From: Rugalucina vietnamica
Taxonomy: Eukaryota; Mollusca; Bivalvia; Lucinida; Lucinidae
Length of the DNA: 64,000 nucleotides
Assembly: GCA_964017185.1 (NCBI GenBank)
Contig: OZ024874.1
Span: forward strand, 37,486,721 to 37,550,720
Direction of reading: 5' to 3'
Program-made: the position numbers and the translations under genes
The notes under the pieces: generated by a model
Database searches by the model: none
Told to the model about the DNA's origin: nothing
Seen by the model: the letters and a program-made list of their open reading frames with translations, nothing else
Part shown: positions 1 to 64,000 of the stretch, in pieces
Layout: each line of letters opens with the position of its first letter
Position numbering within the stretch: position 1 is the stretch's first letter

Positions 1-640
1 CCTTCAAGCACGCACCTTAACCCGGTGCCCTTGACCTATATTTCATGGTCCACTGACTTTGAAAATTTTTATGTCGGTTTGGTTTTCTCGACATCAGAGA
101 TAGCTGCGAGACTGAAACCTTGCATAATAATTGTCCTTGACATACCCTTCAAGCACACGTCTTAACCTGGTGCCCTTGACCTATATTTCACGGTCCACTG
201 ACTTTGAAAATTTTTACGTCGAAGTTTGGTTTTCTTGACATCAGAGATAGCTGCGAGTCTGAAACCTTGCATAGTAATTGTCCTTGACATACCCTTCAAG
301 CACGCACCTCAACCCGGTGCCCTTGACCTATATTTCACGGTCCACTGACTTTGAAAATTTTTACGTCGTAGTCTGGTTTTCTCAACATCAGAGATAGCTG
401 CGAGACTGAAACCTTGCATAGTAATTGTCCTTGACATACCCTTCAAGCAAGCGCCTTAATCCGGTTCCCTTGACCTATATTTCACAGTCCACTGACTTTG
501 AAAATTTTTACGTCGAAGTTTGGTTCGCTCGACATCAGAGATAGCTGCGAGTCTGAAACCTTGCATAGTAATTGTCCTTGACATACCCTTCAAGCACACA
601 CCTTAACCCGGTGCCCTTGACCTATATTTCATGGTCTATT
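1..640. repeat. tandem array, about 147-bp unit, 4.4 copies
   Basis: The unit begins CCTTCAAGCACRCACCTTAA and recurs at 1, 146, 293, 440 and 587, so the period is 145-147 bp. Copies differ by a few substitutions. Each unit includes a CCTTGACCTATATTTCACGG block related to the TGACCTTGACCTATTTTA block of the type A monomer. The array runs directly into a normal type A monomer after about 640. It is probably a satellite amplified inside a type A element whose head lies upstream of the window. Confidence 0.9.
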
Positions 641-1011
641 GACTTTGCCCGATGCAGGTGCGATATCGACCTCCGCGGAGTTCTTGTGAAACTTGGCATG
701 AAGCATAAGGCAATGGAGCTCTACACAGTTTGTATAAATCATGACCTTGGGATGACCTTGACCTTTTTTTACAGCAAGGTCAACTTAGGTTGTCCATGCA
801 TTTGAATGGGGAAAATTGTTGCAATATCATTTGAAGGGCAAAACTTGCAGTAAATTGGCAAATGGACTGAATCTTTATGATTTAAAAAAGAAATTGACTC
901 CAGAGGTTGCCCTGACCCTGCCCTGGGATTATATACATGTATATTACCATTCTAGTCAAACAAGTTTATTGGTATATATCTCAAGTCTCAGGTGAGCATT
1001 TACAGGACCAA
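641..1011 (+). mobile_element. type A hairpin-ended element, truncated 3' end
   Basis: Contains the last type A monomer (AAACTTGGCATGAAGCAT at about 690, TGACCTTGACC, then TTTGAATGGGGAAAATTG) and the start of the conserved tail, CTCAGGTGAGCATTTACAGG. The tail hairpin is cut after AGGACCAA by the MITE at 1012. The head is not in the window. Confidence 0.75.
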
Positions 1012-1190
1012 TGAGCCGCCTCGTGAGAAAACAAACAATCTGCATATGCGAAAACAAAGACGCAGATCACTTCCTCTTCTTCTTAAATCTGGAATTTCAA
1101 GCTTCTAGCCTGCATCTGTGATTGCACAGGCCAGTTTGTATCAGACCGGGTTGGAACTCCCGAAGACCGGTTTTCTCGCTACGTGGCTCA
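1012..1190. mobile_element. MITE with TGAGCC terminal inverted repeats
   Basis: The left end TGAGCCGCCTCGTGAGAAAA is an imperfect inverted copy of the right end (GTTTTCTCGCTACGTGGCTCA). Related copies lie at 38626-38852 and 48820-49056 (the latter in the other orientation), and broken copies at about 30654-30790 and 38886-39025. All share an internal GCAGATC...GCTGATC...TTTGTTTTCGC region or the TTCAAGCTTCTAGCCTGC block. It interrupts a type A tail on its left and ends 11 bp before an HTATSF1-like exon on its right. Confidence 0.8.
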
Positions 1191-1201
1191 AAATATTTCA
1201 G

Positions 1202-1371
1202 ATAGAGTCTGTAGAGCTGGCTTTGAAAATTCTTGATGGTTATGATGTTAGAGGGCATAAGATTACAGTTGAAAAGGCAAACTTCCAGATGAAAGGGGAC
1301 TTTGACCCCACCAAGACAAAGAAGAAACTGACAAATAAAGAAAAAAGAAAATTTAAAGAAAAACAAGCAAA
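1202..1371 (+). CDS. HTATSF1: HTATSF1-like, coding exon: end of RRM1 and basic linker
   Basis: The exon follows an acceptor (aaatatttcag, AG at 1200-1201) and opens in phase 0 with IESVELALKILDG. This is the second helix of RRM1, followed by the last strand (HKITVEKANF) and a lysine-rich linker (KTKKKLTNKEKRKFKEKQ). The donor is GT at 1372 (gtaaga); two bases of a lysine codon remain and exon 2 completes it. Reading past the donor gives a stop at 1373-1375, so the open frame that seems to run from 1118 is an exon fused by chance to upstream repeat sequence. A MITE ends at 1190, only 11 bp before the exon, so any branch point or pyrimidine tract must lie in or beside transposon DNA. The earlier part of RRM1 lies before the window. 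Confidence 0.9.
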
Positions 1372-2812
1372 GTAAGAATTGATTAACGACAAAGTCAAAT
1401 TTCTTTATTAATTCAACTTTTGTTTCTACAGATTTTAGGTAAATTGCAGTAGAATTTATTAGCTCACCTGAGCCGAAGGCTCACAAGGTGAGCTTATAGG
1501 ATGGCCATGCTCTGGCGTCTGTCTGCGTCGGCATCCGGCGTCGGCGTCCAACGTCGTCCACAATTTCAAAGATCTTCTCCTCTGAAACCCCTTGACCAAC
1601 CAATCAAAGCCAAACTTCATGTGGAGCATCCTTAGGATGGGGGAACAAAAGTTTAGATATAAATGAATTTGGTCACATGACCAAGATGGCCGCCATGGTT
1701 TTTATTGTAAAAACCATAAAAAATCTTTTTCTCTGGAACAGGTGGATTGATTTCAACGAAACTTGGTATGTAGCATTAGGGACTCTGGCCCATCATAGTT
1801 TATATAAATCATGACCTTTGGTTGACCTTGACCTATTTTACAGCAAGCTCAATTTTGGTTACATAGGCTTTTCGATGGAAGAAAGTGAAAACATTGATTT
1901 TTTCAGGAAGTTTTGTAGCCTGTGACCTGAAAGTTGGTAGATTTAGACAACAAGTTGAGCTAATGAAGTGTTGTGAGTATAGCAGGTCATGGTCACTTCT
2001 TGACCTTGGCCAAAGGTCATTTACAAATTAAATGTGAGACTTAAATTTTCTCAGTAACCACTCGACCAATCAAAGCCAAATTTTATATGTAGTATCCTTG
2101 GGATGGAGGAACAAAAGTTTATATAAATGGTCACGGTCACATCACCAAGATGGCCGCCATGGCTATAAATAGCAAAAGCCTTTAAAAATCTTCTTCTTCA
2201 GAACTGGAAGGCCTTTGATTTTGAAACTTGGCATGAAGCATCAAAGAGAGAAGCTCTACAAAGTTTATATACGTAAATCATGACCCTGGGATGACCTTGA
2301 CCTGTTTTACAGCAATGTCAACATAGGTTGCCCATGCATTTGAATGGGGAAAATTGTCAAAATGTCATTTGAAGGGAAAAACTTTATGAAAATGCGCAAA
2401 TGGACAGAAGATTTATGATTTCTGAAAAAAATTGACCCCAGGGGCAGGTCTGCCCCCACCCCGGGGCAATATACATGTACAAGGGTTGTCCCAAAAGTTC
2501 CATTACACTCACTGGTTTGCCATAATAACAGCACATTAGATCTTATAACAAGTTGTCATCAAGTCTTAGGGCTTTTTGGGTAAATTTTTGTACGACTGCT
2601 TGCATCTGTTTTGAACACTTGCACCCCTACTGCAGCGGAGCAGGTCTAATGACGTTGCCGTTAATTGTGATTTTTAGCTCACCTGAGCCGAAGGCTCACA
2701 AGGTGAGCTTATAGTATAGTAGTCGAGCCGTTGTCTGTGCGTCCGTCCGTCCACACTTTCAAATACTAATATCTCCGCAACTAGTCAGCCAATTGCAATC
2801 AAATTTTATCAG

Positions 2813-3057
2813 GCGGCCCCCGTGGCCGAGTGGTTAAGAGCGCTGATATTTCATTACCGCACTTAACCATTCGATCATCTCACCGCTGTGACTGGTGTGG
2901 GTTCGAGCCCCGCTCTGGCCACATGTGAGACAAGCCAAGTTCTGCTTGCGGGTGTGTCAGGTGGTTTTTCTCGGGGTTCTCCCGTTTTCGCCCCACCTAC
3001 TGATTGGCCCGTCTCATATGAGCTGAAATAATCTTGAAAGGGACGTAAAACTGAATC

Positions 3058-3080
<23 letters not shown>
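2813..3080 (+). mobile_element. tRNA-derived SINE, full length, with 12-bp target duplication
   Basis: Begins GCGGCCCCCGTGGCCGAGTG with a pol III A box (TGGCCGAGTGG) and B box (GGTTCGAGCCC near 2900), like a tRNA-Ser/Leu head. A conserved body (GAGACAAGCCAAGTTCTGC) and the 3' end TTGAAAGGGACGTAAAACTG lead into a run of A. It is flanked by perfect 12-bp copies of AAATTTTATCAG (2801-2812 and 3081-3092), the mark of LINE-assisted retrotransposition. Related copies lie at 25465-25687 and 56841-57025. Confidence 0.9.
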
Positions 3081-3088
<8 letters not shown>

Positions 3089-3199
3089 TCAGAAGCATCA
3101 TTGGGATGGGGGAAAGATTGCATAAGGTTTTGAGCCAAGTCGGATCAGAACTCTGGTTTCCATGGCAACAGATAGCTCCCATTGAGTTATTATGGGGAA

Positions 3200-4990
3200 A
3201 ATGTTGTGGCCACTCTAGTAACTTCATTTTTGATTGGATCTTTTTCATTCTTGCAGGTAACAAGGACAACCATAAGATCTCGGACGAGTTCGAATTTCGG
3301 CCAGGTTCGACTTCAAATTGCGGAGTTAGCTGCCCTTTAGCTTCTCGAAAAATCCCCATAGACTTATAATGGGAAAAATGTTTTGGCCACTCTAGCGCCT
3401 TTATTTTTCATTGGATCTTCTTCATTCTTGCAGGTAGCAAGGACAACTAGAATATCTTGGATGGGTTCGAATTTCAGCCAGATCCGACCTCTGACTGTGG
3501 AGTTAGCTGCCCTTGAGTGATTGAAAAATCATTATTTTGTGTTGTGGCCACTCTAGCGCCTTCAATTTTGATCGGATCTTCTTCATACTCGGAAGTACCT
3601 GTAACAAGGATAGCCATAAGATCTGGGATGAGTTCGAATTTCAGCCAGATCCGACCCTTGACTGCAGAGTTAGCTGCCCTTGACTGTGTGAAAAATCAAT
3701 ATTTAGTGTTGTGGCCACTCTAGTGCCTTCATTTTTATTCGGATCTTCTTTATTCTTGGAAGTAACAAGAACATTCGTAACATCTCGGATGAGTTCGAAT
3801 TTCGACCAGATCCAACCTCTGACCGGGGAGTAATCTGCCCTTGAGTGTTTGAAAAATCAATATTTAGTGTTGTGGCCACTCTGGTGCTTTCAATTTTGAT
3901 CGGATCTTCTTCATACTTGGAAGTAACAAGGATAGCCATAACATCTCGGATGAGTTCAAATTTCAGCTAGATCCAACCCTTGACTGCAGAGTTATCTGCC
4001 CCTGACTGTGTGAAAAATCAATATTTAGTGTTGTGGCCTTTATTTTTATTCGGATCTTCTTTATTCTTGGAAGTAACAAGGACATCCATAACATCTTGGA
4101 TGAGTTAGAATTTCGACCAGATCCGACCTCTGACTGCGGAGTTGTCTGCCTTTGAGTGTTTGAAAAATCCATATTTTGTGTTGTGGCCACTCTAGCATCT
4201 TTGTTTTTCAGTGGATCGTTTTTCAGTGGATCTTCTTCATTCTTGCAGGCAACAAGGATAACTACAATATCTCGGATGAGTTCGAATTTCGACCAGATCC
4301 AACCTCTGACCACGGTGTTATCTGCCCTTGAGTGTTTGAAAAATCAATATTGAGTGTTGTGGCCACTCTGGCGCTATCAATTTTGATCGGATCTTCTTCA
4401 TACTTGGAAGTAACAAGGATAGCCATAACATCTCGGATGAGTTCGAATTTCAGCTAGATCGGACCCTTGACTGCAGCGTTATCTGCCCCTGACTGTGTGA
4501 AAAATCAATATTTAGTGTTGTGGCCTTCATTTTTATTCGGATCTTCTTTATTCTTGGAAGTAACAAGGACATTCATAACATCTCGGATGAGTTCAAATTT
4601 CGACCAGATCGGACCTCTGACTGCGGAGTTATCTGCCCTTGAGTGTTTGAAAAATCAATATTTTGTGTTGTGGCCACTCTAGCATCTTTGTTTTACACTG
4701 GATCTTCTTCATTCTTGCAGGTAACAAGGATGATTACAATATCTCATATGAGTTTGAATTTCGGCCAGATCCGACCTCTGACTGCGGAGTTAGCTGCCCT
4801 TTAGTGTTTGAAAAATCAATATTTTGTATTGTGGCCACTCTAGCGCCTTCAATGATCTTCTGCATTCGTGGAAGAAATAAGAATAACCATAACATCTTGG
4901 ATGAGTTCGAATTTGAGCCAGATTCGACCCTGGACTGCAGAGTTAGCTGCCCTTGAATGTTTGAAAAATCAATTTTTAGTGTTGTGGCCA
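3200..4990 (+). repeat. 161-bp satellite array inside type B element, about 11 copies
   Basis: The block TTGTGGCCACTCTAG recurs at about 161-bp spacing (GGCC at 3208, 3385, 3546, 3713, 3874, 4035 and onward). Each unit contains GATCTTCTTCATTCTTG, GTAACAAGGA, GAGTTCGAATTTCGRCCAGA and GTTTGAAAAATCAATATTTT. Several units carry the same 60-70 codon open frame because the period and stop positions are conserved. That frame is a property of the array, not a gene. The same satellite fills 49340-51660. Confidence 0.9.
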
Positions 4991-6546
4991 CTCCAGCATC
5001 TTCAGTTTTGATCAGATCTTCAAAAAACAAAAAAAAAAAACAAAACAAAAAAAAAAAAAAAAAAAAAAAAACGCTTTGTCCAGTGACTGTACTTGTTGAC
5101 TCTCAGGTGAGCGATCGTTGCCCTTGGGCTACTTGTTTCTTCATATTTTGCAGTTTGTATACATATGCTACATACAAGAAATCTATTTGAAAATTATATT
5201 TATATTTAGCATAATGATGCTGTAGCATATATTTGGAAATTTAAGTAAAATAATTATAAGCAAATCATCAAAATAATACTATAGATACCAGTCATGCAAA
5301 ATAAGAAACATTAACTAATGTTATCCACTGTTAATCACTTCCCATGTTTCAGTATGTCAAGTAATTTTACTGTTGGTTTAAATATCGTTTTAAAAATACA
5401 TGTATGTGTTGTGTAGAAGTATTGAGTCCCCAACTAATATGAATCTAAACAATTGCTAGGTTTCCATTAAAGAACATATTTTCAATGCTTAAACATAATG
5501 ACTCTGTAATTTTGCTCCGCACTTTTTTGCCGATGTCATAATTTTGACGTTGAGATTTTATAGGTAGGCTTCTTTATTTTTCTCCCAAACTATCAAATTG
5601 TCATCAACTTTTATAAGATCATAATTAAATGGTGTGCATAGAATGGTAAGGCTGGTATATTTTCGAAATGATCACATTATACCTATATTGATTTAGCAGT
5701 TTGCGAAAAATGGAAACTCCAGAAACATTTTGCATAATTTGACTTGCTCTGGTCATGCCTACTTATGGTTACCAAGGTAACTGTAGCAGTGAGGTCATGA
5801 GTGATGTGTTGTACAGTAAAATAAGTTCCACTATGGCCAATAATTCTGCATGAGAAACTTTGATTGCTTCCTGTTATGTGTTCAGAATAAAAAGCATTTG
5901 TAACGGGACTTTTGGGACAAGTCACGTATGTTACCATAATATTCAAAGATCTTCTTCTCTAAAACCGTTTGGCCAATCAAAGCCAAACGTCATGCATTCT
6001 TAGGAAGGGAGAATGGAAGTTTATATAAATGGGTAAGGACACATGACCAAGATGGCCACCATGGTTATAAATTTAATAGCAAAAACCATTAAAATTTTCT
6101 TCTCCAGAACCAGATTTTGAAACTTGGCATGAAGCATCAGAGAGGAGCTCTACAAAGTTTATATAAATCATGACCCTGGGATGACCTTGACCTATTTTAC
6201 AGCAAGGTCAACATAGGTTGCCCATGCATTTGAATGGGGAAAATTGTCAAAATATCATTTGAAGGGAAAAACTTTATGAAAATGTGCAAATGGACAGAAG
6301 ATTTATGATTTCTGAAAAAAATGGACCCAAGGGGCAGGTCTGCCCCCACCCTGGGGCAATATACATGTATGTTACCATAATATTCAAAGATCTTCTCTAA
6401 AACCATGTGGCCAATCAAAGCCAAACGTTATATGGAGCATTCTTACGAATGGAAGTTTATATAAATGGTCAAGGTCACATGACCAAGATGGCCACCATGG
6501 CTATAAATAGCAAAAAACCTTTTAAAATTTTCCTCCAGAACTACGA

Positions 6547-8612
6547 GGTTTGTCATCAAAGTTAGTAGACACTTGAGCGATCAGAAAAAGTAAAGCGTTG
6601 GTGAAGAAGTGTTTTGTATAATTTCAAGCAGCAACATCTTATGAGTATATTTTAGAAATTTGGTGCAGTTTGAAAAAACAAAACGCTTGATATGACCAGT
6701 TTTCTGATTGAGGGTAGGGCCGCGCGGGGCAAGTGTCAAAGCGTTATAAAATGTGACGATTTTCACATTGTGTTTTTGCTTGTGAAACAGCGCAGAAGTG
6801 TGATGTAACGTTAAAATCTTTTGTTCCTGAAAGAATGTTTAATCATCAACATTTTCTGAATGTTTGGGCCTTGATATCTGTAAATAAAATTTCAGATGCA
6901 GTCCGAAAAAATGGTTTGAAAAATTAGCGTAATTTGACGTCGGAGAACAGGCAATAATCATAAAATTGTGTGTTTTTGTTATGGAACTTGCCAACAAACA
7001 CGATGGAAATAATATACTATAAGACTTAAGTTTAGCAATTTTTATTTGATTTCCAAATTGCAAATTAGTATAAAGATGAACTGAACAAAATACGTCAACC
7101 CATCCATATTTAATCCTTAAGGAACCACAATTTTTACTTTTCATCGGAAATCCATCTTATCCGGACGAAATTGTGTCACCTCAATATTCACATTGTTTCT
7201 CAGCATATTCAAAGTTAACCTTTTATTCCCAAAACAGCCATTTTAACATTTTCTTGTGCTCAAAAAGAGTACAGTACCATGATCGTAGAGATTTGATTCC
7301 ATTATGGTACCAGGTAACGCCCCCTGTGTATGACGTAACTGACGTCATTTTGTTCCCGCTTAGTAGGCCTATAAGGTTTGATGTGATGTCAAGTCTAGTC
7401 TTGCACGTTTACGTTTAACGTTCCCAGGACCAAAAACGTAACAGCGATATTCACGGTGTTCGCCCCACACAGGTTGTTTCCTGTCAGCTGTTCCAATACA
7501 AATCCATCTTTCCATGCCACAAATTATCAAACCTGATATTCGAAGGTTGCCTAAAAATCGATTACGTCACTATGACGTCAAATTGGCATTGCCCTATATC
7601 ATGATAGCCTTACATTGTCCTTACATTGTCTGGCATCATGATGCCGGCTTTTTATGCTATCAGCTGATGGAATATGGTTCTAGGAGACTCTATCGTACTC
7701 TAGTAGGCTTAGAAATTCCAATTGGCTTCCTTTTTCTTCATGTCTGCACTAATCATATTGATCTTCATATGCCGCTGGTCATGATCTTCAGGCCATGACA
7801 GCCTCCCCTCATGAAATTTTTCAAATGTCATTCCGGTTTATTCTTTATGACACTTTTACCAATCAAGCAAGGCAAAAATTTATAACGTGATGCACGTGGA
7901 ATGCTGGACACGTGATTTGCATGATTTTTTTAACTTAACGTAGCAACTCGTGGACGTGAGAAAAGCACACAAACTTGTCTCGAAACATGAATTTTGGCAT
8001 CACTTGACATATTAAAAGCTTATTTAAAGTTTTCAAACATTTGATTTTGAAAATCATGATGAATGAAAAAATTGCTAAACTTAAGTCTTATATATAAGCA
8101 TACAAACAACAACATAAAAGCTATCAGCTTGCCGGTCACTAGTTTACAAGTGGCATAGTTGATTTTTGGATGCTTCGATAGACCATCTAAGATGATAGAC
8201 GGTGGCGGAAGGGCACTCGTCTTACATGATCAGCGCTTGAAAATGGTTTCATATGTTCAACCTGTTGTCAGAGAACTTAGCGACAGTTGGCACAGACCTG
8301 CATTTGACAGCTGGATGCACATAATAAAAATGTACTGATATCCAAGGACCCTATGTGAAAAAATTCTGAAACATCGGTTGAATTTGTTACAAATATAAAA
8401 GGCACAGACAGATATAAACGTCAAGTAACGTTACTGTTATGTTGACCCTTGCCCTGCTCCCGGTCAGGGAGGTGCACAGAGATGGCTGAAGAAAGCGTGG
8501 TGTTAGTTAGATTTTCATAAAATTTCATATATTTGCTTATGAAATATTTTTGCAAACCCAGATATATTCACGCTGACTGCATTTCTTTTCCTGTTGAAAG
8601 TATCAATGGTGT
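6547..8612. mobile_element. 2-kb insertion in the type A element, CTACGA target duplication
   Basis: CTACGA occurs at 6541-6546 and 8613-8618, and type A sequence continues across the join (ccagaa then aagcctatgatttt). The ends (GGTTTGTCATC... and ...ATCAATGGTGT) show no clear inverted repeat. An internal element is suggested by the inverted repeat at 7018/8092. ORFs in it (7173-7418, 7514-7798) are not recognised and are probably fortuitous. Confidence 0.5.
7018..8092. repeat. inverted-repeat-bounded segment (about 25-bp arms)
   Basis: TATAAGACTTAAGTTTAGCA at 7018 is matched in reverse complement at 8073-8092, continuing into ATTTTT. This is consistent with a 1.07-kb MITE-like unit. No protein was recognised. 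Confidence 0.55.
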
Positions 8613-10600
8613 CTACGAAAGCCTATGATTTTGAAACTTGGCATGATGCATCAGGGGGAGGAGCTCTACAAAGTTTATATAAATCATGACCTTGGGATGA
8701 CCTTGACCTAATTTATGGCAAGGCCAACATAGGTTGCCCATGCATTTGAATGGGGAAAATTAGTAAAATGTAATTAAATGGGGAGTGGGGGGAACTCACC
8801 CTATAGATTCACTGTACTTTGTAGAATCAGTGAAAGACACTGTACCAGTGATTGAACACATTTTTGGGGCAAAAGATGCAAGATAGTGGTAAGTATTTTG
8901 CATGTTTTCGTGTTATCCATTTGTTTCTGTGCCATAGTTTTCAGTTGATCACTTTGGTACATGTTCTTGTTTCATCTTATGGTCGACAAACCGCAAAAGG
9001 TGTTCGTAGGACCATACGGGAGGCATTTGTTTTGTATTAGAGTTGTAAAAAAGTTTAAAGTCGGTGCATTTTCTCCTCTAGTTTTACTATCAAGCATTTT
9101 TGAGAAAATAAAATACGCGCAAAAGAAAGAGGAACTTTCAATATAAGAAAGCGCATGCTGCTCCACTCAGTCGATTTCGAAATTTCTAACCAAAAAGGAC
9201 TGTACGTTCGAAATTCAGTGAAAGGAACTACTGTCCCAGTCAAAGAGAGGTCGATTTATTTTTTGTACCCAGTTATATAAATTGGCTGTACGAAGTTATT
9301 GAAATTGCTGGCGAGTAAAATTGCCTTGTAAGCGAAGAAATATGCCTAATTTAGGAATAATGGGCCAGTTTGTAAACCATATTAGTATATTACATCTTCT
9401 TGATTTACCTTTGCATTTTGTCAACCCCATTTACAGCAAAAACAGTTAGCGAAAAAAAAGTACTAGTAAATGACACTATAACTGATAAAGGTGTTTCTTA
9501 GGGAACCCAGCATTGTGTTACCTCACCCTGTCCAACGTTGACGCCGGTGAAAGGTTCCAACACCGGTTACTAAGGTGCTTTCGCTACAAAATTTGATGGA
9601 TGCGAATAAATTTCTTGTGTTGTTCAATGTTATATAAACGTTTGCGATGAAGTAAAACGCGCATCTAATGGAGAATTATCTTGACTTTTTATTTCTGCTT
9701 GGACGAAAAACTGTTTTTGTATAATTTTTCCAAACATTCGATTCAAAGTTGGTAAACAAGGTTCGGCCAAGGCCTATTCGGCCGATTTCTACAGAAACTG
9801 TTCGTATTTTCCAAAATACGCACAAAATGTAAGCAAACGAGCATTTTGATATGACTTGTAGGAAAGATTGTTGGACGTTTGCATCGTTCTCGATAGATTC
9901 TCCCCCGAAAAATGCACAGGAAGAATTTTATGGCAAAATGTAAACACAACGCCGGTTACTACGGTACCAGAATTACCTGGATTATTGGATAGATGGGCAT
10001 TCTAGCTTTACAAGATGCGGATTGTGTTACTAATTCGTGCCCAGCTTCTGCCTACATACCTCTTTTATGTAGTTTAGGGAACTATACGTTCATTGACATG
10101 GTTATCAACCCTAGAATGAAGAGATTCTAATGAATCAGTTCCGTATTGTTATGAGATAGAAGTGGTTCCAATAGGAAAACAGGGCTTGTCCATGACTCAC
10201 CAATTGCACGTAATTATACGTTGAGGTACCTTGGTATTATGAGTTACACCAGCCTTTCTGCAACCCTTATAAATTGAAGTACTTTCTTGCCTGTACTTAC
10301 TTACTGGCTCAATGACTCTATGACTGACTCACGCATTCGGAAGTTTCGAGTCGAAGCATAATAATAATGATAATAATGATGATGATAATAATAATAACAA
10401 TAATCTTTCATGTGGGTTTCGGGAACTTTACGTTCATTGGCATGGCCATCAAGTCTATAGTGATTTCTTTTAATGAACTGTTCCGTATAAGATAGATAGT
10501 GTCTCATTGTAGAAAAGGTTGCCGTTAGCCATATAAGACACTACTCATTTCTAATTAAACTTCTTCGTATTTGTTCTTACTTCAGAACTGACTCATTAAG

Positions 10601-12026
10601 ATTAAGATGTTTCTAACTCTTTACAAGCTAAAAAACCAAAACAAAAACAACATATCTTACTGTTCTGGAAAATAAACGTTCCTCTGATCAACCCGATTTT
10701 ATCCCATGAATTAGAGTTTTTGAAAAGTATTTAAAAATGCGTAAGCCATATAGTAAAATAACTTCTTTGTCTGGCTTATTGACAATCAATGATTAAAAAA
10801 CATATTAATGAGAAAGGGGTGGGTCATACCGCGGTTTAGGATACTCAAGTGACCCTTTAGATTTGGCAACAAAGAGAATTACTGTAAATTTGTAACATTC
10901 AAGAGGGAAATCAACATAAAGACTAGTATTTTCCAAACGGCAAAGTATCATATTGTTTCTTGCAGAATGAGACAAGTGGAGGATGCAAAAGGAGTCATCA
11001 TTGACCTTTTAATAAATCAAAGATAAAAAAGATCCACATTCGTTTCAAACGGGAACCGTAGAGACTTTCATTGAAGACCGAGCTCCAAGTGAACTAAGAA
11101 GTCCAGTATCTACTGAAAATATAATCTTCTCCCCATTGAAAAGCTCCTGTTTGGTTGGGATTTTTTTCCACAGACGTGACATTCCATTTTCTGACAAAAA
11201 ATAAGTAAACATATACGTATCAATTTGATTATTTAGTGTATTTCGGGTATAGCATTCCAAATAACCATATGAGGCAATATACGGTTAACATAAGGTGCAT
11301 GTATGATGTCACTGAAGGGGAGATAAATTATTTGTTTGTATGTTTGTTCTTGTTTTGTCGTTCCAGTCAACAGTAACTGTTGTTGCCAGATTTGGAAGGG
11401 CTTCGACATTTTGTGGGACTGCTTTTCCAGATTGGGGTGCCATTTGAAATCCATTGTTTGCTCCAACACAGCATACATGTATTATATTTATACCGAAGAA
11501 ATTACTCCGTTCACTTTACATTGCTTAAAATATTGAATATTTAAGAAATAGATCAGCTCTAGCAGTGAGTTGTGAGATCAAATCATGAGCGCGCAACGCG
11601 AGTGATTTATAATCTGCATACAACTGACTGACAAATAGTGAATTGTTATTCAACAAATCACGCACTAGAGCTGATCTTTTTCGATTCTAACATGCAATAA
11701 ACAAAATGAAATCATTTTAAACCTTAAGTTTCTCAATAACTTTTCGACCATTGCACTGATGAAATTCCGCCAAACTTTTGAAGTTACCACAAATGTCTAC
11801 ACATATTTGTTACGTTTTTAACGCGTTGAAATGACGTTTTATCGTCTAATGTCAAGGTAATGTGACTTATGAGATTGCTTAGGTCATAATCTTACCAAAA
11901 TGGCGTAAAAACGTCGAAAATTTAAGTCACGCTTATTCGCCCAGTAAAATTGATGCACAATATGACACGTTTTATAACCATTGGCTTATAGGCGAGACGT
12001 GTTAGAATTTTCCATATTCAATAGTT
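10601..12026. other. interior of the 8.5-kb element, no gene seen
   Basis: AT-rich sequence with only short unsupported ORFs. It contains a small hairpin-ended segment at about 11550-11682, where AGATCAGCTCTAG is repeated in reverse complement (CTAGAGCTGATCT). That is probably a short MITE. Confidence 0.5.
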
Positions 12027-12079
12027 AAGAATGTTTTCGATGGAAACTTATATCATATAGGTCACTGGCCAGATATGGT

Positions 12080-13190
12080 TCCGCTCCCCCCTCAGGGGGA
12101 ATTTCGCAGACCATGATTTTTATATAGCCTGATGTCTAAGAAGTTTTTTGAAACATGTTAGCCCTCTGTAAAGTGTCGCGTAATCGTGTAACATCGAGTT
12201 ACATATGTTACCTACAGAAAATCTAATTTTTATTGTTGAATTTAAAAAATGCAATATGAATTAAAATAAACATTGCTCTATTTATCAAACTGGGTTTCAA
12301 ATACTAGCAGACATTCTTAGCTACAATATGAGACCTTTGATTTCAATGTCACTCTGTCACAGTGTAACATATGTAACATTTTTCCGCAAGGTTCATCTTA
12401 AATGCATATGTGTAACTAAGTTATCCTTTTGTGGTTTTGCGCCCCATTAGACGGAATTGCGTAGACTATGATTTATATATAGCCTGATGTATTAAAGGTT
12501 TTTTCACATATGTTAGCCCTCTGTAAAATGTAGCATAATCGTGTAACATCGAATTACGTATGTTACCTACCGAAAATCCAATTTTTACTGCTGAATTTAA
12601 ATATGCTATAAAATTAAAATAAACATTCTTTTATTGATCTAAACTGGGTTTCAAATTACAGCAAATATTCTTAGCTACAATATGAAGACTTTGATGTCCA
12701 TGTCAGTCAATCACAGTGTAACGTATGTAACATTTTGCCATAAATTACATTTTAAATGCATATGTGTAGCTAAGTTATCTTTTTGTGGTTCTGTGCCCCA
12801 TTATTGAGAATTGTGTAGACCATGACTTTCATATTAGCCTGATCACTAAGAAGGCTTTTGAAATGTGTTAGCCCTCTGTAAAGTGTAGCGAAATCATTTA
12901 ACATTGAATAACATAAGTTACGTACCAAAAATCTATTTTTTAATGTTGAATTAAAAATGGAATAAAAATGAAAAACAAACATTCTTCTATTGATCAAAAT
13001 GGGTTTCAAATAATAGCAGACATTCTTAGCTACAATATGAGACCTTTGTTTTTTTTTTCATGTCAGTCTTTCAGAGTGTAACGTATGTAACATTTTATTT
13101 TCACAAAGTTCATTTTAAATGTGTATACAAAGCCTACTTATCCTTATGTGGTCTTGCTCCCCATAAGAGGGAAATTTGTAGACTGGTGGC
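12080..13190. repeat. 355-bp tandem array, three copies
   Basis: TAGCCTGAT begins at 12125, 12480 and 12835, exactly 355 bp apart, each followed by GTTAGCCCTCTGTAAARTGT and a GTAACATATGTTAC-like block. A degraded fourth unit begins near 13150. The pattern GTAACRTATGTAACAT is scattered throughout. Confidence 0.85.
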
Positions 13191-14059
13191 AGTTTAATAC
13201 TTTCTTGCTAATTTTATCATAATCTATAGCACTGAGGGTCTGCAAACAAGTATCTAGAATCAAAGATTTCACTCCCGAATGTAACGTATGCAACAAACAT
13301 GTAATGTATAACAAAGGGCATTGTACATAGTTCGAATACCAATAGGCTGAATGCTCTAGCCAATAGGAAATTTTGCAAACATATTCTATTTTATAGGATA
13401 ATTCAGTTTCCACCAATTAGAGATGTTTGCTCTCTGTATGTTGGAGCATTTGCCTGTCACATATGTTACCATTATAAAATAATATATGACAGTTTGAGCT
13501 TCGGAAAGATAGCATCTTTTATTATGTTATTCAACCGTCTCATATAGTCTGCATGCAACATGCCTATTCTATACACTACTTACTTACTTAAAAGGTACAA
13601 GTAGGCAAAGATCAGGAAAAGGCGCAATCAGAAAAAGATTCCCACTCCAAAAACCGAGGTGGGAAAAAACCAAACTAACAATCAGGTACTTATACCATGA
13701 AACATATCGTAAGCCGAATGAGCAGCTATTTTCCCAATAGGTGGCCACTCAGTTACCTTAACTTAACTAAAAATATGAAAACATACATAAGGCGCCAACA
13801 GCACAAAAAATTTTAAACACCAAGACATAAAATTAAGATTAAGTTGTTTGCACAATAATCTGACACCTACGGTGTAATGTCCGTAACATATATCAAAATT
13901 ACCCTTTTAAACTTAGAATTGTTAGTGACATCTTTTTCTTTTCAGTTCCACATATTTTCAAATATATCAAGTGATTGTTATGATAGTGTTCTATAATAGT
14001 GTAATAAGATACGGAAATAATTCAACTTTCTTGGTGTTCAAATATTGATGAGAACCTTC

Positions 14060-15690
14060 AATATTAGAGAAAAATCGCAGAACAATGGAGGGGGTCTACC
14101 TACAGAAACGTTTATAGCTCAGCAACCAAAAGCAATATAAAGCTGGAATTGGTAACAAATGATTGCAGTGACAACATCCTAAATCCAGGAAATAAGATAC
14201 ACAAGTAATCAGACTTTCGTGCTGTTCGAAATTTGGTGATATCTTAAAAATAGAGAACGATCACAGAAAATGCAGGGGGTATACCTACGGAAACGTATGT
14301 ATCTCAGCAACCAAAAGCCACAGAGAGCAGAAATTGGTATCAAAAAATTGTCATGACTATATTCGATAACCATGTTATAAGATATACAAATAAGCTGACT
14401 TTCTTGTTGCTAAATTATTTAGAAACTTAAGATATAAGAGAAAAAATCACTGGCAAACGGAGGGGGTATACCAATAAAATTGCTAATACCTCAGTGACCA
14501 AAAGCTCTAGAGAGCTCAAATTAGTATCAAATGATTGCTGTAATAATGGTCTATTATCGTTGATAAGACAAATAAATAATCTGTTTTTCTTGTTGTTGGA
14601 ATATCGATAAGAACTTTAAATATCAGATAAATATCTTAGAAAAAATAGACGGGGTACGCCAACGAAAAAGCATATATCTGAGCAACGAAAAGTCATGGAG
14701 AGCTGAAATTGGTATCAAATGATTGCTGTGACAATATTCTATAACCATGTAATAAGAGATATAAATTAGCTGACTTTATTGTTGCTAAAATATGTAAGAA
14801 AACTTAAGGTATAAGAGAAAAATCACTGGCAAACGAAGGGGGTATACCAATAAAATTGCTAATATCTCGGTGATCAAAAGCTCTATAGAGCTCAAATTGG
14901 TATCAAATGATTGTTATAATAATGGTCTATAATCATGTGATAAGACAAATAAATAATCTGATTTTCTTGTTGTTGGAATATTGATAAGAACTTTAAATAT
15001 TAGATAAAAATCTCAGAAAAATAGAGGGGGTATACCAACAATAAAGCATATATCTGGGCAACAGAAAGTCATAGAGAGCTGAAATTGGTATCAAATAATT
15101 GCTATGACAATATTCTATAACCATGTAATAAGACATATAAATTTGCTGACTTTATTACTGCTAACATATGTAAGAATACTTAAAGTATAAGAGAAAAATC
15201 ACTGGCAAACGAATGGGGTATACCAATAAAACTGCTAATATCTCAGTGACCAAAAGCTCTAGAGAGCTGAAATTTGTATCAAATAATTGCTAGGATGATG
15301 TTCTTTAGCCATGTGGTAAGAATTACAAATAATCTGACTTTTTTTGTTTTTGGAATATTGATAAAATCTTTAACTATTAGAGAAAAATCACAGAAAAGTG
15401 GGTGGGGTATATCAACAACAACGTTTAGAACTCAGCAACCAAAAGTCCCAGAGAGCTGAAATTAGTATTACATGATTGCTATAATAATGTTCTATAACCT
15501 TGTGGTAAGATTTATGAACAATTTGGCATTCTTGTTGTTTGAATATTGATGAGAACTTAAAATATTAGATAAAAATCACAGAAAAATAGAGGGGATATAC
15601 CAACAGAAACGTTAATATCTCAGCGACCAAAAGTCCTAGAGAGCTAAAATTGGTATCAACTGATTGATATGACAATAATTTATTTTCTTA
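14060..15690. repeat. about 187-bp tandem array with a 375-bp higher-order (dimer) pattern
   Basis: Blocks of GGGGGTATACCAAYARAA, CTCAGYRACCAAAAGC and GAGAGCTGAAATTGGTATCA recur about every 185-190 bp from 14085 to 15620. Alternate units are more alike: those near 14460, 14835 and 15213 share AAATTGCTAATA and AGCTCTAGAGAGCT, while those near 14652 and 15025 share AAAGCATATATCTG. This suggests amplification of a dimer. Confidence 0.8.
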
Positions 15691-17014
15691 TTAATTTGGA
15701 CTGAAACAAAGATTGCACGTACTCCTTTTATGGGCACAATTCCACATTTTGTCATCAAAGATTACCATTTGTGTCAAAAACTGCTCCAAGCGAGTCTATG
15801 AATCAAATAAAACGCTTCTAAAGTACATATATATGTTAATTTACAGTAACGTATATAACGGCACATTGCCTTTGAATAAGTCCTTATTGTTTGCATTTCA
15901 TTCATTTCAACATACATTTGTGCGAATATGCCACAATAAGAATATAACTTGGTAAGGATAACTTGGTGAGGTCAGTTGCAAAATAAATCAAGCATATCAC
16001 ATTTTAAAACAGCATTGTAACACACGTTGTGAGCCCCTTTATCAGAATAAATATTATTGGAGAAGCAATTGTGCTTTTAAAATGCTTACAATGCTGACCT
16101 TTTGCAATTGAAAATAACTAAAACACGTCTTCCTGCATGAAAAAAGGAATGAAAACACACATACAGGTACCGATACCGTATATTGTAACGTATGTAACAT
16201 GCTGTTACATATGTTACATATCTTGGATTAAATCAATTAATTTCAAAGGCTTATTAGTGATGTTATGAGAACATTCTAGGTCAAAGGCAAGCATGGCATT
16301 GGTTCTGAGGGTACTTGACCATTGATACCAAAAGGTCATTTAACAAAATTTGGGTAACGTATGTAATTTTGATGTAACACGGTAACGCGACACTTCTCAG
16401 AAGGCTAACATGTCTCATTTTGCGGCTTAGATATTGCTCTATAAGAAAATTATAATGGCCTAAATTCCCCCTGAGGGGGGAGGGGGGTGTATAGCCATCC
16501 CAAGGACTAATATTCAATAGTTTGCACGGGTCTAAAGAAGCAAGTTCCCGGCGGGACTACTTTCGATAGTACAGTAGGTCGCCATTGAAAAAAATATCTG
16601 GCAGCCATTTTCCGTTTCCATTTCAACTAAACGAACGACGAAACTAGGAAAAATACAGATTTCCTCGCACAATAAATACACAAAACTTCATTTCATGACA
16701 AATACCTCAAATTTTGGAAGAACAATGATTTAAAAGTGTTTGTACTCCGAATTTCTAACTTTGTTCATGAAATTTCCGATCGCAACGACACCAAAGAGTC
16801 ACGTCGACGTCATCAATTTTACTGCAACGTCATGGTTCTCGCGTACACTAAGGCGAAGCCCTGCGTGTGTTGCAATATGGTGATAAGTCGCTAAAACCGA
16901 TACCTTTTTACGTGAAATGTGGCCGAATGAAATGTCTATCAGGACTGGAGATGCCAGGAATAAGCATTTACAAACCTGCCATTGCGTACTTTAGGGTATA
17001 TACATGTAATGAAA
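15691..17014. other. interior of the nested elements, no gene seen
   Basis: AT-rich, with short unrecognised ORFs only. It includes GTAACGTATGTAACATGC blocks (about 16185) that mirror those of the 355-bp array in inverted orientation, and the CCCCTGAGGGGGGA block at about 16470. Confidence 0.5.
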
Positions 17015-17140
17015 AGGTTATTGAATGAAAATCGTAAACAATTTGGAACTCGATCATATGGCTGAGATTCACTCGCAAGCTCGTGCGTCCTCGCAATATG
17101 AACTCGTTCAGAATAGTTTTCGACATTCATTCAATAACCT
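17015..17140. repeat. 126-bp hairpin-ended repeat
   Basis: AGGTTATTGAATG (17015-17027) is the exact reverse complement of CATTCAATAACCT (17128-17140), and the match continues imperfectly inside. Probably a small MITE. Confidence 0.6.
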
Positions 17141-17144
17141 ATTA

Positions 17145-17189
<45 letters not shown>
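17141..17189. repeat. (TTA)n microsatellite
   Basis: Near-perfect ATT/TTA trinucleotide run at the inner end of the right arm. The corresponding place in the left arm (10358-10405) is an AAT/GAT-type run. Confidence 0.9.
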
Positions 17190-17193
<4 letters not shown>

Positions 17194-18154
17194 TTTGACT
17201 TATAAACGTTCGAATGCCAGAGTCAGTCATAGAGATATTGAGCAAGTAAGTAAGTACAATCAATTTTAAAGGGTTGCAGAAAGGTTGGTGAAACTTAAAA
17301 TACCAAGGTACATGTACCTCAAAGTATAATTACGTGCATTTGGTGAGTCACGGACAAGCCCTGTTTTCCTATTGGAACCACTTCTATCTCATAACAATAC
17401 GGAACTGTTTCATTAGAATCTCTTCATTCTAGGGTTGATAACCATGCCAATGAACGTATAGTTTCCTAAACTACATAAAAGAGGTATGTAGGCAGAAGCT
17501 GGGCACGAATTAGTAACACAATCCGCATCTTGTAAAGCTAGAATGCCCATCTATCCAATAATCCAGGTAATTCTGGTACCGTAGTAACCGGCGTTGTGTT
17601 TACTTTTTGCCATAAAATTCTTCCTGTGCATTTTTCGGGGGAAAATCTATCGAGAACGATGCAAACGTCCAACTATCTTGCCTACAAGTCATATCAAAAT
17701 GCTCGTTTGCTCACATTTTGTGCTTATTTTGGAAAATACGAACAGTTTCTGTAGAAATCGGCCGAATAGGCCTTGGCCGAACCTTGTTTACCAACTTTGA
17801 ATCAAATGTTTGGAAAAATTATACAAAAACAGTTTTTCGTTCAAGCAGAAATAAAAAGTCAAGTTAATTCTCCATTAGATGCACGTTTTACTTCATCGCA
17901 AAAGTTTATATTACATTGAACAACACAAGAAATTTATTCGCATCCATCAAATTTTGTAGCGAAAGCACCGTAGTAACCGGTGTTGGAACCTTTCACCGGC
18001 GTCAACGTTGGACAGGGTGTACCTGCTCTTAAAGAAACCAATAAGAATATAAGGTGTTGAAGTTTATATGTATGAGCATTATCATTTGGTTAATTTCTAT
18101 CAAAATCAATCAGCCTCGATATTTGTGGCCAAAAGCTTTTTCAATCAACAAACG

Positions 18155-18325
18155 AGAAGCCTCCGTGGTGCAATGGTTATGTCACTTGCATTATAAACCA
18201 AGGGTCCGAGTCGCGGGTTCGATTTCGGATGAGACTATAAACCGAGGTACCGTCTATATATGACCTTGGCGGTTGGTGGGACGTTCAAACCCCAATCAAC
18301 CAACCAAGACATAAACAGGTTGGAT
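18155..18325 (+). mobile_element. tRNA-derived SINE-like sequence
   Basis: An A box TGGTGCAATGG (18166-18176) and B box GGTTCGATTTC (about 18216-18226) lie in tRNA spacing, in a head that starts GCCTCCGTGGTGCAATGGTT. They are followed by a non-tRNA body ending in a GGTTGGTGGG...CCAATCAACCAACC hairpin. There is no convincing cloverleaf, so it is read as a SINE and not a functional tRNA. Confidence 0.65.
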
Positions 18326-18650
18326 CAACGTTGACAATACTGACAAATCAGACGACATTTCCAGTCTACCATATATATGAAGTTACACTCTGCTAAACGC
18401 GTATAATAAGTCCGTGCTTTATTTTACCGTTCATATACGTGTACATTGGTTATTTTATCTCGGATACACATGTATACAGGTCTAAAAGTCTGGTTAGATT
18501 ATGATTATTTTCGCCATTTTCGTTTTCATACTTAGTGCAATACTTTACTATTATTATCCAGTCGCGTCTATAATTCTCTCGCTGATGGCTTAGTACTTAA
18601 AACATAAATGTATTTCAATGAAGTGAAATTGAGGTTTACTTGTAGTATTA

Positions 18651-19890
18651 CACTGAGGGGCACTTCTAACGCAACACTTTCATTTTCCATCATATCTCAA
18701 AAATTAAACCACCAAATTTATTGAAATTTTCCGCAAACATAAATCAATTATGCTTGCGTGTGTATTTTTCATCGAAATTGATTGTCCACAACTTATAAAA
18801 TATTAAGTTTATCTAACAAGACTCAAAAACGAAAAGTCGCAAAAAGGCCACACCATTGGCGAATTTAATAGTATCATAGCGGTGTCTCAAAAACGTATCA
18901 TATCAAGCTCGTATCCCGTATCCCTAACCCCACGAGCTTGCAAATATAGGGATCAACCATGGTTTTCAGTGTTCAAACATTCGATGGATCTCGAGGAAGG
19001 TGTTTGAACACAAGGCCGTAGGCCGCGTGTTCAAACCCCTTCCGAGTGATCCAGTGAATGTTTGAACACTGAAACAAACCATGGTTGATTGCTATTCTTG
19101 CATTTTCACTCTAATCTACTTAACATCTCTTGAAAATAACATTAGCAACGTAAAAACTCACAGAAAACAGCGGAGCTTTTTCAACGTCGGCCATTTTGTT
19201 CTACGAAACACATGACGTCACGTCGCATTGACCAATGACGTCGTCCGAAACCCATGTTCAAACTGCACGTGAATTTCATGATTTGAACATGGGTCTTGCT
19301 GTTTGAACACGGCTTTCGACCAATCGAAAACGGCCTCAAACAGCTATGCACATAGATATCTATGCAAGAATAAGTTTTCAAGCAATAAAAAAAATCATAT
19401 GATGTGTTTAGTCCAAGAAGTAGCGTTATTGGTCACCTCTGGGATGCGTTTAAAAACAGGCGTGTGCAATGTGTTGTTTCAAGAAATCGGCAGTAACTGA
19501 AATAGATCCTTATGGAGGAGTAGAGAAACATCCCACAAGGACTTGTTATGAAATAAATATGTTTTTTTATGAGGAAGAGGTGTTCCTGTGTTGTCCAGGC
19601 CCATTCTGGATATACAGGATATTAACTGACTATGACAAACTTCACTGCTGTGATATCCGAATAACTGGCATTTACTTATCAGTCCAACCGGATTACAGTA
19701 TTGTGACTTTTTGTTTTTTCAGTCATATGTTATTAACATCTAATTTATTGCATTATAGTCCATCGATTGTTTTGAAAATTACAGAAAGTAAACATGAATA
19801 AAATTTGTAGAAAATTTCACTAAGAACGGTTAATTGATTATTGAGTTATGTCCAAAAAGGTAAGTGTTGCGTTAGAAGTGCCCCTCAGTG
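18651..19890. mobile_element. 1.24-kb TA-flanked non-autonomous transposon, 29-bp perfect TIRs
   Basis: CACTGAGGGGCACTTCTAAC plus nine more bases are repeated perfectly in reverse complement at the other end, and TA flanks both sides (18649-18650, 19891-19892). This suggests the Tc1/mariner superfamily. An internal hairpin lies at 18954-19087. An unrecognised 110-codon ORF (19469-19801) shows no transposase motif and is not called. Confidence 0.85.
18954..19087. repeat. 134-bp internal hairpin
   Basis: CAACCATGGTTTTCAGTGTT at the left is mirrored by AACACTGAAACAAACCATGGTTG at the right, with AGTGTTCAAACATTC and GTGTTTGAACAC blocks also inverted. GTTTGAACA motifs recur to about 19340. Confidence 0.75.
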
Positions 19891-19892
19891 TA

Positions 19893-20434
19893 CAACTTAA
19901 TTTTCAATGCATAAAATCTGTGCTCTTCTAGTTATAAAGTTGTAAAAAGAGATATGTCCGCATAACGCTCGTGCCAGAGTATGACCACCCGTGAAAAAGA
20001 CATTGTCCGAACAATGTTCACACCAGAATAGCTGTTATGACCACTTCATGTACTGTTACAGTATGCAAACAAATCAAATGTAGGCACTTAATCATAGTTT
20101 TTGCTAATTGATTCCATTTGCATTCGTTGTTCTTAGATACGTATATTGTCTCCAGATACCTCTCAGATAGACAGTTATACATAGAATGTGATGTTAATCT
20201 AATAGGTACATAGAGGGAATCAAAATAAGTTCAGAAAAGAAAATTGATTATTGTATAAACCATTTTCAAATATATTATTGTTTATCAACATAAGGTAAGG
20301 ATAAAATACACATTTGTACATTTTTCAAGTGCCTCGTCCGCATTGCTCACTTCCTAATTAACGAAACTTTGAACGACTGTACCTATCACTGGGTACAGTA
20401 CCTCTAACACTGTGAGGCTTTCACTTCATACAAT
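19893..20434. other. interior of the 12-kb element, no gene seen
   Basis: AT-rich sequence with no ORF or repeat that could be identified. Confidence 0.4.
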
Positions 20435-22149
20435 ACCTCTCATTCACTGGGACAGTAGTTCCTTTCACTGAAATTCGAACGTATTGTTAGAAATTTCGGA
20501 ATCGAAGTGGATCGGCAAGAGTTTTCTTATATTGAAAGTTCCGAAGTATTTCTTTCTTTTGGGCGTATTTTATTTTCTCACAATTGGTTGATTTTAAAAC
20601 TAGATGAGAAAATGCAGCGACTTTTAACAGTTTTACAACTCTCATCCAAAACAAATGCCTCCCGTATGCTCCCACGAACACCCTTTTCGGTTATTCGACC
20701 ATAAGATGAAACAAGAACATGTACCGAAGTGATCAACTGAAAACTATGGCACAGAAATAAAACTTATAACACAAAACCATGCAAAATACTTACCACTATC
20801 TCACATTTTTTGCCCCAAAAATGTGTTCAATCACTGGTACAGTGTCTTTCACTGATTCTACGGTGTACAGTGAATCTATAGGGTGGAACTTGCTGGGAGT
20901 AAGCAAATGGACAAAAGATTTATGTTTATGGAAAAAATGTCCTCAGGGGGTTGTCTGCCCCCCGCCCCTGGGCTATATACATGTATATGGCCATAATGTT
21001 CAAACATCTTCTCTGAAACCACTTGGCCAAACAAAGCCAAACTTTATGTGGAGCATCGTTTAGAAAGGGGAATGTAGTTAATATAAATGGGCACTATGGC
21101 TATAAATAGCAAAAACCCTCATAAATCTTATTCTTCAGAACCGGAAGACCTATGATTTTGACATAGTGTGTACAGTCTCTTAACTCCAAAATAGTCCAGT
21201 AGCCATCAGCATAACCTGGAAGATGGTGCCGCATGAAATTTTATTGTGGTTTCCAGTTCACTGGGCCATGCTAGTTCAGAAACTGCATGATGCCACCCTG
21301 GCATCATTGAGCGTTTTGAAAAAACCAAGATGGCGTCCAAGATGGTCGCCATAAACAAGAAAACAGCACCTCAGGTTTTGATAAACTCATTTTCCTGCGT
21401 TTAAAAAGCTCAATTTACGCTGTAAACAATATTAAAAAGATAATTCTTAGTTTTGACCCCCATGTCATTATATGAGGCAAGATGGTGGGCAAGATGGCTG
21501 CCACAATCATACTAAAAGCAATATTTTCGTAATAAAACGGCATTCAAGTGCAGCATAAAACAGTGTATTGTGTTTGGAAGTCCACTTTTGTTGTACACAT
21601 AAAACTTAAGTGTTTGGTTTTCAATTATGACCCCACATCATAACAGCGAAAAAGATGGCGACCAAAATGGCCGCCATAATTATAATTTAAAAGATTGTGT
21701 TCTCTGATTAAAACAACGTTCCTTTGCAGAATATACTTAATGTAACGCGTTTGAAATGCTCATATAATGTTTTGAGCAGCATGGTTTATTGTTTATTCTC
21801 ACATTATAAAAATGAGCCAAGATGGTGGCCAAGATGGTCGCCATAATCGTAATATATGAAAAATATAATTTTTGATTGAATCAGCATTCCAGTGCTGCAT
21901 TTGCTCAATGTTTTTTGTAATTCAAATGTTCAAACTATGTTGACAAATCAAGTGTTTTTGTATTATATTTGACCCAACGTTATAATAATAAAACAAGATG
22001 GTGACCAAGAGGACCACCTTATTCATGCTTTAATGATCTCTGGCTACAGCAGCTGCAAAAACTGAATGACTTGTATTTGAAATGATCATTTTTTGGTGTA
22101 AACATCGCAATTTAATGTTCGTGTTTTGTTTTGACACCGCAAAATGATA

Positions 22150-24100
22150 CTGGGGCGTAGGTGTCCTACGAAGTTATAATACGACTCAGATCTTCTTCAC
22201 TGATCAAAACACCATTTTAGTCTAAGTGTTACACATTGATTTAGCAGAATAAAGGGAGGGAAGCAAATCAATATACATCACTAAATGAAAGTAGTCGTAA
22301 CATTTACAGTTTAAATATAATAAAGAAGAAAAGAGGACTGCATTTTTAAAGACAATTTAGTGAATCCTTCAGTAGAGCTAAAAACGCTAGGCGCTTGGTC
22401 TGAAGCATATTAGGAAAGGATGTAACAGACGAAAAAAAAAAAAACAGATAAAGCTGGTTCACAAAGATGAAAGGAAGAGTCGAACTGACGCTAATGCTAA
22501 GAACAGAAAAAAAAAGTTTAAAACATGTAAAGTAACTCTGAATATTATGAAATACAACATCACAACTTGATATACAATATGCTGTTGTCACATTTCAAAT
22601 AAATACACGTGTAAACTTGACCCATTCTTCTTAGCGCATGAATTTAAATTGGTGGATGAATTGGAAAAAGTTGGCTGGAAAGTTTCCAAACGCTGATCGC
22701 TTGATCACTTCTATGGCTATTACAATGGCGGTACGCAAAACTCATTTAAGGAAAAGCCACAAACGCATTTGAAGCAAAGATTATTTATCCAAGACACTTC
22801 CAGGTAGATTTACCTTGCCATGGTATACCCTCGGAGTTGGCTCCCAGCATTCTTCAATGTTGGGGTACAGCGGGGACAAGAGGATTATGAACACACAATA
22901 TGTTTGGAAGCAAAATGTACAAGTTGAGAAATCCACATACACTGCGCTGGCCTGATACAGTCGTCACCGATGGGCTGTGCTATTCTGTACACGAACCATT
23001 GTCACTTTGACTGTAGCATTTAAAGCATAACCGAAACTTCTCTAGCAAGACAAGAGGTTTGACAAAAAGCACAAGCATTCTCTTAACACTATTCGAACTT
23101 ACATTCGAAGATACGATGATTTAGGTATTACATGATTGTGCATGCAATTGTGACCATCTCACATTGAAAAAGGGCTGTGATAAAATAGTGTAACAGTGGC
23201 AAGAAGTGAGATGGTTGCGAACCATTGAGGAAAATGTGTAAGCGTCATACACGAACGTCTATGTATTGCTCAAGATTAAAATATCTACAATCAATGTAAA
23301 CCGAAAAGAATAAAATGCAAAAGGGAATGGGCCATATAAAAGGGACATTTTAATGACCGTAAAAATTGAGTTAAATGGTAAAACATCAGACCGTAGTCTG
23401 CTTCCCTCTTGCAGTCCAGTTTGAAATCAATGTCAAAGGGTTTCATACCACCTGACAAGCTTATTACCAGATAATATCAGGGGAATTATCGCCTTTGGAT
23501 GATGTTATGGCAGCAACGTAGAATTATTTCTGTAAGATATATGGTTTAATGTAAAACTGGTAAGCAAAAGCTGATAAACACTCCCAAGCTTAATGCATAT
23601 AATCACCATATACACAGTCGTTTACCAAAACAATGTGAAACCAACACATGTCCAGACATCCATTTGATAATCCCCGCTTGGTCAAGGGTGTGTGGTCTTA
23701 TATCCAACTTAAGTCTCAGGTAGTCGAAATTATGTTGAAGGGTTCTGAGCGCTAGTGCCAATTACAACAGCAGACAGTGTGGCTCCAGTAGTATAGTATA
23801 CTTCAAGTAGAATGATTTGCTGTGGGTATGCATCTGAACAACCATGCTCATCATCGAAATATAGGCGCTTCATAAATCAATTAGCCTGTTCAGTGCTTTG
23901 CAAATGCAATTGAATTGAAGAGATAATTGTTGCAATAGTTGAACAATATAGCTGGTGACTTTGCTAATTATTACTTACAATGGTAATGACACAGACGAAT
24001 ACCTTCTCTCGGTTTTAGAATAAAATTCATATTCTATCATTCATGATATGATGTAGATTTGCATCCCTCTGTTTATACTGCTTACTTAAAAACTTAACAA
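22150..24100. other. centre of the 4.1-kb element, no gene seen
   Basis: Non-repetitive within this window and AT-rich, with only short ORFs and no recognisable protein. It could be captured or highly decayed sequence. Confidence 0.4.
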
Positions 24101-25196
24101 ATATACATTTAGATAAGCTTTTTGAATCAGAGGCCATTTTCCCTTATACTTAGATTAAGGCGGCCATTTTGACCACCATCTTGCATCATTGCTATGATGC
24201 TGGGTCAGAACTAAACTCAAACTTGAACTGTTAACAAAATAAAATAAAGTCAAAAACAAGACAGTTAAGACAGTTTATTCAAGACCAAGTTCTCTATATC
24301 ATTTTTCGGCGGCCATCTTGTTGATCACCATCTTGCATTTTTGTTATGATTGGAGCGTCAAAACATAAACAAATCTAAATTATGGTGTTTTTGTTAATAA
24401 TATAAAATGAACATTTTAACACAAAACATTGAGTACATGCAACTCTGGGATGCTGTTTTCTTGTTTATGCCAACCATCTTGGGCGCCATCTTGATTTTTG
24501 ATTTTTTCAAACAATTAATTATGCAGTTTTTGAACTGGCATGGTCTGATGAACCAGAAGAAGACAGTTAGGACAACAAGAGAAGTGAGATTTTTGCTTCA
24601 AATACATGTATTAATTTGATTTTTGCAATATTTTCCGCAATTTGTCGGCCATTTTGAATTTTTGAATATTTCAAAATGCTCAATGATGCCAAGGTGGCAT
24701 CACTCGGATTCTTCATCTGAAAGGTATCAAGAAGTGAAATCCATAAAAACATTTTATGCGGCACACATTTCCAGGTCACAAGCCAAATCCATGTTTGGCA
24801 ACTGGACTAAAAATCCACTTTGGTCATTAGCCACCCATGGTGCAAAATGCAGTAAAGCCAATTAGCAGGGATAATTTCAGTTCAGCAGCATCTGATAAGA
24901 AATTCCAGGTAAGGAACATCTGCTCTGATCAGCATGTACAAATGAACATACAAAATCCTTAATACATACAAAATGTAATGTCGCTTAACTTTTTATGATT
25001 ATTTCAATTATTTTGATTAAATTGTATTTTGATGAAAAATGAACAAAAATTTATTTTTTGGTTTGGTGTGTACTGTAAAATACCTGGAATTCCAGGTATC
25101 AGATTACAGTAAATCCGACCATAATTAACCAGGAGAGGCAGCTCAACACTGATAAGCTGTATAGAATCACAGCAGGTATTACAGCATAAGTGGACA

Positions 25197-25241
25197 CCGC
25201 ACTTTACCCCCAAAACAGAGGAAAATGGGGGTAAAGTGCGG
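25197..25241. repeat. perfect 15-bp stem hairpin
   Basis: CCGCACTTTACCCCC (25197-25211) and GGGGGTAAAGTGCGG (25227-25241) pair perfectly across a 15-nt loop, 26 bp inside the right end of the 4.1-kb element. Confidence 0.9.
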
Positions 25242-25464
25242 TTATTGAGATAAGAGGATGTACACAGTATGAAACTTTGCTTGAAGCTTCAGTGAATGGA
25301 GCTCTACAAAGTTTGTATAATCATGTTCCCCAGATGACCATGACCTATTTTATGGCAAGGTCAGCTGAGGTCCCATATCCCAGATCTCAGGTGAGCGTTT
25401 ACAGGACCATTGGTCCTCTGGTTTGACTTTGTTAAAGCTTAATCTGTATCTTTAAGTTTCTGAT

Positions 25465-25687
25465 AGGTGGCCCCAGGGGCTGAGTGGTTAAGAGCACTGA
25501 TTATATCACCATACTTAATCAGTCGATCATCTTACCTGTGTATCTTGTGTGGATTTGAGCCCTGCACAGGACAAATCTGAGACAAGCCAAGCTCTGCTTG
25601 TGGGTGTGCCAGGTGTTTTTTCTTGGGTTCTCCCACGTACTGTTTGAGCTGAAACAATCTTGAAAGGGACATAAAACTGAATAAAAA
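25465..25687 (+). mobile_element. tRNA-derived SINE, diverged copy
   Basis: Same family as the SINE at 2813: GGTGGCCCCAGGGGCTGAGTGG head, GAGACAAGCCAAGCTCTGCT body, CTTGAAAGGGACATAAAACTG 3' end. The B box is damaged (GGATTTGAGCCC). The TCTGAT flanks may be remnants of a target duplication. Confidence 0.8.
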
Positions 25688-26025
25688 ATGTCTGATTCCC
25701 ATGCCTAATATAAATATAGGCTGCCAACCAATTCCTATTTTCATATTAAACACCTATATTTTGGGCCCAAATCTTTTATTTTTACAGAGTTCACACAGAC
25801 CTGGAAAAGTCCTGGAATTTGACCTTTGTTCTGGAAGAATTCTTTACAATAACTTTTTGTAGCTATTCTTGACTTTTCATGAGAATTTTTTCTCAAGATA
25901 GTTCTAAAAGTCTGAATACACATGGTTGAGAATCAGTTTCAACTTACAATGTCTTCAAGTTACAAACTTCAGGTTTGAAATGATTTCCAAAATTGGGCAA
26001 GCTTTCCTTTTAAATTTTATTTCAG
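25688..26025. other. intron sequence before the second exon, no repeat identified
   Basis: No member of the repeat families listed here was recognised. The last 15 bases form the acceptor of the next exon. Confidence 0.5.
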
Positions 26026-26122
26026 ATTGTTTGACTGGAGGCCTGAAAGACCACAAGGAACAAGACTGAAACATGAGAAGGTTGTCATCTTAAAGAACTT
26101 GTTTGATCCATCCGCATTTGAG
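26026..26122 (+). CDS. HTATSF1: HTATSF1-like, coding exon: linker and first UHM strand
   Basis: The acceptor is ttttatttcag with AG at 26024-26025, and the donor is GT at 26123 (gaggtaaat). The first base completes the split lysine; 32 codons follow. The FDWRPERPQG motif is a hallmark of the Tat-SF1 family just before the second RRM-like domain. Next comes KVVILKNLF, the first beta strand (RNP2 position) of the UHM, then the start of helix A (DPSAFE). The exon ends at a codon boundary. The flanks (about 25700-26025 and 26123-26233) are among the few intronic stretches here without a recognisable repeat. Confidence 0.92.
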
Positions 26123-26233
26123 GTAAATCATCCACTTAGTGAATTTCTACTTGAATGGGAAAGTGCCACTGCCAATCCATGCATTTGAACTGCAACTGGT
26201 ATTGTGCCATGTGGCGACTCAAAAAAGTTTCCT

Positions 26234-26305
26234 CATGCTCACCTGTGCTGAAGGCTAAAAAGAGGAGCCAATAGGATGGCCATGCTTAGTTGTCTGTCCA
26301 TTGTC

Positions 26306-26347
<42 letters not shown>

Positions 26348-28085
26348 AATTTTGGGAAGGGTCCCTTTCTGATTGGGATAATTAGCGACATAAACCCTGA
26401 ATTTGGGAAATTTTAAGAACACAAAAAGTTATAATGTTGTACAGGTTGACATTGTTAAGAAAGCTTATTCATTAACAATTATTTAATGATAACTTATAAT
26501 CAAAGTTAAACAGCATTCAAACAACAGATCTTGAATTTCACAAATTTTTGGAACTATTGAAAATTATTTTCAGCTGTTATTGGGAATTTTTTCCTCCAGA
26601 TTGGGAAAAAAGTCACCTAAATCTCATTGGGAATGGGGCCTATATGAGACTACTCGAAAAAATCCCTGATTATCTGTCTGTCGTCCATCAACAATATCAA
26701 AGATCTCCTCTGAAATCGCTAGGCCACTCAAAGCCAAACTGCATGTGGAGCATCCTTTGGAAGGGGGAACAAAAGTTTATATAAATGACCAAGATGGCAG
26801 ACATGACTTTAAATAGCAAAAACCTTTAAATATCTTCTCCAGAACCAGAAGGCCTACAATTTTGAAACTTGACATGAAGCATCAGGGTGAGGATCTCTAC
26901 AAATTTTATATAAATCTTGATCCTGGGATGACCTTGACCTATTTTATAGCAAGGTCAACTTAGAGTTCCAATGCATTTAAATGGGGAAAATTATTAATAT
27001 GTAATTAAATGGGGGGAAACTTGCTTGGAGTATTCAAATGGACAGAAGATTATGTTTATGAAAAAATTTCATCCCTAGGGTGTTGTCCGTCTCTGCCCTG
27101 GGGCTATATACATGTATATGACAATAATATTCAGACATCTTCTTCTGTGAAACCGCCTGGCCAATCAAAGCCAAACTTTATGTGGAGCATAGCTAGGAAG
27201 GGGGTATGAAAGTTTGTATAAATGGTCAAGGTCACATGACCAAGATGGTCGCCATGGCTATAAATAGCATCCACCATGGCTATAAATAGCATAAACCTTT
27301 AGAACAAGAAGGCCTATAATTTTCAAACATAGCATGAAGCATCAGGGAATGGAGATCTACAAAGTTTGTATAAATCCTGAACCTGGGATGACCTTGACCT
27401 ATTTTATGGCAAGGTCAACAGAGCTCGCCCATGCATTTGAATGGGGATGCTTATAAAACATTAATGTCATTTGAAGGGTAAATTTTCAGGAAATGGGCAA
27501 ATGGACTTGGATTTTTAAGAATCTGAAAAAAATGGACCCCAGGGATTGGTCTGCCTCCACCCTAGGGCAGGATCCATGTACATAACCATAATATTCAAAG
27601 ATCTCTAAAACAGATTGGCCAATTACAGTCAAATTTTATATGAAAGGGGGACCACTGTGTTTATAAATAAACAAGGTCACATGACCAAGATGGCCCCCAG
27701 GCCCATATATAGTTAACCCTTCAAAAATCTTCTTCTCAAGAACTGCTGAACCTATTGCAGCGAAACTTGACATGTAGTTTTTAAGACTAGAGCACTACAA
27801 TGTGCATATAAATCATGACCCTGTGATGACCTTTGTAGATTTTATGGCAATTCCAACATAGGTCACATTATACAGAAAACTGCAAAAAAGTCATTGAAGG
27901 GAAAAACTTTCAGGAAATGGGCAAATGGACAGAATATTTATGAATATGAGTTTTAAACCAATTTGACCCAGTGGTCATTCTGACCCTGCCCTGGGACAAT
28001 TATTTGTATACAACCATTAGAGTCAAACAAAGGTATTGGTATATATCTCAGATCTCAGGTGAGCGTTTACAGGGTCATCGGTGTT
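26234..28085 (+). mobile_element. degraded type A element, truncated tail
   Basis: A decayed head (GCTCACCTGTGCTGAAGGCT at 26239) leads, after a poly(T) tract and about 330 bp of unrelated sequence, into three type A monomers (from about 26690, 27120 and 27590). The tail CTCAGGTGAGCGTTTACAGG at about 28056 loses the terminal hairpin. Confidence 0.7.
26312..26346. repeat. poly(T), 35 bp
   Basis: An uninterrupted T run. It could be the A-tail of a retroelement inserted in minus orientation (26312 to about 26670), whose body is not recognised. Confidence 0.8.
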
Positions 28086-29160
28086 CAGCTATTGCCTACC
28101 CTTTTGAAGGTACAGTAATTCTCTTTGGCTCCATGTTGTCAAATCTAAGGGGTTACTGACGGCTTGAGTAGCCAAAACCATGGTATGTACCATCCCCTCA
28201 CTCAAATTATGCAGCTTGACAAAGTTTGTTCAGCATGATTAGTTGTTTATGGATTGCTCAGTATGCAGCTTTGTTGCTTATGGTCTATTCACTTTGCACT
28301 ACATCAGGATAACACTTTTACAGTACAGTTGTCGCGATGCTTTGAGCGTACGCGCATTTGTGCGTTGCGCGTGGTTGCGCGTAGGGGATAATCTTTACTT
28401 GCGAGTGACTCGCGAGTCTCGCTCGTCACTCACAAACTTTGCTCAATCTTGCGCGAACATCTCGCAAACGCGCAAAACCATTTGTCAAGCACGCGCGACG
28501 TGAATCAGAATGCCCGATTTATACAATTTAAACAATCTTGCTCGTAAGGTGTGTTGTGAAAAAATGTTTCATGTTGAATTTTCATGCTCGCCTGATGTCA
28601 ACATGTATGTCAAGTTTGATTGCATCTGTAACTGCCTGGTCCCTCCAAGTATTCATACTTAATACATGTACATGTAGAAATTCTTCGTACAAAGGTAGTA
28701 CAAAGCGACTAGGCTAGAGATACATGTACATGTAGAATATTCGTCTGAGCAGAAGGAAAATTGATACACTGTATATTTTCAATCTAAATAATGAGAAGAA
28801 GATAGTGTAAACAGACGGTCTGCAATGAGCCCCTTCACATTTTAGCTATTCCAAATACACTTATGGAGAAGAATTTTTCTATAAAACCAAGCATCCTTTT
28901 TCTCGATCTTGGTAATAAAACAGATACAAGTGGGCAATGATCAGGAAAAGGCTCAATCAGAAAGAAATTCTTACTCCAAAAACCAAGGTGGGAAAAAAAA
29001 AAGACAATTAGGTACTTATACTTAGAGAACATATCGTAAGCGGAGTGAGCAGGTACTTCCAAAGAGGCGAAAACATTTCAGTGTAATGTATACTCACTTG
29101 AACCCCACTTTTCTAATAGCAAAACTGGGGTATACAGGGGTATACCTAATTTTCTTAATT

Positions 29161-29258
29161 TTGCTCCAAAACAAAGATTGTGGGTATTTGTTAGAACCGC
29201 ATCGCCACGTGGAGGTGGTTCTAACGTGTACCTACATTCTATGTTTTGAGCAAAAATA
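29161..29258. mobile_element. palindromic MITE core, copy 1
   Basis: GCTCCAAAACAAAGATTGTG is mirrored by CTATGTTTTGAGC around a GGTTCTAAC-type centre. The family consensus of about 98 bp is an almost complete inverted repeat: GCTCMAAACATAGATTGTGG, GTTAGAACCGCCTCG, then the complement. Flanking GGGGTATAC and CATGTTTTCAT blocks suggest a larger unit of about 300 bp. Confidence 0.75.
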
Positions 29259-30807
29259 AGAAAAGTAAACAAAATCTACAGAAAATTTTCACTTTTTACA
29301 ACACTGGAAAAATCAGTATATTACGTAGGCATGTTTTCATAATGACTATAAAACGTGCATAACTAGTTACAGTCCCGGTAAAAAATCAACAACATATTCC
29401 TCTTTTCTCGGAGGACCCTAAGCTATTTTTCTTGGAGAAAGAACGCTAAATTTCTCTTTTCATTAAGATATTTCGCGTTTCGTTCAGTTCGATTTCTCAG
29501 AGAAACACCGAGAAATTTCACCGCGACCGCAGGTATTAACCGGTGAAAACAGGTAAGTCCAGATTTACCTGTTCGCGGTGTTTCTCGGAGAAATATTGTG
29601 CACGATTGTGAAAATCGATTTTACCATATTTTTAATAATTAAAGTAGTTTTAGACCTTTAACTGATCAGTATTTATAAGTGTTTTTGTATATGGCACCTC
29701 TAACAGTTTGACACGTTTTAATAAGGCACATTAATTACTGAGCAAACATTCCACAATCTTCTTCACTGGTTTCCGTTACGGTTGGTCAGGCATGACTCGA
29801 CTCGCATTTGACATACAAATTAAGAAGTACTTTGTTTCATCTCAATTATGTCTTTATCCAAGTAGTTTCATTTGTTTGAGCTAGGAAACATAAAAACATG
29901 TACGAGTATAATAGGTAACCATTTTGCGCATTCTTGAATGAAATTGTAATGAAATAAATGTTTTCTGGTTCTGGTTGTATGTCAAGCTATGGAAACGTAC
30001 ATGTAGAATGAAATGGCATAATTTCATCACATTGTCAGCTTATGGAGCAAGCTATTTTTGTAAAATTTTATTGACCCGATTACCCTGCAGCGATCTCCTA
30101 ACTCCTATATGAATATGCATTACAACATTCTCGATGATAAGGATACACAGTATTTAACTAGCACAAAGTTTTGTCAATACCTCTAAATCACTCGTTTATC
30201 AGGGGCACTGTTCGCATAAACACTTTTTTCAAACCAAATTTATGACCAAATCTTCACATAAGAATAAGGCGGATAACGAGAAAATAATTTATACACTTTT
30301 CTTTTTTTAAGCATCTGTTTTTCTTGCTAAATGCATAAACGCAAAACCTATTGCCATGCATAACGACAACTCCGCCATGAACATTTTGTGTTGGCGGCAT
30401 GTTGATTTTACAAGGTGCGGTCCGAAATGTCAAGTGCATGGGAAAGTGCATGATACATGGTGAAAAATGACAAGTAAAGACAATTTATCAATTACTGATA
30501 ATTGATTAATTAATTGATAATTAATCAAGTAAATTAACAAACGCATTTACATGTTCATGTGCTTTAAACCCATATACATTGTATGAGGTATTCCTCAACA
30601 TATTTACACACATCATGATAACATGTCCATGTAATGTATACCCCACTTTTATATGAGCCGCGTCATGAGAACGCTGGACTTATACTCATGCGATAATAAA
30701 GTCGCAGATCAACTGTGCAGCAGTATCTGCACAGCTGATCAGCGCCTTTGTTTTCATTACTCGGCTAGTACAATCCCCCTACTTCTTTAATCTGATATTT
30801 CTGTACG

Positions 30808-30892
30808 CTGTGGCTTGGCTCGGATGTACGTTACATGTAACGTGGCTGTACATGTACATTACATGTAACGTACAGCCGAGCCAAGCCACAGC
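30808..30892. repeat. 85-bp near-perfect hairpin
   Basis: GCTGTGGCTTGGCTCGGATG and ACATGTAACG arms are mirrored by CGTTACATGT and GCCGAGCCAAGCCACAGC, with one mismatch or so in about 31 bp. Confidence 0.85.
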
Positions 30893-31513
30893 AAACCCGT
30901 CGATGGAAAAGCATGCTCATCCTTCAAGGGTGGTTTACTGCGCTATATACCTAACACTTACTCGATTCACAAAGTCTCGAGTTTGAAATTTGCATATTTC
31001 CAAGGGAAGCTATCCTGTTACATGATCAAGATGTATAGATATGAAATTTTCACCATATTCGATCTAATAAGTGCACTTATTCCAAAAATCGCACATCCTG
31101 ATCGTTTCCGAAAAACATGTGCAGCTCGACTAACACACAGCTCAACTGGTGTATGGATATCTTACATCAAATTTAAACGTTAAATCGCATTAAAACTTAA
31201 CCTTTATTAATGTTTCCGTAGAAGGCAGGAACGGATACACTCATTTTACACGAAAACAAATACATGACCTTATATTTTGGTGTCAGTTTTAAAAATTACC
31301 GGGACCGTCTAAGTATACAAACTTTAATATGCATGTGCATGAATAGAAAAATCACTGCGCAATATTGCCTTTTGTGTCGATGATGGTTTAAAGAAATAAT
31401 TTCATATACCGTAACTTTAAAATTACGAAAACATGCCCATGCAATATACAGAGATGTTTAAAGAGAGAAAAAAAGAAAATTTTCAGTAGAAAATGTTTGC
31501 TTTTTCTTATTCA

Positions 31514-31604
31514 TGCTCAAAACATAGATTGTGGGTACACGTTATAACCGCCTCACCGAGGCGGTTCAAACTAGTACCCACAATCTTATGTTTTGGAGCA
31601 AAAG
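31514..31604. mobile_element. palindromic MITE core, copy 2
   Basis: GCTCAAAACATAGATTGTGG on the left and CCACAATCTTATGTTTTGGAGC on the right surround ACCGCCTCACCGAGGCGGTT, so the whole segment can fold into one long hairpin. The flanks TTTTCAGTAGAAAA and TATACCCC are shared with copy 5. Confidence 0.85.
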
Positions 31605-34070
31605 ATAAAAAAAAAAATAGATATACCCCTGCATACCCCAGTTTTGCTTTTGATGGGATACACATTTTCCATGAAATGTTTTCCTGATGTAAAATGTTTG
31701 AACAAGAATGATTTTAATGATGCAAATGCATGTGCGTGAATAGCAATGTATGGACATGTACATTCATATCTACGTGATGTATTTAGCCGTCAATTTGGAG
31801 TAAGTCATATGACAGTGTTGGCTGCACGGTCGGCATTTTTATTTGCTTAACTTTTTATTTCTCTTTACGGCAGACAGGTTCCTTATCATGTGAAGGAGCA
31901 GTGTCAGCTTCGTGTTCATTAGAGAATTTAGAGAATGTGACACAAGAACATGACTGTGTATGCCGAAACACACTTCCTGGTAATGCTGCAAATTCTACCA
32001 CTTGGCCAAATCAGTCAACAGTGATTTCAGTAAATTTTATTGACCATTTATGTATGTTAATACCATGCAAAATTACGGGTGAAAGGGCATCAATTTAGGC
32101 GATCCCATAAATTCATGATTTAAACGGCTTTGTGGTTGTTCATGGACAATAACTTTTGATGCAAATTCTTTCCTACTACATGTAGTCTCGATCTAAAACA
32201 TACGAGTATATATACATGTACATGTACATGTACGAATGCTCAAATTATTTGCGATTTATATGGAACCATAATCTGAATATTTGATAACGGTTACGTTAAC
32301 AGCTTACCAAGAAATGCTGGCGGACAAGTAAGGTCCGAACATTTAATAAGACAGGCCGCGATGGTTTTACATGTATAGATAGTGCGTTCGCTTCGAAAAA
32401 AAAAAAGTTGCGATTTCGATCTCCGGCCGGTATATCCATGTTATTTTGATGACTTGTGTTTATCCTGACATAATTAAAGTAAACCGCCTGTTAAATCATT
32501 GCTATTGTACATAATTAAATACCTTTGATCAAATGTCATTAAACTTATTTATTCATTCAATGAAAATGATTCTGATTATCCACATAGTCACTAGAAGTGT
32601 GGTAATTTAATTCTTTGTTGGAAAGGACAATGCTCAAGGCGCGAATTTTTAACGACGCCCTTGATTTTTAAATGATTTTTTCGCTTCCATTCTTCTGTTC
32701 AAAGATCGAATAATCATGGATGATGTGAAAAGCAACACAAGTGACAAAGGTCATCATAAATTTTAATGTAATCAAGAATATATTTATGTGGATTATAAGC
32801 CATCTAAATAAATATGTAACATCTGCAAGTTTCATACTTGCAAATACTTATTATTTTTTTAATTTATTGTTTTATATTTATTCAAAAATTATAAACATGC
32901 ATTTGTCTTTTAAATTCCTCCGAGAAACTCCGAGAAAAAGAGTTTTATCGATAAATCCAGGTAATTACCTTTCTCGGAGAAACACCGAGAAATTTCACCG
33001 AGAAATTTTGCGCAGACGATTTCGTCTACCTGGCTTATTTCGCGGTGTTTCTCCGAGAAATAAAAATTTCGCGTTTGTCATGGTTGCGGAATATGTAGTT
33101 ATTTTTTTACCGGGAGTGTACATTGTAGTTGTTCGGTCCTCCTGGTGAATTTCTAAAAACCATTGAATTTAACACACACAAACATGTACAGTACGTCGTG
33201 TATGTATATTTATATGCAGCTGTAAAACCAACTTGTTACAAAATAAACCTGTGTTATTTTGATTTGTGGTTTTATGTCCCGATTAACAATTTCAGTTACA
33301 CGACAAACAAAAATTATTAAAAGCAGGTAAATATAAATAAAACTCCAGCAAATTCATATGCGAATACTAGTCTCAACTTTTTGCGCGCTTGCAATTTTAC
33401 GCGGTGGGCTGTTGTTTAATTTACGTAGATGATGGTAAAAAGCAAGATAAGCAAGATGAGCCTCAATCATTTTTTTCATTTGATAAAAATGACTTGATAT
33501 GCTTCAAACACGTTTGATGATTGACTAACACCAACTCACTGTCATACAGTAGCCTGGCTAATTGGCTAGCATATACTTCACAGTGAACAAGTTAATTGTT
33601 TTTGTTTTTATGTCCGAAATAGCCCCAAACATAAAGGACTGTCCGAAATAGTTCCAAACATAAAGGACAAAACAATTGATTAATAGCCAAACGTACATGT
33701 AGTTGTAGATAAATTGAGCGTCGTTGAAACTAAGCAAAAAAAAAATAGTAATTTTTATAAGTTCATGTACTTGAATGTTGTAGAGCAATGAATCACGTCG
33801 TGCATCGCTCAAAGACCCATGCGCGATGCGCGGCGAACCAAAAGAACTTTGCGCGCCACTTGCAAACTGTATTACGTAAAACTTGTGCGTCTCTCGCGAG
33901 TCACTCGCGATAGACGCGCGAGTCACTCGCGATAGACGCGCGAGTCACTCGCAAAACGTTTTTAGAAAGGATTAAAAAAATTTGCGCATTGCGCGATTGC
34001 TCAAAGCATCGTGACAACTGTACTGTATATAGTAAAACTGGTATAGTAATACAGGGCTATACCTGTTTTT

Positions 34071-35398
34071 AGCTCACCTGAGCCGAAGGCTCACAGGTGA
34101 GCTTATAGTATACCCATGCTCCGTCGTCCATCTTCAGTCGTTGTTCACAATTTCAAAGATCCTCTGAAACCGCTTGGCCAATCAAAGCCAAACTTCATGT
34201 GGAGCATCATTAGAAAGGGGGAACTAAAGTTTATATAAAATGGTCCAGGTCACATGACCAAGATGGCTGCCATGGCTATAAATAGCAAAAACCTTTAAAA
34301 ATCTTCTTCTCCAGAACCAGGGGGCCGATTTACAGGAAACTTGGTATGTAGCATCGGGGACGCGGGCCCATCATAGTTTATTTATATAAATCATGACCCT
34401 AGGATGACCTTGACCTATTTTACGGCAAGGTCAACTTAGGTCGCCAATGCATTTGAATGGGAAAAAATGGTAAAATGCTATTTAATGGGTAAAACTTACT
34501 GGGAATAGGCAAATGGACAGAAGATTAATGTTAATGGAAAATTTTAGCCCCTGGGGGGTTGTCTGCCCCTGCCCCGGGCTATATACATGTATATTTCCAT
34601 AATAATGAAACATTTCTCCCTGAAACCGCTTGGCCAATCAAAGCCAAACATTGGCATAAAGCATCAGGTAATGGAGCTCTACAAAGTTTGTATAAATCAT
34701 GACCCTGAGATGACCTTGACCTTTTTTACGGCAAGGTCAACTTAGTTTGAATGGGAAAAATAGGAAAATGTCATTTAACAGCAGAAAACTTGCTAGGAAT
34801 GAATATTTATGTTTATGAAAATATTTTGGGCCCAGGGGGTTGGCTGCCCCTGCCCTGGGGCTATATACATGTATATGACCATAATATTCAAGCATCTTCT
34901 TCTCTGAAACTGCTTGGTCAATCAAAGCCAAACTTCATGTGGAGCATCCTTAGAAAGAGGGAATGAAAGTTTGTATAAATGGTCAAGGTCACATGACCAA
35001 GATGGCCGCCATGGCTATAAAAAAACTTTAAAAATCTTCTCCAGAACCAGAAGGCCTATGATTTTCAAACTTGGCATGAATCATCAAGGAATGGAGGTCT
35101 ACAAAAATTGTATAAATCATGACCCTGGGATGATCTTGACCTTTTTTACGGAAAGGTCAACTTAGGTTGCTCATGCATTTGAATGGGAAAAATTGTTAAT
35201 ATGTCATTTGAAGGGCAAATCTTGCAGTAAATTGGCAAATTGAGTGAATTCTTATGATTTGAAAAAGACATTGACTCCAGGGGTTATTCTGACTTTGGCC
35301 TGGGGTTATATACAAGCAATTACCATTCTAGAGTCAAACAAATTTATATATATATATCAGGTCTCAGGTCAGTGTTTACAGGACCATTGGTCCTCTGG
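34071..35398 (+). mobile_element. complete type A hairpin-ended element
   Basis: The shortest intact type A copy: head hairpin AGCTCACCTGAGCCGAAGGC at 34071, GTCGTCCATC-type spacer, monomers beginning near 34150, 34605 and 34880 (TCTGAAACCGCTTGGCCAAT), and the complete tail with AGGACCATTGGTCCTCTGG ending at 35398. The GTTTTT before the head and TT after the end fit insertion in a T run. No coding capacity. Confidence 0.85.
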
Positions 35399-35404
35399 TT
35401 CTTA

Positions 35405-35500
35405 TTTTTGCTCCAAAACATAGATTGTGGGTACTCGTTAGAACTGCCTCGCCAAGGTGGTTCTAATGTGTACTCAAAGTCTATGTTTTGAGCAAAAATA
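35405..35500. mobile_element. palindromic MITE core, copy 3
   Basis: TTTTGCTCCAAAACATAGAT is mirrored by TCTATGTTTTGAGCAAAAAT around GAACTGCCTCGCCAAGGTGG. The related right flank (TTATTGCATGTGCAAGTTTT) runs to about 35580, 27 bp before the third exon seen here. Confidence 0.85.
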
Positions 35501-35607
35501 ATAAAAATATCACAATTTTTCAGCTGAAAATTTTAATTTTTTAGAAATCTCTGTTTATTGCATGTGCAAGTTTTGGCAATGTACTCATTTTGCACTATGC
35601 ATTCCAG

Positions 35608-35697
35608 GTAAATCCTGCACTTATCAACACTGTGAGAGAAGATGTGAGGTCAGAGTGCTCAAACTATGGAGATGTCAAGAAGGTCACAGTTTATGAT
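35608..35697 (+). CDS. HTATSF1: HTATSF1-like, coding exon: UHM helix A and second strand
   Basis: The acceptor is cattccag (AG at 35606-35607) and the donor gtaagt begins at 35698, a full consensus. Thirty codons in phase 0 encode the acidic helix A (INTVREDVRSECSNYG) and the second strand (KKVTVYD) of the UHM. Acidic residues on this helix normally contact the basic residues before the tryptophan of the partner ligand motif. The exon is tightly boxed in: a palindromic MITE family member ends about 25-30 bp upstream and the arm of a 2.8-kb inverted-repeat element begins at 35721, 24 bp after the exon. Confidence 0.92.
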
Positions 35698-36406
35698 GTA
35701 AGTGTCCACAGCTACATCACTGTCATGTACGTGATATCGTGTAGATTTTTTTGGCACTAGTGTAGATTATACCAAGATGGTGGCGACAGAAAGTGGGAGA
35801 TCGTAAGTAGCCTTTCATATGTACAAAAAATCCAGACATTTTAAATGCTAGTGACTTGTCTGAGACACTCCAATGCTCGGAATGAATTAAATTTTACGAT
35901 TTTGCTATTGCTTTTACACAGGCTGATCACATTAGTAAGCATTTGGTCGAGAAGTGTGGGTGAATTGCCGATTTTGTAATCCAAGCGCAGATCGTCAAGG
36001 CTTTTAAGACATTTTGTCTTTTAAAAAGCAAATACCATCAACTCTCTTCAAAATACTATTAGCCCAGTCTCTGAAACACCATCCCTAGCCCTGATAGCCC
36101 ACAGAAACTGCCATGGAAGGAAAAACCCCGAGTTTGAAATTTTCACTCGGGCAACTGTGGAGAGACCAGCGTATTTTTTGTCAGCAACCGTGTAGACACA
36201 GGTGGATTTTGAGAAATTTGTAACCGTGTAGAAACAGGTTTTGGAAACCATGTAGACACGGTTTTTAGGCGTTTAAGCTACCCATTATATTTGGACGGAC
36301 TCAAAGAATGCATAACATAGTAATAAATTACAGCCATTATCATGCTAAATTTGTGACAAATTTAATATTTGTCATATAATCTTTGTTGTTGTTTTTTTCT
36401 TTCATG

Positions 36407-36665
36407 TCTTACGAATATGAAAATTCGTAAGTAAGAGATGATGCATAGCTTGAAAAAAATCCCGCGTCCCAGATGGGATTCGAACCTGGACCGCCGGGGT
36501 AGAAATCCAATACTCTAACCACTGAGCCAAAGAGTCGACTCAATGACGCAGTATGTCAGAGATTGTACATATGATACATTGTATCGAATAGCTGTGCTAT
36601 TTATAGAAGCTACGCATCTTAGATAATCTCGAATGAATGAGTGGTGCGATGGGACATAACACACC
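36407..36665 (-). repeat. tRNA-like repeat, copy 1 of a 348-bp direct duplication
   Basis: On the minus strand, 36540-36461 has an A box TGGCTCAGTGG and B box GGTTCGAATCC in tRNA spacing, but the anticodon stem does not pair and the T stem is broken, so it is a tRNA pseudogene or SINE head. The TCTTACGAATATGAAAATTC flank is also found in copy 2. Confidence 0.7.
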
Positions 36666-36754
36666 CCCATTTCGAGAAAGTAATCATTTATGATTACGAG
36701 AATGTCATTTTTATGACTGAATGACTCAAATGGTCCATTTCCGATGAGCCCCCA

Positions 36755-37012
36755 TCTTACAAATATGAAAATTCGTAACTAAGAGATGATGCATAGCTTG
36801 AAAAAAATCCCATGTCCCAGATGGGATTCGAACCCGGACCGCAGGGGTACAAATCCAATACTCTAACCACTGAGCCAAAGAGTCGACTCCCTGACGCAGT
36901 ATGTCAGAGATTGTACATATGATACATTGTATCGAATAGCTGTGCAATTTATAGAAGCTATGCATCATAGATAATCTCAAATGAATGAGTGGTGCGATGG
37001 GACAAAACACAT
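36755..37012 (-). repeat. tRNA-like repeat, copy 2 of the direct duplication
   Basis: About 95% like copy 1 by eye. The tRNA-like part (36888-36809, minus) keeps both pol III boxes. The copies lie between the arms of the 2.8-kb element, so the duplication happened inside it or was carried by it. Confidence 0.7.
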
Positions 37013-37621
37013 GAAACGCGTTTCAGATGTATAAAGCTGTAGGTCTATATCCAAATTCAAAGTATAGTTTCCCGTCACACATGACGTGATATAGTTTCCT
37101 GTCACACATGACCTGACGTTGGCGGATACTTACCCTCTATAAATAAAGTCTTTACTTACTTACTTAATTACTTACTATCTACTGAGCTTCCGAGGCCGGT
37201 TTGAGATGTATGTATTATAGTTTATACCAAAGGTTAAGATGGCACAGTGCAATATTTCTCATAATTATGCTATGGGTTACATCGGTACTGACTTGAAAAT
37301 GGTTTTGACGTATTAATATGTAAATTTTAATAGGCTTAGGTATCAAAACTAATAATTTAATAGATGATGATTAATCATCACTAGCCAAATGTAATGGGCA
37401 GTTTAAATGAGTCAAACCGTGTCTACACGGTTTCCAAAATCTGTGTCTACACAGTTACAAATTTCTCAAAATCCATCTGTCTACATGGTTGCTGACAAAA
37501 AACACACTGGTCTCTACACAGTTGCCCGAGTGAAAATTTCAAACTCTGGTATTTTCTTCCACGACAGTTTCTGTGGGCTATCAGGGCTAGGGATGGTGTT
37601 TCTGAGACTGGGCTAATAGTA

Positions 37622-38217
37622 TACTACTCAAAATTTGATAAGCATCAAAGTATTATTTACCATATGGCACAGTGTCAAACGCCCCGAGTTTGACCCAAAT
37701 TAAATGAAATCCGCAAAGAGCAAGAAGGGCAGCCTCATTTGTTTTTGTTAGAGAATGTCTCGAAGCTACCGACTAAAAGGCATTTGAAACCAGAAATGTC
37801 CTACCGAAGTCCATGGACCAGTTCTTTTAAAATTTGAATTTTGACAAAAACAGTAGTTCTTTTGAAAATTTGGCACAAACATGATCATTACAAGATAGCG
37901 TCTATTCTGCACTGCACACATCTGTTAGAATGCACTTCAGACTGACTTTCATAGAGAAATCAATTTTTAGTCGTATTTTCGTGCTCCTGTGGACTTTTAG
38001 AAAAATGCCATTATTTCAGGACTTTTAGAATAATGCAAAGATGGCTCAGTGGGCTAAAGTAGGACATTTCTTGTAGCCAGAAACTTCAAGGCATTATCTA
38101 AGGAAATGCAAATGAGACCGACATGTTGGCCTTTGGGCATTGTCATAATTTTTTGGTCAAAATCAAGGTGTTTTTTATTGTGTTGTATTTAAAATACTTA
38201 TCAAATTTTGAGTAGTA
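37622..38217. mobile_element. 596-bp TA-flanked MITE nested in the right arm
   Basis: TACTACTCAAAATTTGATAA is a perfect inverted copy of the right end. TA flanks both sides (37620-37621, 38218-38219). Removing it restores the arm sequence, as shown by the left arm (36050-36062 in reverse complement). Probably Tc1/mariner-derived. Confidence 0.9.
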
Positions 38218-38625
38218 TATTTTGAAGAGAATGGTCGATACTTGCTAATTTAAAGACAAAATATCTCTAAAACCCTGCTGATCTCCACTTTGATTACAAA
38301 ATCGGCAATTCACCCACACATCTAGGCCAAATACTTGCTAAAGTGATCAGACTGCGTAAAGGCAATAACAAAATCATAAAATCTAACTTATTCTGAGCAT
38401 GGGGGTGTCTCAGACTGGTCACTGGCATGTAAAATGCCTGGTATTTTAACAAATGAAAGGCTACTTACAATCTCCCAGTTTTTCTGGCCACCATCTTGGT
38501 ATGATCTACACTAGTGCCTAAAAAATCTACACGATATCACGTACATGACACAATTAATTATGCACATTAACTTGAATCCACATGGGCATTCATTCAAAAC
38601 CTGGTTTCATGTGAAGCCCTTTAAA

Positions 38626-38852
38626 TGAGCTGCCGTATAAGAAAACCAGCAACAAGCATAGGTGAAAACAAAGGCGCAGATCATCTGTGCAGTAACTGCA
38701 CAGCTGATCAGCATGTTTGTTTTCGCTGCATGGATAGTACAATCCTTCTTAAATCCGAAATTTCAAGCTTCTAGCCTGCTTTTGTGACTGTTCTGGCCGG
38801 TTTTATGTCAGACCTGGTCAGAACCCAAATGGTTATCTCATGCACAGGCTCA
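38626..38852. mobile_element. TGAGCC MITE, second copy
   Basis: Starts TGAGCTGCCGTATAAGAAAA, contains GGCGCAGATCATCTGTGCAG and TTTCAAGCTTCTAGCCTGC, and ends GGCTCA. The same family as 1012-1190. A partial third copy follows at about 38886-39025. Confidence 0.8.
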
Positions 38853-39025
38853 AATACAAAGGTAGGATAAAATGAGTGTATATAAATGAGCTCTGAAGCA
38901 AGAAAACCGAGTTTTTGCCCAGGCGAAAGCAAAGGCGCAGATCAGCTATGCAGATTTCCCTCTAAGCTGATCACAGCTGCACAGCTGATAAGCACCTTTG
39001 TTTTCGCTATACGGATAGTGTTTCA

Positions 39026-39284
39026 TATTTAGGGTACAGACTATGATAACTTTCAAGAAAGTTCAATAGTATGTTTTGAAATACATATGTATATCATAGA
39101 TTTTCTCATCCTGATTATAATGGAATTATATGGAATATTTTAGGACATATGGTTAAGATCATTTCAAAAACTGAAGAGGCTTGAATATTGTAATCGCTCT
39201 CTGAACATTACAAAAACTTTCTTATGCAATATACAGAGATTTTTTTCAACCGTAAAAAATATCAGCAATGTTTTCATAGTTTTT
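39026..39284. other. intron sequence, no gene; partial palindromic-MITE flank
   Basis: AT-rich sequence. TTATGCAATATACAGAGATT at about 39222 resembles the outer flank of the palindromic MITE family (31434), but the palindrome itself is absent. Confidence 0.4.
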
Positions 39285-39799
39285 AGCTCACCTGAGCCGA
39301 AGGCTCACAGGTGAGGTTATAGGATAGGGAGGCACCCGGCGTCCGTCCGTAGGCGTCGTCGTCGTCCACCATTTTCAAAGATCTTCTTCTCTGAAACCGC
39401 TTGGCCTATCAAAGCCAAATTTTATGTGAAGCATCAATAGGAAGGGGAATTAATGTGTATATAAGAAATCCAGGTCACATGACCAAGATGGCCGCCATGC
39501 CCATATATGGTAAAAACCCTTCAAAATCTTCTTCTCCAGAACCAGTTCAACGAAACTTGGCATGAAGCATCGATGGCTCAAGCACTACAATGTGTATATA
39601 AATCGTGACCCTGTGATGACCTTGACCTATTTTATGGCAAGGTCAACATAGGTCGCCAATGCATTTGAATGGGGAAAAATTTTAAAATGTCATTTAAAGT
39701 GAAAATCTTGCAGGAAATGGGCAGTAGGACTGAATATTGATGATTCTGAAAAAAAAAAATGACCCCAGGGGCTCATCTGCCCCCACCCCAGGGCAATAT

Positions 39800-42406
39800 T
39801 GCAAGGTCACAGGGGTCAAGGTCACTGGACTAGGTCACCAGACCTTCACCACTATAAACCAGGCTGACAATAGGGGGTTACGGGAGTGAGTTATAGACGG
39901 GTGCTTGCTATCGTGTAATTGACCAGTAACTTCCGGCTTTCCTGTTCATTGCTGTTTCCTGATCATTGCTTTCCTGATCATCGCTTACTTTCACCATATA
40001 CATCACGATGGACCGAGCTTGGGCTGAACGATACAGTTCTACTTGTGATATATGATTGACATGACATTTAATTCGATCGACATGACCATTAATTGGGCTG
40101 ACATGACTCTTGATTAATTGAATGGAGAGACTTTTGAGGAGGAAGGATAATGAAGGCAGTTTCTACTTAAAAATAAAATTGTATTCTTTTATTTTATAAA
40201 CACTTAATGCTCAAATTTCACCCGTAAAGGGTTATATATATATATGATTCTTTCCCCTCTTAAGCTGCGCCATAGTCCATAGAATAGCTCCCCTCGCGTC
40301 GCGCCTTGATTCGCATAACCATAGATAGTTCTGTCTGCTTCTGGGTCAAGGTCAATTCAGGTCGTGGCAAGGTCAAGGTCAAATGAGACAATCCAGCTCT
40401 TCTATGAAGCATAACTTCATAATACGAAGAGATGAACAGCCTCATTCTCGTACATTATGTATTTAATGTAATCCTTAAGTATGATCAATATTACTTAAAC
40501 ATTCTTAAAAGTATGTAATTATTACTTTAAATAGCATTTATTACTCTGCGTGTTCTGAGCACAGCATTACTTATGAATAAACCTTACAGAATTTGATTTG
40601 CTTGGTTACAAGAGCATGGAATGGCTGTATTTAATATTTCAAAACTGAGACAATAAATATTCAGGGGCATCGTATTAGCATAACTAACACGTTGATAAGG
40701 GAGCACTAGCATAACTAGCACATAATAATGGAGTACTAGCATAAACTAGCACATTATAAGGGAGTACTAGCATAAACTAGCACATATCTAGGAAGTTCTA
40801 ACATAACCAGAACTTAGGCATTACAACAGAAATGTAACCAAGCCTATATGTTAAATGCTTAATTGCCAATTAACTATTAAACTTTAGCTTCAAATGTATA
40901 AACGGTCTCTTTAAAATTCATTTAAGAAAAGCCTTAATTAAAAATCATGGTAATTATCCATATTTAAACAGTAATAAACTTTAAACTCGAAACAAAACAA
41001 GAAAGGATAGCATTATCTTTAGTCCTCTCAGGCTCTTTTGGGTTGTCACTGTATACACATATCACGATTCAGGTCGATGTCTATAAATAGCTCCAGGTGA
41101 TCTCCAAATACGTAGGGGAAGCCCTCACGTGGTAACTTCATCTATTCATAGTACTGTATTCATACGCGGTGTCGCCCAAGGTCAGCTAAGGGTCATTGCA
41201 CCATCACAGTATTGGAAGAGCCTGAAAGTCTAAGATCAAAAACAAGAAAACATTTCAAATTAACAAGAACAAGATAAATCAAACCCTGAACTCTTCAGAA
41301 TAACAACTGTATCCACACATCAACAGCCATCCTTACTTCTTAGCTCTGCCGTAGCCTAGAATAAAAATATAGTCCTGAACCACGAAATCTAGTTACACTA
41401 TTTAAATTCAGAAGCCGACTTTTGCGAGAGTGCCTCTGCTCCAGGGGATGCGGTCGTTTAAATATGGGGGGCCGGGCCACGCTGTACGAACCTGTTGGAT
41501 TTCTGTGGGCCATGTGACCAGTGTTTTCCTCGCTCTTGTACAATTCTGTAGGATTTATGCAAATTCAGCGTGGGTAATTTAAATATAACAGCATTGTGAC
41601 AAAATGAGAAAGGTGAGATTCTCCTCTCGCCTACTTCACCTGTAACAATATATGAATGGAATCGCGATTCAAATCACCTGCAAATAAGGAAAACTATTTA
41701 TTAGTAAGATTTTCAGAGTTTAAATGTCCGTTCAGAGACATAAAGCTGTCGTTCTTCTTGTCTTATCGGCAACTTCGCCACCTTAGTGGAACAGCCAAAT
41801 TTCGGATTACCTCGGTTCTGGCTATTTCAGTTGTTGTAAAACACGAAAATGGAGAACTCCCGCCACTTGTCAAAAGTTTGTCATCTTTCTGCAGCCTGCA
41901 AGCATAGTTAGCATACAAATTGGATACAATTTAGCAAGAAAGGATGCTTTTCAACTTTAGCTAGAGGTAATTCCACATTAACTTGTCGCGATGTCTAGTT
42001 ATACAACTCGTCTGTCAAACGTCATAAGTTTTCGTGGGCCCACATGTGAACTGTCAACAAACTGTCAGTTTTATCGTCACTCGAGCAATCTTACTGTCTC
42101 TGTAATGATTACCATTATACGCATCAATCACCATTGTTGCTACCAATCAATCATCATCACCCTGATCACTCACCATCATCCACATCAATCATCATAATCG
42201 TCATCATTATTGGGGCTTACAGCGCATGCGGGTGGGTGGGGAATAAATGGTATTGTATAACTCATTGACCTAACCATATAAGCATGAATCATAACCATAT
42301 CTTCATATCGGAATAATAAGATAACCGGACCGAGGCTACGACTGTGCGATACATAACGGGTGTTGTTTCGGCTTTAGAATTATATGAAATTTAGGTGTTA
42401 CCCCTA
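39800..42406. mobile_element. 2.6-kb insertion at an AATAT site
   Basis: CAATAT is present on both sides (39794-39799, 42407-42412) and type A sequence continues across (ggggcaatatacctgtac, as at 42859). The ends are only weakly inverted (GCAAGGTCAC and, in reverse complement, GTAGGGGTAAC). The interior has a 31-bp minisatellite and CATC-rich sequence at 42110-42210. No recognisable protein. Confidence 0.6.
40670..40800. repeat. minisatellite, about 31-bp unit, four copies
   Basis: GGAGYACTAGCATAAACTAG recurs about every 30-31 bp, with a degraded first and last unit. Confidence 0.85.
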
Positions 42407-44292
42407 CAATATACCTGTACATTACCATAATATTCAAACATCATCTCCTCTGAAACCGCTTGGCCAATCAAAGCCAAATTTTATGTGAAGCATCAATAGG
42501 AAGGGGAAACCAATATGTAAATAAGAAATCCAGGTCACATGACCAAGATGGCCGCCATGCCCATATATGGTAAAAACCCTTCAAAAATCTTCTTCTCCAG
42601 AACCGATGGACCGATTTCAACAAAACTTGGCATGAAGCATCGATGGCTCAAGCACTACAATGTATATATAAATCGTGACCCTGTGATGACCTTGACCTTC
42701 TTTACGGCAAGGTCAACATAGGTCTCCAATGCATTTGAATGGGGAAAAATCTTTAAAATGTCATTTAAAGTGAAAATCTTGCAGAAAATGGGCAGTAGGA
42801 CTGAATATTGATGATTCTGAAAAATTTTGACCCCAGGGGCTCATCTGCCCCCACCCCGGGGCAATATACCTGTACATTACCATCATATTCAAACATCATC
42901 TCCTCTGAAACGGCTTGGCCAATCAATGAAGCATCAATAGGAAGGGGGAACCAATGTGTAAATAAGAAATCCAGGTCACATGACCAAGATGGCCGCCATG
43001 CCCATATATGGTAAAAACCCTTCAAAAATCTTCTTCTCCAGAACCGGTGGACAAATTTCAACAAAACTTGGCATGAAGCATTGATGGCTCAAGCACTACA
43101 ATGTATATATAAATCATGACCCTGTGATGACCTTGACCTTTTTTACAGCAAGGTCAACATAGGTCACCAATGCATTTGAATGGGGAGAACTTTAAAAATG
43201 TCATATAAAGTGAAAGTCTTACAGGAAATGGGCAGTAGGACTGAATATTAATGATTCTAAAAAAAAAATGGACCCCAGGGGCCCATCTTCCCCCACCCCG
43301 GGGCATTATACATGTAAATTACCATAATATTCAAATATCTTCTCCTCTGAAACCACTAGGCAAATCAAATCCAAATTTTATGTAAAGTGTCTATAGAATT
43401 GGAGAATCAATATGTGTATAATTAATCTAGTTCACATTACCAAGATGGCCGCCATGCCAATAATGGTAGAAAACCTTCAAAAATCTTCTTCTCCAGAACC
43501 GGTGGACAGATTTCTACAAAACTTGGCATAAAGTATATATGGCTCAAGCACTACAATGTGTATATAAATCATGACACTGTGGTGACCTTGATCTATTTTA
43601 CGACAAGGTCAACATAGGTTGCTAATGCATTTGAATGGGGAAAACTTTTAAAAAGTCATTTGAGGTGAAAATCTTGCAGGAAATGGGCAGAAGGATTAAA
43701 TATTAATGATTCTGAAAAAAAAAACAAACGGACCCAAGGGCTCATATGCCCCCACCCTGGGGCAATATACATGTATAATACCATAATATTCAAACTTCTT
43801 CTCCTCTGAAACCACTTGGCCAATTAAAGCCAAATTTTATCTGAAGCATCTATAGGATGGGGGAACCAATGTGTTTATTAATAATCTAGGTCACATTACC
43901 AAGATGGCCGCCATGCCCATATAAATCTTTTTCTCCGAACCATTTTACAAATTTCCATGAACTTTGGAGTGAAGCATCGATGGCTTAAGTACTACAATGT
44001 ATATCTAAATCATGACCTGTGACAACCTTGACCCAGTTTATGGCAAGGTCAATATGGGTTGCCCATGAATTTGAATTGGAAAAACTGTTAAAATGTCATT
44101 TGAAGGGAAAAGCCAGCAGGAAATTGGCAAATGGACAGAATATTAATTATTCTGAAAAAAGAAAATGGCCCTAGGGCTTCATCTGCCCTTACACTGGGGT
44201 TAAATACCATTAGATTAAAACATGTTTATTGGTACACGTATATGCAGCAGATCTCAGGTGAGCGTTTACAGGACCATTGGTCCTCTGGTTTT

Positions 44293-44376
44293 ATTTTTGC
44301 TCAAAGCATTGATTAGGACTGCGTCGCTGAGGCGGTTCTAATGAGTACTCAGAATCTATGTTTTGGAACAAAAATA
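44293..44376. mobile_element. palindromic MITE core, copy 4 (diverged)
   Basis: ATTTTTGCTCAAAGCATTGA at the left and TCTATGTTTTGGAACAAAAAT at the right surround CTGCGTCGCTGAGGCGGTTC. It starts 4 bp after a type A element ends. Confidence 0.75.
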
Positions 44377-45312
44377 AGAGAAATATGTTTAACCCTGCAT
44401 ACCCCAGTTTTGCTATACAAAAATGGGGTATAAGGGGTTTATATTACATGGAATTGTTAGCCTGATTAGCCTATAGATCTGTGTCTATGCTGACTTGATT
44501 TTTAGCTCACCTGAGCCGAAGGCTCACAGGTGAGCTTATAGTATACCCATGCTCCGGCGTCCGTCCGTCGTCGTCCGTCCGTCCGTCGTCCACCATTTTC
44601 AAAGATCTTCTTCTCTGAAACGGCTTGGCCAATCAAAGCCAAATTTTATATGAAGCATCTATAAGAAGGGGGAACCAATGTGTATATAAGAAATCCAGGT
44701 CACATGACCAAGATGGCCGCCATGCCCATATATGGTAAAAACCCTTCAAAAATCTTCTCCAGAACCAGTGGAGCGATTTCAAAGAAACTTGGCATGAAGC
44801 ATTGATGGCTCAAGCAGTTCAATGTATATATAAATCATGACCCTGTGATGACCATGACATATTTTACGGCAAGGTCAACATAGGTCGCCAATGCATATGA
44901 ATGGGGAAAACTTTTAAAATGTCATTTAAAGTGAAAGTCTTGCAAGAAATGGGCATTAGGACTGAATATTAATGATTCTGAAAAAATTGGACCCCAGGGG
45001 CTCATTTGCCCCCACCCTGGGGCATAACACATGTATATTACCATAATATTCAAACATCTTCTCCTCTGAAACCGCTTGGCCAATGAAAGCCAAATTTTAT
45101 ATGAAGCATCTATAGGAAGGGGGAACCAATGTGTATATAAGAAATCCAGGTCACATGACCAAGATGGCCGCCATGCCCATATATGGTAAAAACCCTTCAA
45201 AAATCTTCTTCTCTGGAATAGGTTGACCAATTTCAAAGAAACTTGGCATGAAGCCCCAGGGGCTCATTTGCCCCCACCCTGGGGTATAATACATGTATAT
45301 TACCATAATATT

Positions 45313-47444
45313 GCAACGGGACCACCTGGTCGAGTGTATACTCTCTTTATATCGTTGTCAGGATAGGTGACCAGTCACAATTGAATTCACTAGGAATTCT
45401 ATGTGGATCCGACCTGGGCTGATAGCTCTGCTATTTGGGAGAGAAATGACACCGAGCCATTCTTTAGTTTTCTTAATTTATTCCATATTTCCCTTAACAA
45501 TTAAGTAGATGGTTGAATCATGGAGACATGTTACAAATAAAATAAACGATTGACGTAATCGATTACTGTTATTAGGGATACACCGTAAACTTTACTTTAC
45601 ATACAAAAGCCTTATTACACAGAAATGTATTCTCAGATTTACAATTAAATATAGTTGCAGTCATACAGTAAATGAATAGAATTGACTTGATACTTGAACA
45701 TAGTTGCAAAACATGTTGAGAAAGTTGTATAACGTACGTAGTCTCTTACTCCTTAGCTTACGGACTAAACCTCAACAATTGACGTTATACAACTCAGCAT
45801 CCTAAATAAGCAATCATACTAAATAATACGTAATAATTGTGCTTCAGAATACAGATAAGTTTCCTTCCAATTCAATTAAACACTCGAAAATATTCATATG
45901 GAAATTAACTTAACTTAACACTTTTATAGAATGACAGTAACCAAATTCTCATGTTCAGTATTATGTTGCCGAAGTAGGGAAAATCACCACTATCCCCAAC
46001 CAACCCAGTTTAATGTCATCACTGAGTCCATTCTAGCACGCTTGTAAGACTCCCAACACAACAGTCTGTTGGCATACTGTCTGTATCTGCCAGGGTGAAT
46101 GTCCCCTACGTAGGCTGAATACGGAATGCTTAATTGTCTATATAAAATGACACCTAACTAACAACAGGCAACGCCAACCAACATTCATACAGCCAGGCGT
46201 GTACCAAGGCGCGCCTGGGTCTCCTAGGTTGGCGTCTTAGTTAACGTAGTCAATGTTGCATTATTTTACGACTTTCGTAATCTTGAGCATTATTTCTAAC
46301 AAAGATCAATTAATACTTTAAACATATACATGTGATGCAATATAATGATAAATCAAGTGTTCGTTTTGTTATCTTAGTTTTCGTATTAAAAAGAAGAATT
46401 ATCCAAGCTATGCTAAGCTAAATTTGTCTAATTAATGCATCGGACTCATAACACTTAAATCTGAATTGTGTTTACAGTTTCGTAGCTAATACTATTGACA
46501 GTTTGCAAATCATCATCAACACGCTTTAGATAAGCCAACAGCACTATAACAAACCAAACTGTCAATGCATTTGTGCTATGCCCGGGTCTACGCCTGGGTC
46601 TACGCCAGAGTCTACGCCTAGGTCTACGCCTAGGTCTACGCCAGAGTCTACGTCTTACTTGGCTGATCGAAGCGTGTAGCGTGGCGCAACCGTTTTGAAC
46701 ACTTAGCATGGCAAATAATCTAAATATAAATTATGATAAGAAATAATCATTAGTAAACTTGTGCCAAGTTCGCCTAGGAATTATTTATTTGTATGGTAAA
46801 TATCAAAGGGAGTAAAGTTTCCATCCCGGGACCCACCCAAAATGAGAGAACCTCATGCGCCAAGATCGACACCTAGTTGAAACATATACCGCCTACAAAC
46901 TCGTAAGTTTGTGCACCAAGGCGTACCAACAACGATCTAGGCGCAGACGCCTCAGCATTTCAGGTGGAGACCCTTCAGCGTGAGTTGCCAGCCAATTCGC
47001 AACTGCCGCACTGCGCCTAGGATTTCCTATTTATACCCACGACCAAACAAGTGCCTCGCGCAGTGACGTCAGAAATGCTGTTGTCAAAATAACGTTCGGA
47101 ACACTCGGATATCTACTTTCAACGCGGCTATAATGCGGCGAATGACAGCTGAGAATTCGAGTTTTGGAACGGGAATCGATGCGAAATACAGCCACAATAC
47201 ATGATTGAACGGAATAAGAATGGTATGCTTAGATTATTTAGAGTATGCTTGATTTATTCTAACTGTCAATAACGGATGTCATCGCGTATTTACTTGGGAA
47301 AACCGATTCGAAGTTGGCACATATTTGGTTCGGCCCTGGTTTGTTTCAGGTTCCGTTTTGATACTTGTAAATAAATAAAATACACAGGCTTCTAAAATAA
47401 TGGTGTATCCATAAGAATTACAGAAAAATAGCCAGTGCCGTTAC
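45313..47444. mobile_element. 2.1-kb insertion with AATATT target duplication
   Basis: AATATT flanks both ends (45307-45312, 47445-47450), and the monomer joins correctly (ccataatattcaaacatc). The short ends GCAACGGGAC and (reverse complement) GTAACGGCAC match at 8 of 10 positions. No transposase was recognised. It contains a 12-bp minisatellite at 46580-46655. Confidence 0.7.
46580..46655. repeat. minisatellite, 12-bp unit (GTCTACGCCTGG / CAGA variants)
   Basis: About six head-to-tail GTCTACGCC units with alternating TGG, AGA and TAG endings. A small arginine-rich reading frame on the minus strand (46455-46709) is a product of this repeat. Confidence 0.85.
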
Positions 47445-48470
47445 AATATTCAAACATCTTCTCCTCTGAAACTGCTTGGCCAATCAAAGTCAAATTTTAT
47501 ATATAGCATCTATAGAATAGGGGAATCAATGTATATATAAATAATCTAGGTCACTTGACCAAGATGGCTGCCATGCCCATATATGGTAAAACCCTTGAAA
47601 AATCTTCTCTGGAACGGGTTGACCGATTTCAAAGAAACTTGGCATGAAGCATGGATGGCTAAAGTCCTACAATGTATATATAAATCATGACCCTGTGATG
47701 ACCTTGACCTATTTTACGACAAGGTCAACATGGGTCGCCAATGCATTTGAATGGGGAAAACTTTTAAAAAGTCATTTGAGGTGAAAATCTTGCAAGAAAT
47801 GGGTAGTAGGACTGAATATTAATGATTCTGAAAAAAAATTGACCTAAGGGCTCATATGCCCCACCCCGGGGCAATATACATGTATATTACCATAATATTC
47901 AAACATCTCCTCTGACACCAATTGGCCAATTAAAACCAAATTTCATGTGAAGCATCTATAGGATGAGGGAACCAATGTATATATTAATAATCTAGGTCAC
48001 ATGACCAAGATGGCTGCCATGCCCATATATGGTAAAAACCCTTCAAAAATCTTCATCTCTGAAACCAATGGACTGATTTCAATGAAACTTTGTGTGAAGC
48101 ATTGATGGCTAAAGTACTACAATGTATATACAAATCATGACCCTGTGATGACCTTGACCCAGTTTATGGCAAGTTCAACATAGGTTGCCTATGCATTTGA
48201 ATGGGGAAAACTGTTAAAATGCCATTTGAAGGGGAATTAAAACCAGCGGGAAATTGGCAAATGGACAGAATATTCATTATTCTGTAAAAAGAAAATGGCC
48301 AAAGGGCCTCATCTGCCCCTGCACTGGGGTTAAATACCATAATAGTCAAACATGTTTATTGGTATATGCAGCAGATGTCAGGTGAGCGTTTACAGGACCA
48401 TTGGTCCTCTGGTTTAAGTTGTTAAAAAAAACTGAAATTTTCAGTAGAAAAAATTCGATATTTTTCTTAT

Positions 48471-48566
48471 TTTTGTTCAAAACATAGATTGTGGGTACAC
48501 GTTAGAACCGCCTCCCCGAGACGGTTCTAACGAGTACCCACAATCTATGTTTTGGAGCAAAAATAG
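48471..48566. mobile_element. palindromic MITE core, copy 5 (best preserved)
   Basis: TTTTGTTCAAAACATAGATT and its complement near 48556 bound a hairpin with centre ACCGCCTCCCCGAGACGGTT. It is followed by TATACCCC and by CATGTTTTCATGATG, the presumed outer end. Confidence 0.85.
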
Positions 48567-48819
48567 GTATACCCCTGTATACCCCAGTTTTACTATATAA
48601 AAGTGGGGTTTAAGGGGGTATTCATTGCACGGACATGTTTTCATGATGGGTACCCTGTAGTGTCCTTCAGCAAGACACATTTACACTCTAAAGTAGTGGT
48701 AATTCCTGGGAAGCAGTGCTTCTCTACAGACATATCTGTAAGAGTGTTGATTGAGATGTTAAACAACAAATCCTCCACTCTTACATGTATCCCTTCTATT
48801 ACTTTCAGGAAATGATAAA

Positions 48820-49056
48820 TGAGTTGCCTCATGGGAAAACGAACAATGTGGTTTCGGAACAGGTCCGACACAAACCGGGCTGTACAAGCACAGAAGATGG
48901 CTAGAAGCTTGAAATTTTGGAGTTAAGTAAAGGAGGAATTGTACTATCCAAGTAGCGAAAACAAAGGCGCTGATCAGCTTCGCGGTTACCGGGAAGCTGA
49001 TCTGCGTCTTTGTTTTCGCCTATGCAGATCGTTGGTTTTCCCCATGAGGCGGCTCA
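48820..49056. mobile_element. TGAGCC MITE, third copy (inverted)
   Basis: TGAGTTGCCTCATGGGAAAA and, reverse complemented, TGAGCCGCCTCATGGGGAAA form the ends. The internal GCGCTGATCAGC and GCAGATC-type blocks match the other copies in opposite orientation. Confidence 0.85.
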
Positions 49057-49077
49057 AATGTAAGCTTTAAGCTTTTT

Positions 49078-51760
49078 AGCTCACCTGAGCCGAAGGCTCA
49101 CAAGGTGAGCTTATAGTATAGTAGTCGAGCCGGCTTCCGTCCGTGCGTTCGTCCGTGCGTCCGTCCGTCCGTTCACAATTTCAATCTTGAATATCTCTAA
49201 GACAACAAGTCCAATCGCAATCAAATTTTATCTGAAGCATCATTGAGGAGGGGGAAAGGTTGTGTTAGGTTTTGGGCTAGGTCAGATCAGAACTCTGGTT
49301 TCCATGGCAACAGATAGCTCCCATTGAGTTATAATGGGGAAAATGTTGTGGCCACTCTAGCAACTTCATTTTTGATTGGATCTTCTTTATTGTTGCAGGT
49401 AACAAGGACAACTACAATATCTCAAATGGGTTTGAATTTCAGTCAGATCCGACCTCTGACTGTGGAGTTAGCTGCCCCTGAGTGTTTGAAAAATCATTTT
49501 TTGTGTTTTGTGGCCACTCTAGCGCCTTCATTTTTATTCGGATCTTCTTTATTCTTGGAAGTAACAAGGACATTTATAAGATCTCGGATGAGTTCGAATT
49601 TCGACCAGATCCAACCTCTGACTGAGGGGTTATCTGCCCTTGAGTGTTTGAAAAATCAATATTTTGTATTGTGGCCACTCTAGCGCCTTCATTTTTATTC
49701 TGATCTTTTTCGTTCTTGCAGGTAACAAGGACAACTATAATATCTCGTATGGGTTCCAATTTCAGCCAGATCTGACCTCTGACTGTGGAGTTAGCTGCCC
49801 TTGAGTGTTTGAAAAATCATTATTTTGTGTTGTGGCCACTCTAGCGCCTTCAATTTTGATCAGATCTTCTTCATACAGTTCAACCTCATTATAACGCGCC
49901 TCACTATAGTGCGTTTTTCAATATAACACGGCCATGTCATGGCTCCCAAATTAATTATTTTGTTATATATCTATTGTAAATAACCTCATTATAACACGGT
50001 TCACTTATAACACGGTCTGTTTCCATGGACCCCAAAGATAGCGTTATGTTGTGGCCACTCTAGCGACTTCAATTTTGATTGGATCTTCTTCATACTTGGA
50101 AGTAACAAGGATAGCCATAACATCTTGGACGAGTTCGAATTTCAGCCAGATTCAACCCTTGACTGCAGAGTTATCTGCCCTTGACTGTGTGAAAAATCAA
50201 TATTTAGTGTTGTGGTCACTCTAGTGCCTTCATTTTTATTAGCTCACCTAAGCCGAAGGCTCACAAGGTGAGCTTATAGTATAGTAGTCGAGCCAGCGTC
50301 CGTCCGTGCACCCGTCCGTCCTTCACAATTTCAATCTTGAATATCTCTAAGACAACAAGTCCAATCGCAATCAAATTTTATCTGAAGCATCAATGAGGAG
50401 GGGGAAAGGTTGCATTAGGTTTTGGGCCAGGTCAGATCAGAACTCTGGTTTCCATGGCAACAGATAGCTCCCATTGAGTTATAATGATGAATATGTTGTG
50501 GCCACTCTAGCAACTTCATTTTTGATTGGATCTTCTTCATTCTTGCAGGTAATAAGGACAACCATAACATCTCGGATGAGTTCGAATTTCGGCCAGGTTA
50601 GACCTCAGATTGCGGAGTTAACTGCCCTTGAGCGCCTGGAAAAATCCCCATAGACTTATAATGGGAAAAATGTTGTGGCCACTCGAGCACCTTTATTTTT
50701 CATTGGATCTTCTTCATTCTTGCTGGTGACAAGGACAACCATAATATCTCGGATGGGTTTGAATTTCAGCCAGATCCGACCTCTGACTGTGGAGTTAGCT
50801 GCCCTTGAGTGTTTGAAAAATCATTATTTTGTGTTGTGGCCACTCTAGCGACTTCAATTTTGATTGGATCTTCTTCATACTTAGAAGTAACAAGGATAGC
50901 CATAACATCTTGGATGAGTTCGAATTTCAGCCAGATTCAACCCTTGACTGCAGAGTTATCTGCCCTTGACTGTGTGAAAAATCAATATTTAGTGTTGTGG
51001 CCACTCTAGCGCCTTCATTTTTATTCGGATCTTCCTTATTCTGGGAAGTAACAAGGACATCCATAACATCTTGGATGAGTTCGAATTTCGACCAGATCCG
51101 ACCTCTGACTGCAGAGTTATCTGCCCTTGAGTGTTTGAAAAATCCATATTTTGTGTTGTGGCCACTCTAGCATCTTTGTTTTTCAGTGGATCTTCTTCAT
51201 TCTTGCAGGTAACAAGGATAACTACAATATCTCGAATGAGTTCAAATTTCGACCAGATCCGACCTCTGACTGCGGAGTTATCTGCCCATGAGTGTTTGAA
51301 AAATCAATATTTTGTGTTGTGGCCACTCTAGCATCTTTGTTTTTCAGTGGATCTTCTTCATTCTTGTAGGTTACAAGAATAACTACAATATCTCAGATGA
51401 GTTCAAATTTCGGCCAGATCTGACCTCTGACTAGGGAGTTAGCTGCCCTTTAGTGTTTGAAAAATCAATATTTTGTATTGTGGCCACTCTAGCGCCTTCA
51501 ATTTTGATCGGATCTTCTTCATTCTTGGAAGAAACAAGGATAACCATAACACCTTGGATGAGTTCGAATTTGAGCCAGATTCGAACCTGTACTGTGGAGT
51601 TAGCTGCCCTTGAATGTTTGAAAAATCAATTTTAAGTAATGTGGCCACTCCAGCATCTTCAATTTTGATCAGATTTTAAAAAAAAAAAAAAAGACCACTT
51701 TGTCCAGTGACTGTACTTGTTGACTCTCAGGTGAGCGATCATTGCCCTTGGGCTACTTGT
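49078..51760 (+). mobile_element. type B hairpin-ended element(s) with 161-bp satellite core, second head inside
   Basis: Head at 49078 with the AGTAGTCGAGCCGGC spacer, then the 161-bp array (GTTGTGGCCACTCTAGC units), then at 50241 a second head (AGCTCACCTAAGCCGAAGGC) with the same spacer and a fresh array, and a single tail ending GGCTACTTGT at 51760. Either one element inserted into another that lost its 3' half, or unequal exchange produced a double head. ORFs of 60-120 codons (49324-49683, 50809-51009, 51131-51331) are in-array frames. Confidence 0.8.
49876..50046. mobile_element. small TE fragment with pogo/Tigger-like end
   Basis: CAGTTCAACCTCATTATAAC just after a TA resembles pogo/Tigger terminal repeats, and CCTCATTATAACACGGTTCA recurs inside. 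The right end (GATAGCGTTAT) does not form a clear matching inverted end, and one satellite unit is missing here. Probably a deleted insertion. Confidence 0.4.
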
Positions 51761-51761
51761 T

Positions 51762-53264
51762 AGCTCACCTGAGCCGAAGGCTCACAAGGTGAGCTTATAT
51801 TATACCAATCAGTCCGTTCGTCCATTGTCCACAATTTCAAAGATCTTCTTCTCTGAAACCGCTTGGCCAATCAAACTGAAATTTTATGTGGAGTAGCCAT
51901 GGGTAGGTGGAACGAAAGTTTGTTCACATCTTGATCACATTACCAAGATGGCCGCCACACCCATATACATGTATGGTAAAAACCACTCAAAAATCTTCTT
52001 CTCCAGAACCGGTGGGCGGATTTCCACGAAACTTGGTATGTAGCATCGAAGACTCCAGCCCATCATAGTTTGAGCAAATGATGACCCTGGGATGACCTTG
52101 ACCTATTTTACGGCAAGGCCAATTTTGGAAACATAAGCTTTTACATGGGGAAAAAGTGAAAACTATGGATTTTTTGAAAACTATCGCAGCCTGAGACCTG
52201 AAAAGTGGTAGATGCAGAGAACTAATGGAGTATATGAAGGTATGCAATCAATTTAGGTCAAGGTCATCTCTTGACCTTGGCCGATCTGTCGTCCATACAC
52301 ACTTTTCAAAGATCTTCTTCTCTGAAACGGCTTGGCCAATAAAAGTGAAATTTTGTGCATAGCATCCATGGATATGGGGAACGAAAGTTTGATCGTGAAA
52401 TCTGGGTTACCTGACCAAGATCGCCACCACGCCCATATATGGTAAAAACCACTCAAAAATCTTCTTCTCCAGAACGAGCAGGCCCATTTTCCCGAAACTT
52501 AGTATGTAGCACTTTGGACTCCAACCCATCATAGTTTGATCAAATGATGACCTGAGGATGACCTTTACCTATTTTACGGCAAGGTCAATTTTGGAAACAT
52601 AGAGGCTTTTAAATTTTAGATTTTTTGAAAACTATTGCAGCCTGAGACCTGAAAAGAGGTAGTAGATGCAAACAACTAATGGAGTAGATGAAGGTATGTG
52701 ATTAATTTAGGTCAAGGTCATCTCTTGACATTGGCCGGTCTGTCGTCCATACACACTTTTCAAAGATTTTCTCTGAAACCCCTTGGCCGATCAAAGTGAA
52801 ATTTTATGTGGAGCATCCATGGGTAGAGGGAACAAAAGTTTGATTGCGAAATCTGGGTCATATGACCAAGATGGCCGCCACGACCATATATGGTAAAAAC
52901 CACTCAAAAATCTTCTTCTCCAGAACGGGCAGGTAGATTTTCACGAAACTTAGTATGTAGCATTTTGGACTCCAGCCCATCGTAGTTTGATCAAATGATG
53001 ACCCTGGGATGACCTTGACCTATTTTACGGCAAGGTCAGTTTTGGAATCGTAGGCTTTTACATGGGAAAAAGTTAAAGCTACTGATTTTTTGAAAACTAT
53101 TGCTGCCTGAGACCTGAAAAGTGGTAGATGCAAACAACTAATGGAGTGGATGAAGGTATGTGATTAATTAAGGTCAAGGTCAATTTTGGAAACATAGGCT
53201 TTTACATGGGAAAAAGTGACAACTAGGTCTCAGGTAAGCGTTTACAGGACCAATGATCCTATGG
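51762..53264 (+). mobile_element. type A-like element with a different, about 480-bp monomer
   Basis: Head immediately follows the type B tail (TTAGCTCACC at 51760). Monomers begin near 51830, 52295 and 52755 (TCTGAAACCGCTTGGCCAAT) and carry blocks absent from ordinary type A units: GGCTTTTACATGGGAAAAAG, CAGCCTGAGACCTGAAAAGT and CTAATGGAGTAGATGAAGGT. The tail at 53228-53264 is mutated (CAATGATCCTATGG). The same monomer fills 62830-64000. Confidence 0.8.
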
Positions 53265-53326
53265 AAACTATTGCAGCCATAGACCTGAAACATGACCAAG
53301 ATGGCCGTCATACCCATATATGGTAA

Positions 53327-55087
53327 ACAAGTAGCCGAAGGGCAACGATGGCTCACCTGAGAGTCATCAAGTCCAGTCACAGGACAAAGTAATTGGGGTT
53401 TTTACCATATATGGGCATGATGACCATCTTGGTCATGTGACCTGGAAACCCTACTTACATCAGCAGAAGAGCTCTTGTCTGGATTGTGTATCCTCTTTTC
53501 TGCCATTTTGGTTCACTTGGAAAAATCATCTAACAAGGTCAGGGTCCTATAATGACACCCGGGATAGGGGCTTTTGACCCAAGGGGCAAGATTGGCAGGA
53601 TTTATGTAGAGCCCCACATGACAATGTTGTATATCAAATATGCAAGCTTTGTGTCATGCTGTTGCAGAGAAGATTTTTTCATATATTTCCATTATAAGTC
53701 TATGGTAGATAATGACATGCCTGGGGCATGGCCCATATGGACCCCAGTGGCACGGTTGGCAGGATTTATAAAGAGGACCACTATACATTGCTATAAACAA
53801 AATATGAAAGCTCTGGGCCTTGTGGTTTCGGAGAAGAAGATTTTTTTATGTTTTACCCATGACCCCCCCCCCCCCTCTGGGCGGGGCCCGTATGGACCCC
53901 GGGGGCACGGTTGGCAGTATTTATAAAGAAGACCACTATACATTGCTACAAACAAAATATGAAAGCTCTGGGCCTTGTGGTTTCGGAGAAGAAGATTTTT
54001 TTATGTTTTACCCATGACCCCCCCGGGGTGGGGCCCGTATGGACCCCAGGGGCATGATCGGCAGGATTTATAAAGAGGACCACTATACATTGCTACACAC
54101 AAAATATGAAAGGTTTGGGTCTTGTGGTTTCGGAGAAGACAATTTTTTAAAGTTTTTTCCATGACGCCCCCGGGGCGGGGCCCGTATGGACCCCAGGGGC
54201 ACGGTTGGCAGGATTTATAAAGAGGACCACTATACATTGCTACTGACAAAATATGAAAGCTCTGGGCCTTGTGGTTTCGGAGAAGAAGATTTTTTTTATG
54301 TTTTTCCCATTGTAAGTCTATGCGAGCTAATGACCCCCGGGGTGGGGCCATTTTTGACCCCAGGGGCATGATTGGCAGGATTTATAAAGAGGACTTATAT
54401 ACATTGTTACATAAAAAATATGAAAGCTCTGGGCCTTGTGGTTTCCGAGAAGAAGATTTTTTATGTTTTCCCCATGACGCCCCCAGGGCGGGGCCCGTAT
54501 GGACCCCAGGGGCATGGTTGGCAGGATTTATGAAGAGGAACACTAGACATGGCTTCACACAAAATATGAAAGCTCTGGGCCTTGTGGTTTCTGAGAAGAA
54601 GATTTTTTTATGTTTTTTTATGTTTTTCCCATTGTAAGTCTATGGGAGCTATCTGTTGCCATGGAAACCAGAGTTCTGATCCGACCTGGCCCAAAACCTA
54701 ACACAACCTTTCCCCTTCCTCAATGATGCTTTAGATAAAATTTGGTCATGATTGGCCTTGTTGTCTTAGAGATATTCAAGTTTGAAAATGTGGATGGACG
54801 CACAGACGCACGGACGGACGCTGGCTCGACTACTATACTGTAAATTCGGAAATTTTCGCGTGACTTTTATTTCGCGAATTTTCTATTTCCAAATAATCAG
54901 CGAGTTCTTGAATTCGCGAGTGAGTGTCCATTTATTCTATAAAGTTTATTGTGACTCTTTATTAGCGAGAACTTTGAATTCGCGAGGCAACCAATTCGCG
55001 AATATTAGCGAAAATTAAGTTCTCGCGAATATTTCCGGATTTACAGTACTATAAGCTCACCTTGTGAGCCTTTGGCTCAGGTGAGCT
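53327..55087 (-). mobile_element. type C hairpin-ended element, minus strand, with a third satellite core
   Basis: Read on the minus strand: head AGCTCACCTGAGCCAAAGGC from 55087, the GTCGAGCCAGCGTCCGTCCG spacer near 54820, a core, and the type B-style tail (GTCCAGTGACTGT absent, but CTCTCAGGTGAGCC and GGCTACTTGT present) ending at 53327. The core is about seven units of roughly 155 bp (ACACTATACATTGCTACA, GAAAGCTCTGGGCCTTGTGG, CGGGGCCCGTATGGACCCC) between 53550 and 54620. The long frames here (53552-53926, 54269-54637 and the minus-strand ones) are array artefacts. The MITE at 54838 interrupts the head. Confidence 0.8.
54838..55046. mobile_element. 209-bp TA-flanked MITE (CTGTAAATTCGGAAATTTTCGCG ends)
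   Basis: CTGTAAATTCGGAAATTTTC and its near-perfect inverted copy are flanked by TA (54836-54837, 55047-55048). Removal restores the hairpin-element head (ctactaTActataag), as in the copies at 2700 and 49110. Rich in TTCGCGAA motifs. Confidence 0.9.
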
Positions 55088-55102
55088 AAAAAAAAAACAG
55101 CC

Positions 55103-55166
55103 ACTTTGTACAGTGACTGTACTTGTTGACTCTCAGGTGAGGGATCGTTGCCCTTGGGCTACTTGT
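55103..55166 (+). mobile_element. isolated type B tail next to the last exon
   Basis: ACTTTGTACAGTGACTGTAC, CTCAGGTGAGGG and CCCTTGGGCTACTTGT match the ends of the type B elements at 5080 and 51700. The rest of the element is missing, replaced by the inverted type C element. It ends 36 bp before the HTATSF1-like last exon. Confidence 0.8.
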
Positions 55167-55202
55167 CTTTTTATATTAGTAAGATGAGTATTGTTTCTTC
55201 AG

Positions 55203-55706
55203 CGGCATCCTGATGGAGTAGTCTCAGTCACCTACAAGGAAGCTGAAGAAGCTGATCTGTGTGTATCATCACTCCACCAACGATGGTTCGCTAAACGCAG
55301 AATTCTGGCTGCTACTTGGGATGGTCAAACAAAATATGAGGTTCAGGAAACAGACAAACAACGAGAAGAGAGACTTCAGAAGTGGGAAAACTTTCTTGAA
55401 ACTGGTAAAAAGGAAGCACAGGCGACTGTTCCTGGTGTTGATGTTCAAAATACAGCTAGTGAGCCAAAATCAAATAAAGGACTAGAAACTACAATAGTAA
55501 ATACCAACACTGTTGACAAACATGCAAATGCTAATGAAATTGAGTCTAAAACAGCACTGACTGAGTCTAAAACAGCACTGACTGAGTCTACAACAGCACT
55601 GACTGAAACTGTATCCATTCATCATGTTTCAAGTAGAAATGAAGAAAAAAGTGTTCAAATCGAAGATACAATTAGTGCTGGTGAAAAGGATAAAGAAGAG
55701 GATTAG
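55203..55706 (+). CDS. HTATSF1: HTATSF1-like, terminal coding exon: rest of UHM and C-terminal tail
   Basis: The acceptor is tgtttcttcag (AG at 55201-55202); the stop TAG is at 55704-55706. The exon encodes 167 residues. Residues 1-11 (RHPDGVVSVTY) hold the RNP1-position strand. Residues 27-29 are RWF, the R-x-F loop signature that separates a UHM from an ordinary RRM. The domain closes with the AATWDGQTKYEV strand. A predicted helical segment (QREERLQKWENFLETGKK) follows, as in the family. The rest is low-complexity and charged, with a 7-residue repeat (near residues 117-137, about ESKTALT three times) and an acidic end (EKDKEED). The tail is much shorter than the long acidic C-terminus of vertebrate orthologues. 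The tail of a type B element ends at 55166, leaving only 36 bp for acceptor signals. Confidence 0.93.
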   Translation, partial: RHPDGVVSVTYKEAEEADLCVSSLHQRWFAKRRILAATWDGQTKYEVQETDKQREERLQKWENFLETGKKEAQATVPGVDVQNTASEPKSNKGLETTIVNTNTVDKHANANEIESKTALTESKTALTESTTALTETVSIHHVSSRNEEKSVQIEDTISAGEKDKEED

Positions 55707-55765
55707 CTTAGGTTCTAAGAGGATTAGCTTAGGTTCTGTCTTTAAAGAAAGTGGATGACATAATG

Positions 55766-55771
55766 ATTAAA
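55766..55771 (+). promoter_or_regulatory. possible poly(A) signal (ATTAAA)
   Basis: An ATTAAA hexamer lies 60 bp after the HTATSF1-like stop and is followed by a GT-rich stretch (agggtgttgtc). No AATAAA was seen before the next transposon at 56190. It would give a very short 3' UTR. The hexamer is common by chance in AT-rich DNA, so this is only a candidate. Confidence 0.25.
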
Positions 55772-55832
55772 AGGGTGTTGTCACCCATCAATATCTGTTG
55801 CGATGAAAGAAATGTTCATTTGTATTTCTAAA

Positions 55833-56165
55833 TTGGTCCAGCTGAATTTCAGGGTTGTTATGTTCAGGGGAGAAGTTTGAACATTTCTGAAAATGAAATT
55901 TTTCCATGTGAGAGAAACTGTAATTCTTTACTTGTCCAGCTAAATTTCAGGATTGCTTTGGTCAGAGAAAAAAATCTGTACATTTCTGAAAATGAAAATT
56001 TTTCGAGGTGCATGGGTGACGGAATGTGTTTCTTTACTGGTCCAGCTGAATTTCAGGCTTTGCTATAGTCAGTGAAAAAAGTCTGTACATTTCTGAAAAT
56101 GAAATTTTTCCAGGTGAGGGAATTTCAGGGTTGCTATGGTCAGGGAAAAAAGTCAGGGTATTTTA
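55833..56165 (+). repeat. about 100-bp tandem repeat just downstream of the gene
   Basis: TCCAGCTGAATTTCAGG at 55837, 55934 and 56041 and TTTCTGAAAATGAAATTTTT between them define three diverged units plus a partial one. It lies in the possible 3' UTR or immediately after it. Confidence 0.8.
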
Positions 56166-56840
56166 AATTTGATGGCATTTGGCATTTTTAGCTCACCTGA
56201 GCCGAAGGCTCACAAGGTGAGCTTATAGGATGTCCATGCTCCGTCAGTACGTCGTCTGGCCACAATTTCAAAGATCTTCTTCTTTGACACTGCTTGGCCA
56301 GTCAAAGCCAAACTTCAGTTAATATAACTGGTCCAGGTCACATGACCAAGAAGGCTGCCATGCCAATATATGGTAAAAACCAAAAAACAATCTTCTCTGG
56401 AACTGATTGACCAATTTCAAGGAAACATGTTATGTAGCATCAGGGACTCTGGCCCATTATAGTTTATTTAAATCATGACCTTGGGTTGACCTTGACCTAT
56501 TTTATGGCAAGGTCATTTTTGGTTACTTAGGCTTTTCAATGACAAAAAGTGAAAACTTTTGAATTTTTCAAGAAGTTTTGTAGCCTGTGACCTGAAAGTT
56601 GGTAGATACAGACAACATGTTGTGCCAATGAAGTGTTGTGAGTATAAAAGGTCAAGGTCATTTCCTGACCTTTGCCTAAGGTCATTTACAAATTAAATGT
56701 AAAACTTAATTTTCTCAGTAACCACTTGACCAATCAAAGCCAAAATTTATATGTAGTATTCTTGGGATGGGGGAACAAAAGTTTATATAAATGGTCAAGG
56801 TCACTTATTCAAGATGGCTGCCATGGCTATAAATAGCAAA

Positions 56841-57025
56841 AAACCACCGCTGTGTCTGGTGTGGGTTCAAACTTGGCTACATGTGAGACAAGCAAAGTTC
56901 TGCTTGCGGGTGTGTCAGGTGGTTTTTCTCGGGGTTCTCCCGTTTTTGCCCTACCTACTGATTGGCCTGTCTCATATATGCTGAAATAATCTTGAAAGGG
57001 ACGTTAAATTGAATTAAAAAAAAAA
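56841..57025 (+). mobile_element. SINE, 5'-truncated copy
   Basis: Has the body (GTGAGACAAGCAAAGTTCTG), the 3' end CTTGAAAGGGACGTTAAATT and an A-rich tail of the 2813 family, but starts after the A box. AGCAAAA flanks it (56834-56840 and 57026-57032). Confidence 0.85.
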
Positions 57026-57360
57026 AGCAAAATTCTTAAAAAAAATCTACTCCTGAAGCAGAAGGCCTACCATTTTGAAACTTGGCATGAAGCATCAAGG
57101 GGAGGAGTTCTACAAAGTTTTTATAAATGATGACCCTGGGATGACCTTGACCTATTTTATGGCAAGGTCAACATAGGTCGCCCATACATTTGAAGGGAAA
57201 AATTGTCAAAATGTCACTTGAAGGGAAACACTTTATGGAAATGTGCAAATGGACTAAAAATTTATGATTCTGAAAGAGATCTCTGAAACCGCTTGGCCAA
57301 TCAAAGCCAAAGTTCATGTGGAGCATTCTTTGGAAGGGAGAATGAAAGTTCATATAAATG

Positions 57361-57404
57361 GTCAAGGTCACATGACCAAGATGGCCGCCATGGCTATAAA
57401 TAGC
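57361..57404 (+). promoter_or_regulatory. promoter-like module in the type A monomer (best example)
   Basis: In 44 bp: TCAAGGTCA (57362-57370, an extended nuclear-receptor half-site as bound by FTZ-F1/ERR proteins), AAGATGGCCGCC (57378-57389, close to a YY1 core) and CTATAAATAG (57394-57403, a good TATA box). The same order recurs in type A monomers near 2140, 6465, 27225, 34255 and 34980. The motif matches are seen; activity is conjecture. Confidence 0.3.
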
Positions 57405-57783
57405 AAAAACCTTTAAAAATCTTCTTCTCCAGAACCAGAAGGCCTATGATTTTGAAAGTTGTCATGAAACATCAGGGAGAGGAGCTCTACAAAGTTTATA
57501 TAAATCATGACCCTAGGATTACATTGACCTATTTTATGGCAAGGCCAACATAGGTTGCCCATGCATTTGAATGGGGAAAATTAGTATAATGTAATCAAAT
57601 AGGGGAGAATCTTATTGGTCAGAACTGTAAGACCCATGATTTTGGAACTTTGCCTGAAGCATCAGTGTCTGAAGCTCTACAAAGTTTGTATAAATCAAGA
57701 CCCTGGGATGACTTTGACCCATTTTATGGCAAGGTCAGCTGAGGTTGCATATCCCAGATCTCAGGTGAGTGTTGGTCCCCTGG

Positions 57784-58436
57784 TATTCATTGCTTGTGCA
57801 ATTTTACAGAATTTACTTAATTTTTAGGTGAATGGCTTAAATATCTCAGAATTTCTTAACTAATTACAGACCTTCGAAAAGAATGTTTCCTGAAATATCT
57901 TCTTTGTCAAGTAAATTTAGATCAGGCTAAGTAAACCTAATTTTTCTTTTTCTTGTTTTCTCCCCCCCCCCCCCCCCCCCCCCCGCCTGTTTTAGAAAAA
58001 AAAGAAGAGGGACATATTTTTCGGCTTTCTGTCATTCCCTTCTTCCACCCCCTATAGGAGTATGTACCTTGTGTGCCCAACTCCTCCTACATTTTTATTC
58101 CATGCTTTGAAGATATGCATATGGTTTGAATATAATCCTCAGATTAATTTTTCGCAACTTGAACTTTGTCATTTTCGGGTATTTTAACAATGAAAGTGAA
58201 TGGACAGTGAGTACATTGTGTATGCAACTCCTCTTACAGTTTTATTCTGATTCTTTTCAAACTTAAACAATGTCTTAACCATGTTTTGAAGATATGCATG
58301 TGGTTTGGATATAATCCTCAAATTAATTTTTCTTACTTTTTTTTTTTTTTTTTTCGCAGTTTGAACTTAAGTCTTTTTTCGTGTACTTTGACAATGAAAG
58401 TGAATGGACAGTTGGTGATTTTCTCCCACAGTTTTA
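57784..58436 (+). repeat. intergenic stretch with poly(C) and a diverged tandem repeat
   Basis: A 23-bp C run (57962-57984) is followed by two units (about 58095 and 58282) of GAAGATATGCATRTGGTTTG, ATAATCCTCARATTAATTTT and ATGAAAGTGAATGGACAG. Two more units of this repeat lie at 60390-60670. No gene was seen. Confidence 0.7.
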
Positions 58437-60361
58437 AGCTCACTTGAGCCGAAAGCCATGCTGTTATCCGTCCTTAGTCGTCTGTCCTCTGTCTGTCTAC
58501 AATTTCAAAAATCTTCTCCTCTGAAACCGCATGGCCAATTTAAGCAAAACTTCATGTGGAGCATCCTTAGGAAGGGGAAAGAAAAGTTTATATAAATTGC
58601 CCAGGTCACATGACCAAGATGGCAGCCATGGCTATAAATAGCAAAAACCTTTAAAAACTTCTCCAGAACCAGAAAGCCTATGACTTTGAAACTTGGCATG
58701 AAGCATCAGTGAGAGGAGCTCTACAAAGTATATAAAAATCATGACCCTGGGATGATCTTGACTTATTTTACAGCATTGTTAACATAGGCCACCCATGCAT
58801 GTGAATGGGGAAAATTGTCAAAATGTCATTTGAAGAGAGAAACTAATAGGAAATGGGCAAATGGGCTGAAGATTTATGATTTTGAAAAAAAAAAAATGGA
58901 CCCTAGGGGCTGGTCCTCCCCAACCATGGGGCAGTGGGGCAATATACATGTTTATTACATGTATATTAGTATAAACAGACAGTATTTCAGACAATGCTTT
59001 CAGCCCATTGCATATTTTGTCATATTCTATGACCTGGGTTTTTCCCCATTAAATATATGTTGCTAAATTTAGAACACTGTATCTATCATGGAAATGTACA
59101 TTGATTGATCTCTTGCGATTGATGGCTTGCAGTCCAGCCAGGGACTAATTTCCCTCCTGGCCCACCCCCTGGTGAGGTATTGTCAATTTGGCGTGTCACC
59201 AGTTAACCATTCAGATGATGAACTACAGATATTAACTACTGTTTAATTTATTTAAATGAAGACTTTATGTCCCAATGAACTTTTTTAGTCATGCAGGGAC
59301 TTTATGCAGGCTGTTGAAAACAATCCATTTTCAAATGATTTTTTTTTTCCTGCTCATTCTTTTTAAAAGTTTTGTATTAAAAGAAAGTGTTATACAATAA
59401 AACAATTGTTGACTATTGAGTCATTGAATATGATGTGATATCCAACAGAGACTACCAATATTGAAGAGGCGAAGGCTCGAAGCCTCAGTCAATATTGGTA
59501 GTCTCTGTTGAATATCACATCATATTCAATGACTCAATAGTCAATAACTGTATAATATTACATAATATTCAAAGGCCTTCTTCTTTGAAACCGCATGGCC
59601 AATCAAAGCCAAAGTTCATATAAAGCATGTTAGCAAAGGGGACAGAAAATAACTATAAATGGTCCAGGTCACAAGACCCAGATGGTCGCCATGGCTATAA
59701 ATAGCAAAAAACTTTAAAAATCTTCTTCTCAAGAACCAGAAGGCCTATGATTTTGAAACTCTACAAAGTTTATATAAATCATGACCCTGGGAAGACCTTG
59801 ACCTAATATATGGCAAGGTCAACATAGGTGGCCCCATTTGAATGGGGAAAATTGTCTAAATGTCATTTGAAGAGAAAAACTTGAAGGAAATGGGCAAATG
59901 GACTGAAGATTTATGATTCTAAAAAACATTGGACCCCAGGGGCTCATCTGCCCCTACCCGGGGCAATGTGCATGTATATTACCATAATATTCAAAGATCT
60001 TCTCTATAACCGCTTGGCCAATCAAAGCCAAATTTTTTAAGAAACATCCATAAGAATAGAAAATCAATTTATATATAAATAGAATATGTCACATAACCAA
60101 GATAGATGCCATGCCCATATATGGTAAAAACCCTTAACAAATCTTCTTCTCTGGAACTGGTTGACCAATTTCAACGCAACTTGGCATGAAGCATCAATGA
60201 CTCAAGTGCTACACTGTATATATAAATCATGACCTTGTGATGACCTTGATCTGTTTTTGGCAAGGTCAATATAGATTGTCCATAACAATAATTGTCACAC
60301 AAGTTTATTGGTATATATCCCAGCTCTCAGGTGAGCGTTTACAGGACCATTGGTCCTCTAG
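58437..60361 (+). mobile_element. type A hairpin-ended element, diverged head
   Basis: Head AGCTCACTTGAGCCGAAAGC has lost the second half of its hairpin. Monomers near 58510, 59585 and 60005. The tail CTCAGGTGAGCGTTTACAGG plus AGGACCATTGGTCCT ends at 60361. About 600 bp of unrelated sequence (about 58960-59560), including a long palindrome, interrupts it. Confidence 0.8.
59408..59547. repeat. 140-bp near-perfect palindrome
   Basis: TTGACTATTGAGTCATTGAA, ATGATGTGATAT and AACAGAGACTACCAATATTGA are mirrored almost exactly on the right (TCAATATTGGTAGTCTCTGT and onward), with a loop containing GAGGCGAAGGCTCGAAGCCTC, itself a small hairpin. Confidence 0.9.
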
Positions 60362-60877
60362 TATTCCAATTCTTTTGAAACTTAACAAATGTCTTGACCA
60401 TGCTTTGAAAATATGCATGTGGTTTGGATATGATCCTTAGATTAATTTTTATCACTTTTTTTTTCGCAATTTTACAATGGAAGTGAATGGGCAGTGGCTA
60501 CCTTGTGTGCGCAACTCCTCCTTTTTATTCCAATTTTGATGTCTTCACCATCCATTGAAGATATGCATGTAGTTTGGATATAATCCTCAGTTTAATTGTT
60601 ATTACTTTTTTTGCAATTAGAGCTTAGTCATTTATCGGGCATTTACTCTGAGAAAGTGAATATTGTTTGGATATACGTATGTTATTCTCAGATTACATTC
60701 ATGTAATTTAACAATCAAGGCGGGGGGCATAAATTCTCTGAATTTGCTTGTTTCTTCAATAAATTGCTAAAGCAAACAAAAAGGCCATGATCACAGGAGA
60801 TTACATCAGGAGATTACCCAAGAGCTTCTTGGGGCCTAGGCACCCCCTCCTCCCTCCCCCACAAAAATGTACTTTTT
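60362..60877 (+). repeat. intergenic stretch with two diverged tandem units
   Basis: Units at about 60400 and 60557 match the repeat of 58095-58400 (GATATGCATGTRGTTTGGAT). Sequence after 60670 shows nothing recognisable. Confidence 0.65.
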
Positions 60878-61828
60878 AGCTCACCTGAGCCGAAGGCTCA
60901 CAGGTGAATTTATAGGTTAGGCAAGCACCTGGCGTCAGTTGTCCGCCCATCCGCCGGCATCGTCGTTGTCCACCATGTTCAAAAATCTTCCTCTCTGAAA
61001 CCCCTTTGCCAATCAAAGCCAAATTTCACAAGAAGCACCTATAGGAAGGGGGAACCAATGTGTTTATAAATAATCCAGGTTACATGACCAAGATGGCCAC
61101 CATGCCCATATATATAGTAAAAGCCCTTCAGAAATCTTCTCCTTAACCGGTGGACCGATTTCAATGAAACTTGGCATGTAGCATCTAGGCCTAAAATTTG
61201 ATAGTTCGTCTCTCACTAATGAGAAAGACCATCATTATTTCTTGAATAGTGCTGATGTGTGTTGGTGAGTTCTTTGATGGCTGACTAGGCCAATTCTGGC
61301 TCTAAACTGTCGGTTGCAAGTAGAGCAAGTCAATGTCATAGAGTCTGCTGGTGGCACATTTGTTTTGGCTTTGCGCTCTCTTCGCTTTCTTTCAGCTTCA
61401 CAGATTCTCTTCTTTTCATAGAGAGCTGCTCCTTTGTTGATGAGACCTCGCCACTTTGATCGCTCCTGTGCAGTCTGTTCCCAGGACCCCATTGGTATTT
61501 TGAAATCCTTCAGAGAGGCTTTGAGGGTGTCTTTGTAGCGTTTCTTCTGGCCACCTTGAGAGCGCTTTCCCTCCTGTAGTTCTCCATAGAAAACTTTCTT
61601 TGGAAGTCGCGCATCAAGGCCTAAAATACTAGTGTGTTCATAAATTATGAACCTTAGATACCTTGACCTATTTAATGGCAAGGTCAACATATAACCCATG
61701 CATTGGAATGGGAAAGATTGTTAAGTTGTCATTTGAATGAGCAAATGGACTGAAGATTTAAGAATCTTAAAAATTTGGACCCCATGGGTTGGTCTGCCCC
61801 CACCCTGGGGCAATATGCATGCTTGTTA
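60878..61828 (+). mobile_element. type A hairpin-ended element, 3'-truncated, with a LINE insertion
   Basis: Head AGCTCACCTGAGCCGAAGGC at 60878. One and a half monomers follow. It stops at CACCCTGGGGCAATATGCAT, where Penelope-like sequence begins. Split by the LINE fragment at 61198. Confidence 0.75.
61198..61610 (-). mobile_element. 5'-truncated LINE, 3' end of ORF2 (zinc finger)
   Basis: The minus-strand frame ending at 61235 contains GGQKKRYKDTLKASLKDF, WEQTAQERSKWRGLINKG, a basic ERKRRERKAK run and a CSTCNRQFRARIGLVSHQ C2H2-type finger. This is the C-terminal signature of a widespread animal non-LTR retrotransposon polyprotein. The reverse transcriptase and endonuclease are absent (5' truncation). 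A 17-bp target duplication with one mismatch (GCATCWAGGCCTAAAAT, 61181-61197 and 61611-61627) flanks it. The first 17 or so codons of the open frame are type A element DNA. Confidence 0.85.
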
Positions 61829-62304
61829 ATGCCCAGTTAATGCCCACTTAAACGATTTACCTGTTAAGTTTTCTGTTTGTGTCAATGAAGGCCAAGACAA
61901 ACTTCCTACGATGTATTGGTTACCTAAGCTTCACAAAAGACCATACAAAGCTAGATTTATTGCAAATTCTAGCTCTTGTACTACCACTGAACTTTCTAAA
62001 TTATTAACTTCCTGTCTTACTGCTATCAAATCTCATGTTATAAGATACTGTGAGACAGTGTATGAAACTTCAAATAAAAATTGGTTTTGGTCAATAAAAA
62101 ATCTGGTGAGGTGCTCAGTAAATTGAAGTGTAGAGGGTTCCGTGTGACAAGCTTGTCCACATATGATTTTTCTACTCTGTATACAACATTACCACATAAT
62201 CTAATAAAAGAAAAACTTCTGGATTTGATAGAGTGGACCTTCAAAAGGGCATTAAAAAAACTATGGTTCACTTTATTTGGCATGTAATGACAGAAAGGCT
62301 TTTT
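61829..62304 (+). pseudogene. Penelope-like element reverse transcriptase fragment, frameshifted
   Basis: The + frame reads LPTMYWLPKLHKRPYKARFI, then TTELSKLLTSCLTAIKSHVI, an early reverse-transcriptase region typical of Penelope-like elements. A one-base loss near 62095 shifts the frame; the match resumes as GEVLSKLKCRGFRVTSLSTY and DFSTLYTTLPHNLIKEKLLD, and shifts again at an A run near 62255. The catalytic core beyond this is missing because a type A element head begins in the T run at 62300. It is dead. Confidence 0.85.
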
Positions 62305-62819
62305 AGCTCACCTGAGCCGAAGGCTCACAAGGTGAGCTTATAGGATGGCCATGATCCGGCGTCCGTCCGTCCGTCAGCCGTCCGTCGTCCACAATTTCAA
62401 AGATCTTCTTATCTGAAACCGCTTGGCCGATCAAGTTGAAATTTTATGTGGAGCCTCCTTGGGTAAATTGAAGTGTAGAGGGTTCTGTGTGACAAGCTTG
62501 TCCACATATGATTTTTCTACTCTGTATACAACATTACCACATAATCTAATAAAAGAAAAACTTCTGGATTTGATAGAGTGGACCTTCAAAAGGGCATTAA
62601 AAAAACTATGGTTCACTTTATTTGGCATGTAATGACAGAAAGGCTTTTTAGCTCACCTGAGCCGAAGGCTCACAAGGTGAGCTTATAGGATGGCCATGAT
62701 CCGTCGTCCGTCCGTCCGTCCGTCGTCCGTCAGCCGTCCGTCGTCCACAATTTCAAAGATCTTCTTATCTGAAACCGCTTGGCCGATCAAGTTGAAATTT
62801 TATGTGGAGCCTCCTTGGG
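62118..62819 (+). repeat. direct tandem duplication, about 345 bp, nearly identical copies
   Basis: 62118-62462 and 62463-62819 both begin GTAAATTGAAGTGTAGAGGG (Penelope-like) and run through a type A head (62305 and 62650) to TGTGGAGCCTCCTTGG. They differ by a few substitutions and about 12 extra bases of CCGTC repeat in the second. The duplication therefore postdates the insertion of the type A element into the Penelope-like fragment. Confidence 0.9.
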
Positions 62820-64000
62820 TAGTGGCATTTCAAGTTTGATCACGAAGCAGGTCACATGACCAAGATGGCCGCTACGCCCATATATGGTAAAAACCACTCA
62901 AATATCTTCTTCTCCAGAACCCGGTGGGCCGATTTCCACGAAACTTGGTATGTAGCACTGGGGACTTCAGCCCATCATAGTTTGATAAAATGATGACCCT
63001 TGGATGACCATGACCTATTTTACGGCAAGGTCAAATTTGGAAACATAGGCTTTTACATGGGAAAAAGTGAAATCTATGGATTTTTTGAAAACTATTGCAG
63101 CCGGAGGCCTGAAAAGTGGTAGATGCAAACAACTAATGGAGTAGATGAAGGTATGTGATTAATATAGGCCAAGGTTATCTCTTGACCTTGGCCAGTCTGT
63201 TGTCCATACACACTTTTCAAAGATCTTCTTCTCTGAAACTGCTAGGCCAATCAAAGTGAAATTTTATGTGGTGCATCCATGGGTAGGGGAGACGAAAGTT
63301 TGATCGCGAAATCCAGGTCACATGACCAAGATGGCCGCCACGCCCATATATGGTAAAAACCACTCAAAAATCTTCTTCTCCAGAACCGGTGGGCCGATTT
63401 CCACGAAACTTGGTATGTAGCATCGGGGACTTCAGCCCATCATAGTTTGATAAAATGATGACCCTTGGATGACCTTGACCTATTTTACGGCAAGGTCAAA
63501 TTTGGAAACATAGGCTTTTACATGGGAAAAAGTGAAAACTATGGATTTTTGGAAAACTATTGCAGCCTGAGGCCTGAAAAGTGGTAGATGCAAACAACTA
63601 ATGGAGTAGATGAAGGTATGTGATTAATATAGGTCAAGGTCATCTCTTGACCTTGGCCAGTCTGTTGTCCATACACAGTTTTCAAAGATCCTCTTCTCTG
63701 AAACTGCGCGGCCAATCAAAGTGAAATTTTATTTGGAGCATCCATTGGTAGGGGAGACGAAAGTTTGATCGCGAAATCTAGGTCACATGACCAAGATGGC
63801 CTCCACGCCCATATGTGGTAAAAACCACTCAAAAATCTTCTTCTCCAGAACCGGTGGGCCGATTTCCACGAAACTTGGTATGTAGCATCGGGGACCTCAA
63901 GTCATCATAATTTGATAAAATGATGACCCTTGGATGACCTTGACCTATTTTATAGCAAGGTCAAATTTGGAAACATAGGCTTTTACATAGGAAGAAGTGA
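62650..64000 (+). mobile_element. type A-like element with 480-bp monomer, runs off the window
   Basis: Head at 62650, CCGTC-rich spacer, and three monomers near 62760, 63225 and 63690, highly similar to each other and to 51830-53240. No tail before the window ends. Confidence 0.85.

Follow-up and report, generated by a model that had tools for sequence, protein, structure and literature searches.

Element copies and their ends

The window analysed here, a 64-kb stretch (64,000 nucleotides) of the Rugalucina vietnamica genome, contains a series of elements, E0 to E14, in which a conserved head is followed by a core of tandem repeats and one of two tails (tail1 or tail2), all on the forward strand with the exception of E10. 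A head, an A core and tail1 are found in E4 (34071..35399), E5 (39285..44289) and E6 (44504..48413), the core being interrupted in E5 (39358-39799, 42407-44207) and E6 (44595-45312, 47443-48356). The same arrangement occurs with a shortened tail1 variant in E11 (56190..57784), with two head mismatches and a CTAGT tail1 end in E12 (58437..60362), and with a degenerate head (three mismatches) and a degenerate tail1 in E3 (26236..28090). E1 (1461..2479) and E13 (60878..61821) comprise a head and an A core with no tail found, E1 being truncated. Two elements cross the limits of the window: of E0 (1..1020), an A/tail1 element, only the 3' part falls inside, its head being upstream (L043:1172), while E14 (62305..64000), with an A-variant core of 465 bp, has its tail1 downstream at approximately L044:746-782. 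The head of E14 is present twice (62305 and 62650), and since a 345-bp local duplication gives both positions one flank, they represent a single insertion and not two.

The remaining copies involve the B-type head and leader. E2 (2676..5136) has these (with an insert at about 2813-3083), a B core at 3178-5021 and tail2. E7 (49078..55166) is similarly composed of B-type head and leader, B core and tail2, and contains three further elements. E8 (50241..51760), of identical composition, sits inside a B monomer of E7, and a single T separates its tail from the head of E9 (51762..53265), which has an A-variant core (451 bp) and tail1. E10 (53327..55087, reverse strand) has a B-type head split by a palindromic insert, a B-type leader, a C core (53573-54622) and tail2.

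An earlier sequence-only reading had described more than ten copies with a common head hairpin and two tail types, and both descriptions hold. The window has 15 head motifs at up to three mismatches (11 exact; 14 forward and one reverse), where 100 shuffles predict 0.00, and collection of motifs across the 1.09-Gb genome gave 19,144 exact heads, 8,806 exact copies of the tail1 38-mer and 1,239 of the tail2 36-mer, reversed-pattern controls for both tails giving 0. The tail subterminal inverted repeat (subTIR) has 30 matches in the window at up to two mismatches against 1.39 expected, a tally that includes the head's own inverted copy. The end repeat is inverted yet asymmetric, as previously supposed, and subterminal (AGCTCACCTGAG versus CTCAGGTGAGC(G)), and so has the inverted repeat of at least 11 bp that characterises Helentrons and their non-autonomous members (HINEs); a palindrome, AGGACCATTGGTCCT or GCCCTTGGGC, lies near the 3' end, and tail2 terminates in TTGTT. 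As single-stranded DNA the head folds at -13 kcal/mol, which is equalled by none of 200 shuffles; the tail hairpins are short and no more stable than shuffles, with folds as good or better in 25/200 (tail1) and 128/200 (tail2). Exact heads and tail1 motifs could be paired for only 14 of 58 tails, with an additional nine same-strand pairs in the wrong order and two on opposite strands.

Satellite cores and insertion sites

The tandem arrays are real in the window, with periods of 441-465 bp, 161 bp and 147 bp under a TRF period ceiling of 500, which lies below the 640-bp A period of the sequence-only reading; no such period was seen. The A unit is a higher-order repeat of 441-465 bp, the C unit measures 147-165 bp and the B monomer 161 bp. 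Two of the core types originally listed have had to be withdrawn. Those of '~480 bp' (51762 and 62650) do not form a class of their own, since core alignment identifies them as A variants of 451 and 465 bp (A1 scores 414 against the 51762 core, the null maximum being 38). The possible 147-bp core at 1-640 is an array (1-647) within a different Helentron-like element (1-687), which has its own head and tail and is nested in an A monomer of E0; the A sequence of E0 is seen at 684-962 and its tail1 begins at 987, with a degenerate end.

Comparison of the cores in 45 pairs revealed homology, confined to the forward strand, among the A, C and D cores and the B-element leader, and no significant similarity of the B monomer to A (p 168/200) or C (p 27/200). 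Some AT-rich pairs (E-F, F-W3, W3-W2) reach 0/200 on the reverse strand, so 0/200 is by itself weak proof, and the homology calls rest on pairs such as A-C and A-D, in which a large excess is seen on the forward strand alone. We place no weight on the remaining forward passes, which were A1-W1 (a short block around TGACCTTGACCTA), D-W1, W1-A51762 and C-W3 (42 versus a null maximum of 36). The B177 sequence scores 41 against C over approximately 34 bp (null maximum 32.5, 0/500) and only 20 against the window's own C array (171/500), and for this reason B is not called homologous to C. The idea that all cores form one diverged family, which the sequence-only reading had set against its own modular proposal, therefore applies by alignment to A, C, D and the B leader and fails for the B monomer. 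We infer that A, C and the leader derive from one ancestral repeat inside a Helentron family.

Comparing flanks with empty sites, as had been suggested, was informative for a minority of copies: among 13 joined-flank queries, three identified clear empty sites (C3:54.25, and paralogous sites matching the joined flanks of E4 and E12), one (E5) returned weak empty sites only (68-74% identity) and nine gave none in the DNA searched. The three clear sites reveal no target duplication beyond 1-2 ambiguous bases, and hence not the fixed target-site duplication expected of MITE/DDE elements. T-run flanks had also been reported, and the pentamer preceding the head is indeed T-rich in 32 of 33 copies (20 TTTTT, 6 TTATT, 3 TTTTA, 2 TTGTT, 1 TTTAT). 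Given that base composition is unremarkable beyond this pentamer, at -6 and further out (29 copies), and that the T run is already there in the empty sites, these runs look like a target preference.

Gene-carrying relatives

The search for an autonomous Rep/helicase partner with the same ends, also envisaged by the sequence-only reading, was successful. From 409 Rep candidates, of which 150 were scored, eight putative autonomous Helentrons were sampled, and in seven the head and one of the two tails flank the gene; the eighth represents a different lineage. One copy was read continuously, from a single head to a single tail, the remaining loci being represented by fetched flanks and the Rep match. 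The fully read copy has an open frame of 2,521 aa, with a satellite array between the head and the frame. Helitron_like_N (E 1.5e-27) and PIF1 (E 4.6e-14) both exceed their cut-offs in this frame, so that a Rep (HUH) and a PIF1-type helicase are demonstrated together in one protein for this single complete copy. The Helentron protein also contains HIH, Walker A and Walker B motifs, Herpes_teg_N (OTU-like, by our reading) and DUF6570 are over their cut-offs, and Helraiser (7lcc) matches two parts of it (E 3.9e-4 and E 1.5e-9). In the place expected for a C-terminal endonuclease, Exo_endo_phos (E 6.5e-4) and Exo_endo_phos_2 (E 9.6e-4) both fall under their cut-offs, and this weakly matched endonuclease is a probable component of the gene-carrying elements.

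In the Rep/helicase loci the head hairpin is accompanied by a TCCG-type microsatellite, by an A or C array situated between head and ORF, and by one of the two tails. Of 11 HINE tails, 10 are at least 80% identical to an autonomous copy across their final 60 bp, the eleventh reaching 78%. HINEs and autonomous copies are interleaved in a leader tree of 29 rows of about 150 bp, which has no printed supports, includes two mis-extracted rows (55087, L001_2217) and omits two leaderless heads (L008, 26236). At C1:65.72 there are more tails downstream of the one assigned to that copy, while at C1:62.73 a tail2 located 14.5 kb from the Rep match was rejected as the end of the element in favour of a nearer tail1.

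No B core was found in any autonomous copy among the seven main-lineage loci and four other lineages, as covered by their flanks, and the family's heads and tails were not found as the ends of Helentron lineages d, e, f and g in the flanks fetched. Stray matches in those flanks comprise GTCAGGTGAGC in d and a tail1-like hairpin with two mismatches in g; the flanks of e contain a head-tail pair and an additional head, which we take to be nested HINEs. Six other Rep groups were seen beyond those with flanks. In a second Helentron lineage a separate 316-bp array lies 5' of the gene, which suggests that the satellite-array arrangement is general.

Origin of the copies and their satellites

Judged from sequence, the copies are very probably HINEs that all belong to a single Helentron family and are moved by its full-length members in the same genome. 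The Helentron-type assignment made by the sequence-only reading is supported by elements that have the same ends and encode Rep, helicase and a probable endonuclease, by T-rich sites without clear duplication and by frequent tail-to-head junctions. Under our model, the Rep protein would nick at the head, rolling-circle replication would proceed from head to tail, with its subTIR and short hairpin, and the product would insert beside a T run. HINEs would retain the 5' module, the array and the last 40-60 bp, with the gene region missing, and in one HINE subfamily the B repeat would occupy the place that C has in its autonomous relative. Chains of elements would reflect missed termination, serial insertion, or both. 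A tail runs directly into a head at 255 and a further 44 places, against approximately 1.0 and 0.14 expected from exact-motif densities. That such chains represent serial insertion at the T-rich end of an earlier copy, and not rolling-circle concatemers, is a proposition we rate slightly below even: different subfamilies meet at two of the five junction sites examined (B to A at 51760/51762 in the window, B to C at C3:4.64) and TTGTT, the end of tail2, also precedes ordinary heads (2/33), but the other three sites join the same subfamily, and one array of whole 1.5-kb elements repeated at 98.9-99.4% identity fits concatemers or later unequal exchange.

The inverted repeat at the element ends might be taken for the ordinary TIR of MITE-like cut-and-paste transposons moved by a DDE transposase, and similarly built pearl elements were, by the account in PMC7492417, first described as MITEs. 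We regard this as highly improbable here, given that the repeat is subterminal and asymmetric with a hairpin at the tail only, that the gene-bearing elements with these ends encode Rep and helicase, that tail-to-head junctions are frequent and that the lack of duplication extends to the gene-carrying copy at C3:54.25. Successive capture of unrelated genomic satellites by non-autonomous elements has more to recommend it, in that the B monomer resembles neither A nor C and that B cores (E2, E7, E8) and a C core (E10) occur under the same head, leader and tail2; it is nonetheless unlikely when A, C, D and the B leader share homology in one orientation and gene-carrying Helentrons themselves hold A and C arrays. 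With gene-carrying relatives sharing both ends and satellite kinds, most of the satellites seem to belong to the transposon itself and not to be captured passengers, and capture by short copies is unnecessary for A and C. The proposal that the family swaps or captures satellites thus survives in part: the real exchange is of B against C, since the B monomer is not clearly related to A or C. On balance we favour, with some reserve, the view that in this genome the satellite arrays belong natively to autonomous Helentrons, as a 5' module that evolves with them, and are not the cargo of short derivatives. New satellite families would then arise and diverge in the gene-carrying element and pass to short copies in their thousands, and one family could replace another outright (B for C) while head, leader and tail stay unchanged. 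This would provide a concrete route for a transposon to scatter satellite DNA across a genome.

The closest analogues, by description, are the Cg_HINE elements of the Pacific oyster (Vojvoda Zeljko et al. 2020, PMC7492417), whose account includes a 5' subTIR with a nearby complementary repeat, a GTCC-type microsatellite, satellite-like arrays of 140-180 bp in one orientation, a 3' subTIR and palindrome, T-rich insertion sites without target duplication, and one group with related ends and unrelated repeats. Pearl elements of bivalves, with short arrays of ~160-bp repeats between conserved ends, are likewise similar as described, and that paper reports their reclassification as non-autonomous Helentrons. 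The A unit differs from the oyster arrays in being a 441-465-bp higher-order repeat. As that account has it, no autonomous partner could be related to the oyster elements, whereas here the short copies have their ends and array in common with gene-carrying elements. Two questions are left open in the passages of PMC7492417 drawn on, namely the identity of the autonomous Helentrons that move satellite-carrying copies and the source of the satellites, by capture or from within the element; both are directly testable in this genome, and the shared ends and array favour the view that the A and C repeats are intrinsic. In the portions of the literature consulted, including PMC4067079, PMC11136912, PMC12628747 and PMC8268682, no published autonomous partner of such elements was found, and 12 papers contain one of four motif strings but, by title and abstract, are apparently unrelated biomedical work.

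DINE-1 and Helentrons, in the passages of Thomas et al. 2014 (PMC4067079), share with the present family the Rep/helicase and OTU-like protease domains, a C-terminal endonuclease that is weakly matched and probable here, short subTIRs, a 3' palindrome, a preference for insertion at TT, and HINEs far more numerous than their autonomous partners; their subfamily rule of 80% over the last 60 bp is satisfied by 10 of the 11 tails here. Those passages do not mention satellite arrays in autonomous copies, a point on which our elements would differ. The family is a further case of the known satellite-carrying HINEs, and its link to autonomous elements is the valuable part.

Autonomous copies and their non-autonomous relatives

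The sequence-only reading suggested looking for an autonomous partner encoding Rep and helicase between the same ends, and such a partner was found, complete at C1:9279488-9292995 (contig and position) and from flanks at six further loci. In a genome search for Helitron_like_N, 150 of 409 candidates were scored and all 150 passed the cut-off, open frames of 2,500-3,500 aa being frequent among them; flanks were fetched for eight loci, taken at first as one main lineage. The C1:9279488-9292995 copy, read without gaps from end to end, consists 5' to 3' of TTTTT, the head hairpin AGCTCACCTGAGCCGTCAGGCTCACAAGGTGAGCT, a TCCG-type microsatellite, a 455-bp array of 5.3 units, a 2,521-aa open frame, 2.4 kb of non-coding sequence and tail1 (CTCAGGTGAGCGTTTACAGGACCAATGGTCCTCTGGT), one of two 3' end types. 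The frame has Herpes_teg_N (which we take to be OTU-like), DUF6570, Helitron_like_N and PIF1 above the Pfam cut-offs, its Rep carries the HIH motif and its helicase the Walker A and Walker B motifs, and Helraiser (7lcc) matches both parts. Helentrons have an endonuclease at the C-terminus, where this frame gives two weak matches below cut-offs (E 6.5e-4 and 9.6e-4).

At the six further loci, known from their flanks and, for C1:65.72, also from the stretch around Rep, head and tail are both oriented with the gene, whose open frame is 2,542-2,738 aa long according to the Helitron_like_N search. C1:62.73, C4:67.19, C4:8.29 and C3:54.25 (positions in Mb) combine an A core (441-465 bp in the window) with tail1; C1:65.72 has a C core of 165 bp and a tail1-like end, with extra tails (tail1 and a worn tail2) past the assigned one; and C7:14.40 has a B-type head and leader (the segment after the head), a C core and tail2. 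A worn tail-like site lies between the arrays and the gene of C3:54.25. The eighth locus, C4:31.98, shows neither head nor tail in its fetched flanks. It was rejected from the main lineage, since its 3' region is 95% identical to another Rep-coding lineage, f, across 2.7 kb.

Over the last 60 bp, the best autonomous partner reaches at least 80% identity for 10 of 11 tails of non-autonomous copies (HINEs), 80% over that length being the subfamily rule of Thomas et al. (PMC4067079). HINEs with tail2 match C7:14.40 at 83-92%, the element at 62650 matches C3:54.25 at 92%, and E5 and E6 match C1:9.29 at 83-85%; the best partner of E0 stands at 78%. In a tree of the leader segment, built on short sequences and printed without supports, HINEs are scattered among autonomous copies, and C1:65.72, with its C core, falls beside HINEs with B cores (161 bp).

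In lineages d, e, f and g, the fetched flanks showed neither the main-lineage head nor its tail as ends of their own. Lineage f (L047, L048, L063, L064), with a frame of 2,422 aa, carries two arrays, one of 316 bp some 1.5 kb 5' of the frame and one of 44 bp immediately downstream of it, and thus appears to be a second, separate Helentron lineage with resident arrays. No comparable array was seen in the non-coding 5' flank of lineages d and e, and lineage g has a two-copy 192-bp repeat. Several distinct Rep lineages occur in L009-L038, and the frames of up to 3,542 aa and near-identical copies (L026/L027, 99.8%; L036/L037, 99.6% over 3.5 kb) of some of them suggest recent activity.

Copy number and layout

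More than ten copies with a common head had been claimed, and the figure is borne out: the window has 15 matches at up to three mismatches, with none expected, and 19,144 exact heads occur in the 1.09 Gb searched. Exact tails number 8,806 (tail1, 38-mer) and 1,239 (tail2, 36-mer), the reversed-pattern controls giving zero in each case. From the map of heads, cores and tails, 14 insertions have their head inside the window, 62305 and 62650 counting as one, and the head of a further insertion (E0) lies just upstream at L043:1172; all but one of these 15 lie on the plus strand, and core orientation follows head orientation throughout. The two heads at 62305 and 62650 are due to a 345-bp direct duplication (62245-62649) covering flank and element start; a comparable duplication of 210 bp, likewise with a pair of heads, was seen in the 3' flank of C3:54.25 (L068).

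Within C1 0.06-6.9 Mb, head and tail1 are correctly ordered and no more than 5 kb apart in 14 pairs for 58 exact tails (random placement: mean 2.1, maximum 8), and head and tail2 in four pairs for six exact tails (mean 0.24, maximum 3). For tail1 there are two opposite-strand pairs and nine same-strand pairs in the wrong order, the latter a sign of clustering.

Core repeats and their exchange

That the family swaps satellites stands in part, because most of its cores are related. By eye, A is built as a higher-order repeat whose unit contains at least two boxes starting ATCTTCTTCTCYGRAACC, and in C a single box of this kind recurs every 147-165 bp. On the forward strand only, A1 aligns with C (score 70, null maximum 40 in 200 shuffles) and with D, the 151-bp array of C3:54.25 (65.5 against 32.5). 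Homology to A box 1 extends across about 140 bp of the leader of B elements (67.5 against 38, 500 shuffles), and in C1:65.72 leader and C units alternate. The B monomer shows no significant similarity to A (168/200 shuffles) or C (27/200). A, C, D and the leader therefore form one diverged family, with B as the exception. A 177-bp B variant has about 34 bp in common with autonomous C cores and no significant similarity to the window's C array. E10, with a C core, and E2, E7 and E8, with B cores, have the B-type head, leader and tail2 in common, and this difference is the real exchange.

The 147-bp array at 1-640, thought a possible further core, belongs elsewhere. It lies in an element of a second HINE-like family, nested in an A monomer and running from L043 (about 1840), the stretch adjoining upstream, to window 687, with its own head hairpin (ATCGCACCTGC...GCAGGGTGCGAT), microsatellite and 147-bp repeats, and a tail (GCAGGTGCGAT) followed by the hairpin CTCCGCGGAG (671-680) and TTCTTGT. 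The 147-bp repeat is also present downstream of lineage g (L052). Other inserts are a SINE-like sequence in the E2 leader (2813-3083; tRNA-like start and terminal A run by eye, with a flanking direct repeat including TTTTATCAG) and a MITE-like palindrome (ACTGTAAATTCGG...CCGGATTTACAGT) in the E10 head region (54837-55050, minus strand). Satellite arrays of 355 bp (12098-13096) and 188/376 bp (13965-15687) have no main-family head or tail nearby.

Insertion sites, chains and known systems

Flanking T runs, as first described, are confirmed: a T-rich pentamer precedes the head in 32 of 33 copies, base composition is ordinary from -6 outward, and the T run is already there in empty sites. Comparison of flanks with empty sites succeeded in part, 13 joined-flank queries against the DNA stretches under analysis giving clear empty sites for C3:54.25, E4 and E12, weak matches (68-74%) for E5 and none for nine. 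C3:54.25 reads GCCTTTTT, element, TTCAAAAT, and the empty site is GCCTTTTTCAAAAT in two neighbouring copies, so that head and tail of this gene-carrying element of about 18.5 kb belong to one insertion. No target duplication past 1-2 ambiguous bases is seen at the three clear sites.

Heads also follow tails directly. A 14-base part of the head lies within 12 nt after tail1 255 times and after tail2 44 times, where expectations from exact-motif densities, rough because this part stood for the whole head, are about 1.0 and 0.14. Among 100 listed tail1 junctions the spacer from CTGGT to AGCTC is T in 45 and TT in 29, and among the 44 tail2 junctions that from CTTGTT to AGCTC is zero bases in 23 and one base in five. 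At C1:25298000-25303500 (L073), whole 1.5-kb elements follow one another in a head-to-tail array; of its four units the first and last are truncated by the limits of the fetched DNA, three are at 98.9-99.4% identity and the last at about 88-90%. Core type was compared at five junction sites, namely the one in the window, three single junctions and this array; it is the same at three and different at two. Such chains may have arisen partly as rolling-circle concatemers and partly by serial insertion; shuffled Helitron loci and concatemer models are treated in a 2025 review (PMC12628747).

In a literature search that reached few subscription papers, we found no report of a bivalve autonomous Helentron with ends and satellite common to its HINEs. 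Satellite-carrying HINEs of oysters are well described, including related flanks around unrelated repeats, and that account gives their autonomous partner as unresolved (PMC7492417). The window's elements fit these oyster HINEs in architecture, the sole basis of the likeness; such elements being already known, the valuable part here is the link to autonomous Helentrons.
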